Assembly (NCBI GenBank): GCA_019775845.1
Contig: JADQAV010000014.1
Location: forward strand, 62,001 to 126,000
From: Myrmaecium sp. VS I D KN 1
Taxonomy: Eukaryota > Ascomycota > Dothideomycetes > Valsariales > Valsariaceae
Reading direction: 5' to 3'
DNA: 64,000 bases
In this document: piece after piece, positions 1-64,000 of the stretch
Numbering within the stretch: position 1 is the first letter of the stretch
Layout: each line of letters starts with the position of its first letter
Made by a program: the position numbers and the translations under genes
Notes under the pieces: model-generated
What the model saw: only the letters and a program-made list of their open reading frames with translations
Databases searched by the model: none
Told to the model about the DNA's origin: nothing

Positions 1-130
1 ATTGTACAACCCAACCAGCACCCTCGCAGTAGCCGAGCGCTCCGTCCAATCGAAACTCCCGCCCACGCCAGTCCGTCATGTTACACCAAGAACCGAGCCT
101 ACAAAAGATACACGATGCCCATCCTCAGCC

Positions 131-2987
<2,857 letters not shown>

Positions 2988-3404
2988 ATGGCTACACGAA
3001 CGGCCTCTTCTGCTACAGGCAGCTTCCTTCGTGGCTTGAAAAAACCCATCCTCACCAATGAATACCCGTGCCGAACTATCGGCCTGCGCTTCGCCTCATT
3101 GGGTAATCTGAACACAAGCTATTCCGGCTCCAAATCCCAGCAACCCCAGACCGACCAAAAGGAAGCCAAGGTAGATCATCACACGCACCATGGTCAAGAC
3201 GCAGCCGTCCTGATGCCCCGACAGCCACACCCCGAACAGCCGACGAAGAAGCATGGGAAAACGCAATCGGAGCTCGATGAGGAGCTGCGGCTGAAGATGG
3301 AGGGCCTCGCAGGCGACGGGGGCGAAGCAGGCGTCGAACTCGAAGACGGGCAACCGGTATCGATGAAGCGGAGCGTGAGGAACAACATGTTCCGCTACAT
3401 TTGA
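2988..3404 (+). CDS. Small conserved-type fungal protein, probably mitochondrial
   Basis: A single exon of 138 aa. The first 50 residues are rich in Arg, Ser and Thr with almost no acidic residues (MATRTASSATGSFLRGLKKP), as in a mitochondrial presequence. The middle is a polar, His/Gln/Lys-rich linker. The C-terminal half has an acidic helix (QSELDEELRLKMEGLAG) and ends in SMKRSVRNNMFRYI, which looks like the conserved core of a family of small uncharacterised ascomycete proteins. I do not know its function. The ATG at 2988 was preferred to one upstream in the same frame because of its start context and because the presequence-like segment begins there. It is divergent to cdc5. Confidence 0.75.
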   Translation: MATRTASSATGSFLRGLKKPILTNEYPCRTIGLRFASLGNLNTSYSGSKSQQPQTDQKEAKVDHHTHHGQDAAVLMPRQPHPEQPTKKHGKTQSELDEELRLKMEGLAGDGGEAGVELEDGQPVSMKRSVRNNMFRYI

Positions 3405-6400
3405 ACCGAGCACTCCAGACGACGAGCTCTCTAGGGCCTTCTGGCTTGGGCACAATTCGTGCATTATGAAGCACAAAACGTTGCATGGCGTTCAGGTGTT
3501 AACCTCTGGTTAGTTATGAGCTTAGTATTCATTGACGCATTTTCTTAATTGTATTATACAAAGTTATCTCGACCTCGATTCCCAATACCCATTACTGCGA
3601 GTCCGTACATACTCCTAACGTCTTGCCGCTTTCATGATCATCTTTTCTTCGCTTCTTATGGCGGTTGGCCCCTTTTTGGGGAACAATGTTGCTCAACAAC
3701 ACCAATGGAATAGTGTCTCCGTGCGACAGTAGTCTCTCCGTAGCAACCTGTGTTCCCTGGAAATGCTCAGTCCGATTCAAGTTTCTGGGACCCTCGTCTC
3801 TCCTTACTATTGTCCGCCAGGGTCGCGCAAGACAGTTTCTTCGTTCGGTTTCCTGCGGAGGGGAGCTGGGAAGGATCAGTATATATGAACGGAAACAAGC
3901 CTTTCTTCGCTTCCCACTTACAAGCAATCGTGGATCTGGGAAGCTCGGTACAAGCCATACTGTTTAATGTCTTTTTTCAATGCTGGCCGTCCGCTGATCG
4001 TGAAAGGAGACTCAAGTACTGAGCAATCATCGCGGTAGGAGATGGCCTTTTTATCTTGTCTTTGTAGAGGCTAACAAGAGATGATTGACATGAGTTTGGC
4101 TAGATTTGTTGGGAGCACGGTTGCGGCCCGTATAGCTACACGGATCTCAACACACCTGGTACGGGAGCAACCTGTCAACCCAAGCCGGCTACACACACAT
4201 CGGCGCGCAGGAACGGACCACCTGATGATCAGCCTCGAGGTACAAAAGACTTTTGGGGCGAGAAAGTGAAAAGGCGCCGCATTTGTTTGAATGGACCACG
4301 AGAAAGGCTTAGAGCAGGGCAATGGGCGACGTTGGCCGAGCTGCACGCTAGCCCATTGTCTGCGGTCCCTCTATGAGGTGCCATGGTCAATGCCGTTGGC
4401 GTCGCAGCCCCTACCGCTGCGGCGGGCCTCTGGGTACTGACCATAGGGGTCTGACTGCCTCGATTGACAGCTCTATCCACAGAAAGCGGACCACTGCCCT
4501 GTCGGCTCACTCGGTGGTGAGATTCTAGACTACGCTTGGTCGAATGCACCGCGCGTCGACCCTCTCACCATCCTGATGTATTGCAAATAGAGCAACGCCT
4601 CAGCCGTTGCTCCGCGGAATGGCTATCGCAACAGGATACTAGGGACACACAACGGACCGCTTTCTGGCTGGCCGCAGCGGGAGACTCCACTACGAAGCCT
4701 TGAGCATGCAGGCAGCCACCAGCCTCTGAGCTAGAAGCGCCTTCGGAAACGTCAACTGGTTTTCGGTGCCGGATCGTTATGTGTACAATGTTCTTCCATG
4801 GCTGGTGGCTATTGCAAGCCATTGCTTTCGCGCAAGCTAGGCTTGAGGTCCCAGTTGGGCACCAGAAACAGCCGGCCCAGGGAGGATGCCCCACTGTACC
4901 AAGCCGTCCATCGGCTGCTGCAATACTCAGTTGGACTGTTCCCAAGGGAAGGTGGCTCGTCGAAGAAGCGGCGTCGAACCCCCGCTGCTGTGCGACTACA
5001 GACGGCGAATCCAAGGACAACCGAGCACTTATTCTTCGAGCAGTTCAATATTCGAGGAGACCATTTCGTTGCGGCATGTTGTTATTGGAGCTCGTGCATT
5101 GAGCTAGGTAAATACCTGAAAAAGCAAAGGTTGCTCGTCCGGCAACTGCTGCAACCGCAGTCGAAGTGCGATAGACGACGCTAAGCCTATACCTCATTAG
5201 TCGGGAAGTGCTCGGGCACCCTGAAAAGCCTGGCTCCGTCGTTTAGCGGATCTTCGGGGCTTGCGGACCAGGTATACTCTACTTGTACTGTACACTGATA
5301 TTGGGGTCGCCGGTGGTTAGCTTACGCCATGAATGCGGCTTGAGATCCTGGTTTACACCAATGGAAAGCCGTCCCGAGTCTGTTTTTTTCTTGCAATGAG
5401 ACGTGCAGAATGCAACCGGCTGCGCCAACAGACTGGCGTGCCGACGGGAGTCCGGCGACCGATTCCGCGCTTTGTGCGGCAGGTAAGGTACGCAAGAACC
5501 GATGACCTGCCCTGGATGGAGCGCTACCTAGCCCGCAACTCTTCAGCGAGTCCTCCTCCGAACCGGCAGCGGCCAATTCCACCCTCCCAAGCCGCTCATG
5601 CCCCGTCCCTCTCCGCATCCAACGATCATCCTCGCCGGCGACTGTTGAGGCGCCGGGCGTTGGTTGCAAGACGCGGCGACCAGCGACGGAAGCATCGCGC
5701 CATGCCAAGCCTAGACGCGCGAGCAACTAGCTGATGAAGGCTTACCTAGGATGCAGGGGTAAATTGAGGTTGCCCTGAAACCTCCGCTCGACTGCTCTTT
5801 TCATCGACCAACCAGGCTCTTCCGATTACGCTCTTTTAGGGCTGGTGGAGGGCAAACGATCGAAGTTACGGAAATGATAGGGCAAGGAACACCGGGAAGG
5901 GGGTGGGCGCGCGGGAATTGCAGAGCCGCAATAGTCCACAGCCGAATCGGGCCGTTGAAAGCCCCAGACGGCTTGTCTAAACATTCGCGTCGTTGGAACC
6001 TGGCTGAAACCGACCAGCCGAAGCAAGATGGAAGAAAAAAGATGAGAGACCCCTGCTGTAAATCTTGCTACAATTCTCTCTCATTTTGCCTAGTCAGGCA
6101 AGCAGGCTCATTTGAAACGGCCCCCCTGCTCGCTTCGTCAGTATGCGTCACTCCTTCAATTTTTCTTACTCATTTCTTCTAGGGCATGGTGGTCCGTAGT
6201 CGATGATATGAATAGATGGACCAGTGAGACGTCGTCCGGGCCCGAGCGAGGAACAGCTGTGGCGTCCGGTCGCAAATCGAGTTGATGTCTTTCAGGAAAA
6301 AGGGAATGATCGGTGAGGCGCTCGAAGGTTGATTCGCAAAACTCACGCCATCTTGTCACCGTCCGCCTCACCGTCGCCCGCCGCTCTGACATTCTTTCCC

Positions 6401-9400
6401 TCCTATGCTCGATGAGAAGCTGTGGCGTACGCGGATGGGTCACAGACTCGGTGGTGGGCCTCAGGTGAGATCGAAAGGCTGACCGAGGATCCTTTCTCTT
6501 TCCCTCTCTGTATGGGTACGAGGCTGAATGATTGTCCGTTGATAAGATTGCTGGTAACGAGACCAGTGTTTCTCACTTTTGAATGAACCTGTCTATCTAC
6601 TCTTGCTTCCCATCCCCCCTACAATGCGAACCTCTTTGATATCCGCAGTCCAGTCACGAGAAAGCAGCATTGTTAAGCACAAATGGACGGCACGCCTCCG
6701 AAGGTCGAAGGCCTAGGGTCAGCGAGCGTGTGTTGCGACGCAAAGAAATTGACTTCCACCGTTGCCCCGGGGCCTAGCATGACTGGAAGGGTACGGAAGC
6801 CTCGCAACTACAGCTGGACGGCCGTGAGCATCGGGTCACTAGCTTGCTGTCCCCCCTCGGCAAAAGCTAGCGCGAGCGGGCCCTCTTTCCTCTGTCCCGG
6901 GATCCTCATCAATGGACCATCGTAAGTATAGACGGGAACAGACCCCCAATGGCCAGGGGGCGTAAATGTCAGGCTGGGAACGCGCTGGGAATGAACATTG
7001 GACCATTTCTGATCATCATTTTGTCGAACCAGCGGTGAAGGAGAGAACGGCTTGAGCTGGCGGGCTCTATCTTGGCGGCAGTGAGCGTAGGTACCGCTTG
7101 AACCGGTGTACTGGTTCACTGGTGCCTAGAGGTAAAAATAACACGCGCGGCTCTCTCGCCTTGCAGCAACACACGGGCGTTAAATGTCAAGAAAGAAATG
7201 AGGGCGATAGGTTTGCTCTTCAGAGGCCGCTGTCGTCCTCCTATACGCATGTTAGTGAAGCGTGAGGCGAGCTTGGATGAAAGCAGTGTTCATACGATCC
7301 CACCCCGAGCGTACCGGTGAGGCTGCTGATTCGATACTCCAGAACATTCCAGCACCAACACGCCGTCCTGACGCAGCCGACGGTCGGCATTTGCTCCATG
7401 GCCGTTTGATTACAGCGGAACAGCAGGTTCGGAACGGCCTTACACTGGGTCGACCTGAGTACTGAAGCCTCAGGTAATGCATTGTGTAAGCCTGACGGCC
7501 GACCCTACTAACGCAACCTACTTCCCTCCGTCCGTGTCCAGCAGAGGAACCCGCGTACAACGAACGAACAGACGACATTCCACGGGCAGAAACGATGGCT
7601 GCTCGAGCAGTCATCCAGCAAGCTCTCTGCAGACGTTCAGCCCATGGCTGCGGAGCGACTGCGGGTCGGTACCGGTAGCTGCAGGGCCTCCAAGAGACCC
7701 GGAAATGCCATTCGGTGCTCATGCCCGTCAGCAACGACCACTGGCCGGGCAGGTCCTAGGCTGTGCTCCCACACAGGACGCACGACATCGAGACGGCCGT
7801 CATGCGAACTGGAGGGCCCAGCTTCCTGCAGAACCTCCTGGTCTAGCCTAGCAAGATGCAGGAGCGAACATCCATGCCTCGCCGTGTGGTCCCCTTCGTC
7901 CGAGACGCCAGAACAATGGGAAAGAGAAAACGCAGACATGAGAGGAAACAGAAATCCTATCCGAGGAGGGCAGCAAACTCTGTGCCCGTGGATTCAATGA
8001 ACACTGGACGGGAAGCGGGTGCTTCGCGATTGGGGGACTCCCGCCCCTACTACGTATGCGGTGATGTAAAGGGACAATGGAATGACGAGAGGATGAGGGG
8101 ATGGAACTACACGCAGTGTTTCCGAGCTCCCCGGCGCACAACATTGGCCTGACAGCCTTGTGTATCATCGGGGAAGCAAAGGGAACTTGTTGCTGCAGGG
8201 TGAAGTGGCTACGCATCCGAGATTCTGCACCGGATGAAAGGGTGCTAGAAATGGGACGCGAGTTTCTTCGTGAGTGTTGACTCCTGCCGTGTTCGCGGGG
8301 ATAGGGATTTCGATGGGTTGAGGCCGTAGTGATTACCGGATCGGGGGCGGTTGGAGGGCTCGCAGTCGAACCACCAACACGCCATCACAGCGGTGTGCGG
8401 CAGGCGAGCGATCACTGTTGGAAGAGCTGGAAGCTAGCGAGGTTGGACGTCCACAACGTCCCCCAGGCCGCTGGCACCGACGAATTGGCACCGGCCTCTA
8501 ACTGGGACGTTGCCACACATCGCGCAGGGGGATTTTTTCTTTCCTTTCCCCTGTGCCTGGGCACGGCGAAAAGGCAAGGCGTCGGCGGATCTTGGAAGTG
8601 AATCCCGATGCTCCCGCATTGAGGATGCCGCCAGGTCTTGCCACGATCCCGGGGCTGCTGGCTTTACGATCGATCCCGTCCGCTTGGTTCGTGTAACGTC
8701 GCACGTCCTGCAACCACGCGTAGCGCGGCGTCAGATTGGGACATCATCGCCCACCCGTGCGTGTTCACGGCCAACGAAGTTCAACGAACGTTTCTTTTCT
8801 CGTCGGTCCCTGGATCCGTTCGGGTACACCTGTCCCTTGATGATCGACGATGAACGGTTGATAGGGGATTCTGATCGGTTGCAGTTCGAGTAACCCCTTA
8901 GAATCTCACCCCACGATGAGTTGTTGAGTGTCTATAGACGGCGGGTCATGAATCCTTTGTGCAGCGGGATACTGCTGGGGACCAATATGTGGGTTAGAAA
9001 CCCAATGGAATATTGACAACTCAAGACCAAAGCGGCGGGGAGGTCGAATACGTCCCGGGTCAGAGCGAGATGTCCAGCGTGTGCTGCTGGAAACCGTCTT
9101 GCAGATGGCACAAGACCCTATCTTGCGCCGGTGGCATGATGGCCTGACTGTCAATCGAAAGACGGATCCGAGAACACGCAGCGTCCATCGATGTATAAAG
9201 GCCAACAGACCTCTGGCTACTGGAGGCTCCCCAAGCAGCCATTACCACCAACAATTAAGCCAAATTTCAGCAACTTGAATTCAGCGAGATCTGGAAGTGC
9301 CCTCCCACTTATTCTGTCCAGTAAGTTTCAAGTCTCTGAGGTCTCAGTTTGTGAACTGACGAGAATCTCCGCCCACAATAGCAACCTATCCTCGGCCCGT

Positions 9401-12400
9401 CAATACAATGGCAACCTATCAGTCTGCTCATGCTTCGGAAACAAGTCCGCACTTTCTCGATGCCGGAGGAGACGGAGCAGGTCAAGGGTAGTCGACTCTC
9501 ATTCCCTCTTGATCCCGTAGCAGAGTCACTGACAAAGGGCAGAACGAATTAGCCCGCAGTACATCCAACTGGAATAATATGTCCAACTATTTGAAGACAA
9601 GGACGTCATTGGTGCGACATCAATGGCCCTTACTCAGGAGCAATTCTCCACGTCATATCGGAGTCGGGATCGTGCATTACAAAATTTTTGCTTCGGGTCA
9701 GGAGTTGAATCAAGGTTCAGGCGTTAGGTGGATGTCATTACAAAAAGCGATGAGACGGTTGGCCGCAAAACCAGGGGCTATCATCTAGCCAGAAGAAGAA
9801 GAAAACTAGTACAACTAGGCTTCCGTCCAGCCTGTTTCCCATCCCCCCTTTCCGCTGCATCGGATATGGTGTCACGGCGAATACTTTTTTTCAGTGGAGA
9901 AAATCACCCATGGCGCACCTGGCTCCAGTTCTCGTTGGCTATGTCTTACCGTGCTGCGAGCGGGCCGGCGGGTGTAACGTGACACCGCCGTCATCCGCGA
10001 GACACTCTTCTTCTCTTCTTCCTCGAGTGCCGAACACCTGTTTGGCGTCTGGGGAATGGCTTATGTGTGCATGGGGGTTTTGGTATGCGCGGTGTCTTCC
10101 TGGCTTGTTCGGGCGGAAACGGCTCAATGCATCGTCATCTCACTCTTACCTCAACCTTCCATATGAGAGCAGCCGGAAGCGTGCATTGAGACTGCCAGAG
10201 TTATTCGTACCGTTGGGTCCCACTGAAGCATATGTAACTAATAGGATGACGGTACGGAATACAGAGGCTCGTGGTCCATCATCCAACCCAACCCCAATAA
10301 TCACAGAAAAAGATCCATATGCAATCCCAAGCCGAGCAGAAAACCAGTCCTATTTGTTCTCAACCCTATCCTACTCAGCATCCCCGTTTCCAACATAGCC
10401 CAAACCGGCCTTTCATTGTTCGTATCGAAAGACGCCCGCCGCTCCTGCAGGGAGGGACGTTTGAAAAAGAAAAAAGAAAAGAAAAGAAAAGAATGGGGGA
10501 CGTGGCACCCACGGCACCCACCTGCCCGCCCGTGTATCACGAAAAGATAAAAAAGACGTAGCCCTGTGGAAAAAGAAAAAAACATGGTATGGACTTGGCA
10601 GCTGCTGTCACACCGCTCTGTTGAGAGTTCTTTGGGTATTTGGGCGCGGGGAGGGGTGCAAACAACTGGCTAGGATGGTGTCGTGGATATGTATATATGC
10701 ATATGTATACGTATATATAGAGGTGCGAGCCCGCCAACGACAGTTCCATGTACATATGGCCGGGTTGGAGAGAGGTGAGGGGTGGGCGTGAGTACAGCAG
10801 TCTGGACGTGGACGCCATGAGGTAAATACATAACCAAAATCCTGCGTTTCCACAGGTGTTAAAGTCGCTTTCGGTATCAGTAGAATGTCAAGTTGTCCGT
10901 GGGGATGTTCCTTGAAGAGATGAGGGAAGTCCGTTACGAAGAGTGGTGATGGGAAGGGGTTGTCGATTTAGAGTTTGCGGACCCTAGGGAATTCCCGTCC
11001 ATCCACCACCCACCACCGTTACCCTGGGCTAAGATAGTGCCCGCCAGCCCGCCCGCCAGCCCGCCTGACAGCCAGACGGGTTGGGATGGCGCACGCCATT
11101 TTTTTTTCTTACATTCCAGCTCCCTCCGCGGGCAGACGGAGGGACGGCCGGTCGAGAAAAAAAAAAATCGACGTGCTCTTTTGTTTGAGGAAGTACAGCG
11201 AAGCGTTTCACGTTTCTGAATCACACCTACGTATAGACTCACCGAAAGAATTTTTTCTTGGTTTTAGAGGGGACTCTGGTTTCAAAAGAGAGCAGGTCCC
11301 CACCGTAGCTTGTAGAAACTTTCATCGACAGACATTTGTGTTTCAGAGACGATGATCAAACACTGGCGGTTTTCCCTACCTGTGTACTAGTACTTACCAA
11401 GGCGCAAAGACTCCCCCCGCTTACATCATGTGCCGGTGCAAGAATCAGCCAGTTGGCCTGATCTCCTCCTGCGACTCCACCGCGGAGCGCTATCCGCGGC
11501 AATCTGGATCGATCACCACACTTCGTGTTGATATGCTGGCAAAGTGGATCTGGTCGGGCGTCGGAAGCACGCGTGCGTTGTAATTGGATCTTCTGCTGAC
11601 GTATCGGACAAACTTCCATCCGGTTAGGTACTCGCGGACGGGGCGGGCAGCCGGGCAATGCTTGCGTCGATAGACGAGACGCTGGATGATCGCAGCTCCA
11701 GTGCAGCACCTGCAAAAAAAACCGGCTGCCTAGAATAGGTACCCAGAGCGGATGCAGGTGTGGAAACGCAATGCGATGGGAAGCCTTTCCCCGAAACGGG
11801 CCAATCGCGATTCCCCATTGTGAGCAGGCGAACCTGGAAGCTGGGATGAGAAAAGCGAGGATCGGGAGGGTAAAAGAGCACCGCCCATGGGCGGCCCCGC
11901 GCGGATCGTCTCTGCGAGCGGCTGCTGCCCTATGGGTAAGGAAACGGTGAAATGACTCAGGCGGTCCGGCTAAGCCACAACGGCTACATCATCGCGGGAG
12001 TATGCGTTCTTGATCTGATGCACGGCTGAGCGTTCTTGCGCTCCAGAGCCAGGCTTGCGAAAAAAGCACGTCGCAAGAGTGGTGGACGTTCGTCGTGTGC
12101 AGCTTGCATCTGTCGTCATAGCAAAGATTGACAACGTGGCCTCGCGCGCCAACGGCGGCCAGGATGCGCGGATGAGGGGGATGCGAGGGGGTTGCTTGCC
12201 CCTGTTGAAGGTGGCAGGCACTCCGTCATGGTTTTCCCAGGCTCTTCTGATGGTTCTAGATTCCTGCACGCAAAGAGGACGATAGAGGAGTCGTGAGGAT
12301 AAGGCGTGCGGGGAGGAAAAATTGCGAAGGCCTGATGAGTTGTTCGAGCAGGATCCACCGAACTTTTAAACGTCTGCAGCACTGCAGCCTTGGAGGGGTG

Positions 12401-14854
12401 CCGTGCCCCTCAACACCAAATGCTATCATCAATCCGGAAGTGCTGGTAAGCCTTCCGACACGACGCCATGATGCAGGATGAGCGGCACGGACCAATCGCA
12501 GGCGGCGGAGTGACGGGGGACGATTGTTCCGCTGCGGTTGCGAGAGGAAGCGTGCAAAAGTACAGGTTTGATCCAACCAGAGCCGCTCTAGCATCGGACT
12601 TTTCCATGCAGGCTTGCCGGCCTAGAGTGGGACACACTCCTCCGCTTGTCCAGTCAGATGTATATAATCAGGAGGTACCGCCCGATATTTCTGGATTGAG
12701 GATAGCATCTGAGATCATGCTCTCGCTGCCGGGCGCTTCTGAGAAGGGTTTCCGCTGCGCTGTCGACAACCCCGCGCCCAATCCCAAGGCGAACAGTCAT
12801 GCGCAATTCAGCGGTGGAGTCGTCACGCTATGAACAGCCCGTGAAAGAGGGGTGACAGGCAAAAGAAATCGCTACCGGCGGGTTTCTGAGTCGAAAGGAG
12901 CGGTAAACAACTTTGCATTAACAATCAAATGGCCTCCTTGACTCCAAGATCAAAGATGAAAATTTTCGTGTCCGGGCGGAAATTGAGGTTGACAGATTGC
13001 GCAGACGATCGGACGCTGCTCCTGAGCGCCCATTGAACGGTGCGGCTCAGCCACTAGTATTGGCAGGGAATCCATGGCCTTCCTCCTGGCTGGCGGCGGG
13101 ATCATGACTTACGAACGTTGAAGGAGCCTTCTAGGTGATAAGCTGAGCTCCAGCGATGCGGGTTTCGATGTCTTGAAATCGGTAGCAGCCGAGATGATTC
13201 AGATACGAGGTATTCTACCGAACCGCCGTCTAAAAGAGGTGGTGATATGCCTGCAGATGTTGGGATGCATCCTAACGTGAGACATTGCTCAGTGAGCATC
13301 AGTTTGTTTGCACGCGGCCTCGGTTGACGGCTGAAGTTGTGCGTCCGATACAGTGTCAAGCAATATTATTCGGCCTGAAAGCGAGCTGGGTGCACGGTTA
13401 AAGAGGCGAACAGGCTCTCTCCAACAGGATGCCTGCCCGCCGCGCTTTGAAATCCTTGTTGCTTGGATTTTCAAGTCAGCGGCACTGATCGCAACGTGCC
13501 ATTGCACCCACGACTTCTTATTGAACTCCCCAAGACGGAGCGCTGAGGGGGTTGCAGAGACAGGAGACACGAGGAGGCCCGCCAGTCATTCGCACATGTC
13601 GTCGTTCGAACAAGGCCGAGAATGGGCGGGTCGCACGAATCACAGGTAGAGTGCAGCAAGGTGTTACGACATTGCTTACGACAAAAGCATCGAGAAACCC
13701 TATCGTCTCTCTTCAGCCCTTTGATTGTGTGGAGGAACAGAATGGATTCCAGCGACTGAAATCCACGCAAATGTGAAATATGACAACCCCGGCACGGCGG
13801 AGGGGATAGGCAGCCACCACTTCACTGCGAGGAAACAGCCCCGATCGCGTCTCGGCGTCTCTGCTCGCCTTCGATCCCGGCGAATCCATGGGCAAGACAT
13901 CGCACGGCCTTCGACATTGGATCAGGGGCGGCGGAAACGGACAGACCGGGGGACGTCGGGGACGGAGAGGAGAGAAGGAGAGGAGGAGGAGACAGTCCGT
14001 CGAGCGAAATCTCGCTTCGGCCATGGTGGTAGTGGTGCTCACCTGTAATGATGGGTAGGTAGCCGTGGCCACAACGCTCAGCCGGGGAGAGACAGGAGGA
14101 GGCGGATATTCTGGGACGATTCGGGGGCGTCGGCCGGGACGGAAGAGCGCTGATTGAGCGCGGTAGGTGGGAGGAGTCACCTTCCGTCGTCCACCCAGCG
14201 ACTGGGGATGGGCGTGCGCCAGGGGCAGGGAGTGTGCCCGGGCGCACGCCAAAGAGGCCGCTAGTAGTCGGTGTGCAGCCAGTGTGGCTGACGCTTGGGC
14301 TTCGATGCATCCGCGTCGCTTGCAAGTGCTTGCAGCAGCCGGGCGGAGTGGGTGTGTGCCGCCCCAAACGTATTTGTACTTGGCCACCCCCCTCCTCACA
14401 CACGCCTTTCCCTCTTCGAGCCCGCTCGCCTCCCTCAACCCTCAACCCTCAACCCTTCCACTCTCCAACCTCTCCCCCAATTTCTCACGGACGCTCCCTC
14501 GTTCCTACACCCGTCCGCCGTGTAGAAAGCATCGTTCCTCATCTTCCCTTCGCTTCCAGAAGCGACCAGCAATCACCTCGCCGCCTTGAGACCCCGGAGA
14601 GAAGCGGGCTCACCGACTCCGACACCCTGCGCCACCTCCACAGTCAACAAATGTGCGGCAGACAGATCCAGGCTCTCCCTCTCTCCTCCGCGACAGAACC
14701 ACCTTTTCTCTCGAGCGCTCCACCACTCCCCAGCACCTACGGCCTGCGATCGCTACGGTGACGGGTCTTCTGATCCTCAATCGCCGTTCCTGTCTCGCCA
14801 CCCTTCTTTCTCTTCCTACTCTTCCTATACATATTCACGCAGTCGCGTACAAAC
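3405..14854. other. Long gene-poor region (about 11.4 kb)
   Basis: Only short, mutually overlapping ORFs on both strands; none shows a recognisable domain, a plausible start with matching splice sites, or a neighbour frame that would continue it. Base composition is ordinary, not AT-rich, so this is not RIP debris like the right end. Small low-complexity patches occur, for example CCCGCCAG-like repeats near 11037-11075, poly-T/poly-A at 11098-11168 and a TATATA-rich patch near 10688-10720. Scanning by eye for T-arm motifs gave no tRNA I would support. From about 14390 to 14854 the plus strand is strongly pyrimidine-rich and probably is the leader/promoter of the gene at 14855. Confidence 0.7.
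14651..14761 (+). other. Candidate upstream ORF (36 codons) in the leader of the gp1-like gene
   Basis: An ATG at 14651 opens a 36-codon frame starting MCGRQIQALPLSSATEPPFL and closing with TGA about 94 bp before the main start. It lies inside the pyrimidine-rich stretch before the gp1-like gene. If transcription starts upstream of it, it could reduce translation of the main frame. No transcript start is visible in the sequence, so this is a weak call. Confidence 0.25.
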
Positions 14855-16084
14855 ATGTATCCTCCTCAGTATCCAACCCCTCCGCCCGGTTATGTGCCCT
14901 TCGACTACATGAGGACTCCTCCGGTATCGCCTACACCCCAAGCGCATGCATACTATTCTCCTCGATACTCAAGCAACACTGCCACGCCGTCACCGCGAAC
15001 TTCGCCAAAGACCTACGGTCATTCCCGACGAGCAAGTCACGCCGACCCGCCACCCTTTCCCTTCACCTCCTCTCGCATGCCGAACCTCTACTCCGGATTC
15101 GCGACGCCACGCTTCTATCCGACCGCTCCGCAGCGAGAACCCGACTATGTAAGTGACTACGCTCGCTATGAAACGAAGCCGGGGCACTATCCATCGCGGG
15201 GCGCTTCGGAAAGCAAGCGACGCTACTATAGCGACAGCAAGCACCGTCCTTCGTACTCGCGATACGTGCACGTCGTGGTTGACGATGACTATGTCTGTGA
15301 CTATGGCTATCGCCGTGACGAAGACTACGACCGCGACGAGGCCCCTCCGCCTTACGAGCCGTGTCCGAACTTTGGAGGTGCTGATTACGATTATTTCGGC
15401 CAGGTCCCGATCTATGATGGAGAGCCTATCCCTCGAGCTCGTCCCCGTCGCGCCTCTACGTCCGTGCACAACCACCACGCCAAGTCATCCACCAGGGCAC
15501 GACCTTCAACCGCCAAATCATCTTCCAAGGCGACCGAAGAGGACGCGCGTCGAGCGGGCATTCCGGCAGGCTATTCATACAAGAATTGGGACCCGAAGGA
15601 AGAGCCGATCTTGCTATTGGGCAGCGTCTTTGACGCAAACTCCCTTGGCAAATGGATCTATGACTGGACCGTCTTCTACTACGGGCCGGGAAGTCCGATG
15701 TCCGAGCAGGCTGGTGACCTTTGGCTTCTGCTGATTCAACTTGCCGGCAAAGTCAAGCGCGCCGAGGAAGCCATGCCTAAGATCCGAAAGCAGGAGAATC
15801 GGGAGATGGTGGAGGAATTCCTCGAAAGTGGCGAGCGGCTGTGGGGCCGTTTCGCGAAGCTGCTCAAAGTGTGCGAGAGCTACATGATGGATGCCGCCAA
15901 GAGGGAGAACGGTGGCAAGAAGCCCACTTCTATGGGCAAGAACAGCGGTTGCGAGTTTGTGGACTCGATGTTCGGGCGCGATCGGGAGTTGGAGAGGACG
16001 GAGAAGTTGATGACTGGTATGCGTCTCTGGAGCATGCGATTCGATGCCAACTGCCAGGATATCATTCGACACCCTTCTGCCTAG
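14855..16084 (+). CDS. Conserved fungal protein, 'vegetative cell wall protein gp1'-like
   Basis: A single exon of 409 aa. Residues 1 to about 120 are a Pro/Tyr/Ser-rich disordered region (MYPPQYPTPPPGYVPFDY). A charged Tyr/Asp/Arg-rich segment follows (YRRDEDYDRDEAPPPYEP). From about residue 235 there is a compact C-terminal domain: IPAGYSYKNWDPKEEPILLL, then DANSLGKWIYDWTVFYYG and EFLESGERLWGRFAKLLKVC. This C-terminal domain is shared by a widespread Pezizomycotina family that databases often label 'vegetative cell wall protein gp1' because of the proline-rich N-terminus; that label does not show a cell-wall role. There is no signal peptide and no membrane segment, so a cytosolic or nuclear protein seems more likely. 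Function unknown. Confidence 0.85.
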   Translation: MYPPQYPTPPPGYVPFDYMRTPPVSPTPQAHAYYSPRYSSNTATPSPRTSPKTYGHSRRASHADPPPFPFTSSRMPNLYSGFATPRFYPTAPQREPDYVSDYARYETKPGHYPSRGASESKRRYYSDSKHRPSYSRYVHVVVDDDYVCDYGYRRDEDYDRDEAPPPYEPCPNFGGADYDYFGQVPIYDGEPIPRARPRRASTSVHNHHAKSSTRARPSTAKSSSKATEEDARRAGIPAGYSYKNWDPKEEPILLLGSVFDANSLGKWIYDWTVFYYGPGSPMSEQAGDLWLLLIQLAGKVKRAEEAMPKIRKQENREMVEEFLESGERLWGRFAKLLKVCESYMMDAAKRENGGKKPTSMGKNSGCEFVDSMFGRDRELERTEKLMTGMRLWSMRFDANCQDIIRHPSA

Positions 16085-16657
16085 AGGCGGTCGACCTCGA
16101 CCTTTTTTTTCTCACTCAGGGCAGCTCTCCTCAGCATCATCCGCTGCCCTACACCCAGTTTGCTCACCATTTTCTTTCCCCGCCTGGGTCCTCTATTTTG
16201 CTTTACTCCGCAAGATACCCGTTGCTGCGTTTCCGGTTTTAATGTAATACGGTCCGCTTCACCAATTTTCTTTCCTTTTTCCTCCTATTCGCGCAGGGTC
16301 ATCGTCGCTCAAAGTCTGTAACATTATCATCACCAATCTCGGGGGGAGGGAGCGAGCATTTGCATCCATCGGCAGGCCGTCATCACGGGCGATTAGCGAG
16401 CATCACCGGCCGGTTTCAGTAGGAAGCGCTGATATTTCCTCATCGCGCGCCGGTCTTGGAGTCATCACTACTACTACAGCATCTGGTTTTAAGTTGGATC
16501 ATTCACGGGTTTTTTCGAACAAAAGCTTTTCTTTTCTCTGCCTTTATTGGAGTACGCAGCATCCATCTTTCCTTCTTCTTTCAGCAGACTGCTACCAGTC
16601 TCCTTCAAATTCTGGCTTTTTTTTGGCTTTAGGCTCTATTTTGGATCAACCTCCTAC

Positions 16658-16693
<36 letters not shown>
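16658..16693. repeat. (TCA)12 microsatellite
   Basis: Twelve perfect copies of TCA, in non-coding sequence downstream of the gp1-like gene. Confidence 0.95.
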
Positions 16694-16694
<1 letters not shown>

Positions 16695-17258
16695 TAGATA
16701 ATATTATACACCCCACTTTGCGCAAGCATTCGCTGAAAAAGAAAAAAAAAACTACCTACAGGACTATGTACGCCTTCTTCTTCACTGTTGCCTAATCCGT
16801 GATGTGATCCGATTGTTTCTCGTGATCGGGCTCCCACGCTTCCGTGAGGCGGCTTCGTGACGCCCAACCACACGCGATAGGTTGGACATCTGAAGTCTCA
16901 TCACAGTCATTCAGCCACCATTTTTTCTGCCCTCCTGCTACGAGACGAGACGCCTGCGGTTGGTTGTTTCTTTGCACGCCTTCCCCTCCCCCGCCATTCC
17001 GCACCCCACTGCATCGCGCCTGCACCGAACCAGCTCGGCGAACACCCGCGACGCGCCGTATGAGAGGTACCTAGGTAAGGTATGCACGTAGTATGGAATC
17101 ACCAGCGCGCGCATCGATCACAACTGGCCTAGACCTCCCATGCCCTGCTTCCCCGCCCTCCTGCTAGGAACTTAGGGCTGAGCGCGTTGAAACGAAACGG
17201 AGCGGAACGAAACAAAATAAGGTACCTCCCGCCGCCCCGCCCATTTTCTTCCCGCCGT

Positions 17259-17294
17259 GACTGTGATTGTGACTGTGACTGTGACTGTGACTGT
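17259..17294. repeat. (GACTGT)6 microsatellite
   Basis: Six tandem copies of GACTGT with a single substitution in the second copy. Non-coding. Confidence 0.93.
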
Positions 17295-20200
17295 GCTGGA
17301 TGAGGTGCAGGTATGTGGGTGTTGGATGGGATGGGCTGGGATGTAGCTAATAGTTGCTTTATTGCTTTAGCTACCTGAGCTAGCTAAAGACTTCATGTCC
17401 GGGGAAAACGGCGCGTGAGCACTAACGTGCTGCGATGCGGGCACTTAAAGTTCGCTCGGCAGGACGCCCTTCCCGCCTTCCCATTGCTGAGCGGTGCCGG
17501 CATCATCGCTGCACACTTTTCGGTTGCTCGCGGCCACATGCGCGCCTATACTTAGTAGAGTAATGCACCAGCCATGCCCCGGAGAGACAGGAGCACGTCG
17601 ATGATGCGAACTACTCTGCGCCTCGGCGATCGAGAGGGAACACCTATTCGGTATATGCGGATACCTATGTAATCAACTCCTCAGCAGCCGGTCGGAGTGA
17701 ATGGACCGCCGGACATCCGCCATTGTACCGTCCCGGCGTGGGCGGCGCATCTACCACCACTCATCCCTCTCACGTCCATCACTATCACCGTCATCCCCAC
17801 CACCACCATCAGCTCGTGAGGAACGCCGGACAATCGATGTCCACCGCGGTTGCATACAGAATCTCACCACACACCCCACGCTCCATCTGCTTCCGCCGCC
17901 GCGTCCAAGGGTTCAGCACGGGGCGGCTGGAAAACTCCGTTCGGCCTATCAGACGACGCGGTGCTGCTGTGCAAACGGCAAATATACGCTTGGGCAACGC
18001 GTCGGATCGTACAGTAGTACACACACACAAATGCATACATACATTTTACATTTGACCGTACCCTGTACCCAACGCCGTCCCTTGCTTCGTTCATGGGTGG
18101 GCAGCAGCTGCGAACCGCTCCGCCCCGAGATCCATCCCGGGTATGCTTGGGACAGCCATCCATCACTCGTTATGTATCCCACCAACCCCCCTCTTCCTCT
18201 CCCTCGCGGCATGGCATTGCCGCTGTCAAAGGAAAAGGAAAGGGGGGCAACGTGCGAGCGGCGGGGTCACGATGCCGTCCGTATGTAAGCTAAGGTATGC
18301 ATACAATCCACACTACATCGACGACCGAGGGAAGGAACAACCTCATCACACACAAGGTTCCCCAGCAAAAGAACGCCCTCGATCCGTACCTTGCCCACAG
18401 CCTCCTCTCCCTGTACGTTCCACACCAGCCTCCCCCATCGCAGGTCGGTGAGCACACGCATCACGAAAAAGCCCGGTGTGACATCAATTGGCGGTGGGAC
18501 GTTTCAGGAGATGACGGGGATGGGATGGAGGGCGTTTTTTTTCTCAGCCTCACCATCCCATCCTATCCCTCCCTCCATGAACCTATGCAACATATTGCAT
18601 CTCCCCCCACTATACACAAAGCCCAAGCGTAACGTACATACCACCTTGAACACGTTCCAACACGCACCGCATCGTCTTCTGAGGCACGCACACACACGCG
18701 CGTGCACCTGCTATAGTGCGAGGTGGAATGGGAATGAAACGTGAAACGAATATACGAAAAGCAGAGGTAAAGGTGTCGATGGACTGCAGAATTATATCTA
18801 CCACCGACATCATGACATCGCCCTGCCATCGCCCTGTAGATATACGTACAGACGGGTGAGATGGATATACATACTTACATACCTTCCGCATTCCCACCTT
18901 TCATTTCCACTGCCGATCCAATCCAATCCAATCAATCAACCCCTCACCACCCATCCATCCAACTCTTCCTCGATCCCCTCCACCCCTCCAACCCTCACAC
19001 ATCCCGGTTAAAACCACGAAGGATCAGAACCAGCGGGGTCGGGGGGGAAGTGGGGGGGTGGCCGCAGAAGCGGTCGCAGCGGCAGGAGCCTCTATCCTTC
19101 CATCCCTCGTTCTTCCTTTCTTTTTCCCGGCAGTATGTAGACCGGTCGGGCGGCGCCGAGGCTGAACTTGATACGTACCTCCTACCGTAGATCTGTATCT
19201 ACCTATGAGAGGAGGGCGTGGGCATGGGGAGGGAGGGGATGCTAGTCACCGGATCTTGGATCTTCTGCGGTTAAGCGCCCGTTTGACTCCTTGCCACTAC
19301 CACCCCCGTCACCTTTACTAATACTGCTTCGCCTTTTACTGCCTGTTGCTGCCTTTGATTCGGTACTCGGTATCCGGTATGTGACTGCCCTGCGTATGCG
19401 GATCGATACTGTTGAGACATCTGTGATGTTGGGCGGGTAGATCTCGTCGGTACAAAGATACGGAGGGTTCCTTAGGAAGTGTACTTGCACGTGCGCATGT
19501 CTTATATTAGGCATCAGCGGGGTAATGATTAAATTCTCAGCGGCGGACTTCCTCTTTTGGAGGGCCTGCTGCTGACATGTTTGCCTTACGGCAGTTTGCA
19601 TGCTTACTTTAGGTACCTGCTTACCTACTTTGCCTTCTAAGCACGCTGCGTCGGCTGAGCTTACGTTAGTACACTATGCAGTACGTACGTGACCACATAA
19701 TCCTATACCATATCTACACTGTATCTCTGTCGGTATGCACAAAGTCAGTAAGCCACTACTTCGTCAGCCATGCTGGTTTCTTTCTTCTTATCTTCTGCCC
19801 TGCAGCTGGTAAGGGTAGACGGAATCTTTTGGCTTTGTGGAGATAGTTATAGGTGCTTAATACATTTTCTCTCAGTCCTCATGCAGGGATATTCTTTTCC
19901 TACTACATAGTACTTAGGTAAGGTGAGACTGTTACTTTCCTGCTAACGCGGGGTTTATCAGAGAGATAGAGAGGGAGAAGGGGGAGAGAGAAAGAAGGGG
20001 TCGTTGAATGAGGAAAGGTAAAGCCTGCACTACCTTATCAGTATATGTATTTATAAATAATTTAGGCCCAAAGGTTTTAGATCAGAGGGGAGGTTGTTAA
20101 TATGGGGGTTTGGCAACACGTGATCCAAAACTTACGGTCACTGATGGGTATATATATATATATAATCTCGGTCACAGCGGCTTATAGTATAGATATAAAC

Positions 20201-21312
20201 TTAGCTACTTATCAGATCCGGAAGCCGTTAACTAGGCTCGTATATACGTATACTCATATACCTACTATAAACACACTCTCACCTTTCCCCGCTGTCCAGT
20301 TCACCTCTCTCTTATTCGCAAAGCGGGTGAGTCAGTAAGGAGGCCAGTCATATCTTTCTCTTTCCCTATGTTAATTCCTTTCTTTCCTTCTTCTTCCCCT
20401 TTCAGGGCCCTATTTTCTTCTTTCACATATTTTTTCATGTCCCTGATAACACCTAGTCACTCGCACGTCCGGCTATGCATGGCAACATCACGTACGTCTC
20501 ATATCCCTCCTGCCTGCTTCCATAGCGGCGTCCAGGCCAGCACATCGCGGGTTGAAGGAAGATGGTCGTTTCGCCCCCCAGCGAGGCACTGTAGACAATC
20601 TTAGTCCCTGGATATCAAACTAAATGGCTGACGTACGGGAATCGGATTCTGTAGCAAGGTTGATCTGCATCCATCTGCGAAATCCTTCGCTGATTCTCGG
20701 ATTATATTCGTTATATCTGAGATATACCTTCGCTTGCCGGTGATTTGTAGACCGGGGTGGGGCGTTTTGTTTGTATGGGAGTTTTCTTATTCGTACTGGT
20801 GCGGGATATAGCGTCTTCTGTAGCTGGAAGGAGGTTATATTGTGCGTGGGTGGGTAGGATGGTGGTGGTGGAGGATGTTCTGAGGACGATTGAATTGTTT
20901 TTTTGCTTCTTAGTTATGTGTTATTATAGTTAGAGAGTATTTAAATATATACATTTATACTGTGGCCTGTCTGTATTCAAATCGTTAGTTATATATCGAT
21001 ATGGCTCGCAATATCCCTATAATTATTATCGAAATTCCCCTTCTCCCTCCACAAGCTTACTTTATTTATTTTAGCATTTGCCGTAACGCTGAGCTCCTTC
21101 CAGACCTGCTACTGCTCTCATAACTACTATATAGCCGTTGCTGTACGGCTACGTATGCATATATATTTATCTACACCCGGGGTCATGGTTATACCTAGTA
21201 CCTACCCTCCTTACCTTCCCATATCCTGCGAGCCGACGTAAAACTCAAAGAACCGCATTTAAGTCGAGATAAACTTTCTGATAAACGGGGTGTTTTAAGC
21301 AGCACGGCTTGC

Positions 21313-21436
21313 GAGGAAGAAGAAGAAGGAGGAGGAGAGGAAGAGGAAGAGGAAGAGGAAGAGGAAAAAGAGGAGGAAGAGGAAGAGGAAAAAGAGGCGG
21401 AAGAGGAAGAGGAAAAAGAGGAGGAAGAGGAAGAGG
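21313..21436. repeat. Long GGA/GAA purine tract
   Basis: About 124 nt of almost pure purine on the plus strand, with one pyrimidine near 21398. It is built from GAGGAA words with longer-period copies separated by AAAAAG. Such mirror-symmetric homopurine tracts can form triplex DNA. The Pro/Leu-rich minus-strand ORF over it is only a reading of the repeat. Confidence 0.92.
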
Positions 21437-22087
21437 CACCCTCCCCTTCAATGCTTCCTGATTCAATACGGCCTCATCCTTCCATATGCATACAGCCTCT
21501 CTCTTTCGAACGATATTACATCCATATTCTCCCATCCCATCCCTATACGACTTACTCGTCCATCTATCCATCCATCCATTGATCCGTTCTTCCCTCCTCT
21601 CTTGAATAAACCAGTCCGTAAGGGCGAGCAGGCCTCAAGCATGCAGCGCCCCTTCAATATCGCTACAAAGCATCTCCATTCCCTCCATATGCGATCAGTC
21701 TTTCTGTCTCTTCACTGTACGCGCAATGAACATGTTAGTTCCGGAGGACAACGTGGCGGAGGCTTTAGGGGTTTAGATTGATTGATTCAGGCATATATAT
21801 CTTTGGTTCATATGTGTACAGTAGAGGAGGAAAATACTCGCCAATATTCCCATTCATTCCCATTCCCATCGGATTCCGGCCCTCCACCATGCATGATACA
21901 AGAGCAAGAAAAACAACACCACATTCCCATCCCACCCCATGCCAAGCCATGCGATCCCAACCCTCTAATTTCCCCTTCCCCTAACCCCCAAAGCCAAAGC
22001 CACTCCCAGAGAAAGAAATATTCGATAAAGGAGATGTGCATCCATGCTCATCCCCTCTCCCTCCCTCCCTCCCTCCCTTCACCCTCC

Positions 22088-24250
22088 CTAGAACCCCTCC
22101 AAACTCCACCTTCGCACCGCCTCCGCGCGGCCCCTCAGACTCGCCTCCAGCCGATCCGTCTCCGCGAGCGCGCGCTGGAGGGCGCGGAGCATGCCGGGTG
22201 CCAGCGAGGACGAGGACGCAGACGCAGACGCAGACGAGGAAAATGCGAATGCAGACCCCGTAGCAGGGGTGCCGCAGGAGGAGGTGAAGAAGTCGGTGAA
22301 GGGTGGGGAGGAGGGGTGGGTGCTCCCGTTTTGGGGAGCTGGTGCTGATGGATGTTCGGGGGGTGTGGGGAGGGCGTGGGGACGGTTGGTGCTGTTGTTG
22401 TTGGCGCTGTTGGTGGAGCTGGGGCAGTGGGGGCAGGGGGTGTGGTGGTGATGGTGTTGAGGTGTCCAGGGGGAGGATTGGTGCGGGTGTGGATGCGGAC
22501 GGTAGAAGTCGTGGTTGTGGGTGTGAGTGTGGTGGTAGTAGGGGCTTGGGGTGAAGCAGTTGAAGGAGGAGTGTTGTTGCTGTTGCTGTTGTGGTTCCAC
22601 GGTGCGGTTGTGGTCGCCGAATGGCTCGGAGGGGGAGAGGAGGCGTTGGATGGCGACCTTGATCTTGGCCAGGACGGCGTTGATGAGCTGGACGTGCAGG
22701 ACGGCTTGGAGGGAGCGCGAGGCGGTGGTATCGAAGGAGAACGTGTCGAGGGAGATATCCGGGAGGAGTGAGGCATGGTGGTGGTGGTGGTGATGGCCGC
22801 CCTGTTCCTCGAATGGCGAGTAGGCGCCGCCGTGACCTGATGGTTGGGAGTCCGGCGTGGGCGGGATCGGCTCCGTGATCCGGTCGAGGAAGACGGAGAT
22901 GAGGACGTCGAAGTTGTGGAGGAGGCGGAGGTAGCTGGTCAGCATGAAGAACGCGAGGATGCTCTGCTGCGGGTCCCCGGCGGCGAGGCCCGCATCGGCC
23001 GGTGCCCCGAACGGGTCGCCGTCCAAGGCGGAGGACGTGTCGGACGTGAAGGTGCTGTCCCGCCGCGGGTGGCCGTAGCCATGAGGGTTAGAAGGATGGC
23101 CCGTGTCCGGGCCGGTCATGCTCTCGGGTGTCGAGAGGTACGAATACGCCTCCAGGGCGGGGTCGACGCTCGGGCTGAGCATGGACTGGTGGTGAATCCG
23201 GCGGAGAAGCTCCAGCATCTTTTCGGATGCGCGGAGGTTGGCTTTCAGCTGGCCCTTGAAGCAGTCATCAGCGATCGGCGTGGCTCTGCTCCCCGCGCCC
23301 GGGGACGTGAACTCCTGGCCTTTCCTGGTCAGGATAGCCAGCTCTTTGCTGTGCTTGTTCAGCTCGGCCTGCAGCTGAACGATCTCGAGGATGCAGTCTT
23401 CGGGCGAAGAGCTGAACAGGGAGGACGCATCGAATGGTCCGTCCGGTGTTGGATGTGTAGCAGATCGAGGTTGCTGCCTTGGTGGCTCTGAGGGCTTGAG
23501 ATATTCATCTGTTGTTTGCGGTGTTGAAGGAGGATGACCTGCTGCAGTGGGATCCAATGCTGCGGGTGAAGCGACGGTGAAGTCAAACGCCATGAGTTCC
23601 GAGTACAGTGACTGCTCCTCCACGCCACCCGGCTGTCCGTGGCTTAAGCCACACGGGTCCACTTCCGCTCCGTCAGCAACGCGCAACAACCACACCACTC
23701 AGAAGCGAGCTTACCTACCGACGTCAAGGTGCATTCCATCCGGGTTGAAGGCATCCAGGAACTCCAGATCGCCATGGAAGGTTGTATGCTTATCCGGTCG
23801 AGAAACCGCGCCGGCCGCCGCGGCGGGACGGAGGTGCGGGGTGGTGGAAAAGTCCAGATCGGGCAGGGAGGCGGTCCGGTCCCCTTGCGCCGCTTCCGAA
23901 CCGCCGCGGTCGGACCCCTCCCTGGCCGTTCCGAGGTCCTCGCCGTTCCAGTACCCGGTGCGGGCGGGCGACGGCGGCCGCCGCCGCGGCGAGCTGACCT
24001 CCGACGACGCCGCGCGGACGGGCGGCGTGGGCGTCGAGTCCGTCCGGGACCGGTGCTTCTGCCGCGGGCGTCCCAGCCGTTGCGGCGGATCGTAAACGCA
24101 CTCCGCGCCGGCCTTGAGGCATCGCTGGCACGGCTTGGTGCCGCTGCCGGCCGTCCGGGGACAGCGGAGCTTGGAGGCGTGGCATCGGTTGCATGCCTGT
24201 CGGATGACGAGTGGTTTCCGGGGGAGGGCAGTCTCGGTGCCGGTCGACAT
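22088..24250 (-). CDS. Zn2Cys6 transcription factor, AflR-like
   Basis: Nuclear DNA-binding regulator. Exon 1 is 24250-23715. Exon 2 is most likely 23642-22088 (GTAAGC donor, TAAG acceptor), giving 696 aa; a 57-bp intron alternative (23718-23662) also keeps frame. The binuclear zinc cluster lies near residues 19-50: RQACNRCHASKLRCP, then KPCQRCLKAGAECVY (C-x2-C-x6-C-x10-C-x2-C-x6-C), followed by the basic linker RLGRPRQKHRSR. The central part (CILEIVQLQAELNKHSKELA, LLRRIHHQSM, MLTSYLRLLHNFDVLISVFL) resembles the AflR-type regulatory domain. The C-terminal third has His, Gln and Ser runs and ends in a helix (MLRALQRALAETDRLEASLR). It is 4.6 kb from the PKS-NRPS gene and is the only regulator in the window, so it is a candidate pathway regulator, but this is unproven. 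Confidence 0.88.
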
Positions 24251-27200
24251 AGTTGAATATATCCTCGGCGTGGAGAAGGGGATTGGGGCTTGAAGCTGGG
24301 GGCTTGCGGCTTGGAGGGCGGCTAGAGGCTGGTTGAGCAGGTACCGTGACGGATGGAGAGTTATATAGGCGACATCCTCCAACGGCCGCCGCGCTGCCGA
24401 CTCCGTGAAGCCCCAGACTCCGTTCCCCTGCCGGTTAGCGCTGACATGAGACCTGGTGGAGCCATCCAGGCGAAGCTGGGAGATGGACGGGACTGGTGTC
24501 CTGCCCGTCCGTGGAAGCCTAGTGCTGTGCGTGCCGGCGATCGATCGAGCGAAGCCTTTCTGGGGAGAAGCAAGCGGCCGGTAGGAGCTGCAGGAGAGAG
24601 GCTGTTGGCCGCTGGCAAGGAAGCCTTTCCCGTTTGCTGTCCGCTGTTCGCTGTTCGTAGTTGATTGCCGGTTGCTGGTCACTGGTTGCTGTCCGCCGGG
24701 GTGGCTCTAGAGGCTGATCCCCCCTCCTTCCTCCCCGTGTGGCCCCCGCGGCCGAGCCCCAAATCCAACTGCTCCCTTCGCCCCTGTCCCACCGTCCCAC
24801 GGCCCACCGACGACGAGACGATTGACCAATGCGGCGGACTGTCTAGGGAGCGTGCGACCATGCTTGCTTATCCGAACGGACTTACCTCGTGGCCTTGCCA
24901 TCCCGGCACGGCCTGGTACGAACGTCTGGATGGGATGAGCGGTGGGGTCCGAGTATCCTCCTGTACCTCACCAGCACCCCCCGGCTACCCTCAACCATCT
25001 CCTTGGATGTTTGGTAGGGCTATGCACGACGTTTTACTGGGTACTGTACCTCACATCCCCCGTATGCACAGGAGAAAAGGGCAAGACCCATTGGAAAGAT
25101 CTCTTGTCCCATTCAGGGGAACCCCCTCTTCCCCCTCACTCACACATCAAGGTACAAGCACGCATGTCCATCCGGGTCCAAACCATCACCGAGCGTTCTC
25201 CAGATGCGACACCTCCGTCTCCTCCGCCGCTCAGCCTTGTTACCCACCGCCTCCATCCTTCCTCCGATCCTCCTCGCTTACCGGACCTATCATCTTCTCC
25301 GCTTTTCATCCCGCCCCCTTGATCCCGCCGCTGCCACATCCTCCTCCTTCCTTCCTCCATTCCTTCCTTCACGAAGGAACAGGACTGGCTGCCTGGCCAG
25401 CCTACCCGCTAGTGTACGCACATGGGACGAAAGGAGAGGTGGAGGAAGCGAGGGTGGCGGAGAGACAAGGAGGGAGGTGGGGGTTTCATCCTTCGAATCC
25501 TCCTTCGCGCCCGCGCAAACGTGGCCTCGTCATCCTCGTCATCCTCGCCTGATCGCGAGCGTCATTTGGTCTGTCTGGACATTGAGGCGGGGCGAGGCGA
25601 GAGGGGGAAAAGGAGGAGGAGGAGGATGGAGTTCCGTGCTTTGAGGATTGAATGGGTTGTAACGATCGTGTCGTTGCATACTTACATTCATACTTTCTTA
25701 CTTGCTTGCTTACAATTACCTCTCAACGGAGTTGACAGGTAGGCCAAGCAAAGAATGGAAGGTACATGGATGAGGTGTCATCATCACCCGAAGATCGTTC
25801 GACACATTTTCAAAAAGACAAACAAATAAACAAAAAAAGCCCCCCTTGGTCCGGCCCCAAGCAAGCAAAGGGGACAGGGAATAGAAACCGAGAAAACGCG
25901 GGGTTGGGGACGGCGGGAAGAACGGGGACCCCTCCCCGTCCCTGCTCCCTTGGAAGTGGGAATAATGGTGATATAACTGGGGTTCGTCGTCGGTCGGCCG
26001 GTCGATGATGATGCGGAATCGGAGATGCGTGGTTACGGCCGGTAGTTGTAGTAGCGGGAGGAGAGGAAGAGAGCTGCCCTGGTGGTGCAATGTTGCGAGC
26101 GAGCGAGCGAGCGGAAGCGGCGTCGATCGCCGATCGGCCCCCTCCCTTTCCCCCCTCTGCTGCCTCAAGTCGCTCTCACTAACTCGAAGGTACCAACTCC
26201 CTATCCGTCCGTGCTCGGTCGGCATCGGGTGAATTATTCATGAAAGTCCAACACACTCGGATTGCATAACGGTACCTAAGAAAGAATGGGGTACTACCGT
26301 ACTACTACCGAGCGAGAGCTTATTCTCACTCAGATCATCACGGACACTGAGTGCGAGGGAACTCCACACATCCGCGCGTACCAAAATAGCAATCGTGAGC
26401 GGGTCAGTACGAACATCCCTGATATGTAACGTAATCATGGCCATGTTCCGAAGGCACCCCTAATTTCTCTCTCTCTCCCGGCCATGGTGCCGGGAGCTAA
26501 GGTAAGCAAAAATCGGCCCGAGCCTTGCGGTGGGGAAAAGTCACTGCAGCCCCCCCACCCTTTCCTTCTTCCCCTCAACTCAAAAAGCCCGCCGCCGCCG
26601 CCGGCCGGCACAAAAGGGAGCCTGACAGGCAGGAAGATGATGGACGAACCAGAAGAAAGGGAGGGGAGGGTTAAATGACACCATTAGCCCCTTGCACATC
26701 TTGCTATAATATCCTTGGAACGTACAACGGACGTAATACAGTTACCTGCTCCGTAAGATAATACAAGACTTTCTATTCCCCCATCCCGTTGATCCCACAG
26801 CTACCTGTCTATCCTACCCACACCGCTCTGTCTGGTTGATTCAACCCCTTAATCAGAGAGCCAAAGGATGGGTGTAGGACAGATAGAGCTGTGGGCTTCC
26901 AGCGTTCTTTCTAACACATCCGTATATACTATGTGAGTATTACAACAGCTTCTCAGCATCGCTCCTACCTACCACTATTTCCGAACAGCGACGGCCGGGA
27001 CCCGAGACTGGTCCGAGTGAAATACAAAGACGGGCGAGAGAGGCGGGCCCTACAGCTAACTAGGAACGGGTGGCTGATTCGTACGGCAGGAGGCGTTTTG
27101 AGACGCAAGTCCTAGTATGTGTAGTATGAGACGATACAACACAGCTAGTACTTGACGCACGGCATATATCTATAACTTACTACTATCTCTTCGACATGCC

Positions 27201-28824
27201 AAAGAAAGAATACATAACCTTGCCCACTCGTTTTCGTGCATGATGGGTCTGAATGACCAGTAGTAGTAAGGTCCCCCTAAATCTCCCTAACAAGATTCAA
27301 CACCACCAGCCACCCTCGGAACTTCAATCGAAGCTCCAGCACGGACACGAACGGTACCACCTATAAGCAGATCGTCATGTAAGATATGAAGGTACACGTG
27401 CCCCCCTAGTACGTACTACTACGGATTAGGTCCTCGCTGCGACAACCGGCCCCCAAATCCATTCCTTCCTTCCTTAACTCCTTCGCTCCTTCCATCCATG
27501 CTTCGTTCGAGTCCTTCCTTCCCTCTCTTGTCTCTTTCACCCCCAGACCGTGCTCCATTGGTGCCTGCTATTCATGGAACAATCGATATCCGGTCCGTCG
27601 CCTTCGGGTTGTACCTTACAGGCTTACGTCTCGATTCACTGCCATGGGTAAGCGAGCTTAGATCATCATCCCCCCTACGTACGGTACCTATGAGAAATGC
27701 CGTTCCTTTCCATTGCATTCCTTCAGGCCTTCCATTCATCCATCCATTCATCCTCCTGCTACTCATTCCTTCCTTCCTCCCTTCCTTCATTCCTTCCAAC
27801 GGCCGGCTCGCATCGCCACACCCACTCGGCAGGTGGGAACGGCTAGTAGGTCCTAGGTACCTAGTCGGTACGGTACTCCGTACGGTAGGTACCTTCCTTC
27901 CTTCATCCCTTCCTACTGGTTCTGCAGGTCCTTCTCGATGTGGAAATAAAAAACGGCCGTCAGGATTGAAAACAGACTATATCTGGTACACTCTCATTCA
28001 CGTCTTCTATCATCGTTGACCCCTGCCTTGATGGCCACTACATGCTGTACGAAAACCTCTGGACACAGGGAGAGGCAAAGGGATCAAGCAGGCATCCAGA
28101 AGAAAAAATAGCAAGTCAAAAGTAGAGGAAAAGGAAAGGAAGAGTAACAATACACGCAAAAGGGCCTCTAAAGCAGGGGAAAGAACCCGAATCAGCAGCC
28201 CTCCAAGCACTTTGCTCATGCGCTACCTTAGGTGGGAGGTAGGGTAGGTGGATCGATGGAGAAAGGTGGAGAGATCGAAAGATCAAGATCGGGTAGATAT
28301 TGGTGCTATAGGAGATGGGAATGGGAATGGGAATGGGAATGGGAATGGGAATGGGAATGGGAATGGGGAAGGAGATGGTGAAAAAGATCGTCTCCACTCC
28401 TCCCCTTCTACTCCATCCCCGTGGGGACGTATGCCCCGGCGGTACGTTACGTGGGGACTGGATCTGCTGCTAGATTTCGCTCGCGTGCCGTGGGAGATCG
28501 ATCTGTCAGTCAGGCAGTGGGCGAGCATGGCGATCATCACCGCCGTTGACAGACGAAGCTTGCCTGCTAGGACGTTCCCTTCCCGAGAATTCACGCAGTT
28601 GATCGGATCGGGTCGGGGCAGTGGAGATCAAGTTCGCTTGTCTATTTTCTCGGTAGTACCGTCTATAGCAAGAAAGGAAAAATGTACATGAACGATCCAC
28701 CATGAACACCTGTTCCATGACGTTTCCAGAAAGCCCACCCATGTGTACATCAATCACCGCAATCCAAGACCGAGAACCCAACGCCCCAAGGAAATCCCCT
28801 CTCAAACCATCCCAAACTCGACGC
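24251..28824. other. Gene-free spacer between regulator and PKS-NRPS (about 4.6 kb)
   Basis: Upstream of the Zn2Cys6 gene and downstream of the PKS-NRPS stop. Only low-complexity ORFs are present. It has Pro/Ser-coding CT-rich stretches (25230-25560), GAGC repeats near 26097, a palindrome-rich GGTACC/CCGTAC cluster at about 27850-27895, and a hexamer repeat at 28315. No domain or tRNA was recognised. Confidence 0.65.
28315..28362. repeat. (ATGGGA)8 tandem hexamer
   Basis: Eight uninterrupted copies of ATGGGA about 0.46 kb past the stop codon of the PKS-NRPS gene. It is not the TTAGGG telomere unit. Confidence 0.94.
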
Positions 28825-31800
28825 TTACGCCTGCACCATCATCGTGAAGCTCGCACGGTTCTGATGCTCCACCAAATCCAAAAACGTGTCCCCCACCATC
28901 CCGCTCATCCCGCTCGTCGTCGCCTGCCGGATCCAATCGCGCACCGGCACCTCCTCCAGTTCCCCGCTGCTGGACAGCTCGCGCCCGAGCGCCTCCCGCA
29001 GCTGCAGCGCCGTCAGCTTCTCCGCGTTGCAGTGGTGGTAGAAGCGTGGCCCGCCCTCGCCCTCAGCACCACCACCGGTCCGTTCCTCGGACACAGAAGC
29101 CTTGACGCTCTCCAGCACGTCCCGAGCGACCACGTCCACGGGCACGAAGTCGAACTTCCAGTTCACGTCCCCGACGGCGGGGAACAGGCTGATCTTTCGC
29201 GTGTATTGGAGGATGTTCTGGATGATGTCCGTGGTCGGAGCGCCCTCGCCCGTGATGCTGGCCGGACGGTGGATGTAGACCGGGAGACCGAACCGGTCAG
29301 CGACCCGTTCGAGGAAGCGCTCCGAGGCCCACTTGCTCGCGATGTAGCCTTGCGACCCGTCACAGGGAGGGTGGTAGTCCTTGGCAGACAGCGGTGCCCA
29401 GGAGGCCGCCTGAGTCAAGTTCACGACACCACCGGTCGACACGAAATGGAAGGGGATATGGTGCCGCAGAGCCAGTTGAGCGAGCGACTTCGTGGATTCG
29501 AAATTGGGTTTGCGGAGGGTTTGATAAGACTTGAGGAAGGAGACGTCCGCACCGTTGTGGATGATGACATCCACAGTGTCAGCGAGGAATTGATAGTCAG
29601 CGTCGGATAAGCCCAACCGTGGCTCAGACAGATCGCCATGGTACACCGTGAGCTTGGAAGGATGCTTCTTGAGACGGTCCGCTGTGCTGCTTGACTGGCG
29701 CACGGCGACGCAGTAGATATGGGTCACTGTCTCGTCAGCCAGCAGGTGCTGCACGATCTCGCCCCCCAAGAAGCCCGTGGCACCGGTGAGTAGCACGTTC
29801 ATCCCAAGTGCGTTTGAAGTCTTCGGCACGTGCTGTCCCACATTAGCGAAGTCAGGAGGTAATTGCGTTTCCTTATCCCAGTCGATAGCTTCGCCAAGTT
29901 TTTCCTGTTCGGCTTTTCCGGAAAATAGCGCTGTCATGTCAGAGAGAACAGGTGAGGCAAATAGCTGGGCCAATGGAACCGTGACCCCGGTAGATGCTTC
30001 CAGGTTCTTTTGCAGCCTGACCAAGAGTAGTGAATTTCCACCGACGTCGAAAAAGTCCGAGTCGGGGTGAAGGGAAGGCTCTCCCGGAAGCAATTGGGCC
30101 CAAGCCTCTGCCATCACCGCTTCCAAACCTTCAAGTGGTGTCTCGTCGCGCGCTGAAATGTTGACATCTGTTCCAGCCAGACTCTTGAGAGCCTGGCGGT
30201 CGAGCTTTCCAGAGGAGGTGCGAGGAAGTTCTTCAACAACCGTGAAGGAAGAGGGACGCATGTAGCGGGGTAGGGGCAGAGAGCTGGCGAGACCCGAGAT
30301 GAAGTCGGAGAGATGTACGTCCACGAGTGCGTTATTGACGACAACGTAAGCAGCGAGGAATGCGTCCGCATTTTCACCTTTCAAGCACACACCTGCTGAG
30401 GATAATTTCCCTCCAGATGCCGCGACAATCGCCGTCTCGATCTCATCCAGCTCGACTCGGTTTCCTCGAATCTTCACCTGAGCAGATCCTTCCATGCGTC
30501 CCACGAATACGAGCGAGCCGTCATCCAACAGATATCCTCGATCACCTGTACGATACAGTGTGCTCCAGCCATGGGATACGTCGGTGGCGGTAGCGAAAGG
30601 ATCCTGAACAAATCTGGATTTAGTGAGTTCAGGGTCATTGAGGTAGCCTCGTGCTACACCGCCGCCCCCAACACAAATTTCACCAGGATATCCAGTTGGA
30701 ACTGGTTTGAGGTCTTCGTCGAGGATGTAAACGGAGTAGTTAGTCAAGGGACGACCGCAAGTAATGACATCAGCGTTGCCGGAGACCTGATCTCCGAGAA
30801 CAGTGCACATGCTTGAGGAAACTGTGATTTCTGTCGGCCCGTACCGGTTCCACACACGTAATGCCGGGAGATCCAGCTTTTTGAAGAGCGTACGAAGACT
30901 GGGAAAGAACTTCTCGCCGCCACAGAAGGCATTCTTCCAGGATGTACAGTGCGTCAGGTGTTCCGCACCATACAGGAGAAGATTGTTGTACTCGGAGGAG
31001 GTCATCTGCGTGTAAGTAACCTTATTGTCGGCCATCAGTTTGGCCAAGCGCAGAGGATCACGGCGGATATCCGGAGATGCAATGACTATAGACCCACCGC
31101 TGGTGAATGCGGCGTATATGCAGTCAATGGACGCATCGAATGCAACAGAGCTTTGAACCAAAGCCGTCTCGACGTCCAAGTCGGCGTCACGCTGCATGGC
31201 TCGCATTTGACACGCCAGGTTGCCATGACTGACAACAACACCCTTTGGCTTGCCGGTGGATCCGCTCGTATACAAAATGTAGGCGGTATCGGCGTAGGAT
31301 GACTGGATTGCGATCTCGTCGCTCGCAGAGGAGATATCATCGGCATTGACAATAGGAACCTCCTGGTCGGCGAGCAACGTGGCTAGTTGGCGTGTGGAGT
31401 TGTCGCATACTATCGCGCAGGGGTTGCAATCTTCGACTATGCTTCGCAACCGCTCCTGCGGATGTTCGACATCGACTGGGACATAAATACAGCCAGCGTA
31501 ATGTGTTCCCAGAACGGCTACAGCAGAGTTGAGGCTAGGGTTGCAGGCAACGATTACAGGCTTAGCAACCACCTCCCCTAGACCATGCAGGCTCCGTGCT
31601 AAGGCGTGAGAAAGACCGCGCAACTGGCGGTAAGTCAAGAACTGACCATCAGCTTGCGTGACGGCAACTGATGTAGGGCGACTTTGAGAGTGCTCTTCGA
31701 ATCGGTGCACAACGGTCTGGGTTTGATCTGGGTACACACGTTCGCCCTTGCTGACTTCCAGAGCGTGTGCTATTCTGTTGGCGTCAAAGACCTTCAGCTT

Positions 31801-34800
31801 GCCAAGCGGAATTTGGGGCTCGGAAGTAACACTTTCGAGCATTGATACTATAGATGAGATCAATAGCTCAAGGCTCTCTTGGGAGTATAGATATTCCTGG
31901 CCTTTCAGGGACAGAAGACAATCTCCATCGACGAATTCTTCAACCTCGAATACGACGTCTAGACCCGTTCTAGCATCATCCATCCGGAGACTTTCCGCTT
32001 TACAATTGCCAAGCATAGCAGAGTTGGTAGATCCCATCTTATAGTTCAGTAAGACTTGGAACAGTGGGTTCTCTGCCACGGATCGTTTCACAGGTAGACT
32101 CTGCAGAAGAGCTTGATACGGAACACTTGAATGCTCGAGGGCCTTCCGGACTTGTTTACTCGTTGTCGCAAGTACATCACCAAATGTCTGCTCTGGTTGT
32201 GCCAGCTTGAAGCGGAGGGGAACCATATTGACGAACATGCCAATAACTTCAAGTGACTCTTTGTCCGCTCGCGACGCATCCGAAATGCCAATGCAAACAT
32301 CGCTCTGCTTTGTCAGGCGGAAGATCAACTCTCTGAATACCGCGAGGTAGAGGAAGAATGAAGTGCTGCCCCCGACCTTCCTGGCCACCTCTCTGATTTT
32401 TGATGCGAGACCAACGCCTAACTTCCTGCTGACGTTGCAGATATCGTAGTGATCCAGTATCTTCCTTGAACTGACGCGCGCAAACGGGAAGAGCGGTAAA
32501 GACGATGGCATATCCTCTAGCTCGGATTTCCAGAATTCGATACTCTGAGAGAGCTGGTGTTCCTCAACCAAGCGTCGTTGAAGCACGGAATAGTCGCGAT
32601 ATTTCGGAGCGGGCGGTAGCACCTTTCCAAGTGCATAGATTGATTGGAGGTCTTTAATGAGTAACTGTGCGCTGAAGCCGTCCAGAACAATGTGGTGGAA
32701 TCCAAGGATAAGGAAGTGAGTTTCGTTCGATAGAGAAAGAATATCGACTCTCATGGTTTTCCCTTTCTCCAAGTCATACACATGCTCCTTCAGGGACCTG
32801 TAGGCTTGATCAACTTCCTCGACATTTGCAATGGATCGAATGTTAATCTCAATCTGTGACTTCGGAAGGATTCCTTGGTAAAGCTCCAGAGAGCCGCCCC
32901 CGAGGAAAAACGCTGTTCTGAGGGACTCATGTCTCTCAGATATCAATCTGAAAGCCCCAGCTAACTCCGTAGGACGGAGGGGTCCATCAATAGCATACGA
33001 AAGAGTAACGTTGAACGTTGTCGGGTCAGTCAAGGTCTCGTGGAGAAACCAGATACGTTCTTGAGCGTACGAGGCTCTTTCGGTGGCCTGAAACTCCGAT
33101 TGGGAAGGAAAAACCTCCTCACACGAATCCTTAGCGCCGAGTTTTGGGGAGAGGCTCTCTGGTGTGGTCGCTGAAGACTCAGGCAGGCTCGATGCGTCAG
33201 TGGTCTGTTCGTGCTCGGACAAAAGAGAAGACTTGTCATCTGTCATAGATCGCCCGGAGAGAGGTGTCGTGCTGCGTGTCATCGTTGAAGTGGTCGAGGG
33301 CACTTGCAATAACTCGGATTTCGGTCTTTGATTTTGTTCAACCTGAGGGATCTGCGAAGGTTGGGCATGACTCTCATCGGTAACTGTTGCAGGCTTATTG
33401 AACACCTTGCCAGCGAGGACTGTCCGACAGGCGTCACGAGCCGAACCTCCACCGAGAATCTTCAGTACCGGGATGTCCACATCAAGCTCGTTCAAGAACC
33501 AAGTTCTGATCTCCACTGCCATCAACGAATCCACACCAAGCTGCACCAAGGGTTGATTTTGGTCAATATTATCAACCGGGAGCTGAGTGATCCGACTGAG
33601 CTTCCCGATGAACGCCTCTTCAAGAATAGCAAGCGCTTGTTCTTGGTCATCAGCTGTCTCGAGCAGCTGTTTGACCGGCATGGACGTTTTCCCGACATCC
33701 TCAGATTTATGAGAGATTCGCTCAAGCACATGGTGTGCGAAACGTGGATCAGAACTCCAAAAGGGGTTGTCATCCAGCGGAGCAAATGGATCGCTTCTGT
33801 CGAGGCCGGTGATAACTTCTGAGGACCTGTTTGACTCCGGCCGGCCTGCGAGCAGGCCCTCCATGAAGATACTATGCATGTCATGCTCTGAAAGTGTCAT
33901 GAACTTGTACTTTGCAAGCTGCCTCTCAAAAACACCTGTCTGGGTAATATAGCCCACACCTAGGACCATGCCGATGTCGATCGTAGATCCGGAAAGGCCA
34001 TGTCGTCGACGGTCGCGCATTAGTTCAGCCATGAAGAGGTTGGCCGCGCCATAATTTGATTGCCCGCGGTTCCCAACCACGGAAGCGGTGGAGGAGAAGA
34101 CGAGGAAAAAGTCTAGGGTATTGTCCTGGAACAATTCCGCGAGATGTTTAGTGCCTTCTACCTTGGGCCCCAGCACCCGGATCATCTCAGGATAGGTCAT
34201 GTCGCTGAAAAGGCAGTCGTTGAGCACCATGGCCGCATTCGCAACGCCCGCAATGGGAGGCATGGACTTGCAAATCTCGTGATAGACAGCGTTGACACGG
34301 GCCCGATCGCTCACATCCATTGCGAAGGTGTTTACAGTGGCCCCCATTGCTCGTAGTTCATCAATGACCCGCCGGTCAACCCTTGACGGGTCTCGCCCAC
34401 ATAGAGCGAGGTATCGCGCTCCATTCGACACCATGAACCTTGAGATTGACAATCCAAGACCACCAAGGCAACCGACCAGAAGGTAAGTCACGTCGTCTCG
34501 GAAGATAATCCTCGGGTTGAGAGGTTGCACATGAGCCGAAAGCGCAAGCGAGTCGTCCGTCCAATCAAGCAGAGGTAATGTTTGCCGAGGGCGTTGAGTG
34601 TCCTGGAGGAGCCTCACATCAACCACACAAGGATCAAGGACGGGGAACTTCTCCAAGTCAATGCATGAAACTGCATTGCTCAACGCCTCGACACAACGCG
34701 GTATGCCTAACGCGACTTCATCCATATCCGGTGACATGCCAAAGAGGTCCATCCTGCCCAAGAAATACAATCTCGTACTAGGCAGTATTGACTCGACAGT

Positions 34801-37800
34801 AGGTCTGTCCAGCGTGCCCGAGAGGTCCACTAATGCACGTGGGCTGAGCCTTTGGATGCTTTCAGCTTGTAGACGGGACGTTGAAGGGCCAACGTATAGA
34901 CGTCCATTGCTTCGCTCTGCCGGATCGGACGTCGTCCATATGTACTTGATAGCGTCACTCTCCCCTTGAGATAGTAGCTGTTGTACCAAAGGAGTCGCAT
35001 CGTTCACCAAAACGACTGATTGCTTTCGTCGTCCCGGCCTCGCTAAGCGTGCCAGCAATGTTGTTCGGATGGTGTCAGCAACAGCGATACTGCAGACGAA
35101 CGACAATGTCCTCGCAGGATCCTCCCGAAGGTCTTTCCATGAACATTTCACAGCGCATGTGTCATCGACGGTCACAATATTGCTGTTGGTGGTGGAGCTA
35201 GCCACTACTTGGTCACCAATTTTGAGGCGTTTGTTTTGAGCCCCAACCTCAGCTACCGTCCCGTAAACGAGGAACAGTCTGGTACCATCAAGCGTCACAG
35301 GTTCCAAGGACGAGAACATCGTTCTGACGCGAGCTTGCGTTGAGCTAAGAGCAGAGTTCAGCCGTGGTGACGGAAGTACCAAATCGAAGGTACCCTTGCC
35401 AGGCACAACCTCCAAGACCTCGGTGCTAGGCTGAGCGCTCCTAGTGATGGATCGACGAGAAGCATTGAGCCGGTCGTTTCTATCATGGCTTGAAAGGATT
35501 CGCGGTATCCACAGTGCACCACCTTTCAAGACGAGCTCCGGCTCCGTCGTCCATAGGCGCTGGGTAGTGTCTGACAATTTGCTGCTCAGGGTCAACCTTA
35601 GGGCGAGCCCTAAGATCTTATCAATGTCTACCTTCTTGAGCGATAGTTCGTCAGGAGAGATAGATAAAAACTGCAAGCGCAGCTGAGGCATCTCGTGACG
35701 AAGTGACCGCCCCAGACCAATAGTCATGGCTGCATACGGGTTTTCGTCCTGCAAGACCCATAACACATGTTTGGCCTCGCTGAAGAATGCTTGCAGATCG
35801 CGCAGTGAATTTTCCGTGAGCTGTTGGAAATACGGTGTGTCAAGCTCAGAGGCGCAGACAACGAGTGATGCTGTTGATAAGAGCTCGGTGTTTACGTCTT
35901 TGAGCGACTCGACTTGAACCAAGGGGACCTCAGGGCGCAGGCCATGTAGTCGAGAACCAAGGCTCGAGATCAACTTGGAGCCGCTTCCGTCCGTACTACC
36001 AACAAGGAGAACTTTCTCATCCTGACTCCAGGGGATGTCGATTGGATTACGGAGCATTTGAATTCCGTTATCCACAGCTTGGCTTGCCAATACGGACGTC
36101 ATATGCTTGGAGGCGTCCCTGAAGTCATGGAGGGCGACATCAACACCAGAGAAGCCAGTGCTCTTCAAGATGCTGTCCCATTGCTCTTGACTGATTGTGG
36201 GAGCATAGCGACGGCCATCGTCGCCACCCAGCCACCAACCGGGGAGGCCTGACATCATCAGCTTTACTCGCAGGATGTCGCTGGTAATTTCGAGTAATAG
36301 CAGGTAGCCTCCAGGCTTCAAGAGTCTGCGGGTATTCCTAAGCGTCTCGGCCAGGTTACTAGTTGCATGCAAGACGTTCGAGGCGATAATGATGTCATAG
36401 GCACCTTCCTCGTAGCCTTGGTCCTGAGGTGAACGCTCGATGTCGAGAGTCTTATAAACCATCTTGTCCCTGTAGGCGGCGAACCGTTCCTGTGCATGTT
36501 CGAAGAATCCCGCAGATATGTCGGTAAAGGTGTATGATGAAAACTGGTTATTGAGACCTTTCAGCACAATGTTAGTTGCACCCCCGGTCCCTGCACCAAT
36601 TTCCAGTATGTTGGCACGAGCATATCGATGCGTGATCTGCTTGGCAATGCCGCTGAGACATGTGTTGCTGTTTTCAAAGCCCAATCCGGTGCTGTAGATC
36701 CTGTTGAGCATGTCGTTCTCGACCATAACCTCGAGCGCGGGAACTTGGCCACGGACAATCCTTGGCAGGTTTCTTCCGACAGCGGAGATTAAGTCGACAT
36801 CGATTTGGCCTCTACGCTTTCGAAAGAAGGGCTCCAGGTCTTCCCAGGTGTCATTTTTCCAAGAAGCAAGAACGGTGGAGTGCTGCCCACTCTCCACTTT
36901 GGAGAAGAGCACATCGGTAAACTCGAAAAGCCGTTGAAAATGCCACTCGAATGATTTGGCCTCTTCAGCAGGGACTTCTCTGCGAAGATTGCGCAAATAG
37001 TAATACGAGAGCCTCTCACAGAACTCGACCAGTTCGATGTCATCGGCAGAATCCGGAGGAATGGTGTTTTCAGGGGTCGGACCGTCGGAGACATCCATTT
37101 CCCAGACTGTTTCCGTGAATATTTCGCGGTCGTTTGAAGCTTCCGCAGGGCGCAGGTTCGTAGCGGTGAGACGATGTACTTCAAGGGCGATCCGGTCGGA
37201 GCCTTGGACCATGATTTCGAGATCTGCAGAAAGAGATGCATGGTTGTTCTCGGTCAGATAAGCATCGATGTCTACGAAATTTTGAGGAAGGCTCCGGTGA
37301 GACCACACATCGGGGTAGAAAGTAATTTTGCTGATCGCCGTAGGAACGTAAGGCGCGGAAAGCGAAGAGTCACCTGGCCAGCAGAATGCAGCAAAGATGG
37401 TCTGGAAGGTGATATCGAGCAGCGCAGGATGGACAAGCAGGTCGTCACGGGCGTCACCACACGCCTCCGCCGTTGCAAATCCCATCCTCCGACTAACTGC
37501 GCTCATACGTCGGAAATCATCAGAGTAATTCAGGCCAATCTTGTCCAACGCAGAGTAGAAAGTATCAACATTGATACTTGTGAGACCTGGAACAGGATTC
37601 GTCTTCGTGTGTGATCGCTGACGAGAAGGTGTGCCATCATCGTCAAAGACAACGTGTATGCTGCCACACGCATGACGTTCCCAAGCGTCCGCAGATGCAT
37701 TGGTACAGGAGTATATGGCGAAGTCAGCTGCCGGAGACAGATGGTTGTTCTTCACGGGATTAGATTTCATGGTGAAAAGGACCTCGGTGCCATCGGATCC

Positions 37801-40800
37801 ATCTTCTAGCAGCATGGCGTTGAATAACTGAACGGATTGCAGTTCCACACGGAGAGGTTGACGCCCAGAAAACAGAGTCTTAGATGCTTCCAGAGCCATG
37901 GCTAAGTATCCAGCGGCAGGAAAAACCACTTGACCCTCAACCTTGTGGCCTCGAAGCCATGGTAGATCCTCAGTTCGAAGGATATTGCGCCAGCGCAAAT
38001 CATGGTGGATATTTTCGATCGATTGAGAGCCAAGCAAGCAATGCTTTGGCTCAGACCGGCTCCTGTAGGCTTTAGATAGCCTTGGCTCTCTCCAGTATGT
38101 TTGTTCATGGTCCCAGGCATAGGAAGGAAGTCGCAAGGGTCGCGCAAAGCCACTACTCCGGATAGCAGGGAAGGAATTTGCATATGCTTCGAAATCAATC
38201 CATGACCAACCTAGACATTCTGAGACGGATCCAAGGGCCTTGGAGAATGCCTCTACATCGTTACATCCTCTTTCGAGGAGACCAAAGTAGGGCAACGTCA
38301 AGGAAGAGAACGCTTTGAGGTTTTGGCCTACTGGACCTTTCAGCGCTGGGTGGGGACCAACCTCAAGAGCAAGGTCCAGCTCCGGCTTCTGGGCAAGAAG
38401 CGTTTCCAAGGCTTGAGAGAAGAGGACCGGGTTTGTCAAATTCTGGTTCCAGTAAGTGTCTTCCAGGGAAGAAAGATCGGAGTCGGCGTCAAATATGCGG
38501 CGATCTACACTTGAGACCCACGTGCAAGCACGTGCTGGACGTTGAACGGATATGCGGCATTTGCGTAAGGAGTTGACGTAGGGTCCGCTGCAAGGTTGCA
38601 TGTGACGGGAATGGTAGGCTTTGTCCACTCGGAGAACCCTCGCAAATGTTCCTTCCTCGTCAAGAACGCGCTTTGCAGCTTGTATCGTCGATTCATCACC
38701 AGACAAAGTGACACTGGATGGAGCATTGCTGGCAGCTACTGAGATCGTGCCTTCGAACTCAGGCCTGGAGCAGAAATCCTTGCCCTGTTCATAGGAGAGA
38801 CCTGCGGCCATCATGGATCCTTTACTACCATCAACACCGCCAGCTAATCTCGAATGAACACCGCGGTAGTATGCAATACGAATAGCATCCCTGGCAGACA
38901 GGAATCCTGCTGCATAGGCCGCAGCGATTTCACCGCTGGAATGGCCAACCACGTAGTTGAACTGGATACCACACAAAGCAGCCAAGTCAACCAAAGCTAC
39001 TTGCACGGCTGTGCAGAGAGGTTGTGATATCTCTGCCTCTCCCAGTCTTGATTCGGACGCATCGGCTTCCAGTTCTTTGACCAAAGACCATGTCGGGCTA
39101 TCTTCCAGCTCGCTCAGCGAGTCGTCAAGCTCTTTCAGCGTCCTTGCAAATGCTTCAGAAGAATGTAGCAGCTCTTTTCCCATCGCTGGCCATTGCGCCC
39201 CCTGTCCGGTGAATACACCCAATAGAGTGTAAGGTCCTTGCTTTGACGAAGCCCGTCGCCCAATCTTCAAACCGGGGTTTTGGGACAGCGAAGTGGTTAT
39301 AACGGAAAGTTGGGATACCAAATTCTCATGGTCCACACCGGAAAACGACAAACGTAGTGGGAATTCAGATCTTCTCCTGAGATTGAAAGCCACTTGATTT
39401 AGATCCTGGTCAGGGTGTGACTCAAGGAATTTCTTCAGTTTCTCGACGTTGCCTGCGAGTGAACGTTCCGAGTTGGCGGTGACGATAATCGGGGTAACGT
39501 TGGGCGCAGCTGGGTGGCAGCTTCGGACGGAGAGTTGCTGTTTGGTTTCTTCCTCAAAGGCCTCCAAGATGACATGGGCATTTGTTCCGCCAAAGCCGAA
39601 ACTGTTGCACGAGGCGCGTCGAACACCACCAGCGGTGCTGGGCCAGGGCTGAGGGTCGATCGGAATCTGGACTGGTCCATAGAACTTCTCGATGGCCGGA
39701 TTGAGCTTGTTAAAGTGTAGATTCGGCGGGATGATTCCGTGTTGCAATGCTAACGAGGCTTTCAGCAAACCGGCAAGCCCAGCACAGCCTTCCAGATGGC
39801 CAATCACTGTTTTAACCGAACCAACATAGAGCTTCGATTCACTAGCGTCCGAGAGATTCGATTCGAAGAAGCTGTTATAAATGGCCTCGGCCTCGATTGG
39901 GTCACCAGCCTAGGAAACCTATTAGAAAATGACAGCGTGGTGTACAAGCAGAAGACATACCGGAGTTCCCGTTCCATGAGCCTCAAAGAACTGACACCTG
40001 TCAGATTCCTGGTGGTAATCTAGGCCGGCACGTGCATAGGTATCCCGGATTAACGCAACCTGAGATTCAGCGTTTGGCATCGTGATGCCTCGAGTACGCC
40101 CATCCTGATTAACACCTGTTTCCCTGATAATACATTCGATACTGTCCCCATCTCGCAGGGCTTCACGGAGGGGCTTCAGGACAACAGCTGCGAAGCCTTC
40201 GCCACGAGCATATCCGTCTGCCCCTTCGTCCCACATTCGCGAGTACCCGCTCGGCGATAGCATATGCAACTTCGACTCCGAGATCATCATGTCAGGGCTG
40301 AGGATCAGATTGGCTCCTGCTACAACGGCGAGCTTGGTTTGCCCGCTTCGGAGGGCTTGCACCGCCTGGTGGACTGCCACCAAGCTCGAGGAGCACGCAG
40401 TATCAATGGTCATAGACGGTCCTTTCCAATCGAAAAAGTATGAAATACGATTTGATACAATGCTCCTCGCGGTTCCAGTAGCGAAATACTTCGGTAGTCG
40501 ATCCACATCCCGAAGCATCAGCTCGTTAAAGTCAGCCGTCATCAGCCCAACATACACGGCAGTCTTTGATCCCTGTAATTGCTTAATGGAGTAGCCGCTG
40601 GCTTCGATTCCCTCATAAACCGTCTCAAGCAGAAATCTTTGTTGGGGATCGATCGCTTCTGCTTCACGGGGGTTGATGTTGAAGAAAGACGCATCGAAAT
40701 TTCGGAAATCATCCTCGAGGAGATATGCTCGTGTGGCATTTGTGCAACCTGCACGTTCACCATCAGCATCGTAGAAGCCTCGGACATCGAAACGGGTCGA

Positions 40801-40935
40801 CGGGATCGTCGCAGAAAGGTCTCGAGGAGCATTCAACAGCTCCCAAAGTTTCGAGGGGGAAGAAGCTCCTCCAGGAAAGCGACAGCTGCTGCCGACCACA
40901 GCAATGGGCTCGGCAATCGAAGTGTTTCCGGACAT
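28825..40935 (-). CDS. Hybrid highly reducing PKS-NRPS, single module each
   Basis: Exon 1 is 40935-39961 and exon 2 is 39909-28825 (51-bp intron inside KS); 4019 aa. Domains with rough residues: KS (Cys near 178 in DTACSSSL, then EAHGTGTP and GHLEGCAG); AT ([11 protein letters not shown], ~647); DH ([10 protein letters not shown], ~978); C-MT ([12 protein letters not shown], ~1426); a decayed ER region (~1830-1950) with no nucleotide-binding GGVG motif; KR (GCLGGLG ~2133, SNYGAANLF ~2277); ACP (LGVDSL, ~2451); C (HHIVLDG, ~2728); A ([10 protein letters not shown], ~3204); T (GGNSLL, ~3615); terminal reductase-like domain (TGATGFLGG ~3696, Y-x3-K in GYIASKW). All key residues except in ER look intact. 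It should make a C-methylated polyene, couple it to an amino acid, and release it as an aldehyde or by Dieckmann-type closure; the retained Tyr/Lys favours reductive release. It is divergent to the hydrolase. Fusarin-synthetase-like by context. Confidence 0.96.
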
Positions 40936-41330
40936 CGTTGAGGCGTTTCCGGATATTGTGGAGGCGTTGAGATAAAGGACAGTAGAATCAGAATATTATA
41001 CAACAATCATTGGGGGGAAAGAGGCAGACGGGCGTGTAGAACGAATCTGCAGGACTGCATGGATGTGCGCCTTATATTTGATCTTACCTGTTCCTATATA
41101 TCGGAGGGAGCAGATGCCCTTATGATGCCGAATGGTTTAGTCAGTCATGTAGCAAGCACCTGGCGGAAGGGTTGTCGCAGTGTCCTCAATTCGGTGGATT
41201 CGGCGCCTTTCGGTCATTTCGCATCCGCATTTTGGAGTAGAAGACAAGGCATATGGCAGTCTTCTTTGAGACGCCCTAGCCCGCTCCTTCTCGACACTCC
41301 GAAACTCCGTTACTCGTAACTTCATTCAGT
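40936..41330. promoter_or_regulatory. Divergent promoter, PKS-NRPS / hydrolase
   Basis: 395 bp between two divergent starts. A TATATA word lies near 41094. TTCGGT occurs at 41190-41195 and 41209-41214, with TTCGGC between them at 41199-41204. TTCGGT, direct or inverted, is also present in the P450-1/P450-2 promoter, so it is a candidate site for a common regulator. The function is inferred. Confidence 0.5.
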
Positions 41331-42599
41331 ATGTGGCAGTTCTTCTCCTCCGATTTCTTCAATTTCGAATTTTTGCGCATCCTTGCAACGAGCCCGGCCG
41401 GGGGTGCGGAGATTCTGGAATGCCTCGAGACCGCCCGAAGGATTCGCAATGATGATGCCACAAGCTGGTATAAAGCATGGACAGCAGCCGCTGAGAAAGC
41501 GGAAGCCCTAGGGAAAGAAGCTGCCGACAATCAGGATGGAGAGTCTGCCCGTTGGGCCTTCCTAAGAGCATCCAATTATTACCGTGCTAGCGAGTTCTTC
41601 TTGCATTGCAACTGGCAAGATGAAAGGCTGCTGCGGGCAATTGAAAACAGCAGACGTGTCTTCTCCGATGCCACGAAATACCTCGATGGTCAGACTTTCC
41701 CGCTGAACATCCCTTGGTCAAACTCGACGGAGCTGCCGGGCTACCTATTTCTGCCTCCAGACTGGAAGAAAAGAAACGAGAAAGTTCCAGTATTGCTCGT
41801 GATCAGTGGTTTCGACAACACTCAGGAAGAACTGTACTTTTATGCCGTTTCCGGCGCTACATCGCGTGGCTATGCCGTTGTCACATTCGAAGGGCCGGGT
41901 CAAGGCCTGACATTGAGACGGGATGATACGAAACTTCGACCTGACTGGGAAGCCGTCACGGGTGCCGTTCTGGATTTCCTGGTCCAATTATCCTTGGACA
42001 AGCCCGAGCTCATGCTGGACATGGACAGAATAGGCGTTTTTGGTGCCTCCATGGGCGGGTATTTCGCTTTAAGAGCGGCCAAGGATCCGCGGATTAGCTG
42101 TTGTGTCTCTTGCGACGCCTTTTTCGATCTGTTCGAGGTGACCAAATCCCGGATGCCCAGCTGGTTCATCAACTCGTGGCTTTCGGGAACCATGGGAGAC
42201 AAGATCTTCAATTCAGTGGTGTATCTTCTCATGAAAATCAATTTTCAAATGCGCTGGGAAATCAGCCAAGGCAGATGGGCATTCGGTGCCGATACACCTG
42301 CCGATGTCATGCGTCACATGCAACGCTACAGTTTGGCGGATGGCGAAAAGAGCTATCTAGCACGCCTTCACTGTCCGGTTCTAGTCACCGGTGCAGCAGA
42401 CACGATGTACTTCCCGCCGGATCAGAATGCGGTAAGGATTTTTGAGGCATTGTCCCACTTAGACAGAGGTGCACGGGAGCTTTGGGTGGCTCAGGGACCT
42501 GAGAACGGAGGTCTGCAAGCCAAAGTCGGAGCCATCAGCCGCTTACAGCAACAAATGTTTGCCTGGTATGACAAACATCTCCAGGTCGACCGAAAGTGA
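41331..42599 (+). CDS. Alpha/beta hydrolase, PKS-NRPS cluster type (Fus2-like)
   Basis: A single exon of 422 aa; the ATG at 41331 starts MWQFFSSDFFNFEF. The N-terminal helical cap (to about residue 125) and the C-terminal alpha/beta-hydrolase fold match the family that accompanies fungal PKS-NRPS enzymes (fusarin Fus2, pseurotin PsoB, cytochalasin CcsE types). An oxyanion/strand region (VLLVISGFDNTQEE) is followed by the nucleophile elbow GVFGASMGGYFAL and an acid-bearing loop (TGAADTMYFPPD). The place where a catalytic His is expected reads GPENGGLQAKVGA, without His. In known clusters such proteins act after chain release, for instance in ring closure; fusarin Fus2 is linked to forming the 2-pyrrolidone ring. 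There is no signal peptide, so it is probably cytosolic. Confidence 0.9.
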   Translation: MWQFFSSDFFNFEFLRILATSPAGGAEILECLETARRIRNDDATSWYKAWTAAAEKAEALGKEAADNQDGESARWAFLRASNYYRASEFFLHCNWQDERLLRAIENSRRVFSDATKYLDGQTFPLNIPWSNSTELPGYLFLPPDWKKRNEKVPVLLVISGFDNTQEELYFYAVSGATSRGYAVVTFEGPGQGLTLRRDDTKLRPDWEAVTGAVLDFLVQLSLDKPELMLDMDRIGVFGASMGGYFALRAAKDPRISCCVSCDAFFDLFEVTKSRMPSWFINSWLSGTMGDKIFNSVVYLLMKINFQMRWEISQGRWAFGADTPADVMRHMQRYSLADGEKSYLARLHCPVLVTGAADTMYFPPDQNAVRIFEALSHLDRGARELWVAQGPENGGLQAKVGAISRLQQQMFAWYDKHLQVDRK

Positions 42600-42629
42600 A
42601 GGAGGGGATCGCCTATCCACTTCAACAGG

Positions 42630-42658
42630 TTCGGCGGGTTGCGGTCGAAGTCGCCGAA
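42630..42658. repeat. Inverted repeat just after the hydrolase stop
   Basis: Perfect 7-bp arms TTCGGCG (42630-42636) and CGCCGAA (42652-42658) with a 15-nt spacer, 30 bp after the hydrolase stop and 147 bp before the GST-like start. It could be a hairpin in the hydrolase 3' end or a palindromic regulator site for the GST-like gene. The core TTCGG is shared with the two divergent cluster promoters. Confidence 0.6.
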
Positions 42659-42804
42659 TCTCACCGATCAGCTCGGAGACCTTTTGACAATAGTGACCTA
42701 GAAATGCAACAATATAACCACTATCTCATTGTCAGCCATTGTGAATCAGTTCAACAAGATATTATTTTTACTTCATCCCCGTGCTGTCCGTGTTGCTTAC
42801 CGCT

Positions 42805-43527
42805 ATGGCCCCATTTGGTACTTTGTACACATATCTTCCCAACGCTAGAATTCTCAAAGTAAGACAAAATTTGGCGCATTATAAGAGGATACTAAAACGT
42901 TCCGCATTCTAGATTCAAGCGGCAGCTCAAATCAACGGGTTGGAGCTTGAGGTTCCTAAGGACTTCGCTTTTGGCGAGGCCAACAAGACGCCGGAATTTC
43001 TGCGCAAGTGGCCGCTTGGGAAAGTCCCAGCCTTCGAGACGCCCGATGGAGTTTACCTCGCAGAATCTTCTGCCATAGCTTATTTCGTCGCTCAATCAGG
43101 GCCGCAAGCTGAGCAACTCCTGGGATCCAACGCAGTCGAAAGTGCAAAAATACAGCAGTGGATCCAGTTCGCGGACAGCGAGATATTCCCAAACGTGATC
43201 GATCTTGTCTCCCCTTACGTGGGCAAGGCTGTTTTCGACCCTAAGGTGGAGGCAAAGGCTGATGCGAACCTTGAAAGAGCATTGGGAGCCTTGGAGAGGC
43301 ACCTCAGCGGCCAAACCAAGCCGTGGGTTGCGACCGGACAACTCTCCCTAGCGGACTTAACCATCGCGTCGGCATTGTACTGGGGCTTCATGCTTATCAT
43401 CGATGAAGAATGGAGAGGTAGACTTCCGCGGGTGATGGACTGGTATCTCAAGACTATCAAGGCCGAGAAGGTAGTCAATGTGTTCGGGGAGCCCCAATTG
43501 GTCGCGAAACGCGCTCGACTGTCCTGA
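42805..43527 (+). CDS. EF1B-gamma/glutathione S-transferase-like protein (Fus3-like)
   Basis: Two exons, 42805-42858 and 42913-43527 (54-bp intron, GTAAGA...CTAG), give 222 aa. The start MAPFGTLYTYLPNARILK is a typical N-terminus of the EF1B-gamma-type GST domain and is missed if only the second exon is read. The thioredoxin-like half ends with the glutathione-contact motif LAESSAIAYFV; the helical half contains LSLADLTIASAL. There is no C-terminal EF1G domain, so it is a free-standing GST-fold protein as in fusarin (Fus3) and, more distantly, pseurotin (PsoE) clusters. Possible roles are glutathione-dependent double-bond isomerisation or handling of a reactive polyene intermediate; both are inference. 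It sits tandem behind the hydrolase. Confidence 0.88.
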
Positions 43528-43914
43528 AAGTGCCTTTACCTCCTGGGCTTATGTAGAATGAATGCCTCCAGAAACAACAGTTCGGCCGCAAGTGTGAGAT
43601 CGTATTTGTGGAGGTGAAAGATGAGCGGGGGTGTTGTAAATGGTCTTGGCGCGCCGCTGGCGGTGAGAGCTTATTGGCCGGTCCGTCGTCACCCCCACGT
43701 GACCCGTCCGAACAATGTTTAGAGACTCGGTGTTTTCACAATAATTTGCATAAAGTTACATAAATTATATACTCGGTGGTCTTCAATCTCAACAACCATC
43801 GGCATCGATGTGAAAACTGCATCTACAATATGGCCAATGGCTCCGACTGAAAAAGAAACAGATAACATTATTGATGACTCCAGATGGCTAGGTGAAGTCA
43901 CGTCTGTTTTCGCG
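43528..43914. other. Convergent 3' spacer, GST-like / P450-1
   Basis: 387 bp between converging stop codons. AT-rich around 43735-43780. No ORF or hairpin that I would defend; presumably it holds the two 3' untranslated ends. Confidence 0.6.
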
Positions 43915-45543
43915 TTACTTCTTCCTCGGCCGGATGCGCACTAAGAGCTGTCCGGCCTTCAACTGCAACGCAATCCGCAACACGGTGCTTTCGTCCTGAC
44001 CGGGAACACGTTCGAAAGTGAAGCGTCGCAGCAGGGTAACCATCGTCAGATGCATCTCCTGGATCGCAAAATGCTTGCCGATACACACCCTGCTACCAGC
44101 CGAGAACGGGTAGTAAGGCAGCGTCTTCGAATCTAACCTCCCATCCGTGAGCCACCGCTCCGGGATGAACTCGTCTGGATTCTCCCATATACTGCTGTCA
44201 CGGTGAAGCACTGTCGTGGTCGGGAACACTGTCGTCCCTTTCGGGATCGTATAGCCCAGGATCTTAGTGTCTTCCGGGGCTTCTCGAGGGCTTCCGCTTG
44301 CCATGGCTGGGTAGAGCCTCATGGTCTCGTTGATACAAGCTTGCAGATAGTGCATGTGCTGATAATCTTCGACGTCGGCCTCTTTAGTCGGTTCTGGGTA
44401 GAACCGGTCGACTTCCTCCTGAAGTTTCTGGTACTTGTCCGGATGATCCACAAGCATCATAGTCAAGAAAATCTCTGCATTGGCCGTAGTTTCGCTCCCG
44501 GCGAGCAGAAACACGACGACCTCATCCTGGAGATCCCCTGTATTGAAAGATGAGCCACGCGAGTCATCCACACATGCAACGAGCTTCTCGAGCAGGTCAT
44601 CATGCATTTCCTTGCCCTGGACCGCTTGTCTGTTCTCAATGATTTGGCGTGTGAACCTGTCGATGTAGGGTGAACGCGAGGAAAGATACGGGACCTTATT
44701 CAGGAAGGTCGCAAATTGCATGATTCCGGAAAGCAACAGGCCCTTCTCGATCTCCTTCGGCAGAGGGTGGGATCCATTCTTAACGACATCGAAGGTCTGC
44801 CCGAAGGTGGTGACGCCGATGATATCTACGGCCAGCGAGCGGAGGAGACGATTAACGTCAACAACAACGGAACCGTCCGCGCATTCTTGCTCCAATTTCT
44901 TCCCTAAGACTTCAATGCAGGAGCGCATCATCGGCTGCATGGCGCGAATGGATCTCGTTCCGAACCCGGCTGAGAGAAGTCGCTTCCGGGCCGCATAATC
45001 CTTCTTGTTGGTGAAGGAGACCAGCGTCGGACGTTCCTTATTCTGTCGGAAGTTGGTGTACACCTTCGAATCCTTCGGGAAATCTTCCGCCACTAGGATA
45101 CGCCGTACTTCGTCCGGATCGGATACTCCGACTGTCGTAGTGTTCAACTGCACAATCGGGCCATATTGGAGGTGCATATCCCGCATGAAGTCATGGCTGG
45201 GTAACTTGTGAGCTTGAAGTAATGGTTAGTGGGGACGATAACTTACCTTTTACCTTTAATCAGAGCAAGGAAGAACGGCCAGTCCGACACCTTGTTTCCC
45301 CATGGGCCGGGTATCGATCTCAACGGCGAGAAGAAGCTTTGGAGAACCTAGGGGCACGCTTTGTGAGAACCGCAGCATGTATGACTGTGCACCATCTCTT
45401 ACCTGAAGTATATTGGTCACAACGTAATATCCAATCCACAGCAAAGCAAACGTCTGAAGGGCCTTGCCAACGTTTACGTGCGTGGGGTCGAGGTTCTGGC
45501 GCGCCCAGGAACTGACCGTGCTCAGTGCGCCCTCCATGGTCAT
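43915..45543 (-). CDS. Cytochrome P450 (cluster P450-1)
   Basis: Exons 45543-45403, 45347-45247 and 45196-43915 (introns 55 and 50 bp) join to 507 aa. An N-terminal ER-membrane anchor (LQTFALLWIGYYVVTNILQ) is followed by the Pro-rich hinge SPLRSIPGPWGNKVSDWPFF, which only appears when the second exon is included. Other hallmarks are the I-helix LLAGSETTANAE, ExxR in NETMRLYP, FIPERW, and the heme loop FSAGSRVCIGKHFA with the Cys ligand. It is an E-class microsomal P450, presumably oxidising the polyketide side; which carbon is not visible. A second ATG at codon 3 has a better start context. It shares a 316-bp promoter with P450-2. Confidence 0.92.
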
Positions 45544-45859
45544 GTAGGCAGTTCAAACGCACAGCTCGAGCGAACTGACACGAGGTTATTCAATTGTCAT
45601 TTATGGCAATGGATGGCTAGCAGGTTGGCTAGTTGTATTATCTACGTTGCGCAGGATGCATTACAAAAGCGCCGATATTGTTGGCTGATCGGTTCGGTCG
45701 TTCGCGCACAAAGTCACCGAACGTCCCACCACGCCAGCATAAGGATGCGCAGCACAATAAAAGAAACCCTTTGAGGACCGTAAAATGTCACAGGATATAC
45801 CTGCTTGATAAGCGTATTTTCAACTTCTCTATCGATATCGGTCCGCATCTAGGGCGAAA
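45544..45859. promoter_or_regulatory. Divergent promoter, P450-1 / P450-2
   Basis: 316 bp. An inverted pair TTCGGT (45693-45698) and ACCGAA (45716-45721) lies near the middle, inside CGGTTCGG...CACCGAACG. The same word occurs in the PKS-NRPS/hydrolase promoter. An A-rich CACAATAAAAG element near 45750 may be a core element of the P450-2 side. The regulatory role is inferred. Confidence 0.5.
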
Positions 45860-47801
45860 ATGGGGTTCATCGCCTCCATGCTGGCCGCCTTGGCTGCCAT
45901 TAGACCGGGCACTCTGCAACATGGCCTTATGCTATCTGCATTTGCGGGCCTGATCATAGGCTTCGCGGTTCTGATCCGTCAAAGGCTCAAGGTTCGGAAT
46001 CTGGTGAGTATAGCCTCCATTGGAGCCTTGTTCTCTGTTAACGGTTTTTGGGCAGCCTGGTCCCCCGCACAATCTTATAATGGGACATCTGCCGGTGATG
46101 GTGGAATTAGCCAAACATACTCCCCAGGACCTGCACCCTCAGGCCCAGATGACGATGCTCCAGCGAGTGTACAACCTTGGAGATTTGTTCTGCGTGGATA
46201 TCTGGCCGCTGATGGACCAGGTCTATGTCATCTCAAACCCAGACCTGGCGTATCAGGTGGCACAGAAAAGGGCGCTTCCTCGACACCCCATGGCCCTTCG
46301 CTTCATCAAGCCTTTCACCGGAATGAACAGTCTTATGATCGCCAACGGGAACAAGTGGAAAGAGCTAAAGGCGATCTTTTCTGCGGGGTTTTCGAATGCT
46401 AACCTAATGACGATGATTCCGGTGATGGTGGAAAAGACCGAAGTGTTTCGCTCGCTGTTGGCGGAGTACGCGTCCGAGAAGCGACTCTTCCAGATGGAAG
46501 TCATCTCTGCGAAGCTCACCGTTGATATCATCGGGCTGGTCGTACTGGGCGTGGACTTCGACACGCTTAGAGGCGAAGACGAGCTCGTTTCTGCTTTCCG
46601 GAAGTTACTTACTCTCATGCCCGACAGTCAGAAAATCAGTCTGAACCCCTTTCGACCACTGCTCCGCATCTACTACGGTCACGTCATGGATAACTATATC
46701 CGCCGGGCGCTACGAGCCCACATGGCCAAAGGGCCGGCCAAGCAACGCACGTTGATGGACGTTGCGATCGAGAAATTCCAGGAACGGAAGAAGACGCACC
46801 CGAACGAATCTGAGTTCTCTAGCTTCGAGCAGATTGCGGTCGATAAGTGAGTGTTACTTCAATCGCTCAATGATTACATCGTGATCAGTACTGACGCCGT
46901 CATCTACAGCCTCAAAACGTTCGTGTTTGCCGGCCATGACACGAGTAGCACGACGATCTCGGTATGCAACCCCCAGCCATTTCCTCCATGTTTGCTGACG
47001 GTTGCTGGCAGTATGTCTACCATCTCCTCGGGAAGCATCCTGAGGCGCTGAGGAAAGTGCGTGAGGAGCACGACCGCGTCCTTGGAAAAGATGTGGCGCA
47101 AACGGCGAAAGTCCTGTGCGATAACCCTACGATCATCAACCGGTTGCCCTACACGACGGCTGTGATCAAGGAGACTCTTCGTCTTTACCCGGTGTCCGGC
47201 AGCCTCCGACTCGCAGAAAAAGGGTTCGTCAGTCCCCTCCCATCCCGACTCGTCATCCTAACAGAGATCATCCAGAACCACATTCACCCCGAGGCGCGGG
47301 CCACCGGTCACCTTGAGCGAGCCCAGCCTCGTCTGGGTTGCCGTGCACACCATGCACCACGACCCCGATCTGTTTCCGTGCCCGGATGAGTTCCACCCGG
47401 AGCGTTTCCTCGACGCCTACGAGATCACGCACGAGGACGGGACGAAGGAGAGCGTGCCTGCGGGATGGAACGGTCACGTGCCGCCGAACAACGCGTATCG
47501 CCCGTTCGAACGGGGCCCGCGGCAGTGCACGGGAAGCGAGATGGCGATGATCGAGGTGCGCATCGTCCTGGCGATGACGCTACGGGAATTCCGCTTCGAG
47601 GTCGCGTTCGATGACTGGGCTCGCTTGCATCCCGAGGAGCGGAAGGCGAGCGGTGACATCCGGACCGCGTTCGGTGATGAGGCCTATCAGGTCTTCTCGG
47701 CCACGGCGAAGCCGAAGATGAGCATGCCGATGCGCGTCTCGATGGACCCGGCTTATCAGGGTCACGCTCGCCCGGGAAATGGAACGGTCGAGAAGTCATA
47801 A
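45860..47801 (+). CDS. Cytochrome P450 (cluster P450-2)
   Basis: Five exons, 45860-46003, 46056-46846, 46910-46961, 47012-47223 and 47276-47801, with introns of 50-63 bp, give 574 aa. The N-terminal anchor is LMLSAFAGLIIGFAVLI. After intron 1 comes PGPPHNLIMGHLP. The I-helix FVFAGHDTSSTTIS is encoded across introns 2-3, ExxR is in ETLRLYPVSG, the meander has FHPERF, and the heme loop is FERGPRQCTGSEMA. It looks related to the StcS-like/long-chain group of fungal P450s rather than to P450-1. The exon 4/5 junction (donor GTTCGT) is the least certain. The last exon is more GC-rich than the rest. It converges on the A1-peptidase-like gene. Confidence 0.9.
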
Positions 47802-47953
47802 ATGTATACCCCTGTCAATCCAGTCCAAACTCTGCTATAATCAATGCTATTCATTTCTCCGAGTGATGTTTCAAGTCCAAGTCTAATTTTCTATGCGATC
47901 TATCTCTCCATCATCCTACTCCGAAAGAAACAAGAAAGAGAAAAAGATCTCAT

Positions 47954-49321
47954 CTACTTCCAATTCGACAGCGGCGCCAGTCCAAAAGCCAGCTTCTCAA
48001 AGTCCAAGATAACATACAGCTTCTTCAAAAACGCAACACCGAGTGGGATCACCGTGGCATCCCCGCTCACAGTCTCGCTGTATCGCCAAAGGTTCACATT
48101 CAAATAGCACCGGCCCGTCCCCTCAAGCTCCTGCACATAATCCGTCGGGGCCAGCGTGTAGTTCGCCCGACCATCGAGCTCGTACACCACCGACGGCAAC
48201 CGCTCCGCCGCATCGCAGTCGACCAGATACCAATCCTGCGCGGTGGCGGCCGTCGGGCTCGAGCTGCCCTGCGCCGCGATCGCCGTCACGGTGTCGTTGT
48301 CCGCCAGCGTCGCGCCGGCGTAGGCGACCAGATCCGCGTACGCGCGCGCGGACAGCGGCACGCCGAGGCCCTCGGACCCTTCGTCCAGCACGGCGATGGG
48401 CGCCACGGAGGTGGGTCGCTTCTTGTGCTTCTTCGCCGCCGCCGCCGCCGCCGCCGCTTCCCCGGCACGGACGCCGCGCTTCACGGAACCCGTCGACACC
48501 TTCACCGCGTAGTTGGCGGACGTCGTCCCGTTCGGGGCGACCAGCCAGCCGCCCGTCCACGCCGTGGACCAGTAGTTCGACTTGGGCGGCGAGTAGGGGT
48601 AGAAGGCCTCGCCCAGCCAGGTCGGGTCGACGATCGGGTACCATTGCAGGTCGTCTGCGTCATACAGCGTCTCATCCGACCCGCCGAAGACGAACTTGGC
48701 GTCGCCGCCGAGGCAGGTTTCCTTGGACGTCAGGTTGGCGCACGAGTGCCACCCGACCTGGGGACCCGTCTCGCCGCTCTTCCACGCTTGATAGCTGGTC
48801 GGATAGAAGGTCTGATTCAGGCCGGCGGTGACGGGGGCGAGGCCGTAGATGCCCCCGAACGGCTCGACGGGCACGGCGGCGCCGGCGAAGGGGAAGTCGG
48901 AGACCTGGAAGGTGACGTTGGGCATGGCCAGCGCGCCGATCCGGACCACGTCCGCGCCGTAGTCGACGGTGAAGTCGTCCGCGAACGCGGTCACCGGCCA
49001 GCTCAGCTCCGGCAGGCTGGTGTTGGCGAAGCTGGTCGAGGCGCGCTCGTCGAAGTATTGCTGCCCGGAGGCGACGCAGAGGGAGGGGTTGTAGGCTTGT
49101 GTGCACCGCCCGCTTCGTGCGAAGAGTGCGACCCAGGTCCAGTCGCTGAGCATGGTGAGGTTTTGCGGCGGCGTGCCGATCGAGATGTTGAAGAGGTATC
49201 CGTATTCCTCCCATGACGCCGGAACGGAGACCGTCTTTTGCGAGGATGAGGACTTTGTCGGATGGGCGTGGCCTCCCATGACCATTGCGGCCGCGGCCAG
49301 CGTCCCGAACAAGGAATACAT
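47954..49321 (-). CDS. Secreted pepsin-fold (A1) protein with altered catalytic motifs, Fus4-like
   Basis: A single exon of 455 aa. An N-terminal signal peptide (LFGTLAAAAMVMGGHA) and nine N-glycosylation sequons indicate a secretory or vacuolar route. The pepsin fold is shown by YLFNISIGTPPQNLTM and by the later GLGVPLSARAY context. However, the two DTG/DSG motifs read SDWTWV and LDEGSEG: both aspartates stay, but the following Thr/Ser-Gly pairs are changed. An Ala run plus Lys/Arg patch (AAAAAAAAKKHKKR) is inserted between the lobes and is encoded by a GCC-type repeat. An A1-peptidase gene (FUS4) of unknown need is part of fusarin clusters, and pyranonigrin clusters also carry one. The start at 49321 is chosen because the signal peptide begins there. 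Confidence 0.86.
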   Translation of the reverse strand: MYSLFGTLAAAAMVMGGHAHPTKSSSSQKTVSVPASWEEYGYLFNISIGTPPQNLTMLSDWTWVALFARSGRCTQAYNPSLCVASGQQYFDERASTSFANTSLPELSWPVTAFADDFTVDYGADVVRIGALAMPNVTFQVSDFPFAGAAVPVEPFGGIYGLAPVTAGLNQTFYPTSYQAWKSGETGPQVGWHSCANLTSKETCLGGDAKFVFGGSDETLYDADDLQWYPIVDPTWLGEAFYPYSPPKSNYWSTAWTGGWLVAPNGTTSANYAVKVSTGSVKRGVRAGEAAAAAAAAKKHKKRPTSVAPIAVLDEGSEGLGVPLSARAYADLVAYAGATLADNDTVTAIAAQGSSSPTAATAQDWYLVDCDAAERLPSVVYELDGRANYTLAPTDYVQELEGTGRCYLNVNLWRYSETVSGDATVIPLGVAFLKKLYVILDFEKLAFGLAPLSNWK

Positions 49322-50848
49322 GTCGAGAAGGAGAAGAGAAAGAAAGGAGGCGGAGGGAAGATGAAGAAGGATGGAAGAGTGAATGAGCGATTCGGGAAGC
49401 CAGAAAACCCAACGAGCCCAGAAAACCAAGAGAAGCACTCACACCTCCCACCACAAGGAGCCACTTACTATTTATTCCCCTCCCTTCTCCTCCTCCCCCA
49501 ATCTCTCTCCACCGAAATGACAGCCGGTTTTTTTTTTAAATAAAAAAAAAAAGAAAATAAGGAAAAGGGGGCGGAGCTAAAATCATTCCTCTCCACCAGC
49601 CAGCACCGACTTTTCCAAACCAACGCCAGCACCAACAACGCCAGCCTGCGCCAGCGCCAGCGCCAGCACCAGCACCGCCCGTCCCGCGAGCCCCCCGGTG
49701 ATGACGGCGGAAGAGAGAGAGAGAGAGAGCGTCTCTCGCTCACCCCTGCACATCTCTCCCAAGGACCGAGGGAGGGATGGACCCGCTGCAGGACATTGTA
49801 TGTACGATCTCGCGACACGAGGGATCGGCGGATGACCGACAGGGATCTAAGAATAACGACATCTGACATGATGGCGTTGGTTGTGGTGTTGGTCATGGTC
49901 ATGGTGGTGCTGGTGGTGGTGTAAAAAGCACCGAATGTGGTGCTGTTGCTGGTGGAATGAAAACCCGCCGAATGGTTGGGTCACTGCACTGGTCCGCCGC
50001 CGATGATGGGTGCCGGCCGCTACCTACAATAGGGTGTTGCCTGGATGAAGGACCCCGGTGCGCGGGACGCATGGGGATCGATGACGATGGTCTGGCTGTG
50101 TGGGTGATTTCAGCCTGATCCTTTGGATGGATGGATGGGGAGCTTTTATGCCTATCCATATCCCCGGCACCACTATACCTTCTGCTGTCAAGGCCGATCA
50201 TTAACGTCCTTCTTGTTTTTGTACTCATGTTTGGCACGAGGATTCGAATCCCGATTGAGGCTATCTCGAGGCTGTCATTGCTCTCTGGCAAGACAGGAAT
50301 GAGATCACACTGACAACCGGTTGCGTCAGGGGATTGTACAGTACCATACCATTCCTAGTCGACAGACCTCAACCCGTGTAGCTGCATCATCCATCATTGA
50401 AGGCAGCTTCGAAAGGGGAACATGCTCATGGAAGAACATCTTCATCCGATCCTTCGCGGACGTCGCAGTCGGAGATCACGAAGGATGAAGGGGCATATAC
50501 ATCCTGTGTGCATATCATTTTATACTCCTTCCTTCCCTTTCTTCATTCCCTCATTTCCTTTCTTCGTTTGCTTCATTCTTTCAATTCCTCCTTTTCCCTC
50601 TCTTCCTTTTTTTCTTTCATTTCCCTCTTTCATTTCCCTCCACCGTTCCGCGAGAAAGACGGTGGTACATAGCATGGGTCACTCGAACTCAACTCTCTCC
50701 GGCACATATTCATATTCATAGTCACCAGAAAGGAAAACGAAACGAAAACGAAACAATGCCCTTCGCAATATAAATCCAAGAGCTGAAAAAGAAAAAGGGA
50801 AAATAAGAGCACATGCCCTCTCCCACCCGAGAAAAGACCTCCTCCCAT
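49322..50848. other. Spacer between A1-like gene and methyltransferase (about 1.5 kb)
   Basis: Promoter side of the A1-like gene and 3' side of the methyltransferase. It contains a T10-AAAT-A11 self-complementary run at 49528-49552, a CCAGCGCCAG-rich patch near 49615-49680, a GA run near 49713-49730 and a CT-rich patch at 50525-50645. No aldehyde dehydrogenase remnant or other gene is seen. Confidence 0.6.
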
Positions 50849-52115
50849 CTAAACCCTCCTCAACCTCACAAAAACAAACCAACACCGCACCTCCGCATCC
50901 GGGCTCTCCCTCAAAAACGTCTCGTACGTCCTCTCCTTCCACAACCGCACCACCTCCTGAATCTTCCTTTCCAGCTCGCCCCTATCCCCCTTGCCCCCCT
51001 CCTCCTCCCCACCCCCCCAAGCCTCCCAACACGCCTTCCCCAAATACCCCCCAATAACCGCCATAACCCACTCCACCACCACGCGCGCATACTCCTCCTT
51101 GCCCAGCGTCCTCCTCCTCCTCTCCTCCCCGGCGGGATGCTCCACACACTCACAGCACAACCTCTCCAACCTCCACAACCCTTTGACCCCCTCCCCATCC
51201 CCCCCATCCTCCCCAGCAGCAGAAAATACCCCCCTCACATCCTCAACCCCCCTCTCAAAAACCGGAACCTCAAACCTCCCCAGCACATCACCACCCAGCA
51301 CCCCATCCGCCACCAACCCGCCCAACGCCTTCTTCGCCGCCGCCACGAGGGGGCCGTAATTCGCCTCCCCTTCAGCGTCGGGGCGCCCGACAAACGACAC
51401 CATCAGCGGCGCGCCCGGGACCAGCTCCGCCGCGCGCAAGCGCAGGAAGTGCTGCAAGTCGGCGCGGGATTGGGCGCGGGCGAGCTGCTGCCGTTGTTCT
51501 GGGGTGTGTGAGGGGTCTTTGACGGGCAGGGTGGAGAGGTGGTGCAGCGCGGCGAGGGAGAAGGCGGCGTGTGCAGTGCTGGGGGGCACGACGGGGGCGT
51601 AGAAGGAGGTGGGGATCATGGCGGGGAAGGTCCTGGGTGCCCAGGGGTGGGCGGAGATGGTCTGGGCGAGGGCGGTGAAGTCGTTTTGGGGGCGGTCGGT
51701 GAAGAGGATGGTGGTGGGCTGGGGGTTACTGGTGGTGGAGGTGGACGTTTTGTAGGATTGGATGAGGGTGGTGAAGGGGGGGATGCTGGGTGGGTTGTTA
51801 GGAGGGTGGTGGTTTGGTGGGTGGGAGGGGGAGGACGTACGAGTTCAGGCCTTGGGAACAGCCGTAGTCGATGGCGGTGAAGGTGGTGTTTGGTGCCGGG
51901 GTGGGGAGGGAGAGATCTGGTGGTGGGAAGAGAGGATATGATATGTGAGTGGAAAAACTATGTACATGCGTTTCGGGGGGGGGGGGCAGAAAGAGCTAAC
52001 CGTCGAAGAGTAAGGCGAGGGCGCGGTGCATGGCTGCGGTTTGCAGGCCGCAGTTGTCGTTGTAGACGCCCTTGCCGGCCATGGGCACGTCGTTGACAGT
52101 GGTGGAGGTGGTCAT
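50849..52115 (-). CDS. SABATH-type SAM-dependent carboxyl methyltransferase (possible Fus9 counterpart)
   Basis: Exons 52115-52001, 51916-51841 and 51785-50849 (introns 84 and 55 bp) give 375 aa, the usual size for salicylate/jasmonate-type methyltransferases. The N-terminus (KGVYNDNCGLQTAAMHRALA) is followed by the SAM-binding motif AIDYGCSQGLNS, seen only after joining exons 1-3. Later motifs are LFTDRPQNDFTALAQT and the cap-helix region PTSFYAPVVPPSTAHAAFSL. The C-terminal half is Gly/Glu-rich. These enzymes methylate free carboxylates. Fusarin C carries a methyl ester made by Fus9, so an ester-forming role in this cluster is a reasonable inference. The start ATG at 52115 was chosen by frame; it is the first ATG after in-frame non-conserved sequence. 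Confidence 0.85.
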
Positions 52116-52356
52116 GATGGAAGAGATGGAGAGACGGATGAAGTGAATGAGAGAGGAAAGCGTGAGAAGATGAGATGGGAAATGCGGACAAAACGTGCAA
52201 TCACAGCGGACTTGAAGTGGGTTTCTTTTCATATAGTCGTCGTCGTAGGCAAGGAGAGAGAGGTCATGATAGGACCTGTGCAACGAGGAGGAGTGGAGAT
52301 CCCCTTGGCTCCGAGGAAGATCCTCCCCCGGAGGAAAGTCACCGAACGCTCGGCGG

Positions 52357-52845
52357 TTACAAGGGGGTAGTCATAACGGCGGCGATGAAGGAGAGCCAGG
52401 CGGGAATGTCGGCGACGAGCATGCGGACCCGGTGCACGCTCAACCAGGTCTCCATCTCACGGGTCGCCCCCTCGGGATGGCGGTCCTCGACCATGTTCTG
52501 GATCGGCCCGGCGACCCAGGGGACGAAGAGGAGGTGGCCGACCGCGCCGGCGAGGCCGGCCCAGTAGAAGGGGGAGCGGTCCGGTCGGCCGCGGTCGATG
52601 TAGAGGCTGGCGCAGGCGGCGGAGATGGAGGTCACGTTCAGGCCGACGACGAGGTAGATGGCCCGGTCGAAGACGTACCGGTACCAGCGCGGGAGGACGC
52701 CGTTGCTGCCGGTGCGGATCTCGTGCTGCAGGAAGGCGTTGTTGACGATGAGCTCGGTGGTGGCGTAGGCGAGGCTGGCGGTGCTGGAGGCCAGCGGCGC
52801 GACCCGCAGCAGCCGGATGGGGTCGAAGATGAGTCCGGAGGCCAT
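52357..52845 (-). CDS. Small four-helix membrane protein, DUF1772-like
   Basis: A single exon of 162 aa. Four hydrophobic segments can be seen: near the N-terminus (RVAPLASSTASLAYATTELI), then YLVVGLNVTSISAACASLYI, WAGLAGAVGHLLFVPWVAGP, and the C-terminal VADIPAWLSFIAAVM. The last is preceded by METWLSVHRVRM, resembling the W-x-H/R signature before the last helix of DUF1772 proteins (the family of anthrone oxygenases such as HypC). The family link is tentative. It has no counterpart in the fusarin set that I know of. It lies tandem with the methyltransferase and divergent from the MFS gene, well inside the cluster. Confidence 0.75.
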   Translation of the reverse strand: MASGLIFDPIRLLRVAPLASSTASLAYATTELIVNNAFLQHEIRTGSNGVLPRWYRYVFDRAIYLVVGLNVTSISAACASLYIDRGRPDRSPFYWAGLAGAVGHLLFVPWVAGPIQNMVEDRHPEGATREMETWLSVHRVRMLVADIPAWLSFIAAVMTTPL

Positions 52846-53701
52846 GGGGATGGTGGTGATGGGGGAGGTTTTGTTGGGTATGTGGATGATATACAGGTGG
52901 GATATAGGTAGCTTGGGTGAGTGATATGACGGAGAGAGAGTGAGTGAGGATGGAGGAGAGAGAGGGAGGAATGAGGAATGAGGGGGATGCCTGTCCGCGG
53001 GGAAACCTAAGGCAGGGGGAAGGCAGGGGTAAGGCAGGATCAGGCAGGGTCAGGCATCAACATCAAAAGTCGCCGAATGTCGACGGATCGTCTGATGAAG
53101 TCCAATGGCGGGGCCGGGCGGGGGGGCCGTGGGGGCACAGCAAGCGAGCGAACCAGCCAACAAGCCAGCCCAGTCCGCCCCAGTCCGCCCACCTCCCGCC
53201 GGCCGACCCGCCCGCTCGGCCGACGCCGCCAACCATCCAACCATCCTGCCATCCATCCTTCATCCTTCGTCTGTCTTCAGCTTCATTTTTACTGTAAACG
53301 TTCAAGCAATTACCCACCCGGATGGTCCTCAGGCCGAAAGCACCGAAGACATCACACAAATCGGCCCTATCCGTCCGTACTGAGCCAATGGGACTAACCT
53401 TGGAAGTTAACTAAACTTTGCTCGATTCACATCCCCATCTGCCCAACGATGACGGCGGACCGGGAGGGATCGGGGGGAATCCCTTGGACGTGAAACCTAA
53501 CACTGGACTCACTTCCCACGGCATCCTCCCGCCTCCGCCTTTCCTCTCTCCTTTCTCCTTCTTCATCTTCCTCTTCCTCTCCTTCTCCTACTTCCGCCTC
53601 TCTCCCTGTCAAGCTCCTCCGACACCTCTACCTACTCCGCCTCCATCCCCGGTCGTCTATTGCGGACAACCTGAAGGACTCCCTCCCCCCCTCGGCCCGC
53701 C
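52846..53701. promoter_or_regulatory. Divergent spacer, membrane protein / MFS exporter (856 bp)
   Basis: Must hold both promoters. It contains a GA-rich stretch (52930-52970), an imperfect AAGGCAGGGG-type minisatellite (about 53010-53056) and a C/G-rich CCAGCCxxC patch (53150-53240). I see no TTCGGT word here, unlike the other two divergent cluster promoters. Confidence 0.45.
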
Positions 53702-55624
53702 ATGGCTTCTGCCAAGTCCGACACGCCCATGATCCCCCACACGGAGGAAGCCCCGACCCCGGTTCCGGCTCCGGTTCCGGCGTCGTCTCCGGAAGAGGAG
53801 CCTCAGGCTCGCCAGGGTGAACAGCTACCACAGCAGCAGCAACCGCAGAAGCTCGACTGGCGCTTCTGGGCTATCTTGCCGGCGGTACGTTCCCTTTCCT
53901 TCCATCCTATCAGTCTATCTCCATCTCCTCGACAGCCGTGACGATGGACGTTTCTGTCTGGCGTCCTGCATATCATTGTTGTTGCGGGAGTCCTGCTGTG
54001 CGATCAATACACAGCGACAACAGCTAACAGCCTCCTCCAGCTCTGTGCAACCACCTTCCTCTCCGCCCTGGACACCTCCATCATCTCCACCGCCTTGCCC
54101 ACCATCTCCGAGGACCTCCACTCCGAAACCCTTTACATCTGGACCATCAACGCCTACCTCCTCGCCTCCACCGCCGTCCAACCGCTCTATGGCCAGATCG
54201 CCAACATCTGGGGTCGCCAGTGGACCACCATCTCCGCCGTCGTCCTCTTCGCCGTCGGCAGCGGCATCTCCGGCGGCGCCCACAACACCGCCAGCATGAT
54301 CGCCGGCCGGACCGTCCAAGGCATCGGCGGCGGCGGCATCAACACCCTCATCGACATCGTCATCGGCGACCTCGTCCCCATGCGCGAGCGCGGCAAGTAC
54401 GTCGGCCTGATGGGCTCCATGTGGGCCATCGGCTCCGTCATCGGCCCCGTCATGGGCGGCGCCCTCGCCCAGCACGCCACCTGGCGCTGGATCTTCTGGA
54501 TCAACCTGCCCCTGTCCGGCGTCTCCCTCGTCCTGCTCCTCCTCTTCCTCCGCACCCGCTACCCCCGTGCCGACACCTGGCAGAAGCTGCGCCGCGTCGA
54601 CTACGCCGGCAACACCGTCCTCGTCGCCGCCGTCACCGCCATCCTGCTCGCCCTCACCTGGGCCGGCACCGTCCACCCGTGGGAGTCCTGGCGGACGCTG
54701 CTGCCCTTGCTGCTCGGCGTCGCCGGCCTCGTCGTCTTCCAGTTCCACCAGGCCTCCCGCTTCTGCAAGGAGCCCACCATGCCCGTCCGCCTCTTCGCCA
54801 ACCGGACCGCCTTCTTTTCTTACTGCCAGGTCTTCGTCCAGGCCATCCTGCTGTACTGGGTCTGCTACTTCCTGCCCGTCTACTTCCAGGCCGTCCTCGG
54901 CCACTCCAGCACCCGGTCCGGGGTCGACCTGCTCCCCATCTCCCTCCTGACCGCCCCCTTCGGCATCATCACCGGCATCCTCATCGCGGTCACGGGCAAG
55001 TACCGACTGTACCACTTCCTCGGCTTCGCCTGCATGGCCCTCTCCGCCGGCTTGTTGACCTTGCTCGACCACACCTCCCCGACGGGCCAGTGGGTCGGCT
55101 TCCAAATGATCTTCGGGGCGGGGTGCGGGATGATCTTCTCCTCCACCCTCCCGCCCATCCAAGCCTCCCTCCCCGAAGCCGACATGGCCACCGCGACCGC
55201 GACCTGGGCCTTCATGCGCTCCTTCGGCGCCATCTGGGGCACCTCCGTCCCCGCCGCCATCTTCAACTACCGCGTCGACCAGCTCCTGCCCCAAATCGAC
55301 GACGCGTCCGTCCGGGCCGCGATGGCCAACGGCGGCGCCTACGCCCTGGCCGGCGAGGGCTTCGTCGGCGCCGTCCGCGCCCAGAGCCCCGCCCTCGCCC
55401 GCCAGGTCCTTGCGGTCTACGAGAAGAGCCTCACGCTGGTGTGGCAGGTCTCCATCGCGTTCGCGCTGGCGGGCTTTTTGATGACGTTGCCGGTGCGCGC
55501 GCTCCCGCTGCGCCAGGAGCTGGAGACGGAGTATGGGTTGGATGAGAAGCAGCGCGCGCAGGAGGATCGGGAGATGGGGGTGGTTGAGACGACTGCGGGG
55601 AGGGGGGAGGGGGGGAAGGCGTAG
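53702..55624 (+). CDS. MFS drug:H+ antiporter-type exporter (14-helix, Fus6-like)
   Basis: Exon 1 is 53702-53884 and exon 2 is 54041-55624; the 156-bp intron has donor GTACGT, branch GCTAAC and acceptor CCAG; 588 aa. A Pro/Glu/Gln-rich cytosolic tail precedes the first helix (CATTFLSALDTSIISTALPT, motif D1). Motif A is seen in YGQIANIWGR and motif C in GSVIGPVMGGALAQHATWRW. Further helices run to VWQVSIAFALAGFLMTLP. This is the DHA2-like toxin-exporter family common in metabolite clusters, including fusarin FUS6. It presumably sends the product across the plasma membrane. The gene is very GC-rich at third positions, which makes long false ORFs in other frames. It converges on the FAD gene. 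Confidence 0.93.
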
Positions 55625-56079
55625 ATGAGGGATGGGATGCGGTTCGTTCCCCGCTTGTCAGTTAGTGGGGATGAGATGATGAGGATGGCATGGGCTGGGG
55701 GTTCTTTGCAACCCCTCCGGCTCTCCTAGGGTGAAAAGGGAACTGGATGGGGGGAATACATGCGATGTGTGATCGGTCGCTGTCTCACGCTTGACGTTCT
55801 CTCTCTATATGTTGCTTCGCTGTGTTATATACCTTTTTAATGTCTTAGCTAAAATGTCTTTATGCGGTCCTTAGTTCCTTTTCCGTCTTTCGTTTTGCTG
55901 CGTGCGTTATCAGATGGTCGTTTTCCTTTGTGTGGAGGACGACGAGTGCAGCGCTCACACGTCAACGCAGCAGGAGTACCAATATCCTTAGCAGCCAAAA
56001 TCCGTGAACACACCCATTTCTTTCCTCGTTCATCTCAGGACATGTATATCCATCCGTTTTTCATTCTTCCAGAAAGAAA
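55625..56079. other. Convergent 3' spacer, MFS / FAD oxidoreductase
   Basis: 455 bp with no ORF of interest. Contains TATATGTTGC/TTATATACC-type AT patches near 55805-55835, likely in the MFS 3' end. Confidence 0.55.
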
Positions 56080-57733
56080 TCACAACCTCGCCCTCCCCCT
56101 CCCCTCCACCTCACACGTCTCCCGCACCCCCAACGCCCCCACCTCCACACTCTCCACCCGCCCCCTCGTCATCATCTCCGCCACCACCTTCCCCGTCCCC
56201 AGCGCCAAGCTGATGCCCCACGGTCCATGGCCGGCGGCGATGAAGACGCCTCCCTGGGCCGGAGCCTGGGCCTGGGCCCCGGGCGCGGCCTCCGCGTCCG
56301 GCTTCGGCTCCGCTGCGCCCTGACGGCCAAGCTCAGCCTTCGGCTTCGCCGTCGGCCCTAGCAGCTCATCCGGCACCCTCCCCACAACCGGCCGCCCGGC
56401 CGGTCCCGCGGGGCGGAAACACAGACCCTGGCGGAGGAGCGTGATGCTCTGCTTCTCCTTCTTCGTCTTCCCCCCCTTCTCTCCTGCGTCTTCTGGGGAA
56501 GAGGAAGAGAAAGGCAACCCATACAACGCACACGCCGTCTCCTTCAGCCGGGCGATCTGCGACGGGTCCGGGGTCGCTTTGCCCTGCTCGGCGGGCGGAA
56601 GGGGGATGGTGCCGCTGTTGAGGCCGGCGAGGTAGATGGTTCCTGGGGGGTTTTTGTTAGCTGCGGGGGTTTCTCGCTTGCCTTCTTTTTTTTTTTTTTT
56701 CTTTTTTTATATACGTACCGTCCACACGCGAAAACATCTCCGGGAAAAACGTCCCGCTCGGATCCGTCGCGAAGACGGCGTGCGTCGTCGTCGTCGTCGT
56801 GCCGGACGCTTCCCCCTCCTCCTTCTCCTTCTCCTCCCAGGCTGCAGAACGCATCAAGATCGAGTGCCCCGACACCGGCGTGATGGGGATGCGCAGCGGG
56901 GAGGCGGGGAAGAGGGTGCGGTAGAGGTCGGGCGTCCAGGCCCCGGCGGTGAGGAGGAGGTGGGTGCAGGGGATTACTGTGCTGGTGGTGCTGGTGGTAG
57001 AGGTGATACGCACCCCCTCGACCGCGCCGGTGCTCGCGTTCCGCTGCACGCTTGTGGCTTTGTGGCCTGCGTGGAGCGTGACGCCTTGCGCGAGGCAGCG
57101 GGTGAGGAGCCAGTTGCAGAGGCGGAGGGGGTCGCTGCGTTGTGGGTGTCAGTCACGGCTCTTTTTGCGTGGAGGGAAGGGAGGGGGAGGAATGGAGGTG
57201 AGTACTCACACCTGCCCCGTCGTCCGCTCATCCCCCAAAACACGGACATCCTTCCCCGCCGCCCGTCGCAACCACTCCGGCGCCCGACCCGTGCGGTGGA
57301 ACCCTTCCCCCGCCGCGGCGCCGGCTCGACTCACACCCGCCCGCAACCAGTCCTCGGGCCTCTCCCTCTCCCTCCCCTTCCCTTGCCCCCCTTCTTCCTC
57401 CTCCTCAACAAAGCTGAGGGAAGTACTCCCCGTCCACCCCCACGCCTCCCGCCCCCCGTGCTCGGCGGCCAGCTGCGCGTGCAGATCGAAGCTCAACTGG
57501 CCCAGCGGCGCCACGGCGGCAGGGAACCAGTCGCGTGCGAGGTAGCCGGCGGCGAAACCGGAGGCGGAGGTGAAGAGGGAGGTGGCGGGGTTGGGGTCGA
57601 TGAGGTGGATTTTTGGAGGGGGGGAGGAGGAGGATGAATGCTGTTGATGGAGGGAGAGGTAGTAGGCGCTGCTGAGGCCGATGATGCCGGTGCCGAGGAT
57701 GGCGATGGATTGCTGGGGGGCGGAGGAGGACAT
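56080..57733 (-). CDS. FAD-dependent amino-acid-oxidase-fold oxidoreductase, TDA3-like
   Basis: Exons 57733-57210, 57134-56719 and 56642-56080 (introns 75 and 76 bp) give 500 aa. N-terminal FAD-binding Rossmann motif: IAILGTGIIGLSSAYYLSL. A DAO-fold middle follows, with VDPLRLCNWLLTRCLAQGV (only after splicing to GTGAGT) and TPVSGHSILMRS. The C-terminal FAD-contact segment is AAGHGPWGISLALGTGKVVA. It resembles yeast Tda3 and its many fungal relatives, which oxidise unknown amines. Several low-complexity insertions (Glu, Thr, Ala/Gln runs) are present. Whether it belongs to the cluster or is the right-hand border gene cannot be told; nothing like it is in the fusarin set I know. Confidence 0.87.
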
Positions 57734-58289
57734 TGGTGCTGGTTGCTCTTTTTTTCTTTTTTTTTTTTCTTTTTTTTTTTGTTTTACTTGAGGTTTTGCT
57801 TCTTTCTTCTGGATGGATGGATGGGATTCTGGATGATAAATTGACTAGAAATCGACAAGCCGCACGACGGGAAGGAGAATCAGAATCACAGCTTCAAACA
57901 GCGTTCAGAGTCCATCGCGGAAGGGGGGAACGGAAGAACTATTTATACTCGCCATAACGACCCCGAAGGGCGCGTCATGTCGTTTCCGGGGGAAATTTGG
58001 CGGGGGAGGGGAGGGTTTTTCAGTGTCATTGTTTGGTGTCTTGACTGTCTGACTGTCGGGACTGTCCATCCCCCCGCTGGACTTTTGTGCCTTTCTGGGA
58101 CTTAAGGCGGACCCACCACCTACTACTTTTACCCGGGCCGCGGAGAAAGGGAGGGAAGAAGGTGAATCGTGCATTTCCGCCTCTAGGTTCCTCTGTTGCG
58201 ATGTCGGCTTGCGTCGGCATGCGTCGGGTAGGTGTATGTGATAAGATCTGGAGAGTCCTTATCTCAGTGTACTCAGACGACTAATGCGT
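57734..58289. promoter_or_regulatory. Promoter side of the FAD gene, up to the AT-rich border
   Basis: 556 bp. It begins with long T runs (57750-57780) directly upstream of the start codon, in the 5' leader of the minus-strand gene. Ordinary composition continues to about 58285, then base composition changes abruptly. Confidence 0.5.
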
Positions 58290-61260
58290 ACGCTAACCGG
58301 ATACGTATACGTCTCGCGCCAGCTAATCAGCGTTATCGATACTACGTATAGAACGCCGAAGCCTATTAGGGTCTGAGGGATATTAGCGGTAGCTTATATA
58401 GTAATATAAAGACTTCTTTATAATAATCCTACGTAATTTTATATAAAACCTAGCGCTATTACTACTATATATTTTTTAATAATATATATATAAGCGCGTA
58501 GCTCTTATAATACTTTTTAATTAATAAGAATATCTAGTATATAGACTAACCGTAGCGTTAATAATATATAGCCCGTAATAAAGCTTTTTAAGTTAATATT
58601 TATACTTATCTATATATTATCTAACGATTTTAGCCCCCTTAACTTACCTATATACCTCTCTAATAATAATATACGTAATTAGAGCGACGATATACGTAAT
58701 TATAGTAATATTAATATTAAGTAGCTATCTTCTAAGTATATATTAGTAAATACTAAGCTTAATATAGTTATAGGTTTACTACGCTAGTAGTCTATAATAT
58801 TCCTTAAACTTATATAAATATAGCTCCCGCGCTATTTAGCTAACGCTCTAAGGAGGAAGAAAAGAACTAATAAACGCGTTATAATTAATACGAGGAGATA
58901 TAAAAAAATATAGACTCTATTTTATATTATATATAATAATTTAAAGTACCGCGCAGCGCTTAATAAGGATAAGAAGTATAAGATAATAGTTATTAATTAA
59001 GCGATTAAAATTCTTAGGAAGAATCTAGGTACACTCTATAAAGAGGAACTAATATTTAGTTTATTTAGACGGCTTTAGGATAATAATAACTTTAGTTTAT
59101 TTATAAATAGTATTACGTATAACTTACTATCTCTTACCTATCTTATATCTAGTATTACGGACGCCTCCTATATAATAAAGCGTATATATATACTATTATA
59201 ACTTACTAGTTAATAATAGACGCCTAGTTCTTATCGCGAGTATATTAAACTTTATAAAGGCGCGTAATATAGTAAATTACTTCTCTTAGTAACTTAGGTT
59301 ATATCTCTCCGCTCTAGGTATTAAGCGGTATATATTTATACTTCTTATTAGCTTTAGTATTACTAAGAGCTACTTTTTAATCTAGAGATAGAATATATAG
59401 CTCGCTATAGTTATTAAGGTAGATACTTAGGAAATAACGTATTATTTATAAACTAATACTATATAAGAGCTTAATTTATAGTATAGTATTCCGGCCCTTC
59501 TATATCTACTATAATAATCTTAATTACTATTAAACTACTTATTATTAATTAATTAGTAAGACTAGGTAGTTTTATTTATATATAACTAGTAAGGACTTCT
59601 TTATATAAGATATTCCGCCTACTAGCCTTATAAAATTAATAATTATAAATAAGTATTATATCTAGCCCTTTAATATCCTTAGTACGCTAGGTAACCTAAT
59701 TAATATAATATAGTAGTTACTCTTAAAGTATTTTATCGTTAAGGTAATATATATAATATTCCTAACTAAAGTTACTCTAATTTTTAATAATTAAGATAAT
59801 TAGTATTTATTACTTCTATATCTTAACTACCTAGCTCTAGTATATATAGAAAGTATATTACTTAAGCTTATTTTTAAGAGCGAGTCTACTATTACTAGTA
59901 ACTATTATATCCTATTAGATATATATTATAAATAGTTAAAAGTACTTAAGAACTAACTACGCGACTAGCTCTTCTTATTATTTAGAAATTAGAAGACTAT
60001 ATAGTTTATTTAAGTATATAAATAAAAGTATAAAGAAGCTAAGAATATCGCGGATAGGCTTAACTAAATACTTCCTATACTAAGCCTTTAGTATACGCGT
60101 TAAGCGTATCTAAATATAATTATAAGAGCTTATTTTAGTAACGTAAATACGTATCTTAACTTCTTAATACTTTATACTTATATAAACTATCTTAACCGAT
60201 AGAATATCCTAGTAGATAAGGTACCCTTCTATTATATAGAAGAGCTTATTATTTATAACTTCTACGCGTATATTATTATACTTTTTATTAATATAATACT
60301 AGACGGCTAATAGAAACTCTAGTAGAAGAATAATTTATTTAATATACTTAAGTCTTTTACTACTACGTAGTTCCTTTCCCTTATTAATATTATATACGAG
60401 CGATATCTTTTACGAGACGTAATATATATACTATATATATAGATAGCTAGTACTTCTTATAATATATCTACTAGATATATATCGCGGGTAGTATTTATAC
60501 TACTAAATAGTAAATTCTTTAATTATATCTAGTTTATTATTCTTATAAATAGGTATCTTACTATATATACCGCTATTAAATATAGTAATATTAAGCTACT
60601 ACGTCGCTTAATTATACGTAGTTATATATACTTTTCAGGCTTAAGTTCCGCGAACTACGTACGGGAAATAATAAACTTATAGAAAATAATTTCCTTACTA
60701 TATATAGACCCTATACTATAGCGTATAATAATAACTAATAGTTTTATTAATAGCTATAGTAGTTAATTAATATTCTTTAAGGTTAATTAGTTAAACGAGC
60801 TACTTAATCTAGAGCTTAAAGAACTCCTATAATCGCGTAGTAGTAGTATATAAAATATTAACTTCTTTTTTATATATAATATCTACTAGTATAGCTATAC
60901 TAACTTTATACGCCGTAGTTTTAAGCGGGCGTTTAGTAAGCGTAATAATTTAAAATACGCTATTAAGTTAGCTATTAAGAATATTATTTTACTTATAAAT
61001 TCTATAGTTACATAGTCTATACTTACTAGTAGTAGTAAAAGTAGTATATAATATATACCGCGTATTATACAGGTTAGTATTAAGAGGCTCTATATAGTAG
61101 TTACGAGTATTAATAGTAGAGGGTTTACGCATAATATAAGTATAGATACTCTTAATAATAAAGTATTATTTTTATTAATTCCTATTATATACTTATAGCT
61201 TTTTACTTACTTTCGCTCTAGCTTTTAGCTTTATATTTCCTAGTATTTATATTAAGGTAG

Positions 61261-61291
61261 CCTATTTAGTACTAAATACTAACTAAATAGG
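61261..61291. repeat. Perfect 10-bp inverted repeat in the AT-rich block
   Basis: CCTATTTAGT and its exact reverse complement ACTAAATAGG are separated by 11 nt. Right of it lies an unusual G-run followed by CCC (GGGGGGCCC), rare in this block. It may mark a boundary inside the old repeat. No family is assigned. Confidence 0.6.
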
Positions 61292-61857
61292 GGGGCCCTA
61301 CTAACTTAAAGAAAACCTATACTAAAAGTTTATACTTAAAAAAGCCTAAAAAACCCGAAAAAATCTATTTATAGGAGCTTAGTTTCTTACTTTAAAAATC
61401 CTAAAAAATCTAATTAATTAAGATTTAATAAAGTAAAACTAGTATAGCCTAGCTATCTAGGTATTTATTTAGATTTCTCTAGATTTTCTTTCTAATTCTT
61501 TTTTCCCTAGAAAAAAAGTATTTTTTATTTTTTTTATATTAAATATCTATAAATACTAAGCTTTTTTAACTTTAATAGATTATAGAAATACTAATAAGTA
61601 TAATACTATTTTTTTTATATTTTTATCTATTTTATTTAAAAAGTTAGTCGGTTTTTCCGGGTTTTTTAGAAAGTATTCTATATTTACTATAGAAATTTTA
61701 TAAAAGATAAGATTATTATAAAAAATCTTCTAACTTTTTATTCCTTTAATAGAAAAAATTAAAAAATACTACGAATACCTTTAGATATCTAGACTCTTAT
61801 CCTAAAATATAAAGTCTATATAATAAGTATAGATTTTATAATTATTTTATTTTATTT

Positions 61858-62530
61858 AAAAATCTGGGGTTTTCCCCCCTCTCGCTTAAAATCTAAGAAT
61901 AGAAATCCTAAATCTCTAATAACTTTTTTTAGCCGCACTTAATTTCTTTAAAAATTAGTATATAAATACTAGATAGTATTAACTATAATATATTAGATTT
62001 ATATATAGCTGCCGCTTAAGTAGATTATTTATTTTTAATTTTTCTAAGGATTAAAATCTGGGGTTTTCAGATTTCCCCACCTCTTGCTTAGAATCCTCCT
62101 ACCTCGCTTAGAATATTCTCTTAATATTATTAAAAAATTAATAATTTATTTTAGCCGCGCTTAAATTCTTTTAAAATTAGTATATAAATACTAAATATTA
62201 TCTATTATAATATACTAGATTTATATTACTACCCTATAGGGAACGAATTTATTATTAATTTATTTAGATTTAATATCTAGGATTTTCCTCTTTCTCGCTT
62301 AAAATCCTCCCCCTTAAGCCTCTCTTACTTAGAACTATTCTCTTAAGAATCTTAAAAAATTAATAACTCCGCGCTTAAATTTTTTAATAATTAATATATA
62401 GATACTAGATACTGTCTATTATAATATATTAGATTTATCTTACTGCCCCGTAAGAAAAGAATCTATAATTAATTTATTTAGATTTAATATTTAAGATTTT
62501 ACCTTAGAAACCCCTCCCTTACTTATATAT
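61858..62530. repeat. Degenerate tandem array, period about 195-220 bp
   Basis: Three units begin near 61858, 62053 and 62272, with a partial fourth from 62486. Each opens with an AATCT(G/A)GGATTTT-like stretch and then a pyrimidine-rich CTCGCTTA(A/G)AATC segment. Each then has GCCGC(A/G)CTTAA, TATAAATACTA and a TATAATATA(T/C)TAGATTTAT segment in the same order. Units differ mostly by changes compatible with RIP. More distant copies may exist upstream (near 61450-61600). Confidence 0.75.
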
Positions 62531-62649
62531 TAGTACTAAAAATAGCTATTAAGAATTAAAAATATTATTAAAATAAGAAGAATAAAGTAATATAAATATA
62601 TATCTATAAATATAAGAGAGATAGAGGTTATAAATAAATTTAAAAGGTA

Positions 62650-62765
62650 ATAAAAATAATAGAAATAATAGAAATAATAAAAATAATAAAAATAATAAAA
62701 ATAATAAAAATAATAAGAATAATAAGAATAATAAAAATGATAAAAATAATAAAAATAATAATGAA
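62650..62765. repeat. 9-bp minisatellite (AATAATAAA-like)
   Basis: About a dozen copies of a 9-nt unit AATAATAAA, with G substitutions in some copies (AATAATAGA, AATAATAAG). Lies within the AT-rich block next to the larger tandem array. Confidence 0.85.
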
Positions 62766-64000
62766 AAATCTAGAAAAATCCTAACAAATCGGTAAAAATC
62801 GGTAAAAATCCGGGATTATCGGAAATATATCGGCTAAATTTTTAGCAGCTAAAACCCGACCTATACTAAATCCTCCCTACTAAAACCTAACTTAAAATAA
62901 AAAAATAGGAGCTCTACTAACTAGAAAACCCGACGGGCTTTAGCTAGTATAAGTTAACTAACTAAAAGAGCTACCCTAACTTATATATAGCCCCTAGTTA
63001 AAACTTCTTATATAGTCTTATTTATATCTACGTATCTGCGTTTAGTAGTTTATTATATATTAATAGCCTACTACGTACTAGTAGTATTATTAGTAGTATA
63101 GCTAGAAGTCTCTTCCTACTACGTACCGGTAGCTTCTTCTCCCTATATACTAGTAGCCTCTTCTCCCTATATATATTTATATATAGCTTTATATATACTA
63201 GTAGCTCTATTATTCGCTCTAGTAGGATCTTTATATTATATACTTTATATTATATTATTAATAAATATATCTATAAAGTTATTATTTAGTTTATTCGCGC
63301 CCTTAGTCTTAGTTTATTAGGAGGGGAATACGTGCTATAAATCGCTAATATATATATCTTACTATAGCGCGAATATATTCTATATATCTACTATATTATA
63401 TATTTACTATAGGTTAAGAATAGACGGGCCGAATATATTATATATAGCCTAGCTTATATATTATAAAGTAGAAGTAGGAGGAGGCCTAGTAATAAATAGT
63501 ATACTAGTTCTTAATTTATTTATTATTTCTAAGTAATTTAGTTACTAATAATCTTATCTATAATACCTAAGACCTTATATAACTATTTAATAATATTAAT
63601 AAGGCTATTTACAGCCTCTATAAATAATTCCGGAGAGAACTATATAACCTAGTCCTTAAATTTACTAATAGTATTATTAACTATAAACTTAAAATTCCTT
63701 ATAAATACGTAGAGATCTTTAATATCTTTACTATATTTATCCTATTTATTAATTATTTAGACGGTTATTATATATATATTAATAGTACTAGTTTTAATTA
63801 TAGCGAGCGCTTTTATTAGTTAACCCTACGGGTTTACTAGATTATAATAGAGTTACTTATTTTTTATTATAATAGCCTCTACTTTATATATTATATCGTA
63901 GATATACGTATAAATATTTATTATATTATTACTGCGACTAGTAGTATTAGCCGATATCTTAATATAATAAAACTCTTCTATAATATAAGTAATATCCTTA

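Follow-up and report, generated by a model that had tools for sequence, protein, structure and literature searches.

A 64,000-nucleotide window of the Myrmaecium sp. VS I D KN 1 genome contains a PKS-NRPS synthase gene accompanied by a series of putative accessory genes. A preliminary description took the locus for a fusarin-type cluster with an unusual gene complement, raising the question of whether the synthase belongs to the fusarin lineage or to another, and of which neighboring genes belong with it.

Gene content of the locus

Gene models and Pfam scans confirmed the gene types of the preliminary description at their coordinates, as well as their alternating strands (Table 1), the DUF1772-like protein with a sub-threshold match only; the genes are real. 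The synthase frame is open, with a 3694-aa ORF and exon 1 joined in the gene model over one 51-bp intron. Pfam scans, together with a separate identification of the N-terminal KS part, yielded the domain order KS-AT-DH-cMT-(degenerate ER)-KR-ACP-C-A-T-R. The active-site stretches inspected (KS Cys, AT, DH, cMT, KR and carriers) were intact, and the C-domain HHxxxDG and R-domain YIASK (YxxxK) motifs were also preserved.

Table 1. Genes and promoter motif sites located in the window.
Feature	Position	Strand	Details
Zn2Cys6 transcription-factor gene	22091..24253	-	two ORFs, putative splice; Zn_clus E 2.1e-8
PKS-NRPS synthase gene	28825..40935	-	4019 aa, one intron (39910-39960)
One-mismatch promoter motif AAGGCGCCGAA	41199..41209	-	between divergent PKS-NRPS and hydrolase genes
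FrsA-type alpha/beta hydrolase	41331..42599	+	422 aa, candidate Knoevenagelase (FUS2/PsoB role)
Promoter motif AAGTCGCCGAA	42648..42658	+	147 bp ahead of GST ATG
EF1B-gamma-like GST	42805..43527	+	222 aa, one intron
Cytochrome P450 a	43915..45537	-	508 aa, two introns
Promoter motif AAGTCACCGAA	45711..45721	+	between divergent P450 genes
Cytochrome P450 b	45860..47801	+	577 aa, four introns
A1-protease-like protein	47954..49321	-	455 aa
SABATH-type SAM carboxyl methyltransferase (PF03492)	50849..52115	-	375 aa, two introns
Promoter motif AAGTCACCGAA	52336..52346	+	221 bp ahead of methyltransferase ATG
Anthrone-oxygenase/DUF1772-like protein	52357..52845	-	162 aa, sub-threshold match
Promoter motif AAGTCGCCGAA	53067..53077	+	222 bp ahead of DUF1772-like ATG; MFS ATG 625 bp off
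MFS multidrug-type transporter	53702..55624	+	588 aa
DAO-family FAD oxidase	56080..57733	-	506 aa

Seven of these genes had been matched by family to the fusarin set. The families were indeed found, but the A1-protease-like protein, the MFS transporter and the methyltransferase match only broadly, and the first of these displays DWT and DEG at the two motif places and is missing the usual DTG; A1 proteases usually carry DTG or DSG. The hydrolase is FrsA-like by Pfam scan and retains the Ser elbow GASMGG, while its canonical His seems absent (one pairwise alignment, EEHC against LQ-A). The GST is closest to EF1-gamma (E 1.4e-38), with a weaker match (E 6.7e-23) to PDB 5f8b/5fhi, which we take to be PsoE. 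A protein search with the methyltransferase returned none of 7997 scored candidates at E <= 1e-8, probably because it was swamped by low-complexity words; since Pfam and PDB matches exist, this null result was not read as absence. The DUF1772-like membrane protein stands as a 162-aa ORF, but its family rests on a match to Anthrone_oxy PF08592 (E 0.025, 15.2 bits) that falls below the cut-off of 27.3. The FAD oxidase is likewise present, its DAO-family assignment coming from a Pfam scan of the first 175 aa. No NCBIfam match exceeded a curated cut-off among the matches listed, and neither Rfam families nor tRNAs were found within the window.

The reported absence of a FUS7-like aldehyde dehydrogenase and a FUS5-like hydrolase holds at the family level: none of 12 own-genome ALDH matches (11 of 15 candidates scored) and none of 3 FSH1 matches lay on the contig that holds the window, these counts being lower bounds. 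None of 25 ADH_N (trans-ER) matches, also a lower bound, mapped to this contig, and the lack of a trans-enoylreductase there agrees with placement in the fusarin clade (II-A).

Phylogenetic position and A-domain code of the synthase

Fusarin and pseurotin synthases represent clades II-A and II-D, respectively, of the PKS-NRPS enzymes (PMC7421883). A protein search with the window synthase scored 2125 candidates and gave 1976 matches, and trees were built from the best 120. The full-length alignment comprised these 120 matches, the window synthase and a 765-aa ORF fragment of the genome's second PKS-NRPS; for the KS tree, 61 rows were selected and 57 kept after 4 short sequences had been dropped, whereas the C tree used all 60 rows selected for it. 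A selection of 36 rows served for both the KS+C tree and the AU tests.

Among the best 120 of 1976 matches, the nearest group of the window synthase was a trio of proteins from A. venezuelensis, A. sclerotialis and A. oleicola (Aspergillus), which it joined with support of 1.0 in the full-length tree, 98 in the C tree and 96 in the KS+C tree. The window branch was long (0.72 in the KS+C tree). By KS domain alone, the window did not join the trio and its position was not resolved; the KS row of highest identity to the window was from Trichoglossum (70%). Placement of the window with 11 fusarin/NG-391/lucilactaene rows against the other 24, with Trichoderma and Penicillium rows not constrained into the fusarin group, was rejected by the AU test (p 5.9e-6; window plus trio, p 4.6e-53). 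Placement in a 9-row NRPS14 (pseurotin-named) group, which includes Sarea, Chaetothyriales and P. digitatum rows, was also rejected (p 6.5e-4; window plus trio, p 3.9e-3). Since a Hypoxylon protein named PsoA (P0117) fell outside the NRPS14 group in the full-length, KS and C trees, the pseurotin anchor rests on the name NRPS14 (P0016).

These trees, which do not contain himeic acid or flavipucine synthases, place the window synthase within the group that unites fusarin synthases with NRPS14-type enzymes and so bear out, together with the Pfam scans, its assignment to the wider group that holds fusarin. The narrower fusarin-type label fails on the AU test and on the A code described below. The KS+C tree that had been proposed as a check linked the synthase to the uncharacterised Aspergillus trio and not to fusarin rows. 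Firm grouping of KS and C domains with a different characterised family, named beforehand as grounds for refutation, was not seen: the domains join uncharacterised proteins or, in the KS tree, have no resolved place. No pyranonigrin- or cytochalasan-named synthase occurred among the best 120 of 1976 matches, and such synthases are therefore missing from the trees. Synthase placement, the intact R-domain YxxxK and the adjoining hydrolase are all as expected for pyrrolinone-forming enzymes of clade II, and the corresponding chemistry would be predicted here. Taken together, these findings suggest that the synthase represents an uncharacterised lineage, the third next to those of fusarin and pseurotin.

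The window synthase and the three Aspergillus proteins have the same A-domain code, DADQFGRVS, the positions having been taken by alignment to the GrsA numbering. This code differs from that of FUS1 (DMTFSAGII), a homoserine-using enzyme, at 8 of 9 positions, and from that of NRPS14 (DVDYFGRVS) at 2 of 9, the window and NRPS14 codes both ending in FGRVS. In view of the difference between the code shared by the four synthases and that of FUS1, homoserine is an unlikely substrate; the amino acid used is possibly hydrophobic or aromatic. Tree and code together indicate that the product is probably something other than fusarin C, as had been predicted.

The second P450 is not only present but part of the cluster, since its relatives in A. 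venezuelensis (contig of 40875) and A. sclerotialis (contig of 60892), two of the three species, lie on contigs of the same size as those bearing the sister synthases. No FUS8-named match to this P450 was found among the best 120 of 211 matches, many of which are unnamed. Given identities of only 43% for the two Aspergillus synthases aligned full length and 39% over 58% for that of A. oleicola, the sisters probably make another compound. No product was seen in the literature listings for A. sclerotialis or A. venezuelensis, and the available portions of PMC8403587 and PMC10734572 contained nothing on this lineage.

Promoter motif and extent of the cluster

The motif AAGTCRCCGAA, first noticed by eye and then tested, was found upstream of five genes (GST, P450 a, P450 b, methyltransferase and DUF1772-like), and a one-mismatch copy stands before both the synthase and the hydrolase gene. 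The A1 and FAD oxidase promoters had no site even with one mismatch allowed. In an unguided 11-mer search the motif was the most shared word, occurring in 5 of 8 promoters, the divergent DUF1772/MFS region being cut at 53250 into two promoters for this purpose. Only 1 of 1000 shuffles attained this count, although real DNA sampled from the left flank reached it in 5 of 120 draws, through A- or T-rich words; chance was accordingly rejected as the source of the motif, with caution. The one-mismatch site count in the window was equalled in 2 of 100 shuffles, and 4 of the 23 exact motif 12-mers genome-wide fell inside a 10.4-kb stretch of this locus. For a wider genomic regulon, the only other close motif pair (contig C11), taken apart from the remaining 17 sites, sits within open frames, and on this pair the idea was rejected. 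The motif distribution suggests that the seven genes form a regulon under a shared CCGAA-type motif. The Zn2Cys6 gene, ~4.6 kb from the cluster and outside the interval described earlier, perhaps encodes its regulator.

Membership of the A1-protease-like protein and of the FAD oxidase in the cluster is not supported, and the chances that the MFS pump alone is a member are about even. GC3 rose, though not strictly, from 0.574 in the PKS gene to 0.957 in the DUF1772-like and 0.956 in the MFS gene, with values of 0.57-0.71 in the core compared to 0.82 and 0.96 in the motif-bearing methyltransferase and DUF1772-like genes; as a cluster-boundary marker it was rejected, motif-bearing and motif-free genes not being separated.

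Alternative readings and the proposed pathway

We considered whether this might be a true fusarin/lucilactaene/NG-391-type cluster that has lost the FUS5 and FUS7 genes but still uses homoserine to make a congener of fusarin. The broad families agree (PKS-NRPS, hydrolase, EF1B-gamma-like GST, A1 protease, MFS, P450 and methyltransferase), as does the domain order, and a trans-ER is likewise missing from fusarin clusters (PMC7421883, Table 1). However, the AU rejection, the divergent A code and the lack of ALDH and FSH1 matches on the contig render this reading highly improbable. The locus also differs from the fusarin group in its additional linked P450, its gene of anthrone-oxygenase likeness and its shared promoter motif. 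A cluster of pseurotin type, with a Phe-like amino acid as substrate, would account for the A code resembling that of NRPS14 and for the GST match to 5f8b/5fhi, and the pso gene set likewise includes a hydrolase, a GST and a P450. Yet the synthase falls outside the NRPS14 group, the GST is nearer EF1-gamma, and two P450s and a SABATH enzyme are present, a combination not known from the pso genes; we regard this explanation as improbable.

Participation of all ten genes is unlikely. The three in question (A1 protease, MFS pump, FAD oxidase) lie inside or adjoining the block, the MFS and motif-bearing DUF1772-like genes are divergent and share one intergenic region with the motif 625 bp from the MFS ATG, and an A1 peptidase (FUS4) and an MFS pump (FUS6) belong to the fusarin cluster (PMC10967133). 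In contrast, the A1 and FAD promoters are without a site, fusarin production is largely independent of fus3-fus7 (PMC10967133), and wcoA mutants show higher fus4 reads but lower reads for the other fus genes (PMC10971159). There is little probability that the cluster is decaying and silent. An AT-rich, RIP-affected block does begin at ~58.3 kb (composite index 1.47), and the hydrolase His stretch and the A1 motifs are altered, but the core frames are open, the synthase active-site stretches are preserved, and no RIP signature was found in 28825-47800 (index -0.67).

We therefore favor, as fairly probable on the sequence evidence, an intact cluster for an undescribed polyene 3-acyl-pyrrolin-2-one, the third lineage beside fusarin and pseurotin. 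In the pathway we infer, the iterative PKS would build a C-methylated polyene without enoyl reduction (the ER being degenerate and no trans-ER lying on the contig), to which the C-A-T module would add an amino acid other than homoserine. The R domain, with its YxxxK intact, would release an aldehyde, and the FrsA-type hydrolase may aid pyrrolinone ring closure by Knoevenagel condensation. The two P450s, and perhaps the anthrone-oxygenase-like protein, would oxidize the chain, and the SABATH methyltransferase would form a methyl ester. The seven genes would be co-regulated via the CCGAA-type motif, perhaps by the nearby Zn2Cys6 protein. More tentatively, and at somewhat less than an even chance, the lineage may be a conserved third line of pyrrolinone synthases with its own code and second P450, yielding an undescribed compound class and represented here by a seven-gene CCGAA regulon whose ring-closing hydrolase acts despite lacking a full Ser-His-Asp triad.

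Within a much-studied group of metabolites, the locus would thus set an uncharacterised branch apart from its better-known neighbors, and is not new biology in kind. Since the motif provides a testable cluster gene set and the use of an amino acid other than homoserine a testable prediction, metabolite mining may be better aimed than by the fusarin-type label.

Gene content and synthase domains

Gene models spliced by hand and then scanned with Pfam agreed with the genes listed in the preliminary description, which had read 28825..57733 as a fusarin-type PKS-NRPS cluster with an unusual gene complement. Its finding that a FUS7-like aldehyde dehydrogenase (ALDH family) and a FUS5-like hydrolase (FSH1 family) are missing likewise held at the family level: whole-genome searches returned at least 12 ALDH matches (4 of 15 candidates were unscored) and at least 3 FSH1 matches, none of them on contig C4 (JADQAV010000014.1). 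The same was true of ADH_N (trans-ER), with at least 25 genome matches. In this lack of a trans-ER match the locus resembles the fusarin and pseurotin clusters and differs from those for himeic acid and flavipucine (PMC7421883). A second PKS-NRPS, on contig C63 (C63:8301-28300) and of another clade by its N-terminal fragment, has an ADH_N (trans-ER-like) match at C63:21674-21937, <1 kb from its KS.

Features of the window (genes of 28825..57733 in order rightward from the PKS-NRPS gene)
Feature	Position	Strand	GC3	Remarks
Window	C4:62001-126000			25.66-Mb assembly, 66 contigs
Myb_Cef (Cef1/CDC5-type) splicing factor	420-2417	-		left end of window; housekeeping anchor
Zn2Cys6 transcription factor	22091-24253	-		candidate cluster regulator
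PKS-NRPS	40935 to 28825	-	0.574	4019 aa, single 51-bp intron
FrsA-like hydrolase	41331-42599	+	0.585	Pfam
GST		+	0.626	Pfam
P450a	43915-45537	-	0.665	Pfam
P450b	45860-47801	+	0.71-0.82	Pfam
A1-protease-like	47954-49321	-	0.87	Pfam
SABATH methyltransferase		-	0.82	Pfam
DUF1772-like	52357-52845	-	0.957	162 aa; sub-threshold anthrone-oxygenase match
MFS pump		+	0.956	Pfam
DAO-family FAD oxidase		-	0.81-0.83	Pfam

By Pfam, the long exon of the synthase gene encodes KS-C, AT, DH, methyltransferase, KR, two carrier stretches, condensation, AMP-binding and a male-sterility-type R domain; the N-terminal part of KS was detected in a separate scan. Since no ER family was found among the 25 Pfam families listed out of 29, the ER region was called degenerate. 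Active-site stretches are intact in KS, AT, DH, cMT, KR, both carriers, C and R, and the R domain motif, YIASK, fits a predicted reductive release. PMC7421883 links the hydrolase of such clusters to the pyrrolinone core. In the window hydrolase both a Ser elbow, GASMGG, and an Asp, in AADTMYF, are conserved. This protein shares 27% identity over its full length with its one strong own-genome paralog (L019), whose EEHC pairs with LQ-A in one pairwise alignment (weak evidence), so that the canonical His seems to be absent. AspoC, the hydrolase of cytochalasin biosynthesis, has been suggested to act non-covalently (PMC8752850).

A shared promoter motif and the cluster boundaries

The motif AAGTC(A/G)CCGAA, first spotted by eye, has four exact sites in the window, every one intergenic, and a one-mismatch site between the synthase and hydrolase genes; the sole further one-mismatch site lies at 1575. 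Six matches with ≤1 mismatch were reached by 2 of 100 shuffles, and the five window matches to the shorter GTCRCCGAAY, the fifth of which is inside the Zn2Cys6 gene, by 0 of 100. The PKS-NRPS, hydrolase, GST, P450a, P450b, methyltransferase and DUF1772-like genes each have a site at a distance of 122-264 bp from their start codon, and none was found in the A1 and FAD promoters. An unguided 11-mer search over eight promoters, for which the DUF1772-like/MFS region was split in two, returned the motif 11-mer as the most shared word (5 of 8), a count reached by 0 of 120 shuffles in one run and 1 of 1000 in a second. Real left-flank DNA, assumed non-coding without proof, reached 5 in 5 of 120 draws, via A- or T-rich words. 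Genome-wide, the exact 12-mer AAGTCRCCGAAY occurs 23 times versus 16 for its reversed control, with 4 of the 23 sites in a 10.4-kb stretch of the window. CCGAA half-sites suit a Zn2Cys6 regulator; the Zn2Cys6 gene lies ~4.6 kb past the synthase 3' end, outside 28825..57733, and no motif was found near its start in the 700 bp searched. The motif is good evidence, albeit not final, since it was found after the fact.

The divergent DUF1772-like and MFS genes have a common site, 222 bp from the former start and 625 bp from the latter, so that membership of the MFS pump is about as likely as not. GC3 climbs along 28825-57733 from 0.57 (PKS) to 0.96 (DUF1772-like and MFS), then stands at 0.81-0.83 (FAD). 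It gives no clean cluster edge; the outer pair of motif-bearing genes departs from the core in GC3, which counts against their membership. In the A1-like protein, DWT and DEG occupy the positions of DTG/DSG, the usual A1 protease motif, and the protein is perhaps inactive as a protease. In F. fujikuroi, fus3-fus7 are largely dispensable for fusarin (PMC10967133), and in wcoA mutants fus4 reads go up while those of the other fus genes go down (PMC10971159); an A1 or MFS gene therefore tells little, even where the cluster is a fusarin one. On the right, an AT-rich block that sets in at ~58.3 kb, shortly past the FAD gene, forms the edge; its RIP signature is strong (composite index 1.47, window part), whereas the index of 28825-47800 is -0.67. 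This block spans 58300-64000 and the next 4000 nt (~10 kb, GC 0.23-0.30).

Lineage of the synthase and its P450 partner

We searched proteins with the synthase (2125 candidates scored, 1976 matches at E ≤ 1e-30, best 120 listed). Among the matches listed, the best were from A. sclerotialis and A. venezuelensis (43% identity, full length); that of A. oleicola shared 39% over 58% aligned. A FastTree of all 120 and the window synthase grouped the latter with these three (support 1.0), as sister of a larger group of two halves, one holding "nonribosomal peptide synthetase 14" (NRPS14) of A. udagawae and kin, the other FUS1, LUC5 and a Metarhizium enzyme that we take to be NGS1. Window and trio were likewise joined in the C (98) and KS+C (96) trees. 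The KS tree did not join them, placing the window outside a 32-row set containing both halves (97); its highest KS identity was to Trichoglossum (70%). AU tests (KS+C) rejected a place for the window in either set: p was 5.9e-6 for the 11 fusarin-side rows and 6.5e-4 for the NRPS14 group of 9 rows, and 4.6e-53 and 3.9e-3, respectively, when the trio was included. These p-values call for caution because the window branch is long. The fusarin-type label, in its narrow sense, was not borne out. A Hypoxylon protein named PsoA sits in a clade other than the NRPS14 group (full-length, KS and C trees). In A. fumigatus, psoA, which encodes the pseurotin synthase, also goes by the name NRPS14 (PMC11051388, PMC4209032), and we infer from the protein name that the A. 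udagawae enzyme is a pseurotin producer.

Aligned to GrsA at what we take to be its code positions, the nine-residue A code is DADQFGRVS in the window synthase and all three sister proteins, DVDYFGRVS in NRPS14, DMTFSAGII in FUS1 and DMTFLSGIN in LUC5 and the Metarhizium enzyme. Because the window code differs from those on the fusarin side, the amino acid built into fusarin, homoserine (PMC10967133), is an unlikely substrate.

The claim of a second P450 was confirmed. A P450b search (7997 candidates scored, 211 matches at E ≤ 1e-20) placed two black Aspergillus proteins nearest among the best 120 listed (A. heteromorphus and A. brunneoviolaceus; P0121 and P0122, 59-61%), closer than those of A. 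venezuelensis and A. sclerotialis (48% and 46%; longest contig 40875 and 60892, respectively). Since the PKS-NRPS matches of the latter two species are on contigs of equal sizes, physical linkage is very likely in both. Among these 120 of 211 there was no A. oleicola match and no FUS8-named protein, many being without a name. Given this linkage, P450b is no stray insertion but a partner of this synthase lineage, in three genomes or more. We found no described product for the lineage in a literature look-up that took in A. sclerotialis and A. venezuelensis; PMC7421883 describes three clade-II groups as uncharacterised. The prediction of a different end product is reasonable as a reading; in place of the fusarin-type label, we propose that the synthase be regarded as a third lineage, next to those of fusarin and of the NRPS14 group.
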